The notes under the pieces: model-generated
What the model saw: the letters and a program-made list of their open reading frames with translations, nothing else
Databases searched by the model: none
What the model was told of the DNA's origin: nothing
Assembly: GCF_004345605.1 (NCBI RefSeq)
Contig: NZ_SLVY01000011.1
Coordinates: 124,001-188,000 of the forward strand
From: Rhodococcus sp. SMB37
GTDB lineage: Bacteria; Actinomycetota; Actinomycetes; Mycobacteriales; Mycobacteriaceae
DNA length: 64,000 nucleotides
Direction: 5' to 3'
Made by a program: the position numbers and the translations under genes
Shown here: one piece after another, positions 1 to 64,000 of the stretch
Numbering within the stretch: position 1 is the stretch's first letter
How the letters are laid out: the number at the start of each line of letters is the position of its first letter

Positions 1-41
1 GATCGAGTTCCTGTCTTTCGGGATGGAGTGGCGCCTGATGT

Positions 42-1076
42 TCAGTTGAGGTTCAGTGCGACGCGGATCGAATCGCGTTGAGACGTGCGCTCGGCCAAGA
101 GCGAGAATGCGTCGGCGAACTTGTCGAGTGGGAAACTGTCGCCCAAAAGGTCGGCGGTGGGGATCTTCCCAGCGTTGATGAGGTCGACTGCCTGCTCGGT
201 GTCGAGGCCTGCGCCTGGGTGCAAGGTGATTCTCCTGGTGGGAATCCAGTCCGGATGGAAATCCTCCAGCGGCCCGTCCTTCATTCCCGCCAGGACCACA
301 TGGCCACCTTTGCGTACAAGGTCCATGGCGAGGTTGACCGTCACCGAGCTTCCCGATGCGGCATCGATGACGACATCGGCCATCTGTCCGTTCGTGATCT
401 CACGAACGCGATCGACGGCATCGTCGTTTTCGACGTCGATCGTGTGGTCTGCTCCGACCCGCAACGCGTGGTCGAGGCGAAAGCGGTCTCGCGCGGTCCC
501 CGTCACGATAATTGTCGAGGCACCGGCAGCGCGTGCGGCCACGATGGTGGCCATGCCCATGTGGCCAGGACCCTCGACGACGACAACATCGCTTTGTCGA
601 ACCGGTGCCACCCACGTTACGGCGCAACTCAGCGGCTCGAAGAACGTCAATTCGTCGGCGGGACGATCTTCGCGCAGCCGGTAGACCTTCGAGCCCGGCA
701 GCAGTTCGAGATGCTCGGCGAACCCGCCGTACAGTCCGGACCCTTCGTGTATCGAGAAGTCGTGGCCGTAGATCCGGTTGCCCTCGGGTGTGATCAGGAG
801 TTCGCGCACGGCGACCCGGTCGCCTTCGTCGACACCCCATTCGGCAGCGGTAGCCGGCCGAATCCTGTCGATGCGGCCGACGATCTCGTGGCCCGGGACG
901 GACGGGAAGGCGCCTCCCCACGAGGTGTGGATGTTGCCACGAAAATGGTCGACATCGCTGTGGCACAGTCCTGTTGCTTCGATCCGCAGCACGGCGCCGT
1001 CGGTGGGCGGGTCAGGTTCCGCGAACTCGCGCTCTTCCCACGTCTCGTCACCGGAGAAGACGATGGCTCCGCTCAT
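42..1076 (-). CDS. Zinc-type (MDR family) alcohol dehydrogenase
   Basis: Medium-chain dehydrogenase of 344 residues from the chosen start. It shows the GroES-like catalytic half (GLCHSDVDHF, then GHEIVGRI) and a Rossmann half with VVEGPGHMGMATIVAARAAGA. The four-cysteine structural zinc loop of classical ADHs is not visible, so this is a subfamily with catalytic zinc only, or with an altered metal site. An upstream in-frame start exists at 1100, but the ATG at 1076 follows a good ribosome site (GAGAGGTG) and gives the natural N-terminus MSGAIVF. It is transcribed away from the TetR gene at 1226, with a palindrome in the gap, so that regulator probably controls it. Substrate unknown; oxidation of an alcohol or diol with NAD(P) is inferred from the family. 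Confidence 0.88.
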   Translation of the reverse strand: MSGAIVFSGDETWEEREFAEPDPPTDGAVLRIEATGLCHSDVDHFRGNIHTSWGGAFPSVPGHEIVGRIDRIRPATAAEWGVDEGDRVAVRELLITPEGNRIYGHDFSIHEGSGLYGGFAEHLELLPGSKVYRLREDRPADELTFFEPLSCAVTWVAPVRQSDVVVVEGPGHMGMATIVAARAAGASTIIVTGTARDRFRLDHALRVGADHTIDVENDDAVDRVREITNGQMADVVIDAASGSSVTVNLAMDLVRKGGHVVLAGMKDGPLEDFHPDWIPTRRITLHPGAGLDTEQAVDLINAGKIPTADLLGDSFPLDKFADAFSLLAERTSQRDSIRVALNLN

Positions 1077-1180
1077 TACTACACCTCTCGGGTGGTGCAT
1101 TCGTGCGTCCCGGTCACGTGCTCGAGCGCACCTTCGTGACGGGCCATGAAGCGCTCGATCTCGTTCAGTGGACTGAATGG

Positions 1181-1196
1181 TAAGTCCATAGACTTA
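1181..1196. promoter_or_regulatory. Palindromic operator between adh and tetR
   Basis: Inverted repeat TAAGTC-CATA-GACTTA, perfect over both 6-bp arms, in the divergent gap between the dehydrogenase and the TetR gene and about 30 bp before the TetR start. Position and symmetry fit an autoregulatory TetR site; binding is inferred. Confidence 0.6.
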
Positions 1197-1225
1197 ATTT
1201 GTCGAGGGGTGGTTACATTTGGTGC

Positions 1226-1906
1226 ATGTCAGAACAGCGGGGATACCCCATCGCTCCGTCGCCGAAGCAGCAGTTGGTGCTCACCGCTGAACGCCTCTAC
1301 GCCCTCCACGGACTTGATGGAGTCCCCCTTCGTCACATCGGCGTCGCCGCCGGCATGGCGAACAAATCCGCAGTGCAGTACCACTTCGGCAGCAAAGAGA
1401 ATCTGATCCAGGCGATCCTGATCAACCGGATCGACGGCCTGACGCATCGTCGTGAGCTACTCGAAGCACGGTTGTCGGACGGCAACCTGCGACAGATCCT
1501 CGAAGCACATCACCTCCCGCTGATCGAGCTTGCAGAAGATGAGGATTGCTACTACCTGCCGTTCCTGGAACTCCTCCTGCGGGAAAGTCACCCGATGGAC
1601 GACCTGACCGAGCGTCACCGTCAGTCCAGGCGCAGTTACTACGCCCACTTGGATCGGCTCCTTCGACACATACCGCAACCGGTTCGCGACATGCGGGTGC
1701 ATCAAGCGTCGGCGGTGTGCGTCCACATCTCCGCCGACCGACATCGGATGCGCATGCACGGGGTTACTGTGGCCCCATACGCCCTGCACGTGAGCCAACT
1801 CCTGGACCTACTCGTCAGCATCCTGACAACGCCTCCTTCGGAGGAAACGCTCGCAGCCCTCGAAAGTTCACCCCAGAAGGCGCCGGTGTACCGAGAGCTT
1901 CCCTGA
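1226..1906 (+). CDS. TetR family transcriptional regulator
   Basis: A 226-residue regulator. The N-terminal helix-turn-helix is clear: LTAERLYALHGLDGVPLRHI, then GMANKSAVQYHFGSKENLIQAIL, the usual TetR recognition helix with the YHFGSKE signature. The C-terminal ligand domain is not assignable. An in-frame TTG at 1199 would add nine residues with no better ribosome site; the ATG at 1226 gives a standard N-terminus. It is divergent from the zinc-type dehydrogenase with a 16-bp palindrome between, so autoregulation and control of that dehydrogenase are the simplest reading. Confidence 0.88.
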   Translation: MSEQRGYPIAPSPKQQLVLTAERLYALHGLDGVPLRHIGVAAGMANKSAVQYHFGSKENLIQAILINRIDGLTHRRELLEARLSDGNLRQILEAHHLPLIELAEDEDCYYLPFLELLLRESHPMDDLTERHRQSRRSYYAHLDRLLRHIPQPVRDMRVHQASAVCVHISADRHRMRMHGVTVAPYALHVSQLLDLLVSILTTPPSEETLAALESSPQKAPVYRELP

Positions 1907-1980
1907 GCTCGAGGCGCCGACCGGCGCCGGGTGGACCTGCAACGCGAGCCTCTGTGGGCCGGGTCGGGGTAGCCTCGGCT

Positions 1981-2124
1981 ATGGGCAAATTCAAGGATGC
2001 TGTCAACGGAATTCTGAAACGCAGGAAGCGGAATCCTGACCCCGAGCCCAAGCAGCTCGACCGATGGGCCAATGAGGGCGGGGCGCTCCCGCCGAGACCG
2101 CATGGAGATTCGGAATCCCGCTGA
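1981..2124 (+). CDS. Small basic hypothetical protein (47 aa)
   Basis: A short reading frame starting ATG at 1981 (MGKFKDAVNGILKRRKRN) and ending in an acidic/proline-rich tail. A strongly basic patch (KRRKRN) follows a short amphipathic start. It lies 74 bp after the TetR gene. A nested inverted repeat at 2143-2173, just after the stop, could terminate it. No family recognised. Supported only by composition and position, so it may not be expressed. Confidence 0.4.
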   Translation: MGKFKDAVNGILKRRKRNPDPEPKQLDRWANEGGALPPRPHGDSESR

Positions 2125-2142
2125 GCACACGTCGAGGCGTTC

Positions 2143-2173
2143 GAACGAACTTGGATTCCAATCTCGTTCGTTC
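2143..2173. repeat. Nested inverted repeat downstream of the small ORF
   Basis: Outer arms GAACGAAC (2143-2150) and GTTCGTTC (2166-2173) are perfect complements. Between them TTGGA-T-TCCAA (2151-2161) is itself palindromic. There is no T-run, so either a factor-assisted terminator or a protein-binding site is possible. Confidence 0.5.
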
Positions 2174-2335
2174 AACCTTCCACACGAGTACATGAAACTC
2201 GTTGAGTGCAAGGGTGCCTTACGAGCGATGTGATTGCATGCCGGCCGTTCGCCAGTGTCTTCGTACATGGCTTCCTTGTCGACCTCGACCTTAGATAGCC
2301 GGCCGACTGGGAGATCCCGAGATCGGTACTGGTGA

Positions 2336-3308
2336 TCACACGGTTACGACGATCTTTCCGATTTGATCGCCAGTTTCGAGGTGGCGGTGTGCTCGGACGA
2401 CGTCGTCGAGGGTGAAGACCGAGTCGATCGTGGGTTGCAGTGTGCCGCTTCGTGCTCCGGCGGAAAGGAATGCCGCGATGCGCCTGGTCGTGTCGGGGTC
2501 GAGAAACAGTTCGAATCCCACGTAGCGGTGGATGGTCAGAGGGCCGGTCGTCGGGAACGATGCAGGGCGCGGATCGAGCCGGCCGACAGCGACCAGGGTG
2601 CCACCAGGCCTGGCCGTCTGTGCAAGATCGGACAGCCCCGGGCCCATGACGGAGTCCAATATGATGTCCGCACCGACCCCGCCGGTGAGGCGGCGAAACA
2701 GATTCCTGAAGGTCCTCCTCGACGGTCACGATGACGGCGGATGCTCCCGCCGCGAGGAGTGCGTCCCTCTTCGTTGCCTGGCGAGTGACGGCCATCGGTA
2801 CGGCTCCGATCTGATTGGCTACCTGGATCGCCGCGAGTCCGACTCCGCTGGAGGCGGCTGTGATCAGGACGTGGTCGGCGGGTCGCATATGTGCCTTCTC
2901 GATCAGAGCACCGTATGCTGTGGACCCCGCGACCCATAGTGCGGCGGAGTGAACGGCATCGAGGCCGTCCGGCCGGACGATGACAGCACTTGCGGGCACC
3001 GTGGTGTAGTCGGCGTACGTGCCGTTCAGGTCCGAAGCCGGGAGTGCGGTGACGATCACCGCGTCACCGATGCGAAACTGTTCGACGCCCTCTCCGACAG
3101 CGTCGATGGTGCCGGTGCCCTCGCAGCCGAGGCGGGCGTGTGGCAGGTGGATGGGTCTCGGATATGTGCCCGCCCGCATCATCTGGTCGAGTCGATTGAG
3201 GCAGATGGCTTCCATCTTGATCCGCACTTCACCCGCGGCGGGTTCGATGACCGGTTCGTCGACGATCTGCAGGATGTCCGGGTCGCCGGTTTGATCGAAA
3301 ATGACAAC
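2336..3308 (-). pseudogene. Zinc-independent alcohol dehydrogenase/quinone oxidoreductase, frameshifted
   Basis: The N-terminal two thirds read in one frame from about 3308 (VVIFDQTGDPDILQIVDEPV, ARLGCEGTGTIDAVGEGV, then ITAASSGVGLAAIQVANQIGA). The C-terminal third continues in another frame (RNLFRRLTGGVGADIILD, then TARPGGTLVAVGRLDPRP, ending IGKIVVTV). The switch falls near 2705-2725 and needs one base of gain or loss. The family is MDR quinone oxidoreductase-like NADPH enzymes. No ATG, GTG or TTG stands at the expected N-terminus; the first in-frame start is GTG 3227, inside the domain. Two independent lesions make it non-functional unless the frameshift is a sequencing error. Confidence 0.8.
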
Positions 3309-3311
3309 TTG

Positions 3312-3571
3312 CGTAGAACCCGGTTGAGTTGAGCGTTGGTGAAGTCGTGGGCAATGCGCGTGCTGACGCTGTGCAGGTGGAGGTCGAGCACCTCGGCGAG
3401 CTCCGCGACTGTGACCTCAACAGTGGCCTCGCTGTTGGCGGTAGCGAGGTCGAGGTGGGCGCGCAGGTCGTCGATGAGGCGTTCGTCGGGTTCGGGCGGG
3501 TTGTCGCTCACGAAGTCGAGTAGAGGGCGGTGGTCACGAGTCGTCGACCCTGCGCGAGCCCTCACACGCAT
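3312..3571 (-). pseudogene. Truncated unknown coding fragment fused to the oxidoreductase remnant
   Basis: Possible coding stretch from ATG 3571 or GTG 3511 with high GC at third positions (DERLIDDLRAHLDLATANSE, then VTVAELAEVLDLHLHSVSTR, NAQLNRVLRK). Its codon bias collapses near 3312, exactly where the oxidoreductase begins in a different frame; the shared frame then runs out of frame to 3179. This looks like a gene whose 3' end was lost in a recombination that also removed the oxidoreductase start. No family recognised. Confidence 0.35.
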
Positions 3572-3718
3572 GACCGGCAGAGGCGGCGCACTGTGCACCG
3601 CCCCGCCGCGCCCGGCGGTGGTACTCCGGAAGAGAAGACAATTCCGTCGTCGACGCACCCGCAGGCGGTGGTCGTCTTCGGTGTAGCAAAGCCGTACTGT
3701 GAGGTCGATACATGCTGT

Positions 3719-4702
3719 ATGGGAGTAACAAGCGGTTCGTCCGGTATGTCTACCAGCGTGGAGGCTGATCTTTCGGTGTTGTCGTTCGAGTCGACCGTGC
3801 CGCGTCGGTATGTCCACCGCCAGTCCGTATCGGAAGTGTTCCTCACTGATTGTGTCACCGATTCGCAACCTGATCGGTTCGTTCTGGGTGCGCAGTGGCC
3901 ACGCGTTCACGCCTTCTACCGCGGGCAGGCCGGCAGGTACGACCCGATGCTTCTCGCGGAGACTTTGCGTCAGTGCGTGATTTACTTGGCGCACACTCGC
4001 TATCGGGTCTCGCTCCGTCAGCATTTCGTAATGCAGACGATCGAAATCGATGCTGAGCTGGATCGGCTCGGGATCGGTGCGGGTGCCGCCGAGGTCGCCG
4101 TCACTGTCGTGGTGTCGGACGTGCGGCGGCGTGGCTCGCAGGTCATCGGCCTCAATGCGGCCTTGACCTTCGAGGTCGCAGGCCGCCGAGTCGGATCAGG
4201 CTACGGCCGGGCTGCGGTGCTCACCGCTGTCGAGTACGAGATCGCCCGATGGGGTGCGGCCGGACCCAGAGCGATCGGATCCGTCCCGGATGGTGTTCCC
4301 CTCGATGCCGCTGCGGTAGGGGTGCCCGGCAGCGGGGATGTTGTTATCGGAGCGACGACACGACGAGGACGATGGCAGGTGCTGCCCGACCTGTCCCATC
4401 CGGTGCTGTTCGACCATCCGTCCGATCATCTGCCAGGCATGCTCATGCTCGAGGCTGCGCGTCAGGCGTCGCGAGCGGAGTTCGGGCTTCCGGATGTGGA
4501 TATGGTGTCGATGAGCGTGCAGTTTCACCGGTTCGTGGAACTCGACTGCCGCGCCGAGATGGTTGTCTCGGGCATCGGTGGTGAGCCTGGTCGCGCACAC
4601 GTCGTGCTGGAGCAGCATGGAACGTCGACTGCCTCAGCGACTCTGACGTTGGAGTCCGCTACCGGTGCGCGTCCGATGTCCGGAACCCGGCACGGAGCGT
4701 AG
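3719..4702 (+). CDS. gblA: AfsA/ScbA-type gamma-butyrolactone biosynthesis protein
   Basis: About 327 residues with the duplicated AfsA hot-dog domain: PRRYVHRQSVSEVFLTD and QWPRVHAFY in the first repeat, LSHPVLFDHPSDHLPGMLML EAARQA in the second. The family condenses a beta-ketoacyl group with dihydroxyacetone phosphate, the first committed step to A-factor-like signals. Start choices are ATG 3719 (GAGG 14 bp upstream) or ATG 3746; either places the candidate receptor box over the start. It is convergent with the receptor gene and near an epimerase, the same trio described as gblA/gblR/gblE in Rhodococcus. Function confident from family; the exact signal is not predictable. Confidence 0.9.
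   Translation: MGVTSGSSGMSTSVEADLSVLSFESTVPRRYVHRQSVSEVFLTDCVTDSQPDRFVLGAQWPRVHAFYRGQAGRYDPMLLAETLRQCVIYLAHTRYRVSLRQHFVMQTIEIDAELDRLGIGAGAAEVAVTVVVSDVRRRGSQVIGLNAALTFEVAGRRVGSGYGRAAVLTAVEYEIARWGAAGPRAIGSVPDGVPLDAAAVGVPGSGDVVIGATTRRGRWQVLPDLSHPVLFDHPSDHLPGMLMLEAARQASRAEFGLPDVDMVSMSVQFHRFVELDCRAEMVVSGIGGEPGRAHVVLEQHGTSTASATLTLESATGARPMSGTRHGA
3728..3749. promoter_or_regulatory. Candidate gamma-butyrolactone autoregulatory element (ARE)
   Basis: A 22-bp imperfect palindrome with left half ACAAGCGG and right half CCGGTATGT. By hand it matches about 17 of 22 positions of the ArpA-type consensus built from the half-site GG(T/C)CGGT(A/T)(T/C)G(T/G). It overlaps the gblA start region. A second inverted repeat, ATACA-TGC-TGTAT, lies at 3708-3720. 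Binding by the adjacent receptor is inferred. Confidence 0.5.
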
Positions 4703-4709
4703 GGGCATG

Positions 4710-5366
4710 TCAGGCGAGCGCAGGATCGCGGGTCCAGCGGGCCTGTCGGATCCTGTCGCTGTCGGGCCGGCGGTCGGGTGTCACGATGCCCGGCAACAGA
4801 AACTGCCACATCTGATCGATTCGTTGTTCGAGATCGGCGCGTCGATCGAGCACATTCGAGACCGTCTGGACCCCGGTGAACGCGGAGATCACGAACCGGG
4901 CCAGCATCGGTGGTTCGATCGTGGGAAGAACATCTCCTTCCGCAATTGCCGTCTCGACGAGATGTCGGCAGGCCTCGATCCAGTCCTGGTACGGCCCCGG
5001 CTTGCCCGGTGTGGTGCCCGCGCTGAATTCGAGGGTCAGCCGGATTCCCGCCCGGACGATCGGGTCCTCGACGATCTGTCGGCCCATTTCGTGGCAGAGC
5101 ATGACGATCTGCTCGAGCGCCGAGGAATCGGTGGTGGAAATGGCTTCCACTGAGGCGATGGAAATGGTGTGTTGCCGATCCACTACCGCTTGTGCGAGAT
5201 CGTCCTTCGACTTGAAGTGGAAGTACAGGGCGCCTTTGGTCAGTCCACTGCTCGCTTCGACGATCTCCCCGAGGCTGGCACGCTCGAACCCCAGTCGATC
5301 GAATGTTGCCGCGGCTGCGCTGACGATCTGCTGCCGGGTCGCTACTGCGCGGGCTTGCTTTGCCAC
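4710..5366 (-). CDS. gblR: ArpA/ScbR-type gamma-butyrolactone receptor (TetR family)
   Basis: A 218-residue TetR-family protein. The DNA-binding domain reads RQQIVSAAAATFDRLGFERA, then SGLTKGALYFHFKSKDDLAQ, the form typical of butyrolactone receptors. The C-terminal part keeps the ligand-pocket tryptophan context (PYQDWIEACRHLVETA). GTG 5366 is preferred because AAAGGGA lies 9 bp upstream and the protein then begins VAKQARAVATRQQ; the longer frame from 5486 overlaps gblE. Stop codons of gblA and gblR are 7 bp apart (convergent). Family members repress until the butyrolactone binds. Confidence 0.9.
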   Translation of the reverse strand: MAKQARAVATRQQIVSAAAATFDRLGFERASLGEIVEASSGLTKGALYFHFKSKDDLAQAVVDRQHTISIASVEAISTTDSSALEQIVMLCHEMGRQIVEDPIVRAGIRLTLEFSAGTTPGKPGPYQDWIEACRHLVETAIAEGDVLPTIEPPMLARFVISAFTGVQTVSNVLDRRADLEQRIDQMWQFLLPGIVTPDRRPDSDRIRQARWTRDPALA

Positions 5367-5407
5367 ACCGCGTGTCCCTTTCTCGATGATGTCCCGATAG
5401 GAGAGTT

Positions 5408-6373
5408 GTGACGAACCCTGACAATCGGCCTCCCCCGAAGCGCACCGTACCAGTCTGCCCGACCGAGACCGCAGGCCATGCATCAAGGTCGACTTCGACC
5501 ATGCACGTCGCGGTTGTGGGTGCGAGCGGCTTCCTCGGAGGGGCCGTACTGGACGCGCTGCTGAGCCTGGGCGTTACGTGTACGGCGGTATCGCGCCATC
5601 CGCCTGCACCTACCGGGCCATCGATGCGAGCCGTGGCTGCGGACCTGCTCGATCCCGCAGCCCTGACCGCCGCCCTCGTCGGTGTGGACGCGATCGTGCA
5701 CGCCGCGTCGTACACCGGCTCCGACGACGCCCGGTGCGAGCAGATCAACGTTCTCGGCACCCGCAACCTGGTGGCGGCCGCCGCTGGTCACGGCATCGAC
5801 CACGTCCTCTACCTCAGCACTATCGGTGTCTACGGTCCCGGTCCACACCGGAACGTCACGGAAGGGGAACTCGCACCGAATCCGGTCACTGCGCTGAGTG
5901 CGAGTCGCCTCGCCGCCGAGAATCTCGTGCGCGAGCACGGCGGGCTCGTGTTGCGTCCCGGATTCGTCCACGGCCCGGGGGATCGGTGGTTCTTACCTGG
6001 GCTTGCTCACATCGTGTCCACTCTCGGGGTCTGGATCGACGACGGCGCTGCACGGCAGTCGGTGATCTCGCATCGTGACGTCGGCCGGCTCACCGCAGTG
6101 CTTGCGGCGCGCACCCTCCCCGATGAGTTCCGTGCAAGCATGCTTCACCTCGCAGACCCGACTCCGGTCAGCGTCCACGACCTCGTCCACACTGCTGCTT
6201 CGCACGGGCTGCTCACGGTGCCGACCACCTCGGTCAGCTACGAAGAGGCAGTGCACCGAGGTCGAGAGCGTGGGCTCTCAGGGCGTCACGTCGACCTGGT
6301 CGGGCACGATCATCATTACGCCAGCACCCGCGTCTGGGCACATGCTGCGTTGGACGTCGGCAGCTGGTCGTAG
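5408..6373 (+). CDS. gblE: NAD-dependent epimerase/dehydratase linked to butyrolactone synthesis
   Basis: Extended-SDR protein with MHVAVVGASGFLGGAVLDAL and a long C-terminal substrate domain. Starts at GTG 5408 behind AGGAG, giving a 31-residue leader before the Rossmann motif; ATG 5501 is the alternative and would match a usual family N-terminus. Catalytic region LYLSTIGVYGPG is present, although the Tyr-X3-Lys pair is not obvious (VTALSASRLAAENL), suggesting altered chemistry. It is divergent from gblR with only about 41 bp between starts. By analogy with gblE/BarS-type enzymes it probably modifies the butenolide precursor. Confidence 0.8.
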   Translation: MTNPDNRPPPKRTVPVCPTETAGHASRSTSTMHVAVVGASGFLGGAVLDALLSLGVTCTAVSRHPPAPTGPSMRAVAADLLDPAALTAALVGVDAIVHAASYTGSDDARCEQINVLGTRNLVAAAAGHGIDHVLYLSTIGVYGPGPHRNVTEGELAPNPVTALSASRLAAENLVREHGGLVLRPGFVHGPGDRWFLPGLAHIVSTLGVWIDDGAARQSVISHRDVGRLTAVLAARTLPDEFRASMLHLADPTPVSVHDLVHTAASHGLLTVPTTSVSYEEAVHRGRERGLSGRHVDLVGHDHHYASTRVWAHAALDVGSWS

Positions 6374-6402
6374 CTTCTGCAACCATCCCCAGCCCTTCCG
6401 GT

Positions 6403-6418
6403 GACAACGGCCGTTGTC
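6403..6418. repeat. Perfect 16-bp palindrome after gblE
   Basis: GACAACGGCCGTTGTC is a perfect palindrome 30 bp downstream of the gblE stop. It may belong to the gblE terminator or be a protein site; nothing decides between these. The rest of 6374-6518 holds no gene. Confidence 0.5.
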
Positions 6419-6518
6419 TGCTACGGCCACACGGGAGGGTGTTTGGGCTGCCGCAAATGGGGTAGCCTCTAGCCACCGAGCAATACCGGTCGATTGGTAT
6501 CGTTTGCCGGGGAGGGCA

Positions 6519-6628
6519 TCGATGCGTTCCGAAACTGCCGTATTCGAACGCATCGACGGATTTGGGGGTGGACGGCAGAAAGAGCCAGTGATGGTGAGGC
6601 TTCTTCGGGGGGTCCTCACCATCACTGG
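6519..6628. terminator. Two strong hairpins, probable bidirectional terminators
   Basis: Hairpin 1 has 11-bp arms at 6519-6529 and 6546-6556. Hairpin 2 has 15-bp perfect arms, CCAGTGATGGTGAGG (6585-6599) and its complement (6614-6628), with a 14-nt loop containing a G-run. They lie between gblE (plus) and the 6C RNA/terC side (minus), so they could stop transcripts from either side. T-runs are lacking, as is common in high-GC actinobacteria. Confidence 0.55.
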
Positions 6629-6634
6629 CCGAAG

Positions 6635-6728
6635 GGTTCCGTCGGCGTGCGGCGCCGACGGAACCGGTCGCCCGCGCACAGGGGGGGGAGGCGCGGGCAG
6701 GGCCCCCGGTGGGGGGAGCACGGGGGCC
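6635..6728 (-). ncRNA. 6C small RNA
   Basis: Read on the minus strand, the first hairpin has arms GGCCCCC/GGGGGCC (6728-6722 and 6707-6701) with CCCCCC in the loop. The second has arms GCCCGCGC/GCGCGGGC (6698-6691 and 6677-6670) with a CCCCCCCC loop. A third, 13-bp hairpin (6665-6653 and 6647-6635) would end the RNA. Two adjacent hairpins with C-runs of six or more define the actinobacterial 6C RNA. A TAGGGT -10 box at 6740-6735 places the start at about 6728, giving roughly 94 nt, close to the mycobacterial 6C (B11) length. In mycobacteria C-loops pair with G-rich messages; targets here are unknown. Confidence 0.85.
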
Positions 6729-6777
6729 AAGAACACCCTATGGGAAATCTCGACTTCGTGGGGAACCGGGAGGTCGT

Positions 6778-6942
6778 ATGCCTTCAGCGCGGTACCTCGA
6801 AAGTGATGTGGTTGTCTTGGTGATACCCGTGTTCTTATGCTTCTGGTCGCGGGTTCCGGCGATCACTGCCGACGATCGAGACTCTCTCGAACAACACCGG
6901 GCACAGCTCGCGGCGCCGGTCAAGGTCGACATCCTGGTCTGA
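6778..6942 (+). CDS. Possible 54-aa single-pass membrane peptide
   Basis: ATG 6778 follows GGGAGG at good spacing. The peptide has one hydrophobic stretch (VVVLVIPVFLCFW) and a charged tail. It sits opposite the putative 6C RNA promoter and may be chance. No family recognised. Confidence 0.2.
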   Translation: MPSARYLESDVVVLVIPVFLCFWSRVPAITADDRDSLEQHRAQLAAPVKVDILV

Positions 6943-6966
6943 TACCTCGGCCCGCCCGACCCTGAC

Positions 6967-8157
6967 TCAACGGTTGTTCAGGAACGCATCGTGGTCGGCG
7001 TGGGCGCGTCGGATGAGGTCCACCAGCCCGGCCTCCTCCCGCGCCTCCTGCCGGTATTTCGGCGCGAGTTTCTTCACCTGTTCCTCTTTGGTGATCAGCT
7101 TGGCGTAGATGCGCTCGCGCTCTTCCTTGCTCGACGTGTAGTCCAGGTCTGCGTAGTTGGTGGCGTGACGTCTCGCGCCGGCGATGGCGGACTGCGCCTT
7201 ACCTCGTTCACTGGTCAGCGAGGCGATGACGGTGACAACGAGCACCGCGAGGATGACGGTCAGCGATGTCCCTGTCTCGATTTCCACCACGTGCACTGGC
7301 TCGCCATGGTTGACGAACGGCAGATCGTTCTCGTGGAGCGCGTGCAGGATCAGTTTCACGCCGATGAAACCGAGGATGGCGGCGAGTCCGAACGACAGGT
7401 AGATGAGGCGGTCGAGCAGTCCGTCGAGGAGGAAGTACAGCTGACGAAGGCCCATCAGCGAGAAGGCGGTGGCCGTGAACACGATGAACACGTTCTGGGT
7501 CAATCCGAAGATCGCAGGGATGGAGTCGAGTGCGAACAGCAGGTCGGTGCCGCCGATAGCGACCATCACGAGCAGCATCGGCGTCAGGGCCCGCTTGCCG
7601 TTTTCGATGGTGAACAGCTTGTCGCCGTCGTAATGCTCGCTGGTGTGGAGGAACCTCTTGGCGATTCGGATGATGAAGTTGTCTGCCGAATGCGACTCTT
7701 CGGTTTCGGGCCGCAGCATGTTTCCCGCGGTGACGAGAAGGATCAGACCGAAGATGTAGAAGACCCAGGCGAACGAATTGATCAGTGTCGCACCGAGAAA
7801 GATGAACGCGGTTCGGGCGATGAGCGAGAACACGATGCCGAACAGAAGTACCTTCTGCTGGTCTTCCCGTGGCACCCGGAAGCTCGACATGATGATCAGG
7901 AACACGAAGAGGTTGTCCACCGACAAAGCCTTCTCCGTCACGTAACCCGCGAAGTACTCCGATCCCATGGCTGTGCCACCGACGATGAATACCACGACGC
8001 CGAAGAGGATGGCGAGGCCCACGTAGATGGACGACCAGATCGCCGATTCCTTCAATGTGGGGGTGTGGGCCTTGCGGACGTGAGCGAAGTAGTCGAAGGC
8101 GAGCAGCCCGACGATCACTGCAATTGTCAATCCCCAGGCAAGGGGAGTTACGTGCAT
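6967..8157 (-). CDS. TerC family integral membrane protein
   Basis: A 396-residue multi-pass protein with the TerC hallmarks: acidic membrane motifs TEKALSVDNLFVFLIIMS (around residue 80) and GGTDLLFALDSIPA (around residue 205), with about eight hydrophobic segments and a long charged C-terminal tail. TerC/Alx/MeeF relatives act in metal (notably manganese) export or loading of exported metalloenzymes, and in tellurite resistance clusters; no other ter genes are here. The ribosome site GAAGGCG precedes the ATG. About 254 bp separate it from the CGNR gene upstream. I looked there for a yybP-ykoY manganese riboswitch and did not see one. Confidence 0.92.
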   Translation of the reverse strand: MHVTPLAWGLTIAVIVGLLAFDYFAHVRKAHTPTLKESAIWSSIYVGLAILFGVVVFIVGGTAMGSEYFAGYVTEKALSVDNLFVFLIIMSSFRVPREDQQKVLLFGIVFSLIARTAFIFLGATLINSFAWVFYIFGLILLVTAGNMLRPETEESHSADNFIIRIAKRFLHTSEHYDGDKLFTIENGKRALTPMLLVMVAIGGTDLLFALDSIPAIFGLTQNVFIVFTATAFSLMGLRQLYFLLDGLLDRLIYLSFGLAAILGFIGVKLILHALHENDLPFVNHGEPVHVVEIETGTSLTVILAVLVVTVIASLTSERGKAQSAIAGARRHATNYADLDYTSSKEERERIYAKLITKEEQVKKLAPKYRQEAREEAGLVDLIRRAHADHDAFLNNR

Positions 8158-8411
8158 TGTTCGCCTTCGGTCGAATGGACGGATCGTTCGTCAGCCTAGT
8201 GGCCGGTGTGGACGCGATCCTGTGATTCGCGATGTGGGCATCACGAAGTCGAGTATTCGGGCGATTGGCGGAGTCCCGGTCGAGTGGGGCGAGTTCCAGC
8301 GGACACGCCAGTAGCGTCGGACCGGTGACTGCTCGATATGAGGACGAGGCCGCCCGACCCGCGCTGCGTCGTAGTGGCCGCGAGGGCTACCCTTCCGCTC
8401 GGAACGACGCT

Positions 8412-9011
8412 TCACTCGGAATTCCGCGGAAGTGAAGTCCCGGGGACACCTGTGTTCTTGCGCTGGTTGGCTTTGAAACGCGCCTTCTTCTGACGATTCC
8501 CGCATGTGTTCATGTCACACCATTTGCGGCTGCGACTCTGGCTGGTGTCGAAGAAAGCGGCTCGGCAGGTCGGCGATGCGCACAAGGCCAGTCTTCCGTC
8601 TCGTTCGCCCGCGATGATGCTGATCGCGTCGGCGGCGATCACGCCCAACGCATCTTCTACGCGGGAGGCTGAGCTGAGTCGCCATCGACGATCGCGCTCG
8701 GGTGTCAGGATGGCCGACGCCCGACCCTCGATGCTGCAGTCGTTGATGACTTGGACAGCAGACGCAGGGAGGGCGTCTTGGAGCGCGGTCGCTGTCGCGG
8801 CGACGTGAATCGATTCCCTCAGCGCCCACGCGAGTTCGAGCTGTGCGGTGGTGCAGGAGTCCACGGCGAGGCCGTTCACTGCCAGCCAGTCGATGAGTCG
8901 CCGCGGTGTGGGGATGCGTTCGACGGCGTCGCCACGACGCTCCGTCAGGGTGGCCGTGAAGCTGGTTGCCAGCACATTGCCGAGGCGAAAGTCAGGGAAC
9001 TCGGCAGGCAT
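8412..9011 (-). CDS. CGNR zinc-finger (ABATE domain) regulator
   Basis: A 199-residue protein with the N-terminal ABATE-type stress/ligand domain (FRLGNVLATSFTATLTERRG, TPRRLIDWLAVNGL). The C-terminal CGNR zinc finger reads LCASPTCRAAFFDTS, then KWCDMNTCGNRQKKARF, with the CX4C...CX4C metal pattern. The family is thought to regulate transcription. It is divergent from the epoxide hydrolase at 9114. Two copies of a 17-bp palindromic motif lie in the gap, one overlapping the region just before its own ATG, so it probably represses itself and controls the hydrolase. Confidence 0.88.
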   Translation of the reverse strand: MPAEFPDFRLGNVLATSFTATLTERRGDAVERIPTPRRLIDWLAVNGLAVDSCTTAQLELAWALRESIHVAATATALQDALPASAVQVINDCSIEGRASAILTPERDRRWRLSSASRVEDALGVIAADAISIIAGERDGRLALCASPTCRAAFFDTSQSRSRKWCDMNTCGNRQKKARFKANQRKNTGVPGTSLPRNSE

Positions 9012-9013
9012 GG

Positions 9014-9072
9014 AACCACCTTAGCAGGTTGCGCTCGGGCGCAAGAAAGTGTTAGAACCGTCTTAGATGGTT
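9014..9072. promoter_or_regulatory. Duplicated 17-bp operator AACC-N2-CTTAG-N2-GGTT
   Basis: Copy 1 at 9014-9030 and copy 2 at 9056-9072 share AACC, CTTAG and GGTT exactly, with different filler bases, 42 bp apart (about four helical turns). Copy 2 extends to AGAACC/GGTTCT arms (9054-9074). The pair lies between the divergent CGNR gene and epoxide hydrolase. Confidence 0.65.
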
Positions 9073-9113
9073 CTCAATTGTCGTAGCCGGCGGCGCGACG
9101 TTCAGGAGGTCAC

Positions 9114-10286
9114 ATGTCCCGTCCGGACATCGACGTACACGCATTCGAAGCCCACGCAAGCGACGCCGACCTCGACGAGCTGCGAGCGCGACTCGCGGCG
9201 GCGCGGCTACCGGAAGTCGAGACCGTCCATCGGGCCGCACCCGGCCCTCGCCGATGGGAACAGGGTGTTCCCCTCGCAGACCTCGTCGACGTTGTGAATT
9301 ACTGGCGCACCGGATACAACTGGCGGTTGTTCGAAGCGCGCCTCAACCGTATCGGCCAGTTCCGCAAGACAATTGACGATCTGGGAATTCATTTCCTGCA
9401 CCGCAGATCCGCGCGACCGGATGCCACTCCACTGATCTTGACGCACGGGTGGCCGGGCAGTATTGCCGAGTTCATCGACGTAGTAGACGAATTGGCGGAT
9501 CCGAAAACCGACGACGCGGCGGCGTTCCACGTGGTGGTCCCGTCGCTGCCGGGGTTCGGTTACAGCGACAAGCCGGCCACCACCGGGTGGGGAACCGAAA
9601 AGATCGCCGCCGCATGGGTGGAACTGATGGAAAGGCTCGGCTACAGCAGGTTCGTAGCCCACGGCGGAGACTGGGGAGGCAATATCACCACCGTTCTCGG
9701 CGGCAGGTTCCCTGCCAATGTTCTCGGTATCCACACCACTTTCGCGGAAGCGCCGCCCGGGCTGACAACGGACGGACTGACGGCGGTCGAGCGTAGGTGG
9801 ACCGAAGAAACCCGCGATTTCTGGCGCCACCGTGCGGCATACGCGAAGCAGCAGGCAACCCGGCCGCAGACCATCGGTTACTCGCTCGTCGACTCACCGG
9901 TCGGGCTTCTTGCCTGGATCCTCGACAAGTTCGCTGAGTGGACAGACACCGAAGACAGTCCGTTCGAGGCGATTTCCATGGACAGAATCCTCGACGACGT
10001 CACTTTGTATTGGCTGACGCGGACCGGCGCATCGGCCGCCCGCATCTACTACGAAAGCCACAACTCGCTGGACCCCGAGCTTCGGGTCGACGTCCCGTCT
10101 GCAATCACTATGTATCCCCGCGACATCGAAAAGAGTCCGCGGCCCTGGGCGCAAGAGCGGTACCGGCAGATCGTCCGATGGCGGTCGCCCGAAACTGGGG
10201 GACATTTCCCATCGCTGGAGGTTCCCGAGTATTTCGTCAAGGATCTACAAGAAGGTTTCGCGGCTGTGCTGGCCGCTGGTCGGTGA
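9114..10286 (+). CDS. Epoxide hydrolase (alpha/beta hydrolase with EHN domain)
   Basis: 390 residues. An N-terminal EHN segment (residues 1-100: WRTGYNWRLFEARLNRIGQF) precedes an alpha/beta-hydrolase core with the oxyanion motif HGWPGS (111-116) and the nucleophile in GGDWGG (Asp186). The catalytic His is likely in ETGGHFPSLEVP near residue 372. A perfect AGGAGGT ribosome site precedes ATG 9114. Microsomal-type epoxide hydrolases open epoxides to diols; next to an aldehyde dehydrogenase and SDR this suggests breakdown of an alkene or terpene epoxide. Substrate is inferred only. Confidence 0.9.
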   Translation: MSRPDIDVHAFEAHASDADLDELRARLAAARLPEVETVHRAAPGPRRWEQGVPLADLVDVVNYWRTGYNWRLFEARLNRIGQFRKTIDDLGIHFLHRRSARPDATPLILTHGWPGSIAEFIDVVDELADPKTDDAAAFHVVVPSLPGFGYSDKPATTGWGTEKIAAAWVELMERLGYSRFVAHGGDWGGNITTVLGGRFPANVLGIHTTFAEAPPGLTTDGLTAVERRWTEETRDFWRHRAAYAKQQATRPQTIGYSLVDSPVGLLAWILDKFAEWTDTEDSPFEAISMDRILDDVTLYWLTRTGASAARIYYESHNSLDPELRVDVPSAITMYPRDIEKSPRPWAQERYRQIVRWRSPETGGHFPSLEVPEYFVKDLQEGFAAVLAAGR

Positions 10287-10404
10287 ATGTGGACCGGTCC
10301 GTTCGCGGCTGAAGGCGCCCGGACTGCCTCGGCGTCGATGTGCCGGTGAATTCTAATTCACAGGTAGCGCCGTAGCGGACCGCGACGAAGTAATCAGGAG
10401 ATGG

Positions 10405-11406
10405 CTATGGCGTGGTGGTCAACTCCCGCCGCTTGGCCAGTGGGGTCACTGAGAACCATCGCCGGCAGCTTCGGGTGAGTGTGCTCTGTTCCGAGTAGCC
10501 GAGCTGCTGGGCGATCGTTGCCAGCGGGACGGAGCGGTTGGCCAGCAAGCGGAGAGCCGTGTCGCGGCGGGCGTGGTCGACGAGAATCTCGAAGGTCATA
10601 TCCGACTCTGCGAGTCGCCGTTGGAGCGCGCGCGGATGCATGATCATCAGTTCGGCGACCTTCTCGAGGTGTGCTGCCCCGGCCGGCAATGCGCGCACGA
10701 CCACAGAAGACACCACGTCGGTGAACGAGGTGTCTCGGTCGCGGCCCGCCATGAATCGAATGGCGAGGTCATGCGCCAGCGGATCGATACTGGGAAGCCG
10801 TCGTTGTAGGAGCCCCCGTGGGAAGAGCAGCAGATTTGCGGGCGCATCGAACTCCACGGGGCAATCGAAATAGGTTGCGTAGGCCTCGGTGGGGGAGATC
10901 GCAGGGTGCGCGAACACGACGCGGGTCGGTCGGAAGTCTTCTCCTCCGAGCATCTTGAATGTGGACAAGGTAACGCCGAGTGCGAGTTCGGTGATGTGGT
11001 CGCGGCAGGGCAGACGCCGCGGCAGAGTTCGGAACTCGTAGGCGACGCGGGTGTCGCTCACCTGCAGATGTGTTGTCATGGCCGGGCTGTAGACATGGGT
11101 GAAGTTGGTGATCTCGCGGAGTGCATCGCCGAGTGTCTCTGCGTTTCGGGCCACGATCGCGAGCGGACCGAGGATGTCGGGATTTTGACGTGCGGCGAGG
11201 CGGAGGGCGAAATCCGGCGTCGCGAACTCGCGTGCGCACAGGCCGAGTAGCGCTGCCAATGAGCTGAACGGGACGAATTGGTCGTCCTTACCGACGACTG
11301 TCGGGTCGATGCCGATACGTGCGAAGACATCGACAGGGTCGCCGTTCAGTTCGCTGATGAGCTCGGGGGCCTGCGTAAGCGACGATGCGCTGATCAGATC
11401 GGCCAT
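10405..11406 (-). CDS. AraC family transcriptional regulator (OruR/ArgR-type)
   Basis: About 333 residues from ATG 11406 (a longer frame starts at 11442 without better support). The N-terminal arabinose-binding-like domain of the OruR/MmsR type contains FALRLAARQNPDILGPLAIVA. The C-terminal HTH reads VAELMIMHPRALQRRLAESD and LLANRSVPLATIAQQLGYSE, then SCRRWFSVTP. It is transcribed away from the aldehyde dehydrogenase at 11528 and probably activates that operon (11528-14764). An AATGT-AAAA-ACATT repeat lies at 11414-11427 just before its start. Confidence 0.88.
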   Translation of the reverse strand: MADLISASSLTQAPELISELNGDPVDVFARIGIDPTVVGKDDQFVPFSSLAALLGLCAREFATPDFALRLAARQNPDILGPLAIVARNAETLGDALREITNFTHVYSPAMTTHLQVSDTRVAYEFRTLPRRLPCRDHITELALGVTLSTFKMLGGEDFRPTRVVFAHPAISPTEAYATYFDCPVEFDAPANLLLFPRGLLQRRLPSIDPLAHDLAIRFMAGRDRDTSFTDVVSSVVVRALPAGAAHLEKVAELMIMHPRALQRRLAESDMTFEILVDHARRDTALRLLANRSVPLATIAQQLGYSEQSTLTRSCRRWFSVTPLAKRRELTTTP

Positions 11407-11527
11407 GTGTCGAAATGTAAAAACATTGTCGTGAGATGTCAATCTTTTACCGAGCGTTCAGTGTGACGATAGGCACATCCGGTTACGAATCCCGCCGTAC
11501 ACGACTCAGTCTCGACGAGGAGAGCTG

Positions 11528-12988
11528 ATGACTACCAATGCTTTCGAGCCTGTCCGCACATCGCTGTTCATCGGAGGTGAGTGGAGGAGCCCCTCGACCA
11601 CGGCCACGATCCCAGTGATCTCGCCGCTGACAGAGCAACAGATCGGCAGCGTTCCCGAAGCCTCCGCCGTCGATGTCGACGACGCCGTGACCGCAGCAAA
11701 CGATGCATTCCGCAGTCCCCAGTGGCGAGCGCTGAGCAACGCCGACCGCGCCGGCTGTCTCCGCCGGTTCGCCGACGCACTCCAAGCCCGGGCCGAGGAG
11801 CGTTCCGCTGTCGTCACGCGCGAGAACGGGATGCCCATCGAACTCGCACGGTTCGCCGAGGGTGCAGCCCCTGTCCAGCTGCTCCGCTATTACGCGGACC
11901 TCACCGAAGCTACGTCTTCCGAAGAGCGCCGTACCAGTCAACCGATGCCGGGTGCAACGCTGGTCCGCCGAGAACCGATCGGTGTCGTTGCTGCTATCGC
12001 CCCGTGGAACTTTCCCGCCATTCTCTCGATGTTCAAGATCGCCCCGGCGCTGGCGGCCGGATGCACAGTCGTGCTCAAACCGTCGCCGGAAACCACCCTG
12101 GACTCCTACATCCTCGCTGAAGCTGCCGTCGAGGCCGGTCTGCCCCCGGGCGTGCTCAACATCGTCAACGGCGGCGCCGACATCGGCCGGTATCTGGTGG
12201 CTCACCCCGGAATCGACAAGGTCGCCTTCACCGGATCGACCGCCGCCGGACGACACATCGGACGGGTATGCGGCGAAATGATACGTCCGGTCACTCTCGA
12301 ACTCGGTGGCAAGTCGGCCGCCATCGTTCTCGACGATGCCGATCTCGACCGGACAGTCACGGGTCTCGCTACCGCGTCGCTGCTCAACGCCGGGCAGACC
12401 TGTTACATGTCGACACGGATCTTGGTGCCGCAGAGCAAGTACTCGACCTACCTCGAAGCAATCACGGCCATGGCATCCGGCCTTCCGATCGGTGATCCAC
12501 TCGATCCGAATACCTTTGTCGGGCCGCTCGTCAGCGACCGTCAACGTCAGCGCGTGCTCTCCCTCATCGACCAGGGCCGCGCCGAGGGTGGCACCATCAC
12601 CACCGGTGGGGGTCGCCCGGACGGTATCGACCAGGGGTTCTTCGTATCGCCGACAGTGTTCGGCGACGTCGACAACGCCAGCACCATCGCCCGTGAAGAG
12701 GTATTCGGCCCCGTTGTCACTGTCCTGACCTATGACTCGGTCGACGATGCGATCGCGCTGGCGAACGACTCTGCCTACGGACTCGGCGGCACTGTCTGGA
12801 CCACCGACGACGAGCGCGGGCTCGACGTCGCGCGCCGCGTAGACACCGGCTCTTTCGGGGTGAACACGTTCAACCTGGACTGGGGCTCGCCGTTCGGCGG
12901 TGTCAAGGCAAGCGGCATCGGCCGCGAGCTCGGACCCGAAGGCCTTGCCGCGTATCAGCGAACGAAGTCGATCTTCTTGACCTCCTGA
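11528..12988 (+). CDS. NAD(P)-dependent aldehyde dehydrogenase
   Basis: 486 residues, full length for the ALDH superfamily. It shows the cofactor region PWNFPAILSMFKIAPALAAG, GSTAAGRHIG, the general base in TLELGGKSA (Glu258), the catalytic Cys292 in NAGQTCYMST, and the C-terminal SPFGGVKASGIGRELG. A strong GAGGAGAG ribosome site precedes ATG 11528. It is first in a likely operon with a mycothiol-type protein and an SDR. Oxidation of an aldehyde to an acid in the same pathway as the nearby epoxide hydrolase is inferred. Confidence 0.93.
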   Translation: MTTNAFEPVRTSLFIGGEWRSPSTTATIPVISPLTEQQIGSVPEASAVDVDDAVTAANDAFRSPQWRALSNADRAGCLRRFADALQARAEERSAVVTRENGMPIELARFAEGAAPVQLLRYYADLTEATSSEERRTSQPMPGATLVRREPIGVVAAIAPWNFPAILSMFKIAPALAAGCTVVLKPSPETTLDSYILAEAAVEAGLPPGVLNIVNGGADIGRYLVAHPGIDKVAFTGSTAAGRHIGRVCGEMIRPVTLELGGKSAAIVLDDADLDRTVTGLATASLLNAGQTCYMSTRILVPQSKYSTYLEAITAMASGLPIGDPLDPNTFVGPLVSDRQRQRVLSLIDQGRAEGGTITTGGGRPDGIDQGFFVSPTVFGDVDNASTIAREEVFGPVVTVLTYDSVDDAIALANDSAYGLGGTVWTTDDERGLDVARRVDTGSFGVNTFNLDWGSPFGGVKASGIGRELGPEGLAAYQRTKSIFLTS

Positions 12989-13063
12989 TTCGGCGCCGGG
13001 TCGGCGAATTCCCCGGTTCACACCACCACTGCTCTGTCCACTTCTGTCGAAAGGCAGGTTCAC

Positions 13064-13876
13064 ATGTCCGAATCCGGCGTGGCCGCCGCTCGCGCGCTGT
13101 CCCACCTCACTGCCGAGATGCTTCCGAAACTGTCAGCGGACGACTGGGCCGCCGACAGTGCCTGTCACGGATGGCGCGTCCACGATGTCGTCAGCCACAT
13201 GGGGTTCTTCTTCAACTTCATCGCCGATCCGCATCTCGTCCTCCCCGAGAATCCCAGCGGCATGAGCGAACGACTCAACGACGCCGCAGTCCGTGAACGT
13301 GCCGAGTGGTCGAGCACGAAAGTGATCGACTACTACCAGGAACAGTCGACCGCGGGGTTGGCCGCCCTCGAGGCGCTACAGAGTGAGGAGATGCGAGATG
13401 TGCCAGTGGAGATGCTCGACCTCGGCACATACCGGATGGCGCAGCTCAGCGACGCCGTCGCATTCGATCATCTCGTCCACCTGACGGCGGATCTCCTTGC
13501 TCCATATGGACCTCTGGCCGACGAAGATTCCCTCGGCGACGCATTCGACACTGCGAATGCGATCGATCCTGCGATCGACTGGATGATCGCGGGTCTGCCA
13601 CAGATGTGCGGTGGGGGCATCTATTCGGTACTGGAACGGCCCGTCGGTCTCGAGCTTCGAGGATCGACCGAGCGACGCTTCGTGATCGACCTCGACCCGG
13701 ACGACAAGTCGGTCACCGTCACCGAGACCGACGACCTTCCCGATGACGTGGCAACTTCCGACGCACGCGCCTTCCTGCGCTGGGGCACTACCCGTTCGGC
13801 CTGGCGTTCAGTGGTCGACATCTCCGGTGAACGCGGTCATCTCGCCGCTGTCCTGGATGCCGTCGACATCGTGTGA
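13064..13876 (+). CDS. Maleylpyruvate isomerase-family (mycothiol-dependent, DinB-like) protein
   Basis: 270 residues. The N-terminal DinB-like bundle carries the TIGR03083-type signature CHGWRVHDVVSHMGFF and a second metal-ligand candidate in FDHLVHLTADLL. The C-terminal part has SCP2-like spacing (RFVIDLDPDDKSVTVTE, then FLRWGTTR). The family includes mycothiol-dependent maleylpyruvate isomerase and S-transferases of unknown substrate. It lies between the aldehyde dehydrogenase and SDR in the same orientation, which suggests a thiol-dependent step in the pathway. The exact reaction is not predictable. Confidence 0.75.
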   Translation: MSESGVAAARALSHLTAEMLPKLSADDWAADSACHGWRVHDVVSHMGFFFNFIADPHLVLPENPSGMSERLNDAAVRERAEWSSTKVIDYYQEQSTAGLAALEALQSEEMRDVPVEMLDLGTYRMAQLSDAVAFDHLVHLTADLLAPYGPLADEDSLGDAFDTANAIDPAIDWMIAGLPQMCGGGIYSVLERPVGLELRGSTERRFVIDLDPDDKSVTVTETDDLPDDVATSDARAFLRWGTTRSAWRSVVDISGERGHLAAVLDAVDIV

Positions 13877-13927
13877 TTTCTGCTCATCTCCTTTTTCCTA
13901 CGCGAACACATCATTCGAGGAGTCATT

Positions 13928-14764
13928 GTGTCTCAGCACCTTCAGGGCAAAGTCGTCTTGGTCACCGGCGCCGGTAGCGGCTTCGGCAAACTCATCTCCG
14001 AGAAGTGCGCTGCAGGCGGCGCGAAAGTCGTCGGCATCGACATCAACGGCGACGCCCTCACCGAAGTCTTCGACGGCATCCGCGCGAACGGCTACGAGGG
14101 CAGCTACCAGGTTGCCGACGTCACCGACTACGCCCAAGTCGCCGCAGCCGTCCGCCACGCCGTCGACACCTACGGAGCGGTCGACGTGCTCGTCAACAAC
14201 GCCGGCGTCATGCCGCTGGCTTACTTTGCCGACCATGAACGGGCATTGACCAAGTGGCACAAGGCAATCGACATCAACATCAAAGGGGTCGTCAACGGTA
14301 TCTCCGCGGTCTACGACCAGATGATCTCTCGAGGGCGCGGACAGGTCGTGAACATCTCATCGATCTACGGCAACGCCGGGATCGCAGGCTCGGGTGTCTA
14401 CAGTGCCACCAAGGCTGCGGTCACGGCGTTGTCCGACTCGTTGCGTATCGAGTCCAAGGGGAAGATCAAAGTGACAACCGTCAAGCCGACCGGGATCACC
14501 GGCACGAATCTCGCGAGCTGGATTGTCAACGAGTCCGCTATCTTCGGTCTCGTCGGGCAACGCGCTGAGCAATACGCCGCACATGTTGCAGATCTGACCG
14601 ATGGAACGCTGCCGCCTGAGCTGTCCGACATCGATTCGGTCAAGTACTGGCTCATCACCCCCGACGATCTCGCGAACGCCGTAGTGCATGTCATCGACCA
14701 GCCGTGGGGCATCAGTCTGTCCGATGTCACCGTGCGTGCCAGCGGCGAAGACTACTTGTACTGA
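13928..14764 (+). CDS. Short-chain dehydrogenase/reductase
   Basis: 278-residue classical SDR: TGAGSGFG cofactor loop (13-20), NNAG (90-93), catalytic Ser145, Tyr158 and Lys162 (GSGVYSATKAAV). GTG 13928 follows GAGGAG. Third gene of the likely 11528-14764 operon. Probably oxidises or reduces a hydroxyl/keto intermediate of the same pathway; substrate not predictable. Confidence 0.9.
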   Translation: MSQHLQGKVVLVTGAGSGFGKLISEKCAAGGAKVVGIDINGDALTEVFDGIRANGYEGSYQVADVTDYAQVAAAVRHAVDTYGAVDVLVNNAGVMPLAYFADHERALTKWHKAIDINIKGVVNGISAVYDQMISRGRGQVVNISSIYGNAGIAGSGVYSATKAAVTALSDSLRIESKGKIKVTTVKPTGITGTNLASWIVNESAIFGLVGQRAEQYAAHVADLTDGTLPPELSDIDSVKYWLITPDDLANAVVHVIDQPWGISLSDVTVRASGEDYLY

Positions 14765-14796
14765 ACAACCCGTGTGCTCGTTCGGATTCTGTGGAT

Positions 14797-15255
14797 TCAG
14801 GGAGATTCCACGTCGAGCACCCACGTGACACCGAAGCGGTCGGTGAGCATGCCGAATCCAGGACTCCAGGCCGACGCGGCGAGCGGCTCGATGATCTCGG
14901 CGCCGTTCGACAGTGCGTCCCAGTACTTCATGATCTCGTCGAGATTCTCTCCGCGGACCGACTGGAAGAAGGTCCGGTCCGTGAGGGTGGCGCCGTTCTC
15001 ACGGCTGGTGGTGCCCGCGGTGGCAGTGATGTCGGCGTCGTCTCGGCCTGGGATGTCGTACGCCATGAGGCGGAAGCCGTCTTCGTTCTCGACCTGACCG
15101 AACACCACCTTGTCGGCACCGGGGAGATCCTTCGGCATGCCGACGTCACCATAGGTCGAGACGAACACGTGCCCACCGAAGACTGATTGGTAGAAGTCGA
15201 GTGCTTGCCGGGCGGTCCCTCGAAAGTTGAGGTGAGTGGTGGCCTTGATAACCAT
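14797..15255 (-). CDS. PhnB/VOC-family glyoxalase-like protein
   Basis: 152 residues from ATG 15255 (RBS AGAAGGACG); the longer frame from 15315 overlaps the upstream region without support. It has the PhnB-type VOC fold: THLNFRGTARQALDFYQSVFGG at the N-terminus and DRFGVTWVLDVESP at the C-terminus. Members are common, usually uncharacterised, and often sit next to WYL regulators, as here (divergent gene at 15363). Confidence 0.85.
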   Translation of the reverse strand: MVIKATTHLNFRGTARQALDFYQSVFGGHVFVSTYGDVGMPKDLPGADKVVFGQVENEDGFRLMAYDIPGRDDADITATAGTTSRENGATLTDRTFFQSVRGENLDEIMKYWDALSNGAEIIEPLAASAWSPGFGMLTDRFGVTWVLDVESP

Positions 15256-15362
15256 GTTTCGTCCTTCTGATCGCTGTTTTCGAGCGGCGGCGAACTGCCG
15301 TGAGCACAGGATCACGTGGGTATAGGACGGGGAAGGTCCTCTATTCGGAGCAGACTCGTCTC

Positions 15363-16316
15363 ATGGTTGGAAGTTCATCTCGAATGCTGGCGCTGCTGTC
15401 GTTGCTGCAGATGCGGCGCACTTGGTCCGGGCATCTGCTGGCGGAGCGGCTGGGCGTGACCCCACGGACGGTGCGGCGAGACGTCGACCGATTGCGCGAT
15501 CTGGGTTACAACGTCGATTCGACGAAGGGGCCGGACGGCGGTTACCGGCTCGTTGCCGGATCGGAGCTCCCGCCCCTGTTGTTCGACGACGAACAGGCCG
15601 TGGCGATCGCAGTCGCGCTGCACAACGCGCCTTCCAGTGGCATCGATCTCGGCGATGCTGCGACACGAGCATTGGCGACGGTCCGCCAGGTCATGCCGTC
15701 GCGGCTCCGCCACAGGATGGACGGCATCCGTTTCACCGGTTCCGAGTCGCCGTCCCATGTGGACCCGAAGATTCTGGAAACCGTGAGTGCTGCGGTTCGA
15801 GATCGGCGCATTCTGCGTTTCGACTACGGCGATACAGAGCGGCCGCCGCGTCGTGCCGAACCGCACGCAGTAGTCGCGAGGAAGGGCTTCTGGTATCTCA
15901 TTGCCTGGGATCTGGATCGAGACGACTGGCGGATTCTTCGTCTGGATCGTCTGGTTCCTCGGATACCCGGCGGCGGCCCGTTCACTCCACGCCCCCTTCC
16001 TGCGCCGGATGCGCGCTCGTTCATCGAGGCGCGGGCGAAGGGATCGGAGGCGGGGGATCAGTGGCCGTGCACTGGAGAATTCGTCATCGACCTACCGGCG
16101 AGCGAGGTCGCCCGATGGATGAGCGACGGTGTGGTGGAAGAGGTCAGCGAACGGTCGTGTCGGATTATTGTCGGGTCATGGTCGTGGACGGGGCTTCTTG
16201 TGTTCGTCTTGCGTTTCGATGCCCCATTCACTGTCGTCGGCCCCGAGCCACTGCGGTGCGCCGCGGGTGTGCTCGCAGCGCGGCTCGACGCGGCGTCGGT
16301 GGCGCTATCGAAGTGA
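15363..16316 (+). CDS. HTH-WYL domain transcriptional regulator (YafY type)
   Basis: About 317 residues. N-terminal DeoR-like winged helix: MLALLSLLQMRRTWSGHLLA, then RLGVTPRTVRRDVDRLRDLG. The WYL domain follows, with RRAEPHAVVARKGFWYLIAW and DDWRILRLDR. Start ATG 15363 is chosen; the frame can extend to 15300, overlapping the divergent VOC promoter, or begin at 15384. The divergent VOC gene is the obvious target. Confidence 0.87.
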   Translation: MVGSSSRMLALLSLLQMRRTWSGHLLAERLGVTPRTVRRDVDRLRDLGYNVDSTKGPDGGYRLVAGSELPPLLFDDEQAVAIAVALHNAPSSGIDLGDAATRALATVRQVMPSRLRHRMDGIRFTGSESPSHVDPKILETVSAAVRDRRILRFDYGDTERPPRRAEPHAVVARKGFWYLIAWDLDRDDWRILRLDRLVPRIPGGGPFTPRPLPAPDARSFIEARAKGSEAGDQWPCTGEFVIDLPASEVARWMSDGVVEEVSERSCRIIVGSWSWTGLLVFVLRFDAPFTVVGPEPLRCAAGVLAARLDAASVALSK

Positions 16317-16365
16317 TCCTGGAATGAGGTCAGTAGCTGACCGCAATGGGTGGGAGGGTGCTCTT

Positions 16366-16938
16366 ATGAAAGAGCAGAATCTGCCGGCGCAGTTGATCGT
16401 CCCCGATGTGACCGCGTGGCGGGCGTGGCTGAATGAGAATGAGGGCTCGTCCGACGGGGTGCGGTTGGTCCTGGCAAAGAAGGGCACCACAGAACCGACG
16501 GCGTTGTCCTATGCCGAGGCGCTTAAGGAGGCTCTCTGCAGCGGCTGGATCGACGGACGCCGCAATACGTTGGATGACTCCACTTTCCAGCAACTTTTCA
16601 CTCCGCGTCGTGCCCGCTCGATCTGGTCGCAACGAAACGTCGGGTTCGTCACCGAGCTGATCGCGTCGGGGAGAATGCGGGCCTGTGGGCTTTCCGAGGT
16701 GGAGCGGGCGAAATCCGACGGCCGCTGGGAGCGGGCGTATCCCGGCCCGGCAGCGGTCGAGGTGCCCGCCGACCTCGCATCGGCACTGGAGCGATCCGCG
16801 ATTGCGTCGATGAGGTTTGCCGAGTTGGATCGCGGTGCGCGCTACATGATCATCCACCAGGTCATCACCGCGCCGAGCGCTTCGAGCCGCGCCGGTCGAA
16901 TCGCCAAGTTCATTGCCCGAGCGGGGCAGGACGAATGA
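16366..16938 (+). CDS. YdeI/OmpD-associated family protein
   Basis: 190 residues from ATG 16366, behind GGGAGGG. It carries the family signature WRAWLNENEGSSDGVRLVLAK and EALCSGWIDGRRNTLD, then FTPRRARSIWSQRN. The family is widespread and poorly characterised; some members are linked to stress or antimicrobial-peptide tolerance. No functional partner in the neighbourhood. Confidence 0.82.
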   Translation: MKEQNLPAQLIVPDVTAWRAWLNENEGSSDGVRLVLAKKGTTEPTALSYAEALKEALCSGWIDGRRNTLDDSTFQQLFTPRRARSIWSQRNVGFVTELIASGRMRACGLSEVERAKSDGRWERAYPGPAAVEVPADLASALERSAIASMRFAELDRGARYMIIHQVITAPSASSRAGRIAKFIARAGQDE

Positions 16939-16974
16939 GCTGTCCGGGTGTTTCTCTGGACATACGGCGTGCGC

Positions 16975-17790
16975 CTATTGAGGGATACGGCAGGCGATGC
17001 CGTCGAGGAAGATCTCGATTCCGTGGGAGAAGACGTCATCAGCGGTGGCCGCGAGATACTCGTGGCCGGCGACCCGGAAGGCGCCGAAGTGTTCGAGGTC
17101 AAGGCCTTCGAGCAGGAGCGTGAAACCGTCGGACCTGCTGGCGCCGTGCGCGCCTCGTCCGACGTCGCTCCGTTGGATACTCGCCGCGCCCGCGACGAAC
17201 TGGATCATGCTGCTGGTGGCGTACGCGGCATACGAGGCTTCGAGCCCGGCATCGAGCAGTAGTCGGAGAGCGGAATCGATGACGCGCAGGGTGTTGGGTC
17301 CGTACCCCCCGAAATTCCGGCCGGCCGACGATGGTAGCGGTTGGGAAACCATCACGCGTCTCATCTCCTGCATCAATGCTTCGAGATCGGCGCGCCAGCC
17401 GTGTCCAGTGGACACGATGCGGATTTCTCCCATGACGTGATCTGCGATGAGCGCGATCAACTCGTCGCGACTGGCAATGTATCGATACAGGGATGCGCTT
17501 CGAGTGTCGAGACGTGCTGCAACCTCACGCACAGTGAGCGCCTCGACGCCGTCCTCGCGCAGTACATCCAGGGCGGCGTCGACGATGCGTTCGGTGGACA
17601 GCCCTCCGGGGCGTGGCCGGCGTCGACTCTCGGTCGATGCCCTCTCGGCCCACCATAGGGCCGACCCCGGCTCCGCTTCGTCGCCGCTCCTGACCGGGAC
17701 GGACGTGCCGCCGTGAGGCCGTCGATCCCTCAGTGCGCTCACTTCCCGACCGTCGTCCGAGCGACCCTCCCGAACATCGCTACTCGGCAT
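16975..17790 (-). CDS. TetR family transcriptional regulator of the CoA-transferase operon
   Basis: About 271 residues with an unusually long, disordered, charged N-terminal extension (about 75 residues) before the HTH: GLSTERIVDAALDVLREDGV, then RLDTRSASLYRYIASRDELI. A TetR_C-like domain follows. Starts are possible at 17808 or 17790, or further in if the extension is not translated. It is divergent from the CoA-transferase gene; a 23-bp palindrome and a partial second copy lie between, over the rightward promoter. Very likely a ligand-released repressor of the 17943-21832 genes. Confidence 0.85.
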   Translation of the reverse strand: MPSSDVREGRSDDGREVSALRDRRPHGGTSVPVRSGDEAEPGSALWWAERASTESRRRPRPGGLSTERIVDAALDVLREDGVEALTVREVAARLDTRSASLYRYIASRDELIALIADHVMGEIRIVSTGHGWRADLEALMQEMRRVMVSQPLPSSAGRNFGGYGPNTLRVIDSALRLLLDAGLEASYAAYATSSMIQFVAGAASIQRSDVGRGAHGASRSDGFTLLLEGLDLEHFGAFRVAGHEYLAATADDVFSHGIEIFLDGIACRIPQ

Positions 17791-17824
17791 CTGAATCCAC
17801 CTCCGCACCTTCGGCGCCCACCCC

Positions 17825-17886
17825 TTGACAGTATGCGATCAATGATCGCATACTTCGAAATCATAAAATGCGAGCGTTGATCGCAT
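17825..17886 (+). promoter_or_regulatory. Promoter with overlapping TetR operator and half-copy
   Basis: TTGACA at 17825-17830 and CATACT at 17849-17854 form a good sigma-A promoter with an 18-bp spacer. The spacer is filled by a 23-bp palindrome at 17831-17853: arms GTATGCGATCA and TGATCGCATAC around one base. A degenerate second copy (ATGCGAGCG-T-TGATCGCAT) lies at 17868-17886. Repressor binding would block the promoter directly. Confidence 0.75.
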
Positions 17887-17942
17887 CTCTTCGCGGTCTG
17901 CGTGGCCGTCGAGAATGCAGGCCACGAACAGGAGGGGTTCCC

Positions 17943-19157
17943 GTGACCAGAGTCATGCAGGGTGTGAGGATTCTCGAAGTTGCCGAACATACCTTTGTGC
18001 CTGCTGCATCCGCACTGCTCGCCGATTGGGGCGCAGATGTAATCAAGGTCGAGCACGTTGCGCGGGGAGACGCCATGCGGGGTCTTGCGTCGTCCGGAAT
18101 CGCGGTAGTGCCTGATGACGTGCATGTACTGTTCGAACACTCGAACCGTGGAAAGCGCAGCATCGGACTGGATCTCACATCCGAGATCGGACACGAAATC
18201 CTCTGTCGGCTCGCCGCGACCGCGGACGTCTTCCTCACCAACAAACTGCCGAGCGTCCGCGCCAAGTTGAAGATCGACGTCGCCGATATCCGGAAGCACA
18301 ATCCGCAGATCATCTACGTCCGGGGGACCGGACAAGGTGAACGTGGACCGGACGCGGACCGTGGCGCGTACGACTCCCTCGCATTCTGGGCACGCGCAGG
18401 CGTCGCTGCCGGGGTGATGCGGCCCGAATACGGCGAAGTCCCGGTGCCGCCGGCACCCGGATTCGGCGACTCGATCGGCGGCATGACGATAGCCGGCGGG
18501 ATCACAAGTGCCTTGTTCCACCGCGAGCGAACGGGTGAGGCCACCACCGTCGACGTTTCGCTGATGGGCACAGCGATGTGGTCGATGGGGCAGGCGTTGG
18601 CGCTGTCGCTGCAGCTGAACACACCCTGGACCCCGCCTCCTGCCGGCACCCGGTCGAATCCTCTGACGGGCCAATACGCGACCCGGGACGGACGATGGCT
18701 TTCGTTCACTTGTCTCCAGGCCGGTCGATACTGGGCGTCGATGTGCAAGGTGATCGGCCGTCCGGAGATGGCCGGCGATCCGCGCTTCGTCGACCATGGC
18801 GCTCTGATGGCGCACTGTGGTGAGGCGATCGCCATCCTGCACGATGCGTTCGCCGAGCGATCACTGGCCGAGTGGCGGGAGCGACTTGCCGATTTCACCG
18901 GCCAGTGGTGCGTCGTTCAGGACACGTTGGAGGCCGTTGCCGATCCCCAGACCGACGCCAACGGATATATCCAGCAGTGTGCGACGTCCGAAGGAGTCCC
19001 GTTCCGGCTGGCGGCCGCACCCGTTCAGTTCGACGAATGCGCATCGACCCCTCGTCGTGCCCCGGAGTTCAACGAGCACTGCGAGGAGGTCCTCGGCGAG
19101 CTCGGTTTCAGTGTGGACGACATGCTCGATCTCAAGATCCGGGGCGTGGTGACATGA
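17943..19157 (+). CDS. CaiB/BaiF (family III) CoA-transferase
   Basis: 404 residues from GTG 17943, behind a strong AGGAGGGG site; the upstream in-frame ATG 17868 falls inside the operator. Family III hallmarks: LLADWGADVIKVEHVARGDA, NRGKRSIGLDLTSEIG, and AYDSLAFWARAGVAAGV with the Asp that forms the acyl-anhydride intermediate. C-terminal VQDTLEAVADPQTDANGY. It activates an acid as a CoA thioester, and here probably opens a degradation pathway with the SDR and amidohydrolase that follow. Confidence 0.9.
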   Translation: MTRVMQGVRILEVAEHTFVPAASALLADWGADVIKVEHVARGDAMRGLASSGIAVVPDDVHVLFEHSNRGKRSIGLDLTSEIGHEILCRLAATADVFLTNKLPSVRAKLKIDVADIRKHNPQIIYVRGTGQGERGPDADRGAYDSLAFWARAGVAAGVMRPEYGEVPVPPAPGFGDSIGGMTIAGGITSALFHRERTGEATTVDVSLMGTAMWSMGQALALSLQLNTPWTPPPAGTRSNPLTGQYATRDGRWLSFTCLQAGRYWASMCKVIGRPEMAGDPRFVDHGALMAHCGEAIAILHDAFAERSLAEWRERLADFTGQWCVVQDTLEAVADPQTDANGYIQQCATSEGVPFRLAAAPVQFDECASTPRRAPEFNEHCEEVLGELGFSVDDMLDLKIRGVVT

Positions 19158-19221
19158 ATCGGGCAGTGTTCCGACAAGCACGTTGCTCCGCACCCTCGCG
19201 TAGAACACAGGAGAGGAAACC

Positions 19222-20046
19222 ATGACTTTGTTCGATGCCTTCCGATTCGACGGCAAGAGAGTTCTCGTGGTCGGCGGTGCCAGTGGTATGGGCGCCGCTG
19301 CAGCAGAACTCGCGCTCAGTGCGGGAGCGGAGGTTGTCGTGGCCGACTGTGCGCCGATTGCCACACCCGGCGTGAAGGCGGTACTGCTGGACCTGGCCGA
19401 TATCGATTCCATCGAGGCCGGTATCGCACAGATCGGCGGCCACGTCGATGTGGTGCTCGCTGCGGCGGGCGTCGCGAACGGCACGCCACATCTCGAACGC
19501 GTCAATTTCCTCGGGCATCGTCTCGTCATCGAACGCCTGCTGGACTCCGACATGCTCCGCAGCGGCTCCGCGATATGTTTCATCTCTTCTGCCGCAGGAC
19601 TGGGCTGGGAATCGAACCTCCCAGCGCTGCAGGAGTTCCTGTCGATCGATGACTACACCGAGGCGTCCGCGTGGGCGGTAGCACACGACAAAGCCGAATA
19701 CATGTTCAGCAAACAGGCGGTGTGCGCCTACGTAGCGTCGCAGGCATTTCCCTTACGCAAGAAGGGGATCCGCATCAACGCGATCTGTCCTGGTCCCACC
19801 GACACTCCGCTTGCCCGGGCAAATGCGGAGACGTGGCTCGGTTTCGGATCCGACTACCGCGCGAAGGCCGGAATCGACCCCGCCGCCCCGATCGAGCAGG
19901 CCTACCCGCTGCTGTTCCTGTGCAGCGACGCAGCGGCGGCGATCAGCGGTATCACCCTGACTGCAGACTCGGGCTACTTCAGTTCGGGAATGTCCGGCTC
20001 CTTTCCTGCTGCGACGCCCACTGTCGGCTTCTTCATGGGCCGATGA
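19222..20046 (+). CDS. SDR oxidoreductase (3alpha-hydroxysteroid/carbonyl reductase-like)
   Basis: 274 residues: VVGGASGMGAAAAEL cofactor loop, AAAGVAN, Ser122/Ser123, Tyr160 and Lys164 (DKAEYMFSKQAV), then the INAICPGPTDTPL loop. The long insert before the catalytic Tyr (LSIDDYTEASAWAVAH) resembles HsdA-type hydroxysteroid dehydrogenases. Its stop overlaps the next start (ATGA). The true substrate may be any cyclic or CoA-bound alcohol. Confidence 0.88.
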   Translation: MTLFDAFRFDGKRVLVVGGASGMGAAAAELALSAGAEVVVADCAPIATPGVKAVLLDLADIDSIEAGIAQIGGHVDVVLAAAGVANGTPHLERVNFLGHRLVIERLLDSDMLRSGSAICFISSAAGLGWESNLPALQEFLSIDDYTEASAWAVAHDKAEYMFSKQAVCAYVASQAFPLRKKGIRINAICPGPTDTPLARANAETWLGFGSDYRAKAGIDPAAPIEQAYPLLFLCSDAAAAISGITLTADSGYFSSGMSGSFPAATPTVGFFMGR

Positions 20047-20495
20047 AGCAACAGCGCCGAGGACGCAGAATTGCCATGCTCCCGGAGGAGGTCGACGCAT
20101 TTCTGAACGAAGAACGCACATGCCGTGTCGCGACCTCCGGGCCGGCCGGCCCACACTTGAGCGCCTTGTGGTTCGTCTGGGACGGCTCGGCGCTCTGGCT
20201 CAATTCGGTGGTGAAGAGCCAGCGGTGGACCGATCTCGAGCGCAACCCCCAGGGTGCAGTCCTGATCGACGCAGGCCACGAGTTCAACGAACTGCGGGGA
20301 GTGGAGATCCGAGGCCGGTTCGACGTTGTCGGCGATGTGCCCCGCTCCGGGGCCCCTGATCCCGAATTGGCCGCACCGGAGCAACTGTTCGCCCGCAAGT
20401 ACACAGGCCGTGACGAGATGCATTTCGACGGTCGTCATGCGTGGCTACGGCTTACCCCGCAGAAGATCACGAGCTGGGACTTCCGGAAGATGTGA
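20043..20495 (+). CDS. Pyridoxamine 5'-phosphate oxidase-like (PPOX/FDOR) protein
   Basis: 150-residue split beta-barrel flavin/F420-type protein: LNEERTCRVATSGPAGPHLS, LWFVWDGSALWLNS, then RWTDLERNPQGAVLID. ATG 20043 overlaps the previous stop (ATGA), so translation is probably coupled. Members bind FMN, F420 or haem and reduce varied substrates. It likely serves the same pathway as its neighbours. Confidence 0.82.
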   Translation: MKQQRRGRRIAMLPEEVDAFLNEERTCRVATSGPAGPHLSALWFVWDGSALWLNSVVKSQRWTDLERNPQGAVLIDAGHEFNELRGVEIRGRFDVVGDVPRSGAPDPELAAPEQLFARKYTGRDEMHFDGRHAWLRLTPQKITSWDFRKM

Positions 20496-20539
20496 CCGCG
20501 CACCACTGTTCCAGGACCCCATACAGGATAGGAGCTTCC

Positions 20540-21832
20540 GTGAATGTCGACGACATGATCCTGGTCAGCATCGATGACCACGTGGTCGAGCCTCCCGAGA
20601 TGTTCGACGCCCACCTGCCCGCAAAGTGGGCCGAGTATGCGCCCCGCATCGTCACTGACGACCACGGAGTGGACCGGTGGCTGTATCGCGGCCGTCAGGT
20701 CGGTGTCACCGGGTTGAACGCTGTCGTGTCCTGGCCTCCCGAGGAATGGGATCACGATCCCGCGGGATATGCCGAGATGCGCCCGGGCGTATACGACATT
20801 CACGCACGGGTGAAGGACATGAACGTCAACGGAATCCTGGCCTCGATGTGCTTTCCGACGTTCACCGGTTTCAGCGCCGGGCATCTGAGCCATTTCCGAG
20901 ACGACATCACCGTCCGAGTGATCCAGGCGTACAACGACTGGCACATCGATGAATGGGCGGCCACCTACCCGGGGCGTTTCATTCCCCTCGCAATCCTGCC
21001 GCTCTGGGACCCGGAACTCGCGGTCGCCGAGATCGAACGGGTCGTTGCGAAGGGGTGCCACTCCGTGACGATGGCCGAACAACCCCACGTCGCGGGATTG
21101 CCCAGCTATCACGACATCGAGTTCTGGAGTCCGGTGTTCCAGGCTCTGTCCGACAACGATGTGGTGATGAACCTGCACATCGGTCAGGGGTTCGGGGCCT
21201 TGAGTCTCGCCGAGGACGCCCCGATCGACAACTTGATGGTGTTGGCGCCGAGCATCTCGATGATCGCCATCCAAGATCTTCTGTGGGGGCCCGCACTGCG
21301 CAGATTCCCGAAGCTGAAAGTGGCGTTGTCCGAGGGCGGTGTCGGCTGGATTCCGTTCTTTCTCGACCGCTCCGACCGCCACTACACGAATCAACGGTGG
21401 CTGCGCCGCGATTTCGGCCGCAAGATGCCCAGCGACGTGTTCCGCGAGCATGTCATCGCCTGCTACGTCACCGACAAGACCTCACTGAAGCTTCGGCATG
21501 AGATCGGCATCGACAACATCGCCTGGGAATGCGATTATCCGCACGCCGATTCGCTGTGGCCGGACGCACCGGAATTCGTTCTCCGAGAGCTCGAGTCGGC
21601 AGGAGCCGACGACTCGGACATCGACAAGATCACGTGGCAGAACGCATGCAGATTTCTCAACTGGGACCCGTTCGCCGTGGTTCCTGAAGCCGACGCCACT
21701 GTCGGCGCCCTACGCGCTCGAGCGCAGGACGTCGACACCTCGATCCGGTCGCGAAAGGAATGGGCGGCGCTGTACGAGAGGGAGCCCAGGCGTCGGCCGA
21801 GCACCGCAGCGGGCGCGTCACCGCAGGCCTGA
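20540..21832 (+). CDS. Amidohydrolase family 2 (TIM-barrel) protein
   Basis: 430 residues from GTG 20540 (RBS AGGAGC), giving VNVDDMILVSIDDHVVEPPE; the longer frame from 20441 overlaps the PPOX gene. Metal-site elements DDHVVEPP, MNLHIGQGFGAL and WECDYPHADSLWP are typical of amidohydrolase-2 decarboxylases and hydrolases. Last gene of the TetR-controlled operon. Probably a hydrolase or decarboxylase acting on a ring-cleavage or CoA-linked intermediate. Confidence 0.88.
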   Translation: MNVDDMILVSIDDHVVEPPEMFDAHLPAKWAEYAPRIVTDDHGVDRWLYRGRQVGVTGLNAVVSWPPEEWDHDPAGYAEMRPGVYDIHARVKDMNVNGILASMCFPTFTGFSAGHLSHFRDDITVRVIQAYNDWHIDEWAATYPGRFIPLAILPLWDPELAVAEIERVVAKGCHSVTMAEQPHVAGLPSYHDIEFWSPVFQALSDNDVVMNLHIGQGFGALSLAEDAPIDNLMVLAPSISMIAIQDLLWGPALRRFPKLKVALSEGGVGWIPFFLDRSDRHYTNQRWLRRDFGRKMPSDVFREHVIACYVTDKTSLKLRHEIGIDNIAWECDYPHADSLWPDAPEFVLRELESAGADDSDIDKITWQNACRFLNWDPFAVVPEADATVGALRARAQDVDTSIRSRKEWAALYEREPRRRPSTAAGASPQA

Positions 21833-21898
21833 CCTCATTCGAGCCCCTTCGGACAAGTGCGGATTGACGAATGAATAGACAAGAGTCAATATAGACAG

Positions 21899-22300
21899 AT
21901 GTCGAATCAGATCCCGAGCGGGGACGAGCCATGCTGCCCGCCCCTGTCGCGTGAGCCCCTCACCTCGGATTGGGCCACCGACCTGGCCCGCATGTTCAAA
22001 GCGCTCGGTGATCCGGTGCGCCTGCGCATGCTCAGCATCGTCGCCAGCCACCAGGGCGGGGAAAGCTGTGTGTGCGATATCAGCCCCGCCTTCGACCTAT
22101 CGCAGCCCACGATCTCGCATCACCTCAAGGTGCTGCGCGAAGCCGGACTGCTCGACTGTGAGCGCCGCGGTACCTGGGTGTACTACCGCGTGATCCCCGC
22201 CGCGCTCGAGCAACTCTCCTCGGTGCTCGCCACTGAATCCGGTGTGCTGCCCGGTTCGGCCTGTGCCTCGACCGAGCCTGTCGAGGAAGCCGTCTCATGA
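21899..22300 (+). CDS. arsR: ArsR family arsenic-responsive repressor
   Basis: 133 residues: MFKALGDPVRLRMLSIVAS, metal-binding candidate ESCVCDISPAFDLSQPTISH in the DNA-binding helix region, then HLKVLREAGLLDCERRGTWVYYRV. Extra cysteines (CCPP near the N-terminus, Cys in the tail) could add arsenite ligands. The stop overlaps the acr3 start (ATGA). Short ATAGAC repeats just upstream (21870-21898) may be its operator. Confidence 0.9.
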   Translation: MSNQIPSGDEPCCPPLSREPLTSDWATDLARMFKALGDPVRLRMLSIVASHQGGESCVCDISPAFDLSQPTISHHLKVLREAGLLDCERRGTWVYYRVIPAALEQLSSVLATESGVLPGSACASTEPVEEAVS

Positions 22301-23376
22301 CGGAATCCACCGAAAGCCGTTCTGTTGCAGGAAAGATGTCGGTCTTCGACCGGTTCCTTGCCGTGTGGATCGGCATCGCGATGGTCGTCGGCCTCCTGCT
22401 CGGCCGCGTGATCCCCGGGCTCGGGGATGCATTGAGCGTCATCGAGATCGACAACATCTCGTTGCCCATCGCACTGGGTCTGTTGATCATGATGTATCCG
22501 GTGTTGGCGAAGGTGCGCTACGACCGCCTCGACACCGTCACGGGCGATCGCAAGCTGCTGATTTCCTCGCTGATCCTCAACTGGGTGCTCGGCCCGGCGC
22601 TGATGTTCGCCCTCGCGTGGTTGCTGCTGCCCGATCTGCCCGAATACCGCACAGGCCTGATCATCGTCGGCCTGGCCCGCTGCATCGCGATGGTCATCAT
22701 CTGGAACGACCTCGCGTGTGGTGACCGCGAAGCCGCCGCCGTGCTGGTCGCGATCAACTCGATCTTCCAGGTGATCATGTTCGCCGTTCTCGGCTGGTTC
22801 TACCTGTCGATCCTGCCGGGCCGGCTCGGACTCGAACAGACCACGATCGATGTCTCGCCGTGGCAGATCGCCGAATCGGTGCTGATTTTCCTCGGCATCC
22901 CACTGGTTGCCGGCTTCCTCACCCGCCACTTCGGCGAAAAAGCCAGGGGCCGTGCATGGTACGAGGAGAAGTTCCTGCCCAAGATCGGACCATGGGCACT
23001 CTACGGATTGTTGTTCACCATCGTGATCCTGTTCGCCCTGCAGGGTGAGCAGATCACCTCGCAGCCGTGGGACGTCGTACGGATCGCGTTGCCGCTGCTG
23101 GCGTATTTCGTCCTCATGTGGGGCGGCGGGTTCGTGTTCGGGGCGGCGATCGGGCTCGGATACGAGCGAACCACCACCTTGGCGTTCACCGCTGCGGGCA
23201 ACAACTTCGAACTGGCCATCGCCGTGGCGATCGGTACTTTCGGGGTCGCGTCCGGGCAGGCGTTGGCCGGTGTCGTGGGCCCGCTCATCGAGGTGCCCGT
23301 CCTTGTCGCGCTGATCTACGTCTCGCTTGCACTACGTAAACGCTTCACCCGCTCGCCCGACGCTGTTGCGTCGTGA
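22297..23376 (+). CDS. acr3: ACR3 family arsenite efflux permease
   Basis: 359-residue ten-helix permease with Acr3 features: NISLPIALGLLIMMYPVLAK, the conserved cysteine region LARCIAMVIIWNDLACGD, and FTAAGNNFELAIAVAIGTFG. It exports arsenite (and possibly antimonite) across the cytoplasmic membrane. Translationally coupled to arsR and followed by arsC. Confidence 0.95.
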   Translation: MTESTESRSVAGKMSVFDRFLAVWIGIAMVVGLLLGRVIPGLGDALSVIEIDNISLPIALGLLIMMYPVLAKVRYDRLDTVTGDRKLLISSLILNWVLGPALMFALAWLLLPDLPEYRTGLIIVGLARCIAMVIIWNDLACGDREAAAVLVAINSIFQVIMFAVLGWFYLSILPGRLGLEQTTIDVSPWQIAESVLIFLGIPLVAGFLTRHFGEKARGRAWYEEKFLPKIGPWALYGLLFTIVILFALQGEQITSQPWDVVRIALPLLAYFVLMWGGGFVFGAAIGLGYERTTTLAFTAAGNNFELAIAVAIGTFGVASGQALAGVVGPLIEVPVLVALIYVSLALRKRFTRSPDAVAS

Positions 23377-23431
23377 GGGTGGGGACTCGACGCCGTCTCT
23401 ACCCGACTACTACGGAAGGATGTCTGCAGTG

Positions 23432-23890
23432 ATGACCGCCGACTCCACGGCCGCCCGCGCACCGTCGGTGCTGTTCGTGTGTGTGCACAACGCCGGCCGT
23501 TCGCAGATGGCCGCCGGGTTCCTCGCTGCGCTGGCCGGCGATCGGATCGAGGTTCGCTCGGCCGGTAGTGCGCCGGCCGAGCAGGTGAACCCCGCCGCTG
23601 TCGAGGCGATGGCCGAGGTGAGGATCGACATTTCCACCGAGAATCCGAAGGTCCTCACCGTCGACGCCGTTCAGGCCTCCGACGTGGTGATCACCATGGG
23701 TTGCGGAGATTCGTGCCCGGTGTTCCCGGGCAAGTCCTATCGGGATTGGGTGCTCGAAGACCCGGCCGGCCGAGACGTCGAGTCCGTGCGGCCGATCCGC
23801 GATGAGATCCAGGCCAAGGTCGAAGCCCTGATCACCGAGCTGGTCCCCGACGAGGCGCCGCCAATCGCGACGGTCACGCGTCCGGACTAG
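23432..23890 (+). CDS. arsC: Arsenate reductase, low-molecular-weight phosphatase type
   Basis: 152 residues with the phosphatase loop VLFVCVHNAGRSQMA (Cys17, Arg23) and VVITMGCGDSCPVFPGKSYR. ATG 23432 or GTG 23429 fits the GGAAGGA site; the ATG at 23420 would overlap it. It reduces arsenate to arsenite for export by Acr3. In actinobacteria this class uses mycothiol or thioredoxin. It overlaps the stop of the convergent 23887 gene by 4 bp. Confidence 0.93.
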   Translation: MTADSTAARAPSVLFVCVHNAGRSQMAAGFLAALAGDRIEVRSAGSAPAEQVNPAAVEAMAEVRIDISTENPKVLTVDAVQASDVVITMGCGDSCPVFPGKSYRDWVLEDPAGRDVESVRPIRDEIQAKVEALITELVPDEAPPIATVTRPD

Positions 23891-25572
23891 TCGGTGGCGA
23901 CGAACGTTCCGTCGGGGAGGTAGATCGCGCTGCTGCCTGTCATCGTCGCGAACTCGACGTTCACCTGAAGGACCCGAGGGGCGTCGGAATCGGCATCGGG
24001 GAGTGTCTCCTTGGTGATCGAGAACCTCGCCGAGTCGATATCGGCCGGTTCTGCGCCGACCCTCTCGCCGTTGGCCGCGGCGATGGCATCGAGGTGCGCC
24101 GCGGTGATCTGCGAAAAGCTGAAAAGCTCGTCCGGTGTCGGTGTAGTGGACTCGTCTATCGACACCTCCGGAAATGTGCCGGAACTCATCGAAAACTCCT
24201 GCCGGACCCCACCGTCGACCGCGGGGCCGACAGTCAGCCCGATCCTGTCGGAGCTGCAGGGGATGCACAGGGAGTCGATGCGAGGTGTTGTCGCGTCGAT
24301 GCCGGCACGCGGCAGGACGAGGGCGACCTGTTCGAGGGCGGCGGCGGTATCGCGGATGTCGAAGATCGGGGCGATGGTTCCGTCGAGCTCGGCCAGGTAG
24401 GTGCCGCTTCCGCCCACCACAGTGGCGCGCACTTCGATGAGCGGCTCGGCGTCCGGTGATTCCTTACTGATCTCGACTCGATCGTCACCGGTCTGGTCGA
24501 CCCCCAGAGTCGTGGTGATCTCGTCGTACGCCGCGACTACGACTGAGGGATCGACGACCGAGAGAGGAAAACTGTTGCGGACGCGGGCACCGCTGTCGTT
24601 GATTGCCCCACGCGTGACGTCCACCCGGTCAGGGTCGTAGTTGCCGCTGGAGTCCTGGCTGGCGTGGTAGACGACGCGCTGCGCGTTCGCCTCATCGAGT
24701 ACGACGAGTTCGGTCCAGAAACCGTAGAAGGTGACTTCGAGGACATGCTCGGTGCTGCCGGGGATGTCCTTCTCTGCCATTACCGTCATCGCGGCCAGGG
24801 CGTCGAGACCGAACTGACCGATGGCGGTGGTGATCTCCCACTCGTCCGCGCCCGTATCGATGTCGGTGGCTGTGGTGACCGCCGAGGAGAAAGCGGAGCT
24901 CAGGCCCGCGGTGTCGGGCAACAGTAGGCCGGTCGCAGAACCGAAAATCGCGAAGGCAGTGCAGAAGCACACGGTGACCATCGTCCGCGACACTACCCCG
25001 CCGCGCGGGACGGTGTAGACGCGCTCGGGCGGAATCTCCTCCGGGATCTCGGCGGCCAGCACCTTGCCGTACTGCTGGAGCTCGGAGTCCTTCCACGGCA
25101 TGATGACGGCGCCTGGTAGACGGTGCACTTCCTCGACAAGGGCCATGCGACGCTCGCCGACAGCCGACTCGAGCACCTTGGGAGGAGCCATGGCGCGGGT
25201 GGACGTGACATAGGAGCCATCGCGGAACAGGCGATCCACGACGGTGACACCGAACTTCGCGATCCGGAAACCCTGCGTGAGCTCTGTCTCCACCGAATGG
25301 ACTACTGCGACCTTTGCATGTGGTGAATCGATGGCACTGGCGCGCCGCGGACCGCCTGCCGCGAGATCCGGGTTCTCGATGAAGTCGGTGGTGGATCCGC
25401 GGAGTCGTTGCGAACCGACAACCACACCGAGTGCAGCGACACCGGCACCTGCGCTGTACAGCAACACCGAGGAGGTATCGGCCGCGACCGTGAGACCGGT
25501 GAACGAAACGACGCCGGTGATGGCACCTGTGACGGCCGCGCGGAGTGAGAATCGGCGACTCACCTTGGGCAT
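23887..25572 (-). CDS. Hypothetical membrane-anchored protein (561 aa)
   Basis: No family recognised. Two hydrophobic segments near the N-terminus (around residues 12-55), one more near 205-230 (MVTVCFCTAFAIFGSATGLL), then a large soluble region rich in Asp, Thr and Val with beta-type alternation. This suggests a protein with a long extracytoplasmic or cytoplasmic sensor-like domain. Cys-X2-Cys in LCIPCSSD is the only obvious motif. It is divergent from another unknown membrane protein (25614) with about 41 bp between, so they may be co-regulated. No link to the arsenic genes beyond a 4-bp convergent overlap. Confidence 0.7.
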   Translation of the reverse strand: MPKVSRRFSLRAAVTGAITGVVSFTGLTVAADTSSVLLYSAGAGVAALGVVVGSQRLRGSTTDFIENPDLAAGGPRRASAIDSPHAKVAVVHSVETELTQGFRIAKFGVTVVDRLFRDGSYVTSTRAMAPPKVLESAVGERRMALVEEVHRLPGAVIMPWKDSELQQYGKVLAAEIPEEIPPERVYTVPRGGVVSRTMVTVCFCTAFAIFGSATGLLLPDTAGLSSAFSSAVTTATDIDTGADEWEITTAIGQFGLDALAAMTVMAEKDIPGSTEHVLEVTFYGFWTELVVLDEANAQRVVYHASQDSSGNYDPDRVDVTRGAINDSGARVRNSFPLSVVDPSVVVAAYDEITTTLGVDQTGDDRVEISKESPDAEPLIEVRATVVGGSGTYLAELDGTIAPIFDIRDTAAALEQVALVLPRAGIDATTPRIDSLCIPCSSDRIGLTVGPAVDGGVRQEFSMSSGTFPEVSIDESTTPTPDELFSFSQITAAHLDAIAAANGERVGAEPADIDSARFSITKETLPDADSDAPRVLQVNVEFATMTGSSAIYLPDGTFVATD

Positions 25573-25613
25573 CGGGTGACGCTAGCATACTGATCTTGTA
25601 GTTAGATCGGAGT

Positions 25614-26849
25614 GTGGTTGCACCCGACGAGCATCTGCGGACATCGACCGGCGGCGCGCTGTCCGACGACGAGCGCCGTCACGTGGAGCGGGCTCCGGTC
25701 GAGGGGCAGGGCGAGCGAAGCGACGGGGGGTGTGGTGTCGGCGGCGATCTCGACAATCTCCAGTTCGGTGCGTATGTCGACGCCAACCGCACGGAATGGT
25801 TACCGGTCGCGGTCGGAGTCCCATCCATCGCGGTGATCGTGCTGTGCGGCTGGGCATGGACGGAAATCGGCCGGGGTGACCTCCTTGCCACTCTCGCTCT
25901 GGTGATACCGATGGTGGTCACGCTGGGCGCGGTTCTCGCGGTGACCCACCGCAGGCTGCCGCGACTGGGGATCCAGATCAGTCCGACCGAGGTCATGCTG
26001 GGCGACTGGTCGACTCGTACTTACCGATTCCGGAGGTCGGCCGTCACCAAGGTCAAGTTGAGCAACGGCGCGTGGGCGGGGAGCTCGACCTGGGTACCTG
26101 CCGACCACGATTTCCGCCTGCGATCGCACTACTACCTCCAGATCACGTTGCGCACCGGAGAGTTCTTCTGTGTCGCGGCCGATCCCCACAACAACCCGGT
26201 CAGTGATCGGATAATCCTCGAGCTCAGGAGGACCTCTGCACTCCCGGCGCTGGAGTCGCGGCCATCCAAGCCGGACGACCCCGCGCCGAAGCAGGCACCA
26301 CAATCGCTACCGCCGTCGGCCGGTCTCGCAGCACCGTCCTCCGCAGAGAAACTCTGGGAGTCCGCGAAGAACAAGCACGACGAGATCTTGCTCGCCTACC
26401 TGCCGTACGAGACCGAACCACTGATCCTCATGCGATATCCCGCACTCACCGACATCACGCACCCCGCGACGGCGGCATTCCATGAGGCGATGGAAGAAGC
26501 GACCGCGCTGCGTACCGAGACGATGCCGTCGGATTCGACGTTCGCAGCGGCATACCGGGATGCGGTCCGCCGCCTCACCGTCGCCTGGGCAACCGCCGAA
26601 CGAACCGCGAAACGCGAGGGTACGACGTACCTCGATCCGGTGGATCGTCGTAAGCTCGACCAGGCGGCGAAGCTGCTGCGGCATGCCGAGAGCACCGAAT
26701 CGCTCCCCGAGCGCGTCGCGTACTTGCGGCAGGTCAAGTCGATCATGGACGAGTTGGTCGAAAACGGTTCGATTCATGCTCCGCCGAAGGTCGTCGAGGC
26801 GATCGAAGCGGCCACGACTCGTGCGATCGAGGCCGCAGCACAGCGATGA
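25614..26849 (+). CDS. Hypothetical membrane protein with PH-like and helical C-terminal regions
   Basis: 411 residues, no firm family. A hydrophilic N-terminus is followed by two hydrophobic segments (residues 66-84 and 90-110), then a beta-rich stretch that resembles a bacterial PH-like domain (GIQISPTEVMLGDWSTRTYR, YYLQITLRTGEFFCVAAD), a proline-rich linker, and a helical C-terminal domain (residues 250-410). The start is uncertain: GTG 25614 has no well-spaced ribosome site. Divergent from 23887-25572. The TnpB element begins about 30 bp after its stop. Confidence 0.65.
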   Translation: MVAPDEHLRTSTGGALSDDERRHVERAPVEGQGERSDGGCGVGGDLDNLQFGAYVDANRTEWLPVAVGVPSIAVIVLCGWAWTEIGRGDLLATLALVIPMVVTLGAVLAVTHRRLPRLGIQISPTEVMLGDWSTRTYRFRRSAVTKVKLSNGAWAGSSTWVPADHDFRLRSHYYLQITLRTGEFFCVAADPHNNPVSDRIILELRRTSALPALESRPSKPDDPAPKQAPQSLPPSAGLAAPSSAEKLWESAKNKHDEILLAYLPYETEPLILMRYPALTDITHPATAAFHEAMEEATALRTETMPSDSTFAAAYRDAVRRLTVAWATAERTAKREGTTYLDPVDRRKLDQAAKLLRHAESTESLPERVAYLRQVKSIMDELVENGSIHAPPKVVEAIEAATTRAIEAAAQR

Positions 26850-26943
26850 CGGCACGTGACCGGAGAACGTAGCGCGCAAGCCCGGTCCTTCAGGGCCGGG
26901 TCAGCGCATCAATCATGTCGGTGGTCGTGGCTATGGTCTCGCT

Positions 26944-28092
26944 GTGCAGCTTCGATACCAGTACCGCGTCTACCCGACGCCCGGCCAGCAGCACATGCTG
27001 GCCCGGTCGTTCGGGTGCGCGCGGGTGGTGTTCAACGATGCACTGCGCGTCCGGCAGGACGCGTATGCGGCCGGGGTGACGCTCTCGGATACCGACGTGC
27101 AGAAGCAGGTGGTCACCGCAGCGAAGAAGACCCCACAACGGGCGTGGCTGGCCGAAGTAGCGTCGGTAGCGCTGGTGCAGTCGGTGCGCGACTCGGCAGT
27201 GGCCTACCGTAACTGGTTCGACTCGATGTCAGGCAAGCGCAAGGGCCGCAAGGTCGCCGCGCCGCGGTTCAAGTCCCGCAAGGACAACCGGCAGGCGATC
27301 CGGCTCACCCGCAACGGGTTTTCACTTCGCCCGAACCGGAAGCTGTATATCGCGAAGGTCGGCGAGGTGAAGGTGGCGTGGTCGCGGGAGTTGCCGTCGG
27401 AGCCGTCGAGCGTGTCCATCATCAAGGACCCGGCGGGTCGTTATTTCGCGTCGTTCGTGGTGGAGATCACCGACGAACCGCTGCCCGAGGTGGACTTCGA
27501 GGTCGGTATCGATCTGGGTTTGACGACGTTCGCGGTGCTCTCGGACGGGAAGGTCATCGAATCCCCGAAGTTTTTCCGCCGCGCCGAACGCAGACTCCGC
27601 AAGGCGCAGCAGAGTCTGTCCCGCAAACAGAAGGGATCGAAGAACAGGGTCAAGGCGCGCATCCGTGTCGCCCGGGCCCACGCCACGGTGGCCGATGCCC
27701 GCAAGGATTGGGCGCACAAGCAGTCCACGGTGATCATCCGCGAGAACCAAGCGGTGTTCGTCGAGGACTTGTGTGTCACCGGGTTGGCGCGGACACGGTT
27801 GGCGAAGTCGGTGCACGATGCCGGGTGGGCGATGTTCACCCGGCTGCTCGAGGAGAAGGCAACCCGGTACGGGCGCACCTTCGTCAAGGTGGACCGCTGG
27901 TTCCCATCGAGCCAGCTGTGCTCGGCGTGCGGGATGAAGGACGGCCCGAAACCGCTCTCGATTCGGGAGTGGCAGTGCACAGCGTGCGGGGTGGTCCACG
28001 ACCGCGACCTCAACGCCGCCAAGAACATCCACGCGGCCGGACGGGCCGAGTGGTTAAACGCCTGCGGAGGGACCGTAAATCCTGCCGTCTAG
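26944..28092 (+). CDS. tnpB: TnpB RNA-guided nuclease/transposon accessory protein
   Basis: 382 residues. N-terminal helical/wedge region with LRYQYRVYPTPGQQHMLARS. Split RuvC: Asp190 (FEVGIDLGLTTFAV), Glu274 (AVFVEDLCVTGL) and Asp355 (VHDRDLNAAKNIHAAG). The zinc ribbon has Cys326, Cys329, Cys345 and Cys348. All catalytic residues are present, so it appears intact. TnpB proteins are omega-RNA-guided DNA nucleases that help retain the element. GTG 26944 start. Confidence 0.93.
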   Translation: MQLRYQYRVYPTPGQQHMLARSFGCARVVFNDALRVRQDAYAAGVTLSDTDVQKQVVTAAKKTPQRAWLAEVASVALVQSVRDSAVAYRNWFDSMSGKRKGRKVAAPRFKSRKDNRQAIRLTRNGFSLRPNRKLYIAKVGEVKVAWSRELPSEPSSVSIIKDPAGRYFASFVVEITDEPLPEVDFEVGIDLGLTTFAVLSDGKVIESPKFFRRAERRLRKAQQSLSRKQKGSKNRVKARIRVARAHATVADARKDWAHKQSTVIIRENQAVFVEDLCVTGLARTRLAKSVHDAGWAMFTRLLEEKATRYGRTFVKVDRWFPSSQLCSACGMKDGPKPLSIREWQCTACGVVHDRDLNAAKNIHAAGRAEWLNACGGTVNPAV

Positions 28093-28185
28093 CGGGAGGT
28101 AAGTCCCTGTGAAACAGGAACCCACCGGAGTGGCGCGTAGTGCTGCAGGAGGAATCCCGGTCGTTCACGGCCGGGAGGACGTCAA
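28030..28185 (+). ncRNA. Predicted omega RNA overlapping tnpB 3' end and right end
   Basis: By analogy with other TnpB loci, the omega RNA spans the 3' end of tnpB and the right-end hairpin, with its guide copied from the flank after the GTCAA tip. The 93-bp tail after the tnpB stop has short stems (GTCCCTGTGAAACAGGAACC region) consistent with such an RNA. Boundaries are inferred. Confidence 0.4.
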
Positions 28186-29087
28186 GGGTCGACGTTCTGT
28201 GGCCGGTGGTCTGGCTGCCGGTACTCGTCCGGAATGATGATCACCTCGGTGGGTGCCTCACTGAGGTCGTACTCGGGGACGGTCTCGAGATCGTGGGGTG
28301 CTGTCCATCGCTCGATCGAGTTCTTGACATGGGCATCGACCGGATCGGCGACGAGTAGCAGCGCAACGATCGGCACGGCCAACACGATCACACCGATGAC
28401 GAACGCGGGAAAAAGCAGTGCCAGGACAGTCACACCGCTCGGCGTCGGCGCGGTCGGATCGACCGTCGCGTGCACACCCGCCATGCCGGTGTAGTGCATG
28501 GCGACCACGGCGCAGCCCATGATGAGGGCCGCAGCGATCCGCGCTCTGATCCGTTCGGCGCGGACGGCAACCCACAGAGCGATGGTGGATGCGACGATCC
28601 CGATGATCACCGATGAGGCGACGAACATCGGATCGTACTCGAGGGTTCCCTGGATTCGAATTGCTGCCATGCCGCTGTAATGCATGAGGCTCACGGGCAC
28701 GCCCATCACAGGCCCCCCGATCGTCAGTGACACCATGTGATCGCGCCGACGTGTGGACAGGAGCCGCATCCCGACCACCCCCGAGAGCCCGAACAACGTG
28801 GCCATGACCGCGAGTACCACGGAGAACACCGTGAGGGCGAGGTCGTATCGGATCGGCGACGTGGGCACGGCGAAACCCATCATTCCGATGAAGTGCATGA
28901 GCCAGATGCCGACCCCGCCGATCGAGACTGCCGCCATCACGAGCCATAGCGTCGTGGCGCGAATCGAAGTGAATTTCAGGGACTGTCGGACGCACGACAG
29001 GCCCACATACGATCCGACGACCGCCATGGTGTACGCCAGCGGTAGGACCCAGAACCCCAGGGTGAAGTGGTGTAACTCATGCGACAT
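28182..29087 (-). CDS. MHYT-domain integral membrane sensor
   Basis: 301 residues from ATG 29087 behind GGGGGA; the longer frame to 29330 has no support. Seven predicted helices carry three MHYT-type motifs (LMHFIGMMGF, LMHYSGMAAI, MHYTGMAGV), thought to bind copper and sense gases such as oxygen, CO or NO. Unlike many relatives it has no GGDEF, EAL or kinase domain, only a short acidic C-terminal tail. The stop codon lies at the right tip of the TnpB element, so the last residues may have been changed by the insertion. Confidence 0.88.
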   Translation of the reverse strand: MSHELHHFTLGFWVLPLAYTMAVVGSYVGLSCVRQSLKFTSIRATTLWLVMAAVSIGGVGIWLMHFIGMMGFAVPTSPIRYDLALTVFSVVLAVMATLFGLSGVVGMRLLSTRRRDHMVSLTIGGPVMGVPVSLMHYSGMAAIRIQGTLEYDPMFVASSVIIGIVASTIALWVAVRAERIRARIAAALIMGCAVVAMHYTGMAGVHATVDPTAPTPSGVTVLALLFPAFVIGVIVLAVPIVALLLVADPVDAHVKNSIERWTAPHDLETVPEYDLSEAPTEVIIIPDEYRQPDHRPQNVDP

Positions 29088-29411
29088 ATATCCCCCGACA
29101 TATGGCACGTCCCGCTGTCCGCATTCGGGTGGGGACGTGCTGCACCGGACCGAAACGGGCTGCAGCCCATTGCCCCCGTGCAGCGTCGTAAACCTTAGCG
29201 CACGATAAATTCGGCGCAAGTCATGGCCCGAGCATGCCGAAGCGGGCCGAAACGCCGTGCAGGATGCGGCAATAGCGTGGTTCTGACCTGTAAGATGCTC
29301 GGCTGTAGCAGATTTGGACATAGCGGACAAGTCGGTCTGTCGTCGAGCTCGTCAATCACCCTGCATGGCAGCCGATTTCACAGGCCGCGGCGACGGCCAC
29401 GTCGGGGACGG
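29088..29411. other. Gene-free stretch upstream of the MHYT gene
   Basis: No convincing reading frame or RNA. It probably holds the MHYT promoter near its right-hand start (GGGGGA ribosome site at about 29091-29096) and the end of the methyltransferase transcript. No notable repeat was found. Confidence 0.4.
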
Positions 29412-30179
29412 TCAACGCCGCCTGGCATCCGATTCGATGGCGAACACCCCGAACTGTTCGTCACCCGCCGCATTCGCATGTAAGTTGTGTTGGGCAAGTT
29501 CGGATTCGAGTGTGCCGGCATCGAGGACGTTCCACCGGTACTCGACCTCGGCAGCGTCGATCTCGTGGCCTTCCTCGCTCGTTCGGTAGGTCATGTGCCA
29601 GATCATGGTGTGCTCGTCCACGCGCTCGGCCCGAGCGGAGCCGTGGTACTCGCGATCGCCGACGCGTTCACGTGCCATCTCGAATTCCGGAACGGCCGAG
29701 GACGTGGTGGGCGCTTGAAGATTGATCACGGCGCATCCTCCAGGCCGTAGTCCGGCGGCAATCACCCGCCACAATTGCGCTCGCTCGGCGTAGTCGAGGT
29801 GGCCGAGTGAATTGATCATGACGAGGGCATCGAACTTCTCGGGGAGGCGGGACGACGGGAACGGCCGGTTCTCGACGGTCACCCGGGAGCGTAGGTCGTT
29901 GTCGGACGCGACTCGATGCAGCAATACCGCGCGCAGATGGCTGGACGGTTCCACCGCTACGATCCGCGCCATCGGTGCAGTGCGAGCGATGACGCAGGTC
30001 CCGAGTCCGGTGCCGGATCCGAGCTCGACGATGGTGGCGTCGTTCTCGCCGATGCCGGCCAATGCCGCGCTGACGTGGGGCGCCATGTGCTGCCATAGCC
30101 CCGCGCTGAGGAGGTCGAGGTGATCCGCGGATCGGGTGTACGGGTCCATGTACGGGGGCACGGCGGTCCTTTCGGTCAT
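29412..30179 (-). CDS. Class I SAM-dependent methyltransferase
   Basis: 255 residues from ATG 30179. Motif I is ATIVELGSGTGLGTCVIA, the acidic loop is IVAVEPSSHLRAVLL, and post-motif regions are FDALVMINSLGHLDYAER and LRPGGCAVINLQAP. Substrate not predictable. Divergent from the FAD oxidoreductase at 30266, with an inverted repeat in the gap. Confidence 0.85.
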   Translation of the reverse strand: MTERTAVPPYMDPYTRSADHLDLLSAGLWQHMAPHVSAALAGIGENDATIVELGSGTGLGTCVIARTAPMARIVAVEPSSHLRAVLLHRVASDNDLRSRVTVENRPFPSSRLPEKFDALVMINSLGHLDYAERAQLWRVIAAGLRPGGCAVINLQAPTTSSAVPEFEMARERVGDREYHGSARAERVDEHTMIWHMTYRTSEEGHEIDAAEVEYRWNVLDAGTLESELAQHNLHANAAGDEQFGVFAIESDARRR

Positions 30180-30201
30180 CCGATCCGGCCGGCGAGGCTC
30201 G

Positions 30202-30216
30202 GTTACTATCGGTAAC
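30202..30216. promoter_or_regulatory. Inverted repeat GTTAC-N5-GTAAC
   Basis: GTTAC (30202-30206) and GTAAC (30212-30216) around TATCG form a typical TetR-style operator in the divergent gap. No TetR gene is adjacent, so the regulator would act from elsewhere. Confidence 0.45.
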
Positions 30217-30265
30217 GACAATCGCATTCAATTGTAGCGGGCGAACCACCGATCGGAGTTACCTC

Positions 30266-31198
30266 ATGTACGACGTCGTCATTGTGGGTGCAGGTGCCGC
30301 CGGCCTCAGCGCCGCGCTGGTACTCGGGCGCCAGAAAAGATCCGTCCTGATAGTCGATGGTGGACGGCCGCGTAACGCGCCCGCCGCCGAAATGCATATG
30401 TACCTCGGCCGCGACGGTGGTGCACCGGCTCATCTCCTCGCCGACGGGCGTGCCGAAATCGACGTATACCCGACGGTCGAGCGGATCTCCGGCCAGGTCA
30501 GTGCGGTCGGCGGAGTCGACGGTGCATTCGAGGTAACGGTCGACGACGGGCCGCCCGTACAGGCTCGCAAGCTGTTCTTCGCTGTGGGCGTCACCGACGT
30601 CCCGTGGGAGATTCCGGGCCTGGCGGAACGCTGGGGATCAGGAGTCTTCCACTGCCCGTTCTGCCACGGATTCGAGACCGACGGGCTGACGCTCGCGGTC
30701 CTGGCCAACGGCCCGGACGCTGGTCTCGGCGCCTACGTCGCCGACCGCTATTCCGATGATGTGGTGGTCTGCACCAACGGTCCGTCGACCATTCCGGACC
30801 CGTTGAGCGCCATGCTGGACAAGACGGGCGCGCGGGTGGTGGAGACGCCGGTCGATCACATCGAGGGCGAACCTGGTTCGCTGACGGTGCATTTCGCCGA
30901 CGGCTCCGTTCTCGAACGTCAGGCCCTCTACCACCGGGCGCCGACGACTCCGAACACGGCGCTCACTCGTGCGCTCGGGTGTGAGCATTTCGACGACGGA
31001 TGTGTCCGCGTCGACGAGTTCGGTAAGACGACCGTTCCCGGGGTGTCCGCCGGCGGCGACGCGGCGCACCTGGCAGCCGTCCCCGAGCCGGTGACGCTGG
31101 TGGCTCCCGCTGCCGCGGACGGTGTCCGTGCCGCAGTGTGGTTGGAGCAGGATCTCTTCGGCGAGACGTTCGTCGACCAGTCCGTGTTTAAAAAGTGA
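30266..31198 (+). CDS. Thioredoxin reductase-like FAD/NAD(P) oxidoreductase
   Basis: 310 residues with FAD motif DVVIVGAGAAGLSAALVLG, redox pair Cys-Pro-Phe-Cys in FHCPFCHGFE, and the second FAD motif PGVSAGGDAAH. The second nucleotide-binding site (LTLAVLANGPDAGLGAYVAD) lacks the classic GxGxxG, as in ferredoxin- or low-affinity thioredoxin reductase-like proteins, so the electron donor is uncertain. No thioredoxin gene adjacent. Likely a disulfide reductase or oxidase. Confidence 0.85.
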   Translation: MYDVVIVGAGAAGLSAALVLGRQKRSVLIVDGGRPRNAPAAEMHMYLGRDGGAPAHLLADGRAEIDVYPTVERISGQVSAVGGVDGAFEVTVDDGPPVQARKLFFAVGVTDVPWEIPGLAERWGSGVFHCPFCHGFETDGLTLAVLANGPDAGLGAYVADRYSDDVVVCTNGPSTIPDPLSAMLDKTGARVVETPVDHIEGEPGSLTVHFADGSVLERQALYHRAPTTPNTALTRALGCEHFDDGCVRVDEFGKTTVPGVSAGGDAAHLAAVPEPVTLVAPAAADGVRAAVWLEQDLFGETFVDQSVFKK

Positions 31199-31241
31199 TC
31201 TTGAACCGCGTTTCCGCCGGAAGGGATGTCGCAGTCGTTGA

Positions 31242-31451
31242 ATGAGTGATCAGCTCGCCCACCGCCGCAATCGAGGCTCCGGCGGTGGGCGACCCCCGGC
31301 ATTCGATCGAGACATCTACCGGCAACGGCATTCGGTCGAGTGCGGAATCAACGTTCTGAAGCAGTTCCGGGCGGTGGCCACGCGCTACGACAAGCTCGCG
31401 GTGCTGTACATGGCAACCGTCCAGGTCGCTGTGATCAGTCAGTGGTTATGA
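31242..31451 (+). pseudogene. IS5-family transposase C-terminal fragment
   Basis: About 65 residues matching the C-terminal end of IS5-group transposases: [20 protein letters not shown] (with the Glu of the DDE triad), then [20 protein letters not shown]. The N-terminal two thirds and both inverted repeats are absent. It abuts the left edge of the metallophore operon and marks an old rearrangement. Confidence 0.8.
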
Positions 31452-31490
31452 GGTAGCGGGCTTTTGAAACATGCCCTGGCCGCTCCGATG

Positions 31491-34022
31491 TCACAGCGCC
31501 TGGCCGACGAACAGGCGCTGTGACGGGGCTGCCAGCGCAGTGCCGTCCACGGGAAGCTCGAGGGATGGACGAATACCGTTGATGGACAGGTAGTGCCGAA
31601 TGTCGGCATCGGAAAGGAAGACGCTCCCGTTCCGGCGGTCGGCCGCACCCGGATACGCTGCACCGGCTCGCGGCGACAGCAGGAACTGCATCGTGGCCAG
31701 CACGAGGTAATGCTCACGAACGGCCTCGATCACGACGGCGATCCCCGACGGTGCCAGCACTTCACTCAGGGCTTCGACAGACGATCCCGCATCGGTCGCA
31801 CAATGGATAACGTTCGCGGCCAGCACCACGTCGAATGCCTGTGCCGGTAGATTCTGATCGGTCAGTCGGATATCGATGTCTGCTGTCGCGGTGCGAAATC
31901 CGGATCGAGCACCGAAACGCTCTGCGGCCGAGGTGGTGAAAAAGCGGGAGATGTCGGTGAAGAGGTAGTCGATATCCTGGTCGCCGAGCGCTGCGAGCGC
32001 GGCATGTGTGCCGCCCCCGGCGCCGCCCCCAAGCTCGAGGATGCGGAGTGGGCCGGGCCGGGTGCGCGCGGCCTCGGCGATGATCCGGGCCGCGGCGCCG
32101 TGCAGGTACCGGTTGCTGAAATTCCTCTCGTCCTTGCTCAGCGACGTGGTCATGTCGCCGTCGGGAAACATCAATGCTTGCGCCGACACCTCGTCACGCA
32201 GCAACGGGCCGAGCGAAGACAGCGCTCTCGAGTAGAATCCGGCCATCGCGGACGGATACCCGAGGGCGCGGCAGGCACGGGCGAGTTCCCGGTCGTCGAT
32301 GCTGTTCGTCGCCGGCTGGGTGGGCTTCGCGAGGACGAACGCGTCGTGGCCCTGCCGGTGTGCGTGTCCTTCGGCGCACAAGACCTCGATCCACCGACGC
32401 AGAATCCACAGGTGCCGCTCTGCGACTCGCAGTGTCGCGGCCACCTTGTCGATGGACGCCGTCACACCGGGCCGAACCCCGCCGTCGGAACAGAGGAAGC
32501 CTGCCAGCGCATCGAGGGCGATGCCGTCCAACCGTTCGACAGCTCCGGGTACGCGGACAAGTGCTGCATCGGAAATGGGCTCCGGCGTACCCGACACGGC
32601 ACACCTTCCCGCACGGTCGATCTCGTGTCGCCGACGATTCGCTGCGACGATGTCGAGACCGCGTCCGGACGGAAGTTCGACGGTCATGCGTTCCGGGCGG
32701 GCGATACCGGCCCGACGCAACAGCGTGCGGGCGACGTCGAGCATCCGACTGCGTGCGAACGCGCCCAGCGGCTCGTGAGGAGTGCCGGCCTCCGGTGGGT
32801 CTGTCGCGGTGATCGCGCCTACTACCGCGGGCGATGCCACCCGGAACACGGCGGGATCGGACGGATCGATCAACACCACTGCATCCGTACCGGTCAACGC
32901 CGAACTCAGCGCTGCGGCCGTGACGGATCGGGGAATGTCCGTGATCAGGGTGGGTCCCGATTCGACACGCGCTCGCAGATCGGTCAGTGCGGCGCCGTCG
33001 CGATCGAGATCGTGCCACGACGTCACCGAGGGAGCATCGCTCCCGGCCACGGCGGCGACGTCGACAGTGAACACTGCATCGAACCGATACCGCGTGAGTT
33101 CGGAATCGTCGCGCAGCGTCTTCGCGTACGCGAAGACCGACACCTCTCGACCGGACGCGGCTGCGATGGACGCGAGCGTCGACGGGTCCACCGACAGTTC
33201 GCTGTCCGACGATGCCCGCCGATCCACTCGGTCGCCCAGTGTGTTCGGGTCTCCATCCGGATTCTTGGCCATCTCCGCCCAGCGGGCGAAGTCGTGGAGC
33301 AGGCCCGAATGCCGGATGTCGCCGACGATCACGGTGCCACCGGGGGCGACCGTGTCGATGGCGTCGAGTACGACTGCAGCAAGATAGCGGGTGTCCGGAA
33401 AGCACTGGGTGACCGAGTTCAGAAGAATGCAGTCCGGTGTTGCGCCGGTCGCTGCAACGGCGTCCCGCACGAGTTGTCCCCGCAGTTCGTGCGCGGCGGC
33501 CTTGACGAAACTGGTTCCGGCGATGCGTTGCGCGGCGAGTCTGTCCACGATCTCTCCGGCCACGTCGGTACCGACGTAGCTGTCGACATGCGGGGCGAGT
33601 CTGCGCATCAACAGTCCTGTCCCGCATCCGAGCTCGAGCACGTTGCGGGGACGTTGTGCGAGAACGAGTTCGACTGTGCGCTCGACCCATTCGATCATGT
33701 GCTCGGTCGGCAAGGGCTCGCCGGTGTCGGTGGCACGCCAGCCGGCCAGATCGTCGTCCCGATCCTGCGTCTGCATATCGTGCTGCTGTGTGGAGCTGTA
33801 GGTCCAGTCGTACACCTCTGTCCAGTGCGTCAGATGTTCGTGGGTGAGGCCACCGACCACCGCGGCGCCCTCTGCTCTCGTCGTCGCGACGGCCTCGTCG
33901 GAGACGACGATGCGTACTCCTCCGTCTCCATCCGGGTCGACGCGCGCGATCCATGGGTGCGAGGACAGAGCATCGACGGCTGCGTTGAGATCGGGGTGCG
34001 GGGGCAATTCGGTATCGGTCAT
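31491..34022 (-). CDS. Double methyltransferase of the metallophore cluster
   Basis: 843 residues with two class I methyltransferase domains. Domain 1 (about 60-330) resembles NRPS-embedded methyltransferases: WTEVYDWTYSS, motif I NVLELGCGTGLL at 127-138, SVTQCFPDTRYL. Domain 2 (about 600-843) resembles PKS/HMWP1-type domains: MFPDGDMTTSLSKDERNFSN, motif I ILELGGGAGGG at 661-671, LFTDISRFF. A middle region (340-590) is degenerate. There is no carrier domain, so it must act in trans. In yersiniabactin synthesis equivalent domains are embedded in HMWP1. It overlaps the ABC ATPase stop by 4 bp; last gene of the 49248-31491 operon. Confidence 0.85.
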   Translation of the reverse strand: MTDTELPPHPDLNAAVDALSSHPWIARVDPDGDGGVRIVVSDEAVATTRAEGAAVVGGLTHEHLTHWTEVYDWTYSSTQQHDMQTQDRDDDLAGWRATDTGEPLPTEHMIEWVERTVELVLAQRPRNVLELGCGTGLLMRRLAPHVDSYVGTDVAGEIVDRLAAQRIAGTSFVKAAAHELRGQLVRDAVAATGATPDCILLNSVTQCFPDTRYLAAVVLDAIDTVAPGGTVIVGDIRHSGLLHDFARWAEMAKNPDGDPNTLGDRVDRRASSDSELSVDPSTLASIAAASGREVSVFAYAKTLRDDSELTRYRFDAVFTVDVAAVAGSDAPSVTSWHDLDRDGAALTDLRARVESGPTLITDIPRSVTAAALSSALTGTDAVVLIDPSDPAVFRVASPAVVGAITATDPPEAGTPHEPLGAFARSRMLDVARTLLRRAGIARPERMTVELPSGRGLDIVAANRRRHEIDRAGRCAVSGTPEPISDAALVRVPGAVERLDGIALDALAGFLCSDGGVRPGVTASIDKVAATLRVAERHLWILRRWIEVLCAEGHAHRQGHDAFVLAKPTQPATNSIDDRELARACRALGYPSAMAGFYSRALSSLGPLLRDEVSAQALMFPDGDMTTSLSKDERNFSNRYLHGAAARIIAEAARTRPGPLRILELGGGAGGGTHAALAALGDQDIDYLFTDISRFFTTSAAERFGARSGFRTATADIDIRLTDQNLPAQAFDVVLAANVIHCATDAGSSVEALSEVLAPSGIAVVIEAVREHYLVLATMQFLLSPRAGAAYPGAADRRNGSVFLSDADIRHYLSINGIRPSLELPVDGTALAAPSQRLFVGQAL

Positions 34023-35434
34023 ATATGTGTGCTCCTCGTGTGCGAAGGGGTTTCGATGATGGAGGCCTTGTGAATTTCGACGACGCGATCCGCCCGAGCG
34101 GCCAGATACTCGTCGTGCGTTGTCGCCAGAATCGACAGGCCGCTGTCGGTTTCGGTGCAGGCGTGCCTGAGCTCGTCGAGCAGGTCGGTAATCAGCATTG
34201 CCGTGTTGTGATCGAGCGATGCGGTCATTTCGTCGGCTATGAGAAGGCGCGGGCGGCCCGCGAGGGCTCGGGCGATCGCGACACGTTGTCGCTGACCGCC
34301 GGACAGCTCGTGCGGGCGTCGGCGTAAGACGGTCCTGGGTACCGCGACACGGTCGAGGAGACGCTCGGCCTCGGCCCGAAGGTCCGCCCGCGGATGCAGT
34401 CGTCGCATCTGACGTCTGAGGATGCGCTCGATGTTGTGGGCGGGATTGAGTGCATCCCGGGGATTCTGGCCGACCAACGCGATCGCAGCGCGCGACTGCG
34501 GTGTACGTTCACCGACCCGGGCGGCGACGGCATGCCCGTCGAGTGTCAGGGTGCCGTCGAACGGATGCAGTCCACACACCGCACGCAGCAGCGTGGTCTT
34601 GCCGCACCCGGAGGGACCCCGTAGGACGACGAACTCGCCGGTACGGACGTCGAGGGTGGAGCTGTCGAGCAACATACGCCCTTGCTCGGTGCGAATCCCG
34701 AAATCGGTCAGCTCCAGTGCGGATGTGCCGGAGCGGACGACCCTCCCGGATACGAACACGGTGTGGTCGTCGACGGCCGGCGCGGTCCGTAGTACCCGAT
34801 CGCACACGGCAATCAGGCGTGGGTCGTGAGTGGCGACGATCGTGACGCCGTTCGCGCGTCGTCGTGCGATGATGGCCGCGAGTACCGGTTCGAGGGTGAC
34901 GTCGTCGAGCCCCGAGGTCGGTTCGTCGAGGATCACCAGCGGGGGCGACACCACCAGCGCGCGGGCAACAGCGACGCGTTGAGCCTGGCCACCCGAGAGA
35001 CGGTGGGGCGGCGAGTCGATCTGCTCGTCGGTCAGCCCCAACTCGGAGAGAACGGAGCGCGCGGCTGCGGTTGCGTCGTGTCGCGCGCAGCCGCGCATAC
35101 GTGCTGCCTCCGCGACCGAACGACATGCGGTGTGGCCGGGATGCAGCGCCGACGCCGGATCCTGGGCGGCATATCCGACAGTGGTTCCTCGCCACGATCT
35201 GGTGCCGTGCTCGCCCGGTCCGCACCAGACGACCGACCCGGCAGTGACGGCCACGCCGCGCGGCAGCACCCCGAGGATGGCGGCGATCGCGGTGGTCTTA
35301 CCTGAGCCGGACGGGCCCACGAGTGCGACGATCTCGCCGGTTGCGGCGTCGAAATCGAACTGATGAAGAGGATGGTTTCCGCGGTCGTCGGTGACCGTCA
35401 GGCCGCGAACGCGCAGCGTGCTCGGGGTCGTCAT
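34019..35434 (-). CDS. Fused double ATPase of a Dpp/Opp-type ABC importer
   Basis: 471 residues, two ABC cassettes in one chain (DppD-DppF type). Cassette 1: Walker A LVGPSGSGKTTAIAA, signature RLSGGQAQRVAVARAL, Walker B PPLVILDEPTSGLD. Cassette 2: Walker A LRGPSGCGKTTLLRA, signature ELSGGQRQRVAIARAL, Walker B LLIADEMTASLD. ATG 35434 follows GAGGAG and overlaps the permease stop. With two permeases and a lipoprotein it forms a complete importer, likely for the metal-loaded product. Mycobacterial-type siderophore importers (IrtAB) are different, so this class is notable. Confidence 0.92.
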   Translation of the reverse strand: MTTPSTLRVRGLTVTDDRGNHPLHQFDFDAATGEIVALVGPSGSGKTTAIAAILGVLPRGVAVTAGSVVWCGPGEHGTRSWRGTTVGYAAQDPASALHPGHTACRSVAEAARMRGCARHDATAAARSVLSELGLTDEQIDSPPHRLSGGQAQRVAVARALVVSPPLVILDEPTSGLDDVTLEPVLAAIIARRRANGVTIVATHDPRLIAVCDRVLRTAPAVDDHTVFVSGRVVRSGTSALELTDFGIRTEQGRMLLDSSTLDVRTGEFVVLRGPSGCGKTTLLRAVCGLHPFDGTLTLDGHAVAARVGERTPQSRAAIALVGQNPRDALNPAHNIERILRRQMRRLHPRADLRAEAERLLDRVAVPRTVLRRRPHELSGGQRQRVAIARALAGRPRLLIADEMTASLDHNTAMLITDLLDELRHACTETDSGLSILATTHDEYLAARADRVVEIHKASIIETPSHTRSTHI

Positions 35435-36258
35435 GTGGAGACTCCTCGTCGCTCGGCCGACCCGAGTAGTGTCGACCCGAGCGTTGTCGATGCGATCGCG
35501 ACGATGGTGGCGAGTGCGGCGAGAGCAACCGCCGGCGCGACGGTTGCGGCAGCGTTCAGTCCGATTCCGGAATAGTTCTCCGTGATCATCGATGCCCAAT
35601 CCGGCTCCGGGGGTGAAGTTCCCAGGCCCAGCGCGTTGATGGTGGACACGAGTTGCAGGGCCACGATGACGCGCAGTCCGTAGTCGGTCGTGATCGCGGC
35701 GGTGTGTGACGGCAGCACCTCGTGGCCCAGAATGGACGGGACGGAATCGCCACGCATGCGTGCGACGTCGATGTAGGTGGCGTGGCGGCAGTCGGCGGAA
35801 AGGTCGGCGACGACGCGGGCGGTGAGCGGGGAACCGGCTACGACGGTCGCGGCAACCACCGCGACGGGCATCGGGACGGCGACTGCGAGGACGAGTCCGA
35901 CGAGAACGGCGGGGACCGCGAGCAAGAGATCGGTCCCGGCGCTCACGCCGACTTCGATTCGGCGCCCGGACCACCCGGCCCAGAGACCACAGGCGACGCC
36001 GACCGATGTCGACGCGGCGGCCGCGACGAGCGCAACCGCAGTGAGAGTGCCGCCGCCCCAGAAGATTCGCGACAGCACGTCGCGCCCGAGTGCGTCGGTC
36101 CCGAGCAGCTGGTCTGCGTTCGGCGGTGTCCACGGTCGGGCCACTGTCGCGAGCGGGTCGAGGTCGGTGAGATAACGGCCGAACAACGCGAAGGCAAGCA
36201 CCGCGGCCAGTGAGACCGCGATCAGCGACCGTGCCGATCGCCCACTACGGCCGGTCAC
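35431..36258 (-). CDS. ABC importer permease, DppC type
   Basis: 275 residues from GTG 36258, overlapping the preceding stop (GTGA). The N-terminal helix is followed by the DppC-type TDALGRDVLSRIFWGGG and the permease loop ARMRGDSVPSILGHEVLPSH (EAA-type). Pairs with the DppB-type permease at 36255. Confidence 0.9.
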   Translation of the reverse strand: MTGRSGRSARSLIAVSLAAVLAFALFGRYLTDLDPLATVARPWTPPNADQLLGTDALGRDVLSRIFWGGGTLTAVALVAAAASTSVGVACGLWAGWSGRRIEVGVSAGTDLLLAVPAVLVGLVLAVAVPMPVAVVAATVVAGSPLTARVVADLSADCRHATYIDVARMRGDSVPSILGHEVLPSHTAAITTDYGLRVIVALQLVSTINALGLGTSPPEPDWASMITENYSGIGLNAAATVAPAVALAALATIVAIASTTLGSTLLGSAERRGVST

Positions 36259-37223
36259 CTCGGATCCTTCCTGCCGATGCATGCAGCGACAAGATCAGCG
36301 ACGGCCATGCCGACCACTACCACGAGCGCCGCGAGCAACGAGATCGCTTGTACTACCGACACATCGCGTGTGGCGATCGACGTCACGAACAGTTCTCCGA
36401 GCCCGGACAGACCGAAAATATTCTCCACCAAGGCGGTTCCGCAGATCAGCCCGGCCAGGACGAACGACATCACACGAACGACGGGCGCCGCGACAACCGG
36501 AAGGACGTACGACGCAGCGATATGTGCCCGGCCGATGCCGCGCATCCGGGCATCGACGATGTACGGGGTTTCCGTGGCATCCACCAGCGGTCCGCGCAGC
36601 ATCATCGCCGCATATGCGCTTGCCGGCAGCGCCAGCGTCAATGCCGGCAACACCAGGAGGTCGAGGTGTGCCAGTGGTGACCGGCCGGCAGGAATCAGGG
36701 AGACCGGTGGCACGAGTCCTGCCCTCCCGGACAGGATCGCGGCGACGAGAGCCGCAACGACGACCTGGGGGAGCGCCGCAATTGCGGTGGTGGCAGCCGA
36801 TCCGGCAGATCGACGTCCCCCGCCGTGGGAGGCGAGCACAGCGAGCATCCCCATCAGAGGGATGATGACGACCAGCGCGAGCGACACGATGCCCATCGAT
36901 ACCGGCAAGCGGTTGCGGAGCATCGACGCCACACTGCGCCCGGTGCTCGTCGACGTACCGAGATCACCTCCGACGGCATTCGTCAGCCACGCGAGGTACC
37001 GCACAGGAAGTGGTTCGTCGAGACCGGCCGCGGAGCGCAGCATCGACAGTTGTTCGGGGCTCATCCGGCCTGCCGCACGCAGCGACACGGCGTCACCTGG
37101 AAGGAGCGCAGTGACACCGAAGACGATCACCGAGACGGCCAGGGTGAGTGCGATTGCGCGCGCCGCCGTCCCGAGCAGCGGACGCAATCGCACTCCGCCG
37201 GAGTGGCGTGACGTCGAGATCAC
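36255..37223 (-). CDS. ABC importer permease, DppB type
   Basis: 322 residues, six helices. The N-terminal domain carries VSVIVFGVTALLPGDAVSLR, the usual DppB start, and the EAA loop reads RMRGIGRAHIAASYVLP. Overlaps its neighbours by 4 bp on each side, part of one transcript. Confidence 0.9.
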   Translation of the reverse strand: MISTSRHSGGVRLRPLLGTAARAIALTLAVSVIVFGVTALLPGDAVSLRAAGRMSPEQLSMLRSAAGLDEPLPVRYLAWLTNAVGGDLGTSTSTGRSVASMLRNRLPVSMGIVSLALVVIIPLMGMLAVLASHGGGRRSAGSAATTAIAALPQVVVAALVAAILSGRAGLVPPVSLIPAGRSPLAHLDLLVLPALTLALPASAYAAMMLRGPLVDATETPYIVDARMRGIGRAHIAASYVLPVVAAPVVRVMSFVLAGLICGTALVENIFGLSGLGELFVTSIATRDVSVVQAISLLAALVVVVGMAVADLVAACIGRKDPR

Positions 37224-38785
37224 CCTTCGAGGTCGACCTGGTCGATGAACGCACTGGCGAATCCGATGCCTTCGGGCACTCCGGTCACGCCCGGTGCTGC
37301 AAGATCCAGACGGTCGGAGGCAGCCCAGATGGCGTAACCACCTTCATCGCGGAGCGTTGCCATCAGCTCACCGATTCCGCGATCACGGGTCGCGTCGTCG
37401 GGCTCGGCGACGGTCTCGGCGAGTTTCGCCGACCAGGCGGGATTGCCCCACGCGGTTTCGTTGGTCGGTGAATCCGGGCGAAGGGCCACCTGGGTGATGT
37501 CGAGGAAGGGGATGCCCCCGAGATAGCTGATGTAGAAGGGGCGTTGGGCGTACACATCCTGGAAGTAGGTGTCCGGGGGTGACAGCTCGACCTTCACTCG
37601 GATGCCGATGTCGGCGAGCTGCTGGGCGATGAGGGTGGCCGCGCTGTCCATTCCGGGGTACGCGGTGGTGCTGTTCAACGTGACGTCGACACCGTCTGCC
37701 AGGCCGGCCTCGGCCATCAGTTCGCGGGCGCGGTCGAGGTCACGAGTGCGCTGCGGCAGATCGGGTGCAGCCGGGTCCTGGGGACTGATCACGTCGTTAC
37801 CCAGCTGTCCTTGTCCCAGGAACGCGACATCGAGGAGCTGGTCGCGGTCGAGGGCATTGCGGACGGCCTCACGGACTCGGTTGTCGTCGAACGGTGCTGT
37901 GTCGGTGCGCATCACAAGGGGGTAGAGGGTCGCGCCTGCATGCCGGACCACTCCGATTCCCGACGACTCGTCGAGTGCCACCACCGCCGACGCCGGGACT
38001 CCCGCGGCGAGATCGGCCTGCCCCGAGGTGACGGCGTCGGCGCGTGCCTGCGGATCCGGGATCGCGCGCATCTCGATGGTTGCCATCGGCGGAACGGGGC
38101 CCCACCACTCGTTGTTGCGTTCGAACACTTCGACCTGCCCGCCCGCGAAGGCCGGACGGAACGGTCCCGACCCCGGTACAAGTTCGGTGAAGTCGGCGCT
38201 GCCCTCCGGTACGACGAACGTCGACCCCTCCAGGGCCTGACCGACCTCCGCATACGGTTCCTTGGTGCGGAGCAGCAGCGTCGTGTCCGACGTCGCTTCC
38301 GAGGCGTCGAGATCGAACCGTTCGACGCGACCCGAGTTCTCCGCCGATTTCTCGCCCATCCGGCGGAGGGAGAACAGCGCATCCGCGGCGGTGACGGGGC
38401 TGCCGTCGGAGAACCTCGCGTCGTCGCGCAGCGTGATGGTCCATTCGGTCAACGTCTCATCCGGCTCCCAGGACTCGGCCAACCGCGGTTGTGTCTGTCC
38501 GTCGGCACCGGGAACCGTCAATGGGTCGTAGGTGAGGGCCATCCGAACCACATCACTTTCCGCGGGCAGGAGTCCGTGCGGATCGTTGGTGCTGACTGCC
38601 GACGAGCCCGGCGCAACGTATCGGAACACGTCCGATGCACTGACGTCGTCTCTGGCGTTATTCGGGTCGCCGGCGTTGTTCGGCTCGTCCGACGTCGAGC
38701 AGCCGGCCAGCACGGCGACGGACGCGGCGAGTGCCGCTGCCGCGCGGAGCGGGGTCGAGCGGGGTAGATGGGTGCGATATCGCAT
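37220..38785 (-). CDS. Substrate-binding lipoprotein of the Dpp/Nik family
   Basis: 521 residues with signal peptide and lipobox LAGC (AAALAASVAVLAGC). SBP_bac_5 features: LTYDPLTVPGADGQTQPRLA ESWEPDETLTEWTITLRDDA, then FSDGSPVTAADALFSLRR. Dpp/Nik/Cnt-type binding proteins capture peptides, nickel or metal-opine complexes. Position between the PKS and the permeases suggests it captures the metal-charged cluster product. Confidence 0.9.
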   Translation of the reverse strand: MRYRTHLPRSTPLRAAAALAASVAVLAGCSTSDEPNNAGDPNNARDDVSASDVFRYVAPGSSAVSTNDPHGLLPAESDVVRMALTYDPLTVPGADGQTQPRLAESWEPDETLTEWTITLRDDARFSDGSPVTAADALFSLRRMGEKSAENSGRVERFDLDASEATSDTTLLLRTKEPYAEVGQALEGSTFVVPEGSADFTELVPGSGPFRPAFAGGQVEVFERNNEWWGPVPPMATIEMRAIPDPQARADAVTSGQADLAAGVPASAVVALDESSGIGVVRHAGATLYPLVMRTDTAPFDDNRVREAVRNALDRDQLLDVAFLGQGQLGNDVISPQDPAAPDLPQRTRDLDRARELMAEAGLADGVDVTLNSTTAYPGMDSAATLIAQQLADIGIRVKVELSPPDTYFQDVYAQRPFYISYLGGIPFLDITQVALRPDSPTNETAWGNPAWSAKLAETVAEPDDATRDRGIGELMATLRDEGGYAIWAASDRLDLAAPGVTGVPEGIGFASAFIDQVDLEG

Positions 38786-38815
38786 GGGGTGCTGTCGCTT
38801 TCGGGGTGTAGGGCA

Positions 38816-41800
38816 TCAGTGATGCGGAAGGACGTTGCTGAGAGCACGATCGAGTTGGTCGACCACGGTGTCCAGGGCGGGAGGTCGAAGGATCGAGTAA
38901 TGATGGGCGTCGGTGGCGACGACGGTCAGCGGTCCGGCCAGGTGACGTGACCAGCCGAGATCGGCCGCGTGCTCGACGGGGGTGTCGTCGATCCCCATGC
39001 CGATACCCGAATTGTTCGGGGCGAGTCGCGTGCATCGGACGAGAACGGTCTCGGTGGCCGAGTCGGGGAGCAGACGCGGTTCGTGACGTGCGAGAGCGTC
39101 GAGATGACGACCGAACACCTCGAGACGTGAGCGTCCGTCGTCGCGGGGGCCGAGCAGCCGGCGGCTGCGCAGTTTCGCGGCGATCACGGTGTTTCTCTCG
39201 TCGGCGTCCAGGTTCGCGACCTCGTTCCACGCGGTCTCGCCGACATCGAGGTCGATATCGAGGAACGCCTCCAGCGCGCCCAGTTGGCGCCGCGCGACCT
39301 CGGTCTCCCATTGTGTGGGCGTGCCGGGGATGGCGGTGATGTAGGTCGGGTCGTTGGAGTCGAGCATGACGATCAGCGCTGTGTGTTCGCCGTCCTCGCG
39401 TAGCTGTCGTGCCATTTCCTGCGCTACCGAGCCGCCCATGGACCAGCCGCCGAGCAGCCATCCCCCCGCCGGAGTCGAATATCTGCTCCGGATTGCCGAC
39501 AGATACTGCGCGGCGATGGCCGGTATCGAGTCCGGACCCGGGGTATCGGCGGTGAGCTGGGGATCGGTGAGCGCCACGACCGCGACGTCGCTGACCAACC
39601 GTCGCGACAACTCGGCGTAGCAGAGTACGTCTCCGCCCGACGGATGGATCAGGAACAGCGTGGGAATCTCTGCCCGATCCGATGCGGCACCTCGCAGTGG
39701 GACGAGTACGTCGGCGGGATCGATCTCCGGCAGATCGGAGGTGGCGCTCACCTGTGTCCACGCACCGTCGTCTTCGGCGAGGCGTGTCACTACCTCGGTG
39801 TGCCGGGCCACCACTCGGTCCAGTTCGTCGTCCGGGAACAGTCCGTCCAGCACGTCCCATTGCAGTCGCAACTCGCCGTCCTGCTCGAGCACCTGATGAT
39901 CGAGCCACGTCTGCGGTGTCTGCCCGACGGCATGGACCTGCCTGCCGACCCATTCGAGTGAGCCCGAGTCGTCGACCATGTCGTGCACTCCGAGTGCGCC
40001 GGTGAACACGACGGGTACCGAGCGCCGCTCACCGAAACGGGTGGATTGTTCGGCCAGAAGCTCGAGTGCCGAGTATTCGCGGTGATCGAGATCGTCGAAC
40101 ATCCGGCGTTGGGTGGCCTGTGCGCGGTCGACGAACGACGAGCCGGTGTGGGCGTCCGACTCGTGCAGGATCAGCGAGGTGAAGTCGCCGACCACTTTGT
40201 TGATGTCGGGGTGGACGGGCGGGCGGTCGAACAACGTCAGAACGACCGAGAAATGCGGTGTTGCCGACCATGCCCGCAGCGAATCGGTATAGACCGTGAG
40301 CAGCGCTGCCGTCGGTGTGATGCGGTGGCGCCGGCATTCGGTGACGAATCGACTCCACCGATCGGGGCTCAGTGCGGTGGCCCGCCGAACGAACCGAGGA
40401 CGCCGATCGAGTGTCGCGCGGATCGGTAGCTCCGGTGGGCCGGGGACGGAGTCTGCGCGCTCGAGCCAATAGCGCTCGGCCTCGGCCCCTCCCGGTCCTC
40501 GTCGACGCAGTGCCATCGCCGACGAACACTGTGCGGGATGAAGTTCGAGCGTGGGAAGCGGGGTATCGGGATCGTCGTACAACGCCTTCAGTTCCGATTC
40601 GATGATCCACCAGCTCGCGGCGTCACAGATCAGGACGTCGACGCCGATGAACAACCGGACTCGGTTCGGTTCGACGATCGCGGCGGAGATCTGCACGAGA
40701 GGCCAGCGATCGGGTGGGCCGGGCTTCTCGGCGACCCGTTGCCTGATCGTCGCGAGGATGCGCGATTCGGTCTCGTCGTCGGCGGACGAGAGATCTCGGG
40801 TTCTGATGCGGTAGGGCGGGACCGAATCGAGCGTCCGCAGACGTCCGTCGGGTGTCGCAACACTGCGCAGCAGCGGATGACGTTCGATCACCGAATCGAG
40901 CGCCCTTTGATAACGTTCCAGATCCAGGTCGACGCAGTCGTACTCGAGGTAGAAGTGGCACGGGATGTCGCCCCACTCGTATCCGCCGTCGCGTCCGATC
41001 CAGTACGCGTGCTGAACCCGCGTCATGTCGAACGTTCCGTCGGCTCGCAGGGCCTCCGACAGCGGCGGAACTGTGTCTGCAGGGCTGTTCGGGGCATCGC
41101 GTGGCGTGGGTACCTGTGCAGTGTTGATGCGCTCCGAGAACTCGGCCAGCGTCGCAGTGGTCAGAAGGTCCCGGAGGCCGAGTTCGACGCCGAAATACTG
41201 CCGTACGGTGTCGAGCATTCGGGTACCCAGCAGTGAATGTCCGCCGAGGGCGAAGAAGTCGGCACCGGGGTCGGCCACAGGGGTGCCGAACAGCGTCGAC
41301 CAGATCTCGGCCACCGCCTGTTCAGTGGCGGTGAGATCCGACGGTGCCGCGCCGGCCACAGCTCGTGGTCTGGTGACCGAGGCTGCACGCGAACGCGCGT
41401 CGAGGCTCGAGGTACCGACCGCGACGGCGGTGGGGCAACGGCCGGAGCCGGCGAGATCGAGGATCCGGTCGAAGGCGCTCAGGCCGGTGGCGGCATCGAG
41501 CGCACCCGACATCACGGTGGCCGACCCCGAACCAGAACCCGACTCGTCGAGCAGCGCCCGCCATCCGTCCCACACGATGCTGACCCAGCGGGTGGGGTGA
41601 CCCGTCACCGACGCGGCGTACGCGTCCATCGCTGTGTTCGACGCGGCGTACGGGCCCATCCCGATGCCGCCGAGCATCCCGGTTGCCGACGACATGCACA
41701 GAATCGAGGTGGGGCGCCGGTCTTCGTCCAACGCCGACACCGCGAGGTGGATATTCTGCGCCACGGCCACTTTGGCATCGATGTGTGCGCGAGCGGCGTC

Positions 41801-44800
41801 GTGCACATCCGCAGTGAGCGTGACGGGAGCAACGGTCGCGGCCACCCCCGCGGCGTGGATGATCAGGCCGATCGGGTGGCCCTCCGCGTCGAGGGATGCC
41901 ATTACTGCTGCGAGGTCGGCGGCGTCTGTGGCGTCGCTGACGACGTGGCGCACCGGCGTGGACTCGCTGTTCGGGTGTTCTCGACGTGAGGTGACCACCA
42001 CGTCGTAGCCGCGTTGCGACAGATGTCGGCTCAGGAGCCGGCCGACCGCCCCGGTTCCTCCGACGATCAAGGCCCGAGTTCCGGGTTGTACCCCGGCGCC
42101 CGGTTCGGCGGCAGACCACGACGTGGTGCCGCTCGTCCACCGGGTCCCTGCACGCACGGTGACCAGTGGAGCGGGCTGAGTTTCCGAGCGTCCGAGTGCA
42201 TCCCTGATTTCGCTCAGGATTACGTCAGCGGCTTCCTCATGCGCGATGTCGATGTCGAGATCGACTGCTGCCCAACGCAGACCGGGGGATTCCTGACCCA
42301 ATACGCGGGGCAGTGCCCGCACCGCCGCCGCCACCGGATCGACAGTGCCGCTGTGGGCGGGGTCCGTCCCGTTGTAGGTCACAGATACCCAGAGTGCACC
42401 GTCCACGATCTGCGGAACGAGGTGCCTGGCTGCTTCCGAGAACGAGGTGACGGCATCGACCGGCCCGTCGTGGTCGTGCGCGAAGGAGACGACCCCGTGC
42501 AGCTCGGTCGGGCCGCTCTCGGGTTCGGCAACGACCACGCCCAGCTGTGCGAATCGCTCGCGAAGGGACTGTGCCGGAGGGGAACTACCCAGTACCGCCC
42601 AGGTACCGCGCGGCGCGTTCGTGGCGGAAGCGGGCGGTAGCTGCCGCCACAGCGGTATCTGCAGCGGGTCGTCGAATGCGGCCGAAGGTCCGGATGTGGC
42701 GTCCGACGGTTCGATCCACAGGTGTCTGCGATCGAAGCGATAGCCGGGCGCACGTATCGGCCGACCGTTGCCGCCGGATGCTGCCGCGACGTCGACGGGC
42801 ACCCCCACCGACCAGAGCCGGCCGACCGCCGAACGGATCGTGACGGACTCGGATTCGTCCCTACTCATCGTCGACACCACAGCATCGGCGTTGTCGAAAC
42901 CATGAGACAGCGTCAGACCCGTCAGCGACGAGCCCGGCCCGACCTCGACCACCACCACATCGCCGTGCGCCGCGGTCACCGCAGCGGTGAGTGCGCGGGA
43001 GAACTGCACCGGACTGCGCAACTGGTCGATCCAGTGCGACGGCTCGCGCAGAGTGGCCTCGTCGACGGCGTCGCCGGTGACCGTGCTGAACACCGTGCTG
43101 GTACCAGACTTGGGGGCGGCGGAGGCGAACGTGCGTACCGCACGTTCGACCTCGCCCAGCGCTGCCTCGACATGCCGGGAGTGCATCGCGGCATCGAGGC
43201 GCAACAGGCCGACGTCGGCACCCCGATCCGTCAGAAGCTCGTAGGCAGACTGCAATGTGCCATGGGTACCGGCGATGACGCAGGAGTTCGGACCGTTCAC
43301 GGCCGCGAGGTCGATTCCCGGAAGGTCGGGGAGTATGTCGCGGAGTTCGTCCTCGGAGAGGGCGACCGACATCATCCCGCCGACGCCTGCGGATCGCGCG
43401 GCCGCAGTGCATCGTGCGGCGACGAGTGTGCAGGCGTCATCCACTGTCAGCGCCCCGGTGAACGCAGCGGCGGTGCATTCCCCGAGGCTGTGGCCCAGTA
43501 TTGCGGTGGGGGTCAGCCCCCACGACTGCAGCAGACGCGCGGTACCGAGAGAGATCGCGAACAGTGCCGGTACGGCGAAAGCGACATCGCGGATGCGGCC
43601 GGAGGTGTCATTACGATCGAAGATGTCGCGGATGTCGGCGCCGATACGGAGAACGAGCAGGTCGGCGACCTCGTCGACTGCGGCACGGAACACCGGTTCG
43701 TCGCGGTAGAGGTCTGCTCCCATGCCGGGATAGTGACCACCCGCGCCCGGGAACGCGAAGATCACCGAGGGTGCCTGTGTGCGCGCCGCGACGGGCTCCG
43801 GGAATGCCGGACGTGTGTGTGGGGCAGCCGGGTCGAGCACCGTAGCCGTCCGATGTGGCAGGGCTGCCCGCCCCGTTGCGAGCGTGTGTGCGAGATCGAC
43901 CGGCGACGCCTGTTGTGCGAAATCGGCGATCGCATCGGCGGTGGCGCGTGCTCCGTCGGCTGTGGCGCCGGAGGAGATCAGCAGTACGGGCCGCTCGAAT
44001 ACGGTCGGGCGAGGGGGATTTCCCGGCGCGGGACCGAGTACGACGTGGGCGTTGGTTCCGCCGATCCCGAAAGAGCTGACACCGGCCAGTGGGGCCGTAT
44101 CCCAGTGGCGGGTCTTGCCGAGCAATTCGAACGGCGAATCCGAGAGCCGGAGTTCCTCCGCAACGGCATCGGACCCGAGTGACATCGGCAGTGTCCGATG
44201 ATGGATCGCGAGGACCGTCTTGGCGAACGAGGCGATACCGGCAGCGGAATTGGTGTGGCCGATATTGCCTTTCACCGAGCCGAGACCGCACCACGGCGGG
44301 CCGCCCCGTCCGAACACGGCGCGCAGGGCCGCGATCTCGATCGGGTCGCCGAGTCTCGTCGCCGTCCCGTGTGCTTCGATCAGGCCGATGTCCGAGGGAT
44401 CTGCCTCGGCAACGGCGAGTGCTTCGGCCACGACGCGGGCCTGTCCGCGCACGGAGGGGGCTGTGAACCCGGCCTTGTCGGTGCCGTCGTTGTTGACCGC
44501 GGACCCGTGCAGTACCGCGAGAATCGGGTCGCCGGAGGCAACCGCATCCTCGAGTCTGCGCAGGACGACGGCACCGGCACCCTGGCTGTAGACGATGCCC
44601 GACCCTCGGGCCCCGAACGGCGCTATTTCGCCGTCCCTGGAGAACACTCCGCCCTCGACATGAAGATATCCGCGTCCCTGGGGAACGATGGCCGACACTC
44701 CACCCGCGAGAGCGGTGTCGCACTCTCCGGAGAGCAGCGACTGCGCCGCAAGGTGGATCGCGACGAGAGACGTCGAGCAGCTGGTCGATACGGCGATGGC

Positions 44801-45313
44801 CGGGCCTGTCAATCCGAGGCGGTAGGCGATCTGCAGGGGCAGGTAGTCCGGCTGCGTGGCGATCGCGGTCTGCATGCTGCCCAGCGGATCGCGGCCACCG
44901 CCCGTCGTATCCCATCGACCGGCGAGGTTGTGTGCGAGGTAGCCGCTCTGCGTGGACCCGACGAAGACGCCGACGGCTCCACCGCCGCGACCGTGCCCGT
45001 GTCCGCTGTCTTCGAGGGCAAGCCAGGCGCACTCCATCAACATGCGGTGTTGAGGATCGAGGGCACACGCCTCCGCGTCGGTGAATCCCCATGCTGAGGG
45101 GTCGAAGTGGGACTGTCCCTCGATGATCCCCGCGACCGGTACGTAGTTGCGATCGCGGACCAGCGAGGGCGGTACTCCCGCGACGAGCAGCTCGTCGGTG
45201 GTCAGGCGCGTGAGTCCCCTGCGACCGTCGCGAATCAGCGACCAGTACTGGTCGACGGACGGCGCACCGGGGAACCGTGTCGACAATCCGACGACGGCGA
45301 TTCCGCCCGTCAT
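38816..45313 (-). CDS. Hybrid PKS-NRPS: KS-AT-KR-ACP-Cy-TE
   Basis: 2165 residues. KS (1-430): Cys179 in STSCSTSLV, EAHGTATRLGDP, GHTNSAAG. AT (515-830): GHSLGE at 608-613, with AAMH where malonyl ATs have HAFH, so specificity is uncertain. KR (about 1075-1300): GGTGAVG at 1085-1091, Tyr1222. ACP: Ser1360 in GGHSLLG. Cy (about 1428-1850): intact D-X4-D-X2-S (Asp1559, Asp1564, Ser1567). TE (about 1883-2165): GWSMGG, Ser1958. Order follows HMWP1 of yersiniabactin but lacks both methyltransferases and the last carrier between Cy and TE. It should extend a thiazoline acyl chain by a C2 unit, reduce it, add a Cys ring using a carrier in trans, and release it. Stop codon overlaps by 4 bp with the NRPS upstream. 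Confidence 0.92.
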   Translation of the reverse strand: MTGGIAVVGLSTRFPGAPSVDQYWSLIRDGRRGLTRLTTDELLVAGVPPSLVRDRNYVPVAGIIEGQSHFDPSAWGFTDAEACALDPQHRMLMECAWLALEDSGHGHGRGGGAVGVFVGSTQSGYLAHNLAGRWDTTGGGRDPLGSMQTAIATQPDYLPLQIAYRLGLTGPAIAVSTSCSTSLVAIHLAAQSLLSGECDTALAGGVSAIVPQGRGYLHVEGGVFSRDGEIAPFGARGSGIVYSQGAGAVVLRRLEDAVASGDPILAVLHGSAVNNDGTDKAGFTAPSVRGQARVVAEALAVAEADPSDIGLIEAHGTATRLGDPIEIAALRAVFGRGGPPWCGLGSVKGNIGHTNSAAGIASFAKTVLAIHHRTLPMSLGSDAVAEELRLSDSPFELLGKTRHWDTAPLAGVSSFGIGGTNAHVVLGPAPGNPPRPTVFERPVLLISSGATADGARATADAIADFAQQASPVDLAHTLATGRAALPHRTATVLDPAAPHTRPAFPEPVAARTQAPSVIFAFPGAGGHYPGMGADLYRDEPVFRAAVDEVADLLVLRIGADIRDIFDRNDTSGRIRDVAFAVPALFAISLGTARLLQSWGLTPTAILGHSLGECTAAAFTGALTVDDACTLVAARCTAAARSAGVGGMMSVALSEDELRDILPDLPGIDLAAVNGPNSCVIAGTHGTLQSAYELLTDRGADVGLLRLDAAMHSRHVEAALGEVERAVRTFASAAPKSGTSTVFSTVTGDAVDEATLREPSHWIDQLRSPVQFSRALTAAVTAAHGDVVVVEVGPGSSLTGLTLSHGFDNADAVVSTMSRDESESVTIRSAVGRLWSVGVPVDVAAASGGNGRPIRAPGYRFDRRHLWIEPSDATSGPSAAFDDPLQIPLWRQLPPASATNAPRGTWAVLGSSPPAQSLRERFAQLGVVVAEPESGPTELHGVVSFAHDHDGPVDAVTSFSEAARHLVPQIVDGALWVSVTYNGTDPAHSGTVDPVAAAVRALPRVLGQESPGLRWAAVDLDIDIAHEEAADVILSEIRDALGRSETQPAPLVTVRAGTRWTSGTTSWSAAEPGAGVQPGTRALIVGGTGAVGRLLSRHLSQRGYDVVVTSRREHPNSESTPVRHVVSDATDAADLAAVMASLDAEGHPIGLIIHAAGVAATVAPVTLTADVHDAARAHIDAKVAVAQNIHLAVSALDEDRRPTSILCMSSATGMLGGIGMGPYAASNTAMDAYAASVTGHPTRWVSIVWDGWRALLDESGSGSGSATVMSGALDAATGLSAFDRILDLAGSGRCPTAVAVGTSSLDARSRAASVTRPRAVAGAAPSDLTATEQAVAEIWSTLFGTPVADPGADFFALGGHSLLGTRMLDTVRQYFGVELGLRDLLTTATLAEFSERINTAQVPTPRDAPNSPADTVPPLSEALRADGTFDMTRVQHAYWIGRDGGYEWGDIPCHFYLEYDCVDLDLERYQRALDSVIERHPLLRSVATPDGRLRTLDSVPPYRIRTRDLSSADDETESRILATIRQRVAEKPGPPDRWPLVQISAAIVEPNRVRLFIGVDVLICDAASWWIIESELKALYDDPDTPLPTLELHPAQCSSAMALRRRGPGGAEAERYWLERADSVPGPPELPIRATLDRRPRFVRRATALSPDRWSRFVTECRRHRITPTAALLTVYTDSLRAWSATPHFSVVLTLFDRPPVHPDINKVVGDFTSLILHESDAHTGSSFVDRAQATQRRMFDDLDHREYSALELLAEQSTRFGERRSVPVVFTGALGVHDMVDDSGSLEWVGRQVHAVGQTPQTWLDHQVLEQDGELRLQWDVLDGLFPDDELDRVVARHTEVVTRLAEDDGAWTQVSATSDLPEIDPADVLVPLRGAASDRAEIPTLFLIHPSGGDVLCYAELSRRLVSDVAVVALTDPQLTADTPGPDSIPAIAAQYLSAIRSRYSTPAGGWLLGGWSMGGSVAQEMARQLREDGEHTALIVMLDSNDPTYITAIPGTPTQWETEVARRQLGALEAFLDIDLDVGETAWNEVANLDADERNTVIAAKLRSRRLLGPRDDGRSRLEVFGRHLDALARHEPRLLPDSATETVLVRCTRLAPNNSGIGMGIDDTPVEHAADLGWSRHLAGPLTVVATDAHHYSILRPPALDTVVDQLDRALSNVLPHH

Positions 45314-48300
45314 CGGACGGCCTCCATGGCGTGCATGCGGGCGGCGAGCCGGGCCGCGCGACCGTGCGATGCGCTGGGCAGCCTCGGGGTGTGTTCGCCC
45401 GGTGGGGGTGCGGCACGAGTGCCGGCGCGCGTGGTCTCGGAGAGGAAGGCCGCGAGTGACGCGACGGTGGGGTTGGTGAACAGGTCGATCACCGTGAATT
45501 CGTCGGAGGCGACGGCTTTGCTCAAGCGGCGGTGGGCGAGCACCAGCGTCAGCGACGTCGCGCCCACGTCGAAGAACGGCGTGGATGTGTCGATCTTCTC
45601 GCCGAGGAGTTCGGTGAAGATATCTGTCACGAGAGTTTCGATCGCCGAGTCGACGAGGCGCCCCGGACTCTCGACCGGTTCGAGTGCTGTCGGCACCGGA
45701 CCCGCCGCCGCTGGTTCGATCGCCTTGATATGCAGTTCGAGCAGCCCACTCGTTGCATGCACCTCGTCGACGGCCACCGAATCACCCAGATGGCGAACGG
45801 TTCGATCGGCCCACCGGACGGCGGCGTCGAGGGATCGCCGCGGTGCCAGGTCGCCTGCCTCGACGGTGATGCGCAGTTCGAGACCGCGGGCCAGCGCGTC
45901 GGCGACCACGTCGAGGGCTGTGTCGTCCGCAGGAGTCTCGGCGTGCTGTTCCACCTCGGCGGGCGCCTGCGATTCCTGTTCGCGCCGGAAAGGATTGGGT
46001 AAGGCGCGGTGATCGACCTTGCCGTTCGGTGTGACAGGCAGGGACGGAAGCCGTACGAATCGGCCGGGGATCATGTAGGGCGGGAGATGGGTCTGCAGAG
46101 CAGCAACGAGATCTGCGTCGGTCGCAGGTTCACCGGCCATCGAGTCGACGATGAAACAGACCAGGCGCGGCCGGTCGTCGGGCCCGGGCACTGCGGAGGC
46201 AACGGCGGCGCGTACCTGCGGCAAACGCTCGAGGGTCGAGTCGATTTCACCGAGTTCGATGCGATGGCCGGCGATCTTGACCTGGCGGTCGACGCGGCCG
46301 AGGAACTCGATGGAACCGTCGGTGCGCCACCTGCCGAGATCACCGGTGCGGTAGAGACGTCGGCCGGTAGCGGTGTGCACGACGAACCTCGCCGAGGTCT
46401 GTTCCGGATTACCGATGTACTCACGCGCAAGACCGGCGCCGCCGATGTACAGCTCACCGGCCTGTCCGACCGCGCAGGGCACACCGTCGTCGAGGATGTG
46501 AAAGCTCTGACCGCCGAGTGCCCGCCCGTACGGGATCGTCGTCCATTCCGGATCGACCTCGCCGATCGGGTGAAAGATCGACCAGATCGCGGCCTCCGTC
46601 GCACCACCGAGGCTTACGAGAGTGGCCTCCGGCGCGAGAGCCCGCAGGCGATCGGGAAGCGTGGTCGGAATGTAGTCGCCGGACAGGAAGACGAGGCGCA
46701 GCGACGACAAGGCGCGTCGGGCACGTTCCTGCTCGATCTCGGCGTACTCGACGAGCATCTCGAGCAGCGCCGGCGCCGTGTTCCACAGCGTGACACGGTG
46801 CCGCGCCATCACGTCCATCCAATGCCCGGGGTCGCGCAGGCGGGAGCTGTCGGGCAGAACCAGTGCCCCGCCGGCACCGAGCACCGAGAAGATGTCGAAC
46901 ACCGACAGATCGAAGCTGAAGGCGGACAGGCCGAGCACGCGATCATCCGACGTGAGCGGGTAGCGGCCCATCAGGTCGTCGAGTGTGGTTCTGACTGCGC
47001 GGTGTTCGACGGCCACGCCCTTCGGCTCTCCGGTCGATCCGGAGGTGAAGATGATGTACGCGAGATCGCCGGCATCCGGTCGGCGAGGAGCGGTGCGCTC
47101 GGGATCCAGGAAGCCGTTGTCGCTGATCTTGCCGGCCGCATCGAAGGCGAGGACGTCGACGGCTGCCGGCCATCGGCTCCGGTCGACGTCCGCGGCAACC
47201 AGGGCGTGCGCGATGTCTGCCTGACGGACGACGCTGGCGACGCGTTCGGCGGGCCAGTTCGGTTCCACCGGGACGTAGGCGGCGCCGCTCGCGGCGACAC
47301 CGAGGACTGCGATGATCTGCGCTGGGCTCTTTTCGGCACTGACCGCGACGGTGTCGCCGGGGCCGATTCCGCGCGCGGCGAGACAGTGGGCGATGTCCGC
47401 GGCACGACAGCGGAGCGATTCTGCGGAATGCTCGGTGGTGCCCGAGATGACGGCCGGGGAGGAATCATCGGCGCGGGCATCGAACGGATCGGTCAGCAGT
47501 GGGCCCGCGGACTCGAATGCATTGGCCGTGATGGGATCTTCCGCACGGAAGCTGGGGTCGTGAGCGAGGGCGCGATCCGTCCAGGCTGCGTCGACGTCGG
47601 CCAACCGCCCGAGGAGTCGTGCGTGGGCTTCGGCCATCGATCGCACGAAGTGGGGGTCGAGCGCTCCGTCGACGGTGTCCCATGCAATGCGCAGTCGGCC
47701 ACCGTCGTCGCGCACGATGTGATCGAGCAGCACCTGAGGCGTTTGCGAGACGCCGAAGACCTCGGATCCCAGCCATGCAGTGGGGGAGTCGTTCCCGTCC
47801 GACAGGCCCAGTCCGCTGGTGAAGACCACCGGGTGGCTGGGTCCGGGCAACTGTGCCGAGTCGGCGGACTGGTCGGGCGTGGACGCGCGCGCGGGGCCGA
47901 GCCGGAGAACTTCCACCCCGGACACGGTTCGGTGGTCCATATCGGACCAGAACCGGTGATTGACGGCGGACGCGAACGTCGCGAAATCGCAGTCGTCGGC
48001 CAACGGCATCTCCACCAGCACTGTGGTGGTGAAGTCGCCGATCGACTCCGCCATGGTCTGTTCGTCGTCCGGGTGTTCGCGGTCGAAGAGCGTGGTGTTG
48101 AGTGCGAACTTCTCGGTGGCTCCCCAGCATCGAAGCGTCATGGCGAAGCTCGCCAGCAACACTGCGGTCGGTGTCAGTCCACGCGAGGCGGACGCACTCC
48201 GAAGCGAATCCCAGGTGCTGGAATCCAATTCGGTCGAACAGCGCGTGAACCGGGGGATGCCGAGGCTGTGGGGTGCCGTCAGCCAGGGTAGATTCGGGCC

Positions 48301-49248
48301 TCCGGGCAGCTCGTGTGCTCGCGCGGCCCAGTACTCGCGATCTGCTGCGCGTCGGCGAATCTGGCCGGGATCCGCCTTCCGAGCTCGGACGATCTCCGGA
48401 AACGACGGGCCCAGTGGCGGGAAATCGGATCGGCCGTCCACCCGGGCGCCCCACTCGCGCATGAGCGTGATCCATCCGGCCATGTCGAGGGCAAGGATGT
48501 CGAAACCGACGAACAGGCGGGTGACTCCGCCGGGAAGCAGCGCCGCGCGGATGTCGTACAGCGGTCCGGTGTCGACCGGAAGCACGCGATGCGAATTCGT
48601 GCGGCGAAGCTCGCCGAGTGCCTCCGCGCACGTGTCGGGAGCTGCCTGTGTCAGATCGGTGACCTCGAAGCTGTACCTGTCCACGGAATCCCGGACAACA
48701 CCCCGCGCGTCGGCGTCGACGACGAATCTCAGCATCGGATGCCGCTGAACCACTGCGTTCCAGGCATTTTCGAGTGTGCGTAGATCCTCATGCGGGTCGT
48801 CGGCGACCCGGTCGTATTCGTAGTAGTAGTACGTGGCTACGCCGCCGAGCGGAAACGCCGGTTCACGTCCGACGAGATATGCCTGCTGGACCGCGCCGAG
48901 CTCGAAGGAACTGTCGGTCGGTCGTTCATCGTTCTCGGATGCCGCCGGCGGGGTGGATGTCGATATTCGGTCTCCGGCGGGTCTCGCCCGGCGGATGCGC
49001 TGGGCGATGCTCATGGCCGTCGCATCCCCGAGGAAGTCCGTCAATTCCAGATCGACATCGGTGTCCTCGAACAGACTGCGGCGCAGTCGTACTGCAGTGT
49101 AGGAGTCGATGCCCAGTGCGGTGAGCACCGTGGTCGGGTCGATGGCGTCGGGTGGCGTCTCCATGATGTCGCCGAGTGCTTCGAGAACGACGTCGATCGG
49201 CTCCTCGGCTCGGTGGTCCGTGGCGGGGTGCATCTCGGGCGACGGCAT
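45310..49248 (-). CDS. NRPS: carrier-Cy-A(Cys)-carrier
   Basis: 1312 residues. N-terminal carrier Ser49 (LGIDSYTAVRLR), probably an aryl or starter carrier since it has no A domain. Cy (about 115-560): motif D-X4-D-X2-G (Asp250, Asp255, Gly258 instead of Ser). A domain (about 600-1090): TSGSTGEPKG, and specificity residues read by hand as DLFNLSLIWK, nearly the known cysteine code DLYNLSLIWK. A helical 100-residue segment (1105-1200) of unknown role precedes the carrier (Ser1232, VGATSLTLV). This is HMWP2-like without its embedded methyltransferase and second module. ATG 49248 follows GAAGGGACG. First gene of the minus operon, under the Fur/Zur-type box. Confidence 0.92.
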   Translation of the reverse strand: MPSPEMHPATDHRAEEPIDVVLEALGDIMETPPDAIDPTTVLTALGIDSYTAVRLRRSLFEDTDVDLELTDFLGDATAMSIAQRIRRARPAGDRISTSTPPAASENDERPTDSSFELGAVQQAYLVGREPAFPLGGVATYYYYEYDRVADDPHEDLRTLENAWNAVVQRHPMLRFVVDADARGVVRDSVDRYSFEVTDLTQAAPDTCAEALGELRRTNSHRVLPVDTGPLYDIRAALLPGGVTRLFVGFDILALDMAGWITLMREWGARVDGRSDFPPLGPSFPEIVRARKADPGQIRRRAADREYWAARAHELPGGPNLPWLTAPHSLGIPRFTRCSTELDSSTWDSLRSASASRGLTPTAVLLASFAMTLRCWGATEKFALNTTLFDREHPDDEQTMAESIGDFTTTVLVEMPLADDCDFATFASAVNHRFWSDMDHRTVSGVEVLRLGPARASTPDQSADSAQLPGPSHPVVFTSGLGLSDGNDSPTAWLGSEVFGVSQTPQVLLDHIVRDDGGRLRIAWDTVDGALDPHFVRSMAEAHARLLGRLADVDAAWTDRALAHDPSFRAEDPITANAFESAGPLLTDPFDARADDSSPAVISGTTEHSAESLRCRAADIAHCLAARGIGPGDTVAVSAEKSPAQIIAVLGVAASGAAYVPVEPNWPAERVASVVRQADIAHALVAADVDRSRWPAAVDVLAFDAAGKISDNGFLDPERTAPRRPDAGDLAYIIFTSGSTGEPKGVAVEHRAVRTTLDDLMGRYPLTSDDRVLGLSAFSFDLSVFDIFSVLGAGGALVLPDSSRLRDPGHWMDVMARHRVTLWNTAPALLEMLVEYAEIEQERARRALSSLRLVFLSGDYIPTTLPDRLRALAPEATLVSLGGATEAAIWSIFHPIGEVDPEWTTIPYGRALGGQSFHILDDGVPCAVGQAGELYIGGAGLAREYIGNPEQTSARFVVHTATGRRLYRTGDLGRWRTDGSIEFLGRVDRQVKIAGHRIELGEIDSTLERLPQVRAAVASAVPGPDDRPRLVCFIVDSMAGEPATDADLVAALQTHLPPYMIPGRFVRLPSLPVTPNGKVDHRALPNPFRREQESQAPAEVEQHAETPADDTALDVVADALARGLELRITVEAGDLAPRRSLDAAVRWADRTVRHLGDSVAVDEVHATSGLLELHIKAIEPAAAGPVPTALEPVESPGRLVDSAIETLVTDIFTELLGEKIDTSTPFFDVGATSLTLVLAHRRLSKAVASDEFTVIDLFTNPTVASLAAFLSETTRAGTRAAPPPGEHTPRLPSASHGRAARLAARMHAMEAVR

Positions 49249-49306
49249 GAGGGCGTCCCTTCAGTTGGACATGGCGTGATCGAGCGGTAGGTCTGCTACT
49301 CTAGAT

Positions 49307-49325
49307 GATAATGATTACCGTTATC
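49307..49325. promoter_or_regulatory. Fur/Zur-type metal box between the two metallophore operons
   Basis: GATAATGATTACCGTTATC matches 16 of 19 positions of the classical Fur box and pairs 7 of 9 arm positions. It overlaps the plus-operon start codons. TACTCT at 49297-49302 suits a -10 box for a leaderless plus transcript, and TATCAT on the minus strand suits the other. Iron control in mycolate actinobacteria normally uses IdeR boxes (TTAGGTTAGGCTAACCTAA), which this is not, so zinc control by Zur is favoured. Confidence 0.7.
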
Positions 49326-50528
49326 GAATCGGATGCCCGTCTCGGAAGCCGAGCCGACGAGAACGGTCTCGCAGCGATCGAGGGGTGGCCGGTCGCGCAG
49401 TGCGCCGAGGACGTCGACGCGCTCGATCGGCTCGTTCTCGTCGGCCTCGCAGACCTGCTGGCACGCACCACCGACATCGCGGCAGCGGACGGCAGTGACC
49501 CGCAGGCCTTTGCCGACCGAATGAGTGCCTCACTCGAACACCGGTGGGTGGTCGAGCGCTGGCTGAACGATCTCCTCGCCGCGGGCCTGATGGAGGCCAT
49601 CGGCGACGGCCGGGTCCGATTGGTCGAGCGACCTCGGCGAAAGGATCTGACGGCCGCGCGCGACCGGATGATCGATGCGTGTGTACGACTGGGTTATGCG
49701 GCGTCGCTTCCCACACTCCTTCTCGATTCGCTCCGGCATGCCGTCGACCTGCTGCAGGGACGTGTGAATGTGCAGTCGATCCTCTACCCGGACGGCGACG
49801 CGACGGCAGCGCTCGAGGTGTACGGCACCAATGTCGTCAGCCGCTACCTCAATGCGGCCGCTGCCTCGGTCGTCGCCGACCTCGCGCACAGCCGGTCGGC
49901 GCCGCTGCGCATCCTCGAACTGGGAGCGGGGGTGGGCGCCACGTCGGAACACATCCTGGGCACGCTCGGCGCCAGCAGTGTGACGCACTATGTCTTCACC
50001 GATCTCTCGCCACACTTCCTGCACATCGCGCGCGAGCGGTTCGCCGACGAACCGTGGGCGCACAAGATGAGGTTCGCCACGGTGGACATCACCGTGCCCA
50101 TCGCAGACCAACTCGGAAACAGTTCCGCAGACCGCGACGGCTACGACGTCGTGCTCGCCGCGACGATGGCGCACAACACCGTCGACATCGACGCGCTGCT
50201 ACGCGAGATCGGCGTCCTACTCGCGCCGGGCGGCGTCGTGGTGTTGATCGAGACGGTCGTCGAGCACGCCCAGTCGTTGACGACGATGCCCTTTGCGCTG
50301 TCGATGCCGGACGGTTCCGGACCGCTGGCCCGCACCGACGTCCGTGCCGGTTCGCACCGCACCTACCTCGCCGCCGACGAATGGACTGCTGCGATGGTGC
50401 GCGCCGGGCTCCGTCCGTGCGTCGACCTTCCCCGCAACGGCCACCCGCTCGAAGCATTCTCGCAGCGGCTCCTCGTCGCAGCCCGGCCCGATACCCCTAC
50501 GACCCACGCGGAGACACACGACAGATGA
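49311..50528 (+). CDS. Trans-acting methyltransferase of the metallophore cluster
   Basis: About 405 residues. The N-terminal region (1-170) has a winged-helix look. The C-terminal methyltransferase reads LYPDGDATAALEVYGTNVVS, motif I LRILELGAGVGATSEHIL, VFTDLSPHFLHIARERF. It is the same subfamily as domain 2 of the 31491 protein. ATG 49305 and ATG 49311 are both in frame and both lie in or beside the metal box; a leaderless start at 49311 fits the -10 spacing. Ends overlapping the next gene (ATGA). Likely methylates the carrier-bound thiazoline or malonyl-derived carbon. Confidence 0.85.
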   Translation: MITVIESDARLGSRADENGLAAIEGWPVAQCAEDVDALDRLVLVGLADLLARTTDIAAADGSDPQAFADRMSASLEHRWVVERWLNDLLAAGLMEAIGDGRVRLVERPRRKDLTAARDRMIDACVRLGYAASLPTLLLDSLRHAVDLLQGRVNVQSILYPDGDATAALEVYGTNVVSRYLNAAAASVVADLAHSRSAPLRILELGAGVGATSEHILGTLGASSVTHYVFTDLSPHFLHIARERFADEPWAHKMRFATVDITVPIADQLGNSSADRDGYDVVLAATMAHNTVDIDALLREIGVLLAPGGVVVLIETVVEHAQSLTTMPFALSMPDGSGPLARTDVRAGSHRTYLAADEWTAAMVRAGLRPCVDLPRNGHPLEAFSQRLLVAARPDTPTTHAETHDR

Positions 50529-52516
50529 CTGCCCAATTAGACAGCGTCCCAGCAGTACCGGGCACGGACGACATCCGGCGCGTCCTCACCGAGATCTGGG
50601 CGGAACTGCTCGATCTGCAACCGGCGGATGTCGTCGACGACGCCAGTTTCCTGCGGCTCGGCGGTGACTCCGTGCTCACCGTCCGCATGTCCGCCTTGAT
50701 CCGCAAGCGCCTCGACATCGCGCTCGAGCTCTCCGATGTTCGGGTCGAGACGACACTCGGTCAACTCGTCGAGCTGGTCGAGCGGAGGAGCACGGACGAG
50801 CCTGCCCGTGCGTGGAACATCGAGATCGCGCGCCGCGACGATCCCCACTCGACGTTCCCGCTCCTGCCGCTGCAACAGGGCTATTTCGTCGGGCAGCAGG
50901 ACGGCTGGGAGCTGTCCTACGAGTCGGCTCACTATTACCTCGACTATGCGCTCGACGGGATGGAGAGCGACGATGCCGAGGACGCACTGGCCGACGCGTT
51001 GGAGCGTCTGGCGCGTCACCAGCCGACGCTACGGGCACGGGTGACGCAGGACGGTCGCCAATACGTGCTCGCGGAGTCGGATCCGTCCGCCCTGCCCCGG
51101 GTGACGCTGTACGACCTGCGCGATCGTGACGAGCGGGAGATCGAATCGACGCTGGCGGATGTGCGCCGGGACATGAGCGAACACGGTCCCGATCCGATCA
51201 CCGGGCCGGGCATCGACGTGCGCTTGACGTTGCTGCCCGGTGGTCGCGGGCGCCTGCACCTCGGGATGAGTCTGTTGACCTTCGACGGATGGTCGTCGGG
51301 TGCGATGAATCGCGACCTGCTGTCGTACGCCGCCGACTGGAACGCGACGCTCGTGCCGCTGTCCATCGACTTCGGTGACTATGTTTCCTCACTGTCCGGA
51401 CTGAGCCGCACCGAAGCATGGTTGGCCGACCGTGAGTGGTGGTGGGATCGCCTCGACGACCTGCCTGCCCCGCCCGCGCTCCCGCTGGTTGCCGACCCGA
51501 AGTCCGTCCGTCCGGTCACCATGGGCAACCGCGAGGCGCGGTTCTCGGCCGACGAATGGGCGACACTGCGAGCGCAGTGCACCGCACACGATGTCACCGC
51601 GTCGACGGTCATGCTCACAGCCTTCGGTACGGTGCTGGCGCGCTGGGCCGGGCATTCGGATCTGCTGCTCAATGCCCTGCAGCTCAACCGTTTACCGCTG
51701 CATCCCGACGTGCACCGTGTGGTCGGGGCGTTTGCAGCCACGATGCTCATCCCACTCGAACTGGACCCCGATGCGAGTTTCGCCGAGTTGGCGGCCTCTG
51801 TGCAGTCGGTGTCGAGTGAATACACATCGCACAATCTCGTCTCCGGTGTGGAGGCGGGCCGCGAGCTCGCCCGGAGGCGAGGCAGCCGGCGACCGCCGGC
51901 GCCGATCGTCTTCCAGAGTGTGCTGGGAGTGGACGCTGCGATGGGCGGGACGGCCTCGACGGATGCCGGCCCGCTGGGAACGGTCGACATCGCGGATTAC
52001 TTTCATCAGCTCCGCACCCCGCAGGTCGCTCTCGAAGTGCGTTGCTTCGAGCTCGGTGACGAAGTGGTGACCGTGTTCTCGCTGGTCGACGAAATCTTCG
52101 ACGAAGCGGAAGTGGCGGTGGCTTTCGAAGAGTTCGTCTCCACCGTTCATGAACTTGCCGCAGGCAGAGGGTGGGAAGCGGTCCCGGACCTGCCCCGCGC
52201 GGGTGCCCCTGTCGCCGACGACCGGATGCGGTTGGGTCTGCTTCCCGATCCTCCTGTCAACGAGCACAGCGGCCCGCCCATCGACGACCTCGAATACACC
52301 GTGTGTGAGGTGTTCGAAGAGTTCCTCGACGTTCCGGTGCTCGATCGCGGCGGCAACTTCTTCGCCCTCGGCGGAGACTCGATGCTGGCCGTTCGTGTGG
52401 TGGCGTTGTTGGCCAAGGAAACCGGTGCGGCCGTTGCCATTCGAGATTTTCTCGACGATCCCACCGTCGCGGGCGCCGCCTCGGCAGTTCGGCTGCGATT
52501 GGGAGTCATTCAGTGA
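50525..52516 (+). CDS. NRPS: carrier-Cy-carrier, no A domain
   Basis: 663 residues. Carrier 1 Ser49 (LGGDSVLTVRM), Cy (about 110-575), carrier 2 Ser619 (LGGDSMLAVRV). The Cy motif is S-X4-D-X2-S (Ser249, Asp254, Ser257): the first Asp is replaced. It lacks an adenylation domain, so cysteine must be loaded by the A domain of the 45310 protein, as HMWP2 does for several carriers. Together with the other proteins this gives five carriers and three Cy domains. It starts in an ATGA overlap and ends overlapping the reductase start. Confidence 0.92.
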   Translation: MTAQLDSVPAVPGTDDIRRVLTEIWAELLDLQPADVVDDASFLRLGGDSVLTVRMSALIRKRLDIALELSDVRVETTLGQLVELVERRSTDEPARAWNIEIARRDDPHSTFPLLPLQQGYFVGQQDGWELSYESAHYYLDYALDGMESDDAEDALADALERLARHQPTLRARVTQDGRQYVLAESDPSALPRVTLYDLRDRDEREIESTLADVRRDMSEHGPDPITGPGIDVRLTLLPGGRGRLHLGMSLLTFDGWSSGAMNRDLLSYAADWNATLVPLSIDFGDYVSSLSGLSRTEAWLADREWWWDRLDDLPAPPALPLVADPKSVRPVTMGNREARFSADEWATLRAQCTAHDVTASTVMLTAFGTVLARWAGHSDLLLNALQLNRLPLHPDVHRVVGAFAATMLIPLELDPDASFAELAASVQSVSSEYTSHNLVSGVEAGRELARRRGSRRPPAPIVFQSVLGVDAAMGGTASTDAGPLGTVDIADYFHQLRTPQVALEVRCFELGDEVVTVFSLVDEIFDEAEVAVAFEEFVSTVHELAAGRGWEAVPDLPRAGAPVADDRMRLGLLPDPPVNEHSGPPIDDLEYTVCEVFEEFLDVPVLDRGGNFFALGGDSMLAVRVVALLAKETGAAVAIRDFLDDPTVAGAASAVRLRLGVIQ

Positions 52517-53613
52517 GCGGCGGCGATGCGGTCCCGGTGATCGGATTGATCGGTGGTTCCGGGACGGTGGGTCGCACAGCGGCGTTGCGAATGTCCGCAG
52601 CCGGGCTCGGATCGCTGCGTATCGGTGGCCGTAACCTCGATGCTGCAGCGGCCGTCGCCGCGGAATGTGTGGGGGAAGCCGAGCCGGTCCGGTTGGACCT
52701 GGCGGACGAAGCGAATCTCGAAGAGTTCTGCTGCGGCTGCAGCATCGTGGTGAACTGCGCCGGACCGTCCTATCTCGTGCTGGATTCGGTTGCGCGGACC
52801 GCCTTCTCCGTCGGTGCTGACTACATCGATATCGGTGGGGAGCTCCCCGCCGCCGATGCGCTCCGAGCTGCGGACACCGCGCGTGATCGGACTGCGATCT
52901 TCTCTGCGGGTGCGATGCCAGGCCTGTCCGGTCTGTTGCCGCGCTTGATTGCGCAGGACCGGCCGCTGCGCCGACTGGAAACGTATGTCGGTGGGGTGGC
53001 TCGGTTCACGGAGTTGTCGGCGGCCGACGGACTCCTCACCCGTGGAGAGCGCTTCGGCGAGTCGATGGCTTCGATGCGGGATGGGATGATCGATTCCAAT
53101 TCTGTTTCGCCGCTTCGTGATGTCTCGATTCCTGGCTTCCCGCGTCCGGTGCACGCGTGGCCGTATCTGACGACCGAAGCCCAGTCTCTGGGTGGGCTAC
53201 CGGGGGTCGCCGAGGTGCGTGCGTACAACGTCTTCGCGTCCGACCGCCTCACTCGCGCGATGACGCACGCGTGGGCGCAACTGTCGGAATCCCCGGATCA
53301 CGCCGAACTCGCGCCGTTCATACCGTCGATCGTCGACGCCACCATCGCTGACGAGGACGAATTCGGGTCGTTCTACGTAATGCTTTTCACGGGCCGGCCC
53401 GCGCCGGGACATCCTCGAGGTGTCACCCGGGTGGTTCTGCGCGCCGAGGATTCGTACGGTCTCAGCGGCTCGGTGGTTGCCCTCGCTGCCGAGCACATCC
53501 TGGTCGGACGAGTGTCGCCCGGTGTCCATCTTGCAGCCGAGGCACTCGACCCGTGCTACGCGGTGAAATGGCTCCGAGAAGATCCACTGGTGCACGAGCT
53601 GGTGGTGGCGTGA
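52513..53613 (+). CDS. Saccharopine dehydrogenase-like NAD(P) reductase
   Basis: 366 residues from GTG 52513. Rossmann N-terminus VIGLIGGSGTVGRTAALRMS, IRIGGRNLDAAAAV-type loop, and CSIVVNCAGPSYLVLDSVAR, then YIDIGGE, as in saccharopine dehydrogenase NADP-binding proteins. In yersiniabactin and pyochelin pathways a thiazolinyl reductase (YbtU/PchG) of a different family makes the thiazolidine. This protein occupies that position in the operon and may be a non-homologous replacement. Translationally coupled to the NRPS upstream. Confidence 0.8.
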   Translation: MSGGDAVPVIGLIGGSGTVGRTAALRMSAAGLGSLRIGGRNLDAAAAVAAECVGEAEPVRLDLADEANLEEFCCGCSIVVNCAGPSYLVLDSVARTAFSVGADYIDIGGELPAADALRAADTARDRTAIFSAGAMPGLSGLLPRLIAQDRPLRRLETYVGGVARFTELSAADGLLTRGERFGESMASMRDGMIDSNSVSPLRDVSIPGFPRPVHAWPYLTTEAQSLGGLPGVAEVRAYNVFASDRLTRAMTHAWAQLSESPDHAELAPFIPSIVDATIADEDEFGSFYVMLFTGRPAPGHPRGVTRVVLRAEDSYGLSGSVVALAAEHILVGRVSPGVHLAAEALDPCYAVKWLREDPLVHELVVA

Positions 53614-53682
53614 TGCGTGTGACGGTCTCGCCCTTCAGAGGCAGGGGTCACGAATGCCTGAGCGCACCCTGCGTCTGCGCGG

Positions 53683-54459
53683 TCAGTTCCGGACGGCCTC
53701 GAAGGTCCACACCTGGTCTGCGGGCGTCGGAGCGTCGCCGACCCGGTATCCGCCGTGGATGGACACGTCGGTGAATCCGGCTTGGTGCAGCATGGCGGTG
53801 AACTCTGCCATCCCGAACCACAGCAGCGAGAAGACTTGAAGCTCGGTGTGGGTCAACGCGCCCGCGTCCCACCGCTCGTAGCGGAGCCAACTGGTCGACC
53901 GCTGGGCGATCGGGTCGGCGGTCTTCTGCCACGTAGAGAGTGTGATCAGGCTCCCATCGTGCGACCAGTGGCGGACCGGGTCGGGGCCGGGTTCGACGTG
54001 CAGGGACGGCGGTTCGAGGTCGACGATGAGTCGCCCGCCCGAGGCGAGACTGCAGTGCATTGCTTCGAGCGCGGCGAGAGCGCTGTCGCGGTCCGGGACA
54101 AGAGCGAAGGACCCGGTCGGGATGACGATCGCCTCGTACACGTACTCATCTCGGTGGGCGGTCATATCGCCCTCGAAGACATCCGCGGTGAGCCCGTGTC
54201 GGGCGCAGTTTGTGCGGCACTGTTCGAGCATGGCAGTCGATGCATCGTAACCCCGTACAGAAAAACCCTGCTGGAGCAGGGGTATCAGGATCCGTCCTGT
54301 GCCTACCGCGGGTTCGAGAACGGGACCGGCTACGCCGCGCAGGCGCGACGAGTAGAACTCGACATCCCCGAAGGATGTTCCGATCGGCTTGTCGAGTTCG
54401 TATGCCAGAGTGGCCAGCGGACCGTACTCCCAGGCTTTCCCTCTCGCTTCCACCGTCAC
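53683..54459 (-). CDS. SAM-dependent methyltransferase
   Basis: 258 residues from GTG 54459 behind GAGGTGG. Motif I VLEPAVGTGRILIPLLQQG, then VRGYDASTAMLEQCRTNC and YVYEAIVIPTGSFALVPD. This subfamily acts on small molecules or is uncharacterised. It is convergent with the reductase of the metallophore operon and may not belong to it. Confidence 0.85.
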   Translation of the reverse strand: MTVEARGKAWEYGPLATLAYELDKPIGTSFGDVEFYSSRLRGVAGPVLEPAVGTGRILIPLLQQGFSVRGYDASTAMLEQCRTNCARHGLTADVFEGDMTAHRDEYVYEAIVIPTGSFALVPDRDSALAALEAMHCSLASGGRLIVDLEPPSLHVEPGPDPVRHWSHDGSLITLSTWQKTADPIAQRSTSWLRYERWDAGALTHTELQVFSLLWFGMAEFTAMLHQAGFTDVSIHGGYRVGDAPTPADQVWTFEAVRN

Positions 54460-54834
54460 CGATCCACCTCATCATCCAGACCTGCGCCTCGCGGCGCCGA
54501 ATGCATGTCGCGTGCACGGTATCCGCCGGGCCCGTTCCTGTCGAACCTATTTCGACCGAAGCGCCCGACGGCGGGGCTGTGCCATCCTCCACGGTATGCG
54601 AGCTCGGGTGTGTACGCCCGCCTTGCGAGCCAGCGCTGCGCTGCTCCACCGAATCAGGGGCTGTCGATGGGGGTTTCCAGAGCGTGTGGTGCGTGTAAGA
54701 GTGAGTTGGCTATAGAAACCATTGCAGACGAATAGATTCCGATTCTTTTGGACGGTGACGACTCGGGGGCGGGCTGCTCGTTGGGCGCGGCTACCTCACG
54801 CGACGAGAGTGCCCTGGCTCGGCGGCGAATGCTC
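54460..54834. other. Gene-free stretch
   Basis: No convincing reading frame, repeat or RNA was found. It lies upstream of the minus-strand methyltransferase, so it should hold that promoter. AT-rich bases at 54710-54745 stand out from the GC-rich surroundings. Confidence 0.4.
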
Positions 54835-55065
54835 TCACCGCAGCGGCCGGAAGCAGTCCTCGTTCAGTGCCGAACCGCTCTGCAGCATGCACAACCAATA
54901 GTCGAGTTGCTCCGCCGAGCCGGAGGGTGACGGTGCTGCCGCCGATGTTCCGGTCCCGGCTATGCACATAGTCATCACAGCGGCCGCGATCGTTCCTGGT
55001 CTCACTGAACGCCTCAGCACGCGGCGGCGAACCGGATAGGTTATCTGAATCGAACTGTCAAGCAT
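54835..55065 (-). CDS. Small secreted protein with two cysteines
   Basis: Up to 76 residues. An Arg-rich start is followed by a hydrophobic signal core and an AxA-type cleavage site (CIAGTGTSAAAPSPSGS). The mature part is about 30 residues (QLDYWLCMLQSGSALNEDCF) with two cysteines able to form a disulfide. ATG 55065 lies inside an inverted repeat; a GTG at about 55023 is an alternative start. No family recognised. Confidence 0.55.
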   Translation of the reverse strand: MLDSSIQITYPVRRRVLRRSVRPGTIAAAVMTMCIAGTGTSAAAPSPSGSAEQLDYWLCMLQSGSALNEDCFRPLR

Positions 55066-55080
55066 TCGAATCAGTTCGAT
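55049..55080. promoter_or_regulatory. Inverted repeat ATCGAACTG/CAGTTCGAT
   Basis: Perfect 9-bp arms at 55049-55057 and 55072-55080 around 14 bp, in the divergent gap between the secreted protein and the F420-type reductase. Operator-like; the regulator is unknown. Confidence 0.45.
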
Positions 55081-55176
55081 CCGGATGGCGCCATGCGGAA
55101 ATATCCGGCGGTGTCCGTTGTTGAGGCTTGCAGCGACCGCGACACATCGCGGCACTCGACGAAGGAGCACACGAAT

Positions 55177-55851
55177 ATGCGCATCGGAATCATCGGAGCC
55201 GGCCAGATCGGTGGCACGTTGACACGCAGGCTGACCGCGCTCGGTCACGACGTGCGTGTCTCGAACTCTCGGACACCGGACACGCTCGCGGAACTCGAGG
55301 CGGAGACCGGCGCCAAGGCGGTACTGAACACCGAAGCTGCCGAAGGAGCAGACCTGGTGATCGTGAGCATCCCGCAGAAGAACGTCGTGGACCTTCCTGC
55401 CGACATCCTCGCAGGTGCAGCCGATGGTGCTCCGGTGATCGAGACCAACAACTACTACCCGCAGCAGCGAGACGGATTGATCGCGGCGATCGAAGACGGC
55501 CAGGTGGAAAGTGAATGGGTGCAAGAACACCTCGGAGTACCGGTGTTCAAGGCATTCAACGGAATCTGGTGGAAGCACCTTCTCGAGAAGGGTCTACCTG
55601 TTGGGGCGAGTGGCCGAATCGCGCTTCCCGTTGCCGGCGACGACGCACGGAACAAGCAGGTGGTATTCGATCTGATCAATCAGCTCGGCTTCGACCCCGT
55701 CGACGCAGGTTCCCTCGAGGACTCCTGGCGTCAGCAGCCGGGAACCCCGGTCTACGGCAAGGATCTCGATCGGGAAGCCACGTTGAAGGCACTGGCGCAG
55801 GCAACGCCTGAGCGCACAGGCGAGTGGCGTGCTGATCCCGGTGTGAACTGA
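55177..55851 (+). CDS. NADP oxidoreductase, F420-dependent type
   Basis: 224 residues from ATG 55177 (RBS GAAGGAG). N-terminal MRIGIIGAGQIGGTLTRRLT and VSNSRTPDTLAELEAETGAK, then ADLVIVSIPQKN, the dinucleotide fold of the F420:NADP oxidoreductase family. Many relatives are NADPH-dependent reductases not proved to use F420. Context gives no substrate. Confidence 0.85.
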   Translation: MRIGIIGAGQIGGTLTRRLTALGHDVRVSNSRTPDTLAELEAETGAKAVLNTEAAEGADLVIVSIPQKNVVDLPADILAGAADGAPVIETNNYYPQQRDGLIAAIEDGQVESEWVQEHLGVPVFKAFNGIWWKHLLEKGLPVGASGRIALPVAGDDARNKQVVFDLINQLGFDPVDAGSLEDSWRQQPGTPVYGKDLDREATLKALAQATPERTGEWRADPGVN

Positions 55852-55875
55852 CACCAGTGTCGCAACCAGCGAATG

Positions 55876-56247
55876 TTAGTGGTGGGGCGGTTCGCCGGTC
55901 ACCACATGGTCGGCGTGATTGAGACCTTCGCGCACGAGTCGCGCCAGGTGCCCGCCGCGCAGCCGGTAGATCACCCGGCGACCCTCTTTGCGGGTCTCGA
56001 CCATTCCGGTGAACCGCAACTTGGCCAGATGTTGACTGACTGCGGTGCGCGAGGCCCCGCACGCTTCGGTGAGGGCGGTGACGTCGGCGTCGGTGTGGCT
56101 GAGCAGCCACAGCAGATGCAGCCGCGTCGGATCCGAGAGCATCCGGAACACCCCGGTGGCCGCCTCGAGACGTGCCGCATCGGGGGCGACCGGGTGGATC
56201 AGACTGGCATCCGGCTCGGCGGGCGATGGGGGAACGTTGTCGGTCAC
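55876..56247 (-). CDS. ArsR/SmtB family metal-sensing repressor
   Basis: 123 residues from GTG 56247, behind AAGGGGGAG. HTH: FRMLSDPTRLHLLWLLSHTD, CGASRTAVSQHLAKLRFTGM. The last helix has His-X10-His-X2-His (GGHLARLVREGLNHADHVV), close to the alpha-5 site of SmtB (Asp-X-His-X10-His-X2-Glu), and the tail ends in two His. Zinc, cobalt or nickel sensing is inferred. Downstream of, and probably co-transcribed with, the MFS exporter (32-bp gap). Confidence 0.88.
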   Translation of the reverse strand: MTDNVPPSPAEPDASLIHPVAPDAARLEAATGVFRMLSDPTRLHLLWLLSHTDADVTALTEACGASRTAVSQHLAKLRFTGMVETRKEGRRVIYRLRGGHLARLVREGLNHADHVVTGEPPHH

Positions 56248-56279
56248 CGTGCTCCCCCTTGTGCTTCGCTTCATGGGCC

Positions 56280-57518
56280 TTACGTGATCGACGGTTCGGT
56301 CGCTTTCGCCGACATGGACCGTGGCCACAGCCGCGTCGCCACGACTACAGCGAGTGTAGCCAGCAACGCGAGCGCTACTGCGGCCACTGGCTGCCCGACA
56401 CGCGCCCCCACCCACCCGGCGACCGGGTAGGTCAGCAGGAAACACGCGTGTGACAGGGAGAACTGCGCGGTGAACACCGCCGATCGGGTCGAGGGGGTGG
56501 ACTGATAGCGCAGCAACCGCGCCGATGGAGTGCTGACCAGCGACGTGCCCGCCCCGAGCATTCCCCACATCGCCGCAAGGACCGCCCACCCGAGTACGGG
56601 TCCGGGACCGATGAACAGGACCACCGCGACCGCCGTGAGGCCGATCGGCAGGACGGTGCAGCCGGCGAGCATCACCGTCCGATCCGGCGCCTGGCTCAAT
56701 ACCCGCGGCAGAGTCAGCGCCACGGCCATGGATCCGGCGCCGTAACATCCCAATGCCACCGCAACGCCGGTGTTGCTGCCCCCGAGTAGATCCCGTACGT
56801 AGACCACGGTGTTGACCAGCACCAGTGCGGTGGCAGCGGCCACCGCCAGATTCATCACGAGCAAGGCCCTCAGTACCGGGCGGGCGGTCATCACCCTGGC
56901 GCCGGCGGTGATCCGCGCCCGCAGTGGCTGTCCCCGGTCCGGCGGTGGCAGGGGCGGCAGCGACGTGGTCCACACCAGGACGCCCGAGGCAGCGAAACCG
57001 AGTACGGTGCCGATGAACAGGACGTTGTAGTCGATCACCAGTAGCAGCGCTGCCGCGAGCATCGGGGAGAGCACCGCTTCGAGGTCGTGGGCCAGGCGGG
57101 AGAGCGACAGCGCCGCGGTGTAGTCGTCCTCGTCTTCGAGAACCGAGGGGATCACCGACTGGAACGCCGGGGTGAAGGTCGCCGACGCGGCCTGGAGCAC
57201 GAAGATCAGCGCGTAGATCTGCCACACCTGCGCCACGAACGGCAACGCCAGCGCCACGACGGCGCGCACCGCATCGGCGGTGATCAGAACCGTTTTGCGG
57301 GGCAGCCGGTCGGTCAGGGCGGCGATCACCGGAGCGACCGCCACGTACGCAAGCATCTTGATCGCCAACGCCGTTCCCAGCACCGCACCGGCGTCGCTGC
57401 CTGCCAGATCGTAGGCCAGCAAACCCAACGCCACCGTCAACAGGCCGGTACCGACCAATGCCACCACCTGCGCGGTGAACAGCCGCCGGAACACCGGATG
57501 GGCCAACGCCCTGAGCAT
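56280..57518 (-). CDS. MFS exporter (DHA3/NreB-like), probable metal efflux
   Basis: About 412 residues from ATG 57518. Twelve-helix MFS: PVFRRLFTAQVVALVGTGLL, ALTDRLPRKTVLITADAVRA, then FTPAFQSVIPSVLEDED. The DHA3 group includes EntS siderophore exporters and NreB nickel exporters. Pairing with an SmtB-like regulator and a His-rich protein favours metal export, but export of the metallophore made next door is also possible. Confidence 0.85.
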   Translation of the reverse strand: MLRALAHPVFRRLFTAQVVALVGTGLLTVALGLLAYDLAGSDAGAVLGTALAIKMLAYVAVAPVIAALTDRLPRKTVLITADAVRAVVALALPFVAQVWQIYALIFVLQAASATFTPAFQSVIPSVLEDEDDYTAALSLSRLAHDLEAVLSPMLAAALLLVIDYNVLFIGTVLGFAASGVLVWTTSLPPLPPPDRGQPLRARITAGARVMTARPVLRALLVMNLAVAAATALVLVNTVVYVRDLLGGSNTGVAVALGCYGAGSMAVALTLPRVLSQAPDRTVMLAGCTVLPIGLTAVAVVLFIGPGPVLGWAVLAAMWGMLGAGTSLVSTPSARLLRYQSTPSTRSAVFTAQFSLSHACFLLTYPVAGWVGARVGQPVAAVALALLATLAVVVATRLWPRSMSAKATEPSIT

Positions 57519-57557
57519 CGTCCCGGTCTTGTGTGCCTCCACTCGATAAGAATATAA

Positions 57558-57573
57558 GTGCGCACGTGCGCAC
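57558..57573. promoter_or_regulatory. Palindromic operator GTGCGCAC-GTGCGCAC
   Basis: A perfect 16-bp palindrome made of a tandem, self-complementary octamer, 40 bp upstream of the MFS ATG in the divergent gap facing the His-rich gene. A likely site for the SmtB-like repressor. Confidence 0.6.
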
Positions 57574-57693
57574 ACAACTGTGCGAAGAGCTGGCGCATTC
57601 CCCCCGGTTGCGCAGGAACCGGGGTACACGACCCCCGATGAGTGGGAGACTGGAACTTGCCGAACCTCCACCGCACGTCCACCGAGGAGTTCG

Positions 57694-57990
57694 ATGATGA
57701 CCGACCATCAGGAACACACCGGCCACGAGCATGTCCACGCCGACGGTTGCGGACACGTGGCCGTACCCCATGGCGACCACGTCGACTATGTCCACGACGG
57801 GCACCTGCACCGCGCTCACGATGGGCATTTCGACGAATGCGAACCCACCGAACATCGGGTTCACGACGGGCATGATCACACCCACGGTCCAGGGTGCGGG
57901 CACGTAGCGGTCCCGCACGGTGATCATGTCGACTATGTCCACGACGGGCACAGGCACGCTGCGCACGACGGCCACTACGACGACCACTGA
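57694..57990 (+). CDS. Histidine-rich metal-binding protein
   Basis: 98 residues with 27 His and many Asp. Two 20-residue repeats are identical: GCGHVAVPHGDHVDYVHDGH at 18-37 and 67-86. Each repeat is followed by HXH-type tails. RBS GAGGAG precedes ATG 57694 (ATG 57697 also possible). No membrane segment. It is expected to buffer or store zinc, nickel or cobalt in the cytoplasm. Divergent from the MFS/SmtB pair. Confidence 0.85.
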   Translation: MMTDHQEHTGHEHVHADGCGHVAVPHGDHVDYVHDGHLHRAHDGHFDECEPTEHRVHDGHDHTHGPGCGHVAVPHGDHVDYVHDGHRHAAHDGHYDDH

Positions 57991-58012
57991 CGCGGTTCGT
58001 CCGGCGTCCGTG

Positions 58013-58189
58013 CTACCGGCCGGCAAAGACGGCCACGGGCGGCGTTTTCGCGTCCTGGCAGTCCATCGCCGTGGCGATCACGAGCACGATCAAGCCGGAC
58101 ACCGTGGCGGCTGCGCCCACCCAGATGGGTGAGGTGAAACCCGAACCGGCGGCGATGGCGATGCCGCCCAGCCACGCTCCGAGCGCGTT
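58013..58189 (-). pseudogene. C-terminal remnant of an MFS transporter
   Basis: About 58 residues in frame on the minus strand (NALGAWLGGIAIAAGSGFTS, PIWVGAAATVSGLIVLV, ending DAKTPPVAVFAGR and a stop). It matches the last two helices of AraJ/Bcr-type MFS drug exporters. The upstream part is lost at about 58190. The following 58190-58435 has no gene I recognise. Confidence 0.7.
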
Positions 58190-58435
58190 ACACGACTACC
58201 CACGGGTGAGAAGCCGTGCGCGCAGAAGCAGTGACAACTATCGCGTGGGAAACGCCCGCTGAGTGAGATCCGCGTTGCTGGCACCAGGAGTGCCCGACCG
58301 CGGAGGGTCGCCTTTACCCATGAAGCAGTCTTTCGTCCGATTCGACCTGGCCGCCGATCCGGCATCGATACCCGGCACCCCACGTTCTGAGGAGACCCAC
58401 CGCAGCTGCTTGACGCCGAGGACCGGTTACATAAC

Positions 58436-59044
58436 TCAGTGGTCCGTGGCTGTCCGAGCCCGCAGCATCGCCCACACCTTCGGCCCGTTGTCGGGAAGGG
58501 ACACGCTTCCGGTGACCTCGAACCCCAGGCCTTCATAGAAGGCGACATTGGACGGAGACGACGTCTCCAAATATGCCGCATAGCCTTGATCCTTTGCCGC
58601 CTTCAGTCCGGGTTCGAGCACAGCTCGACCCAGGCCCCGACCCTGAGAGGCAGGCGCAACACCCACCGTTGCCAGGTGCCAGACATGATCCGTCGGCCGT
58701 AAACACGCGGTTGCCTCATCGGCCCTCGCGGCGATTTCCGCTCGGTCACCGTACAAGTCGGTGACCTGGTCCGCGATGTCACCGAAAGCCGCGTCCAGAC
58801 CTGTCGAGGACGGGGTAATCCACACCGCCACCGCAGCCAGATCATCTGATACCCAGACGTTTCCGATTCGCAGTCCGATCTCGGTCAAGAACAATCGCTG
58901 CAACGACCGCACTCGGTCTTGGTGATCACGCGAATCGACGGTATGTCGGGTGAACGGATAGTCGGCAAAGGCAAGACCAAGGGTCTGTGCGGCATCGACA
59001 GTGTCACTCGACGTCGCCGGCCGAATCTGAAAACTGCTAGTCAC
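58436..59044 (-). CDS. GNAT family N-acetyltransferase
   Basis: 202 residues from GTG 59044. Acetyl-CoA motif WHLATVGVAPASQGRGLGRAV is clear, followed by AAYLETSSPSNVAFYEGLGF. The N-terminal half is typical of uncharacterised actinobacterial GNATs. Substrate not predictable. Confidence 0.88.
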   Translation of the reverse strand: MTSSFQIRPATSSDTVDAAQTLGLAFADYPFTRHTVDSRDHQDRVRSLQRLFLTEIGLRIGNVWVSDDLAAVAVWITPSSTGLDAAFGDIADQVTDLYGDRAEIAARADEATACLRPTDHVWHLATVGVAPASQGRGLGRAVLEPGLKAAKDQGYAAYLETSSPSNVAFYEGLGFEVTGSVSLPDNGPKVWAMLRARTATDH

Positions 59045-59119
59045 GTGCCGCCACGTTACCCGTCGACTCGGGACGGTTCAGGCTGGCCCGCAAACGAACC
59101 GGCCAGCGCATGGTACTGA

Positions 59120-59440
59120 GGTTCACCCTGCGCCCGCCACCTCGTCGCCGACGCCGGGATCACCACGGTCAGGCGCAAGAGCGATTCCTGCATGCACAGC
59201 GAGCGCCCGGCCTGGACGGGAACCGCAAATTCAAACGCGCCCTGCTCTTGTCCGCAATCACGATCGCGGCCTCACGACCCCCACCGGTCGCGTCTACTAA
59301 GACCCCGAATACCTGCAGGGCAAGAAACGCAAAGCTGCCCCAGCTGCCTCGCCTGGCACCGCTGCGAGTTCGTCGACGCGAGGCTCAAACAAGACGCCCT
59401 ACCACTCATCGACGGTGTTGGAAGGCGAACGTAGGGATAC
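59120..59440 (+). pseudogene. Degenerate IS110-type transposase remnant
   Basis: Scattered matches to the C-terminal domain of IS110-group transposases in changing frames: GNRKFKRALLLSAITIA, a TPTGRVY-then-stop piece in another frame, then PEYLQGKKRK. The order agrees with family features (RN-K-KRA-FLSA, YD-KR-EGK) but with stops and frameshifts. Identity is probable, not certain. The surrounding 59045-59461 contains no intact gene. Confidence 0.5.
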
Positions 59441-59461
59441 TCCCGGCCTTATCCGGAGGTC

Positions 59462-59632
59462 CTAACTCCGCGCGAGCCGAACGGCCTTCTCGGTGAAGTA
59501 GCCGACTTCGCCGTTGGCATCCTCGACCCCGATGACGAACTTGCCCGAGGGCGTGGCTCGGACATCGATGACCGTGCCGCGTCCGCGCGTAGTGAACACG
59601 TCGGTTCCTGGCGTGAAGATGGTGTCGCTCAT
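59462..59632 (-). CDS. Small SH3/KOW-like hypothetical protein (56 aa)
   Basis: ATG 59632 gives [20 protein letters not shown], then [20 protein letters not shown] and a short basic end. The alternation of Val, Gly and charged residues suggests a small beta-barrel. Function unknown. Confidence 0.6.
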
Positions 59633-59857
59633 ACGCCTGATTATGCAGGCGTCAGCCGCCGGCGAGCCCGTCCGCGGTCGCCGGGGATTCTGCTCCTGCG
59701 GCCAGTTCATCGAACACGCAGTCAACCCCTGAACCGCTTCGGCCCGCGCCTCCCGCTGGGCGGACGCACCCGTTGTCGCTGTGGCGGAGCACGGCCCAGT
59801 CTGAGTCGCGTCCGACAGGTCTTATGAGCGTTGCGTAGTCCACCACGGGAGTGCTGA

Positions 59858-61231
59858 ATGAATCCACAAATGCCGGCCTCGGCGGAAGAGCCGAAACCCT
59901 CTCCTGGCGAGCCGAACTCGTCATCGGTGAATCCGTCGCAGTTGCGGAAAGTGACGCTGTCGAGCTTGCTGGGTACCACCATCGAGTACTACGACTTCCT
60001 GCTCTACAGCACGATGGCCGCTCTGGTGCTGGGACGATTGTTCTTCCCGGTGACGAACTCGGCCGTGTCGACGATCGCCGCGTTCGGGACCCTGGCAGCC
60101 GGGTACGTGGCGCGTCCGATCGGCGGTCTGATCTTCGGGCACTTCGGCGACAAGCTGGGGCGCAAGAAGATGCTGGTGATCACGATGGTGTTGATGGGTG
60201 TCGCCAGCTTCGGGATCGGCATCTTGCCCACCTACGAGCAGATCGGGATTCTCGCGCCGATCCTGCTCGTGACTCTGCGCATCCTGCAAGGCGTCGCAGT
60301 GGGCGGGGAATGGGGCGGCGCGGCGTTGATGGTCGCCGAGCATGCGGATCCTCGCCGGCGCGGGTTCTGGACCGGACTCATGCAGCTCGGTTCGCCGTTC
60401 GGGTTCCTGTTGTCGACCTCTGCGGTCATGCTCGTGAGCTTCCTGCCGAGCGAAGCGTTCGACTCATGGGGATGGCGGATCCCGTTCCTGTTGAGTGCGT
60501 TGCTCCTGGTGATCGGCCTCTACATTCGGATGAGTGTGGTCGAAAGCCCGGTGTTCGAGGCGGCCGCGGAGAAGGCAGCGGCATCGGAGGCCGAGAAGCC
60601 TCCTGCTCTACAGATCCTGCGCGCACCGAGGGCGTTGATTCTGGCCTGCGCGGTGGGGATCGGCCCGTTCGCGATGACCGCGTTGATCACCTCGCATGCG
60701 ATCTCGTATTCCACGTCGATCGGATACGAACAATCGACAGTGATGCAGATTCTTCTGTTGATGTCGGTCGTCTCGATCATCACGATACCGTCGTTCTCCG
60801 CGTTGTCGGACCGAGTGGGGCGACGCACGGTGGCTCTCACCGGCGCGGCTGTCGCAGTGGTGTACGCGTTCCCGCTGTACATGCTGGTCGACTCGGGATC
60901 GATTGTGCTGCTCGCTGCAGGGTTGTTGTTCGGACAGGTGGTGCAGTCGGCAATGTACGCGCCGCTCGCGCCAATGTTGTCGGAGATGTTCGGTACCGAG
61001 GTGCGCTACACGGGTGTGTCACTGGGATACCAATTGGCGAGCCTGATCGGTGCCGGGTTCACCCCGATGATCGCGGCGAGCGTGCTCGTGGCCTCCGACG
61101 GATCCAGCACCCCGTTGAGCCTCATTCTCGCTGGTGCCGCTGGCATCTCCATTGTCGCCGCATGGTTGGCGTCGGAAACCCGAGGTAAGAGCCTGGCGGA
61201 AGAGTCGGTCCAACAGCAGGTGTCGGCGTAG
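59858..61231 (+). CDS. MHS-family MFS transporter
   Basis: 457 residues. TIEYYDFLLYSTMAALVLGR and GHFGDKLGRKKMLVITM with GVAVGGEWGGAALMVAEHA are typical of metabolite:proton symporters (shikimate, citrate or aromatic acid type). ATG 59858 follows GGGAG. A strong terminator follows. It probably imports the substrate handled by the amidohydrolase and flavoprotein downstream. Confidence 0.92.
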   Translation: MNPQMPASAEEPKPSPGEPNSSSVNPSQLRKVTLSSLLGTTIEYYDFLLYSTMAALVLGRLFFPVTNSAVSTIAAFGTLAAGYVARPIGGLIFGHFGDKLGRKKMLVITMVLMGVASFGIGILPTYEQIGILAPILLVTLRILQGVAVGGEWGGAALMVAEHADPRRRGFWTGLMQLGSPFGFLLSTSAVMLVSFLPSEAFDSWGWRIPFLLSALLLVIGLYIRMSVVESPVFEAAAEKAAASEAEKPPALQILRAPRALILACAVGIGPFAMTALITSHAISYSTSIGYEQSTVMQILLLMSVVSIITIPSFSALSDRVGRRTVALTGAAVAVVYAFPLYMLVDSGSIVLLAAGLLFGQVVQSAMYAPLAPMLSEMFGTEVRYTGVSLGYQLASLIGAGFTPMIAASVLVASDGSSTPLSLILAGAAGISIVAAWLASETRGKSLAEESVQQQVSA

Positions 61232-61236
61232 CCCCG

Positions 61237-61273
61237 CACCACCCGCTGATCGGATTCCGATCAGCGGGTGGTG
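61237..61273. terminator. 17-bp perfect hairpin terminator
   Basis: Arms 61237-61253 (CACCACCCGCTGATCGG) and 61257-61273 are perfectly complementary with loop ATT. It begins 5 bp after the MFS stop. A weak T-tract (ATCTTGG) follows. Confidence 0.8.
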
Positions 61274-61312
61274 ATCTTGGCTGCCGCAGGCCGGCGCGGC
61301 ACGCTCGTGCAG

Positions 61313-62194
61313 ATGGCGGAGATTTCGATTGTCGACCCACACGTCCATTTCTGGTTGCCGTCGGCGCGGCCTTGGTACCCGCTGATGCAGGAACCGGACC
61401 CGGCCAGGCCCTCCACACTGGGTGACCTGCGACGGATGGCCCACGACTACACCGCGGCCGACTACCGGGTCGACAGCGCCGGGTTCGACGTCACCGCACT
61501 TGTGCACGTCTCGGCGACCAGTCGCCGCGGCGCACACCTGCGGGAGCTGGACTGGCTCGACGGAATGGCCCGTGGCGAAGGCCGGCCCGCCGCAGCGATC
61601 GGCACCATCGAATCGGATGCCGACTGGGCGAGAATCGAATCCGAACTCGACACCCAGCGTCGCAGCCCGCTCTTCCGCGGTATCCGAGTTCTGCGTGGAC
61701 TCGACCCGTCGACCGCAACCACAGCAGCACTGCTGGACCATCTGGAGAAACACGCACTGATCTTCGATCTCGTCGCACACCCGCACTCGATGTCCCGTTG
61801 GGCCGAGACCCTGCGAGCCCACGAGAACTTGACCGTCGTGCTCGAACATGCTGGATGGCCGATCAGCGCAGCAGATTTCGACGACTGGTCGTGGGGCCTG
61901 GCCCGGCTCGGCGCACTGCCGAACGTGCACTGCAAGATCTCGGGGTTGGGTATGACCGTGCACACCCTCGATGCCACGGTGCAGCGACCGTGGGTGCAGC
62001 GTTGTCTCGAGGTATTCGGTCCACGGCGAGCGATGTTTGCGAGCAACTTCCCGGTAGACCGCATGTACGGCGAGTTCGGTCGACTCTACGACGGGTACTT
62101 CACCGCCGCAGAACAATACGATCCGCCAGATCAGGAAGCACTGTTCGCCACGAACGCGCGGCGAATCTATCGGCCCGACGAGAGCCGGCCATGA
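61313..62194 (+). CDS. Amidohydrolase family 2 (TIM-barrel lactonase-like)
   Basis: 293 residues from ATG 61313; the longer frame from 61268 starts inside the hairpin. The metal motif IVDPHVHFWLPSARPWYPL, VLEHAGWP, and FASNFPVDRMYGEFGRLYDG are typical of amidohydrolase-2 lactonases (2-pyrone-4,6-dicarboxylate lactonase-like). It probably hydrolyses a lactone in the catabolic set. Confidence 0.9.
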   Translation: MAEISIVDPHVHFWLPSARPWYPLMQEPDPARPSTLGDLRRMAHDYTAADYRVDSAGFDVTALVHVSATSRRGAHLRELDWLDGMARGEGRPAAAIGTIESDADWARIESELDTQRRSPLFRGIRVLRGLDPSTATTAALLDHLEKHALIFDLVAHPHSMSRWAETLRAHENLTVVLEHAGWPISAADFDDWSWGLARLGALPNVHCKISGLGMTVHTLDATVQRPWVQRCLEVFGPRRAMFASNFPVDRMYGEFGRLYDGYFTAAEQYDPPDQEALFATNARRIYRPDESRP

Positions 62195-62292
62195 CGTCCC
62201 GGCCACCGGGCAACTGCCTATTCGATCCGGTTTCCTGAACCTAACGTGACCCGAACCACACTGATGTTCCGAGTCGACCGCAGGAGAGCCGG

Positions 62293-63771
62293 ATGAGCGC
62301 ACGCGTACCCGTCACACCGATCGATGCTGCCGAGATATCCACCTACGATCACGTAACCGATGTCCTGGTCATCGGTTACGGTTGCGCAGGCGCGTCGGCT
62401 GCGCTCGAGGCCGACGCCGGCGGTGCCGAGGTGATCTTGCTCGAGCGGCAGAGCGGCGGCGGTGGCTCGTCGGCCCTGTCGGGTGGGGAGATGTATCTCG
62501 GTGGTGGTACCGCGATCCAGGAGGCGTGTGGGTTCACCGACACCGCCGAGGACATGGAAGGATTTCTGCTGGCTGCTCTCGGACCGGACGCCGACCAGGC
62601 GAAGGTGGGCCTCTACAGCCGCGAGAGTGTCGCCCATTATCAGTGGCTCGTCGACCACGGTGTGCCGTTCAAGCCTTCGTTGTGGGATTCGCCGACCTGG
62701 GTTCCACCCACCGATGACGGCCTGATGTGGATGGGCGAGAACGCCTATCCGTTCAACGAAATCGCCACGCCCGCTCCGCGCGGGCACAGGGTGACCTCAG
62801 ACGGTTTCGGCGGCAAGGTGCTCATGGCGGTGCTGAGCGAGGCCGTCGACAAGACCGACGTTGCGGTGCACACCGACACCGCCGCACTGCGGCTGATCGT
62901 TGACGGTGATCGCGTCGTCGGTGTGGTGGCCCGGCATTTCCAGGAGACGGTGACCTATCGCGCGAGGCGCGGGGTCGTACTGACCACCGGTGGCTTCGCG
63001 GACAACAAAGAGATGCTTGCCCAACACGCTCCGCAGTTGGTGGGCAGGGGCGTCAACAGCGATGGCGGCGACGACGGTCGCGGAATCGTCATCGCGCAGG
63101 CCGTCGGGGCTGCGGTCAAGCACATGTCGGCCGGCCAGGTCGGTATTTCGCTGGTACCGGGGATGATGGTGCGCGGGATGATCGTCGACGGCGTCGGTCA
63201 GCGGTTCATCAACGAGGACGTGTATCCGGGCCTGGTGGGGCAGGCGGCGTTGTTCAAACACAACTTGAACGTGTGGGTGATCCTCGATGAGCAGGCCTAC
63301 GAGGAGGTGCCGGTCGAGGAGCGGTGGGGAGTGCAGCCGCATTTCGTGGCCGAAACCCTCGGGGAACTCGAACGCGAGATCGGGATGCCCGAGGGCGCGT
63401 TGCAGACCACCGTCGGAGAGTACAACCGATTCGCCGAGCGCGGTGAGGATCCGTACTTCCACAAGTCTGCCCGTTGGTTGCGGCCGCTCCGGTCGCCGTT
63501 CGCCGCGATCGATGTTCAGCGCGGCATGGCCCCACCCGAGTACGGCGACAGCGCCGGCTCGGGAGGCGCCGAGGTGTTCACGATCGGTGGTGTGCACACT
63601 ACTGTCGACGGCCGGGTCCTGAACCTCGACGGCGATCCGATACCGGGTCTGTTCGCGGCCGGGCGCGCGACGTCGGGTCTGCATTCGTGGGGGTATATCA
63701 GCGGTACATCCCTCGGCGACGGCACGTTCTTCGGCCGACGGGCGGGCATCGCTGCGTCCGCAGACGAGTAG
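62293..63771 (+). CDS. FAD-dependent dehydrogenase/fumarate reductase-like flavoprotein
   Basis: 492 residues from ATG 62293 (RBS AGGAGAG). FAD motif DVLVIGYGCAGASAALEADA, then GGSSALSGGEMYLGGGT, VVLTTGGFADNKEML, and the C-terminal LFAAGRATSGLHSWGYISG. Belongs to the 3-ketosteroid-delta1-dehydrogenase/fumarate reductase flavoprotein family. With the transporter, amidohydrolase and SDR it suggests degradation of a cyclic ketone or acid. Confidence 0.9.
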   Translation: MSARVPVTPIDAAEISTYDHVTDVLVIGYGCAGASAALEADAGGAEVILLERQSGGGGSSALSGGEMYLGGGTAIQEACGFTDTAEDMEGFLLAALGPDADQAKVGLYSRESVAHYQWLVDHGVPFKPSLWDSPTWVPPTDDGLMWMGENAYPFNEIATPAPRGHRVTSDGFGGKVLMAVLSEAVDKTDVAVHTDTAALRLIVDGDRVVGVVARHFQETVTYRARRGVVLTTGGFADNKEMLAQHAPQLVGRGVNSDGGDDGRGIVIAQAVGAAVKHMSAGQVGISLVPGMMVRGMIVDGVGQRFINEDVYPGLVGQAALFKHNLNVWVILDEQAYEEVPVEERWGVQPHFVAETLGELEREIGMPEGALQTTVGEYNRFAERGEDPYFHKSARWLRPLRSPFAAIDVQRGMAPPEYGDSAGSGGAEVFTIGGVHTTVDGRVLNLDGDPIPGLFAAGRATSGLHSWGYISGTSLGDGTFFGRRAGIAASADE

Positions 63772-63854
63772 CGTTGCATGCCGGCCGTCGAGCGCGTGCA
63801 CCTTCTCGGGGGTGAAGCGCTCGGCGGCCGGATCAGCGAAAGCTGTTGTTCGGT

Positions 63855-64000
63855 CTATGCGTGTGTACCGCCGTCGATGCGGATCTCGGTGCCACTGATG
63901 AACGCGCCGTCCGTAGAGACGAGCATCGCGACAACACCGGCGACGGCGTCCGGCGAACCCATCCCGGCCCCGCCTGATTCCAGGATGGTCGGCAAGGCAG
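63855..64000 (-). CDS. SDR oxidoreductase, C-terminal part (runs off the window)
   Basis: Minus-strand frame from the window edge to the stop at 63855 reads GMGSPDAVAGVVAMLVSTDG, then AFISGTEIRIDGGTHA, the standard C-terminus of classical SDRs. The N-terminal part lies outside the window. Convergent with the FAD dehydrogenase. Confidence 0.88.
   Translation of the reverse strand, partial: ALPTILESGGAGMGSPDAVAGVVAMLVSTDGAFISGTEIRIDGGTHA

Follow-up and report, generated by a model that had tools for sequence, protein, structure and literature searches.

To our knowledge, few bacterial zincophores are known, and we know of no PKS module in the coelibactin system. Yersiniabactin is assembled by HMWP2 and HMWP1, and its importer is YbtPQ. 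As described in PMC9396620, these two proteins use one cysteine-type adenylation (A) domain for several carriers and combine it with three Cy-family domains, a KS-AT-KR module, C-methyltransferases and a TE. The same source describes piscibactin/photoxenobactin (pxb), which are salicyl-capped products of HMWP-like large proteins and offer a precedent for a Cy domain that condenses but cyclizes poorly. Equibactin from Streptococcus equi is presented in PMC3672683 as a yersiniabactin-like system with a single Cys-type A domain, the saccharopine-family protein EqbM and no salicylate synthase; in that account it has a salicyl-AMP ligase, a DtxR-like repressor and YbtP/Q-like transporters, and lacks the PKS part. 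Coelibactin and sorangibactin both involve a protein with a saccharopine-dehydrogenase domain, and trans methyltransferases have been proposed for sorangibactin (PMC10127202). Otherwise, the two NRPS proteins described there for sorangibactin include no PKS module and are accompanied by a P450, an Irp3-like reductase and both a synthase and a ligase for salicylate. Coelibactin promoters are bound by Zur in S. coelicolor (PMC5472717).

The window analyzed here, a stretch of 64,000 nucleotides from Rhodococcus sp. SMB37, carries a cluster of 12 genes in divergent operons that occupies positions 29412-53613 (Table 1). An initial annotation of positions 31491-53613 had described a metallophore-type NRPS-PKS with yersiniabactin-like parts divided among separate proteins, and the Pfam domain content agrees: one Cys-type A domain, three Cy domains, five carriers, KS-AT-KR, TE, three methyltransferase domains and a reductase on two divergent operons. 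Its proposal that the methyltransferases act in trans also stands, as does, by domain count, that of one carrier acting in trans. The minus-strand importer (SBP, NikB, NikC and fused NikDE) goes unmentioned in the reasoning of that annotation, and the flavoprotein and a fourth methyltransferase lie beyond its span.

Table 1. Features of the Rhodococcus sp. SMB37 cluster, in window positions
Feature	Position	Strand	Basis
Small class I methyltransferase (MTs)	29412..30227	-	Pfam Methyltransf_12/25
Zur-like box, weaker, between MTs and flavoprotein genes	30213..30233		16.2 bits with Zur matrix
FAD dithiol-oxidase-like flavoprotein, CPFCHG motif	30266..31198	+	Pyr_redox_2
Two fused trans methyltransferases, N-terminal MTA and C-terminal MTB2	31491..34022	-	Two methyltransferase stretches (Pfam), PDB matches
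Fused ABC ATPases, NikD-NikE type	34019..35434	-	Family scan; start codon placed
Second ABC permease, NikC position	35431..36282	-	ORF position and tblastn relatives in 8/9 complete loci, without own family scan
ABC permease, NikB/OppB family	36255..37223	-	BPD_transp_1; NikB/Opp models below cut-offs
SBP_bac_5 substrate-binding protein, lipobox-like LAGC	37220..38785	-	Family scans, N-terminus
PKS-NRPS: KS-AT-KR-carrier-Cy3-TE	38816..45313	-	Pfam and residue alignments
NRPS1: ACP-like carrier-Cy1-A(Cys)-PCP	45310..49248	-	Pfam and alignments
Overlapping Zur-type boxes, divergent promoter, at start codon of 49305	49303..49329		Zur matrix/pattern matches
Trans methyltransferase MTB1, PKS C-MT type	49305..50528	+	Third methyltransferase domain, separate frame
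NRPS2: PCP-Cy2-PCP, Cy2 without cyclodehydration dyad	50525..52516	+	Pfam and alignments
Saccharopine-dehydrogenase-like reductase, Rossmann	52513..53613	+	PF03435

Although the locus holds the yersiniabactin-type parts, the annotation's further proposal of the same chemistry is not supported. Starter genes for salicylate, an aryl carrier (ArCP), a third intact Cy domain and an Irp3/PchG-type reductase were all not found in the cluster loci and proteins searched, and a reductase of the saccharopine-dehydrogenase kind and a dithiol-oxidase-like flavoprotein are constant members instead. The cluster also differs from yersiniabactin in its division into more proteins, its free methyltransferases, its Nik-type importer and its Zur-type boxes. 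Among the papers listed in a literature search, none showed a cluster with the same protein split, and a PHROGs scan yielded nothing useful.

Assembly line and tailoring enzymes

Pfam identifies five PP-binding stretches in total, including those in the carrier-Condensation/Cy-A-carrier order of NRPS1, and there is no carrier between Cy3 and the TE in the PKS-NRPS protein. The true start of the NRPS2 ORF is at 50525. Code positions of the NRPS1 A domain, read by eye from the alignment, are D L F N - S L I, close to the D L F N L S L I tabulated for PchE in PMC3672683.

The initial annotation had named the loss of key catalytic residues as an outcome that would refute it, and such a loss is seen in one of the three Cy domains. 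Active-site residues of KS, AT, KR, TE, the carriers, Cy1 and Cy3 are kept in the alignment rows with data, but Cy2 has lost the Thr/Asp dyad described for cyclodehydration in PMC9547227. In all 12 Cy2 orthologues the Thr is replaced by Gln and the Asp by Glu, and the first Asp of this domain is also replaced in 11 of 11 rows, by S (10) or N (1).

The fused methyltransferase protein has an N-terminal part of the NRPS N-MT type (MTA; PDB match 5wmm, residues 60-319) and a C-terminal part of the PKS C-MT type (MTB2; CurJ, DisA and AprA within 497-818), and the Lentzea counterpart carries the two on separate stretches. MTB1 is 32% identical to the C-terminal half of the fused protein over 382 residues. 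The reductase has weak PDB matches only, and its predicted structure (mean pLDDT 34.6, pTM 0.30) is too poor for use. Among the cluster proteins scanned, the reductases seen are this PF03435-type protein and the flavoprotein, with no thiazolinyl imine reductase of the Irp3/PchG type. A literature search for PchK found nothing.

The best PDB sequence matches of the flavoprotein are 4ntd, 3fbs, DepH and GliT. We take 4ntd to be HlmI, while the record itself names a thioredoxin reductase. The protein combines an FAD/NAD(P) fold with a CxxC in register with that of DepH and GliT-type enzymes, as expected of the HlmI/DepH/GliT dithiol oxidases, and CPFCHG is present in 10 of 10 orthologues aligned. 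HlmI, DepH and GliT are known to us from antibiotic or toxin pathways, and we know of none from a Zur-type regulon.

Conservation and the starter unit

Nine loci, the window included, are fully spanned; all were retrieved via NRPS1 or NRPS2, such that one or the other is present by construction. NRPS1, PKS, NRPS2, the N-MT, at least one C-MT, the reductase, the flavoprotein and the small methyltransferase are kept in all nine, where the small methyltransferase has a relative that in one case (G393) is only 30% identical. The gene set is common to distant actinobacteria, and because it recurs together in such distant genomes, its co-occurrence is far beyond chance. The importer is kept in eight of the nine loci and absent from the 71.5 kb examined of the other (G442). 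No exporter is found among the genes that recur across complete loci.

The profile of eight orthologues of the first NRPS1 carrier matches mostly PKS/FAS ACPs, and its 37 matches (E<=0.01) include no ArCP-named entry. Judged by these matches, this carrier is PKS-ACP-like rather than ArCP-like.

This bears on whether the product might be an ordinary salicyl-capped iron siderophore of the yersiniabactin/pyochelin type, whose salicylate or 2,3-dihydroxybenzoate comes from outside the cell or is produced and activated by genes away from the cluster. The domain counts equal those of HMWP1/2, and the genome encodes two isochorismate synthases, beside which the few ORFs scanned include no NRPS, and a DHB-AMP-ligase-like protein at C19 whose 645 bits fall below the cut-off of 723.55. 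Furthermore, equibactin production is described as responding to salicylate despite the missing synthase (PMC3672683). However, equibactin keeps an aryl-AMP ligase, whereas the cluster loci searched contain no relative of a salicylate synthase or aryl-AMP ligase other than the NRPS1 A domains; aryl-AMP ligases occur beyond the cluster borders in Rhodococcus sp. 1168 and Lentzea. In a search of the SMB37 genome for a salicylate synthase, no chorismate enzyme scores above the cut-off, and only two of 12 cluster genomes encode one above it, neither beside the cluster. Together with the ACP-like first carrier and the presence of Zur-type rather than IdeR-type boxes in the window, these observations make a salicyl-capped iron siderophore unlikely.

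A model with an ArCP and salicylate was rejected for the SMB37 genome on the grounds of the missing salicylate synthase and the ACP-like carrier; the rejection is confined to a salicylate synthase as the source, as opposed to an isochorismate pyruvate-lyase or external salicylate.

Zinc control, import and proposed function

The link to zinc drawn in the initial annotation is strengthened by Zur-type boxes. We used a matrix built from published C. glutamicum sites, which is independent of the cluster, with a threshold of 14 bits. Ten cluster spans (gene borders plus 300 bases; 223 kb) contain 34 matches in 22 separate boxes, compared with seven matches in five boxes in the flanks (257 kb). Column-shuffled matrices give a mean of 0.31 matches and a maximum of 4 inside the spans, and none of 200 reaches 34. 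This enrichment in cluster spans is new regulatory evidence.

The SMB37 cluster promoter carries a 21-bp palindromic box of the Zur type. TGAWAATGATTWTCA occurs at five places genome-wide with <=2 mismatches, one of which is this promoter; another lies at an operon read as rpmB-rpmG-rpsN-rpsR with a divergent COG0523-like gene. The degenerate Zur pattern was written after the site had been seen, and therefore its shuffle result is weak. Neither the strict Streptomyces 15-bp Zur consensus nor an IdeR/DtxR iron box has a match in the window at <=3 mismatches. Sites before NRPS1 fall below the threshold in Lentzea (11.3 bits) and G121 (13.5 bits), where only the flavoprotein/reductase promoters pass it. 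The promoter box coincides with the MTB1 start codon, which requires either a leaderless transcript or a later start. Zur is predicted to bind these boxes, and the cluster is probably switched on in zinc shortage.

The importer has the composition of a Nik/Opp ABC system: an SBP_bac_5 protein with NikA and AgaA as relatives, two permeases (the second assigned by position and relatives) and two ATPases. Its resemblance to NikA/NikB/NikDE could mean that the metallophore serves mainly nickel or cobalt, or scavenges divalent metals broadly, with zinc as a signal only. We regard this as improbable, since the nickel models among the family matches listed all score below cut-offs, the boxes point to zinc, and importers of this kind also serve zinc uptake in staphylopine-type systems.

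Holomycin and gliotoxin producers use a dithiol oxidase for self-protection. The constant dithiol-oxidase-like protein and the one cluster without an importer would suit a zinc-chelating antibiotic directed at competitors, with the flavoprotein as self-protection. An SBP-ABC importer in eight of nine complete clusters and boxes of the zinc-starvation type argue instead for uptake, which leaves this explanation very improbable.

From its genes, the cluster should make a sulfur-rich, metal-binding molecule and re-import it; product, metal and starter are predictions from sequence. We consider it likely that the cluster encodes a metallophore (zincophore) system for zinc starvation. The sequence directly shows which genes are present, how their domains are ordered, which catalytic residues are retained or lost, where the boxes lie and how far all this is conserved; from this we infer that zinc is carried, how each chemical step proceeds, and that the product is exported and imported again. 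With zinc present, Zur would occupy the box that separates the two divergent operons, as well as the one preceding the flavoprotein/methyltransferase pair, and silence these genes. Under zinc depletion, the only A domain, of the Cys type, would load its own PCP and also other PCPs in trans. Cy1 and Cy3 would form thiazolines, NRPS2 with its altered Cy2 would add a cysteine whose ring is probably left open, and the KS-AT-KR module would insert one malonate unit. The free methyltransferases (one N-MT and two C-MTs) and the reductase would tailor the chain before release by the TE. The secreted chelator would bind zinc, and possibly other divalent metals, and return via the SBP and Nik-type importer.

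A more specific alternative is possible but doubtful, namely that the product represents a new zincophore class, acyl- or cysteine-primed rather than aryl-capped, with at least one open cysteine thiol that is redox-gated via a Zur-controlled dithiol oxidase. The thiol would stay open because Cy2 condenses without ring closure. Within the cell it would be kept in disulfide form, in parallel with the self-protection of gliotoxin and holomycin producers; outside it would open to a thiolate zinc ligand, to be re-imported by the Nik-type system. If true, this would amount to thiol redox gating of a metallophore.

Attempts to isolate coelibactin, an actinobacterial NRPS case under Zur control, had been unsuccessful up to a 2023 paper (PMC10127202). 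The compact 12-gene set with Zur-type boxes, across nine complete loci, offers a clear handle for finding the metabolite. Its conserved dyad-less Cy domain and split carriers also provide a test of how the labor is split between ring closure and the loading of cysteine in trans.

Importers of the Nik/Opp type transport peptides and nickel as well, which counts against the zincophore reading.

Genome mining based on chelator genes is described as missing clusters without them (PMC12971057), and therefore this kind of cluster may be overlooked. NRPS2 has no match in a plasmid collection at 1e-60, and plasmid carriage was rejected. At E<=1e-100, NRPS1 is matched in three of 18 genus genomes, its own included; one of the three matches has an identity of only 34% and was left out of the orthologues. 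At E<=1e-80, NRPS2 is matched in two of 150 genomes sampled from the order and in seven of 296 sampled from the class, its own included in both.

Composition and distribution of the cluster

The cluster is real and conserved. Its 12 genes within the window become 13 units if the two fused methyltransferases (MTs) are counted separately, and the genome (6.2 Mb) is assembled in 52 contigs. By its closest named relatives, Rhodococcus sp. 1168 and JCM 9791, this genome is a Rhodococcus. The initial annotation described a yersiniabactin-like metallophore cluster with a split assembly line, and the domains that it listed are all present.

Genes of the cluster and their coordinates in the window (order is that of transcription on the minus strand)
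Gene	Position	Strand	Order	Remarks
NRPS1	45310-49248	minus	1	carrier-Cy1-A-PCP
PKS	38816-45313	minus	2	KS-AT-KR-carrier-Cy3-TE
SBP_bac_5 protein	37220-38785	minus	3	lipobox
NikB	36255-37223	minus	4
NikC	35431-36282	minus	5
NikDE	34019-35434	minus	6	fused
Methyltransferase pair	31491-34022	minus	7	fused
MT	49305-50528	plus
NRPS2	50525-52516	plus		PCP-Cy2-PCP
Reductase	52513-53613	plus
Flavoprotein	30266-31198			89% identical to counterpart in Rhodococcus sp. 1168
Small MT	29412-30227			73% identical to counterpart in Rhodococcus sp. 1168

The ORF 49544-52516 begins too far upstream, with its first part overlapping the plus-strand MT, which is in another frame, and the true start of NRPS2 is 50525. 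This ORF and the long ORF 34019-36133 both have premature starts and overlap true genes in the other frame, and misannotation by mechanical ORF calling is easy at such GC content.

Rhodococcus sp. 1168 carries the same gene order, from the reductase through to the flavoprotein and small MT, and called ORFs past either end of its cluster are without a close match in the window. The same genes share one neighbourhood in Lentzea albida, and the cluster is also found in six genomes of one family (G286 as a 7.6-kb fragment only) and in one genome of the window's order. Nine loci are spanned completely (the window, 1168, Lentzea and the relatives G121, G313, G339, G370, G393 and G442), with G286, JCM 9791 and Actinomadura contigs omitted from this count as fragments. 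NRPS1, PKS, NRPS2, the N-MT, at least one C-MT, the reductase, the flavoprotein and the small MT each occur in all nine, the presence of NRPS1 and NRPS2 being given by construction because loci were retrieved via one or the other. The importer is found in eight, there being none within 71.5 kb in G442, and a second C-MT in six. The only additional family in at least three loci is a type II thioesterase-like protein, recognized by eye in the clusters of G121, G286, G393 and G442 and absent from the window.

Occurrence of the cluster is patchy within the genus sample, and its GC content is somewhat above that of its flanks. An IS605 OrfB/TnpB-type protein with a Cas12f1-like TNB domain lies near the cluster at 26944-28092 (+).

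Zur-type boxes

The sequence GATAATGATTACCGTTATC is located at 49307-49325, on a start codon and adjoining the 56-bp gap between the divergent operons. It is unique genome-wide with up to 3 mismatches allowed, and a degenerate pattern, composed after this site had been seen, has no second match in the window. The published-type pattern TGAWAATGATTWTCA occurs at five genomic places with at most 2 mismatches (reversed control, 0), including the divergent promoter of the cluster and the interval between L28-L33-S14-S18 ribosomal paralogues and a COG0523-type GTPase, identified from translations. These paralogues and a GTPase of this type constitute a classic Zur operon. At two of the three remaining places no zinc gene was seen in the ORF lists, and the strict form TGAAAATNATTTTCA has no match in the window at zero to three mismatches. 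The divergent site has 16 of 21 bases in common with cg0042. According to a Corynebacterium glutamicum study, transcripts of the Zur targets cg0042, cg0043 and cg2911 are leaderless (PMC2823685), which would be consistent with a box on the start codon.

The five C. glutamicum Zur sites (21 bp each) given in that study (PMC2823685) were turned into a matrix, which was applied, with a threshold of at least 14 bits, to cluster spans defined as gene borders plus 300 bases. Ten spans (223 kb) hold 34 matches, forming 22 separate boxes, with at least one match in every span. Column-shuffled matrices (n=200) gave a mean of 0.31 matches inside and a maximum of 4, none reaching 34. Outside the spans (257 kb) there are 7 matches, or 5 boxes, of which three are no more than about 1.5 kb away from a cluster and the other two form a strong pair in G313. 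Boxes also lie upstream of the flavoprotein or small MT in several loci, and sites upstream of NRPS1 in Lentzea (11.3 bits) and G121 (13.5 bits) fall below the threshold. We regard the cluster as most likely a zincophore system.

The strong G313 boxes (positions 7506 and 8980 of the stretch L083; 35 and 31 bits) are ~10 kb from the cluster, and a second Nik-type transporter set is found at 575-4075 of the same stretch. This region is perhaps another zinc-uptake locus. A box near-identical to that of the ribosomal-paralogue operon occurs at position 615 of L012, from the cluster-bearing contig of Rhodococcus JCM 9791.

Assembly-line residues and possible thiol chemistry

The cluster is probably a so far undescribed variant among the thiazoline NRPS-PKS metallophores. 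No such actinobacterial cluster was found in the literature searched, which was mostly non-subscription papers, so that a description may exist. There is a real chance that it holds new chemistry. The expectation that catalytic residues would be kept on alignment holds for KS, AT, KR, TE, the carriers, Cy1 and Cy3, but not for Cy2 of NRPS2. The KS Cys, AT GHSLGE, KR Tyr, TE GWSMGG and PKS carrier Ser are conserved in 9/9 PKS rows, as are the carrier serines of NRPS2 (11/11 and 12/12 rows) and NRPS1 (8/8 and 9/9). No carrier motif is present between Cy3 and TE in any of nine rows, and thus a carrier has to act on Cy3 in trans; NRPS2 has one carrier surplus. The halves of the fused MT resemble the NRPS MT of 5wmm (N-terminal) and the CurJ, DisA and AprA MTs (C-terminal), and MT types were assigned because of such likeness to solved relatives.

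Cy1 and Cy3 retain DxxxxD and the Thr/Asp dyad known from HMWP2-Cy2 (PMC9547227). In NRPS2 Cy2, the first Asp is replaced by S or N (11/11 rows), the dyad is changed from Thr to Q and from Asp to E (12/12 rows), and GAFA stands in place of GDFT. These uniform replacements argue for an altered function, which would most simply be condensation without ring closure. The pxb pathway is a precedent for such a step (PMC9396620).

The top solved sequence matches of the flavoprotein are 4ntd (3.8e-49), 3fbs, DepH (3.8e-40) and GliT (1.5e-35), followed further down by entries named thioredoxin reductase (4fk1, putative, 3.7e-32; 5nii, 1.7e-24). Its CPFCHG motif, found in 10/10 orthologues aligned, lines up with the CxxC motifs of the five top-ranking solved matches. 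We take 4ntd to be HlmI of the holomycin pathway, and reduced dithiolopyrrolones bind zinc. A speculative and rather improbable model of thiol redox gating builds on the presence of a dithiol-oxidase-like flavoprotein beside a Cy domain from which an open thiol is expected. In this model, a zincophore with an open Cys thiol would be held as a disulfide inside the cell by a Zur-controlled oxidase.

Starter unit

An aryl acid from elsewhere could prime NRPS1, and salicylate synthases were surveyed in twelve genomes with the cluster, among them the window's own and the fragmented G023 and G020. The model's cut-off is reached in two, namely G393, on a contig other than the cluster's, and Lentzea, about 41 kb off on the cluster's contig; in G020, split fragments score under the cut-off. 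The window's genome encodes five chorismate-binding enzymes (three scanned by NCBIfam), all of which fall short of it. The cluster loci searched hold no salicylate-synthase relatives, and their DHB-AMP ligase relatives are NRPS1 A domains and one AMP-ligase each outside the 1168 and Lentzea clusters. A profile built from the first NRPS1 carrier of eight orthologues matches ACPs of Pks13, modular PKS and FAS and, ranked lower, a few NRPS carriers, and none of its 37 matches (E<=0.01) is named an aryl carrier protein. Our preference is for an acyl unit, followed by cysteine loaded in trans and then the aryl acid.

Elsewhere in the genome, a DHB-AMP-ligase-like protein below its model's cut-off (contig C19, 40423-41973; L071) adjoins a 4499-residue NRPS-like frame (43401-54353) and lies ~12 kb from an isochorismate synthase; the region is likely a separate catecholate siderophore cluster. 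Contigs C5, C12 and C16 carry several very long open frames (6268-9066 residues) with adenylation-type matches.
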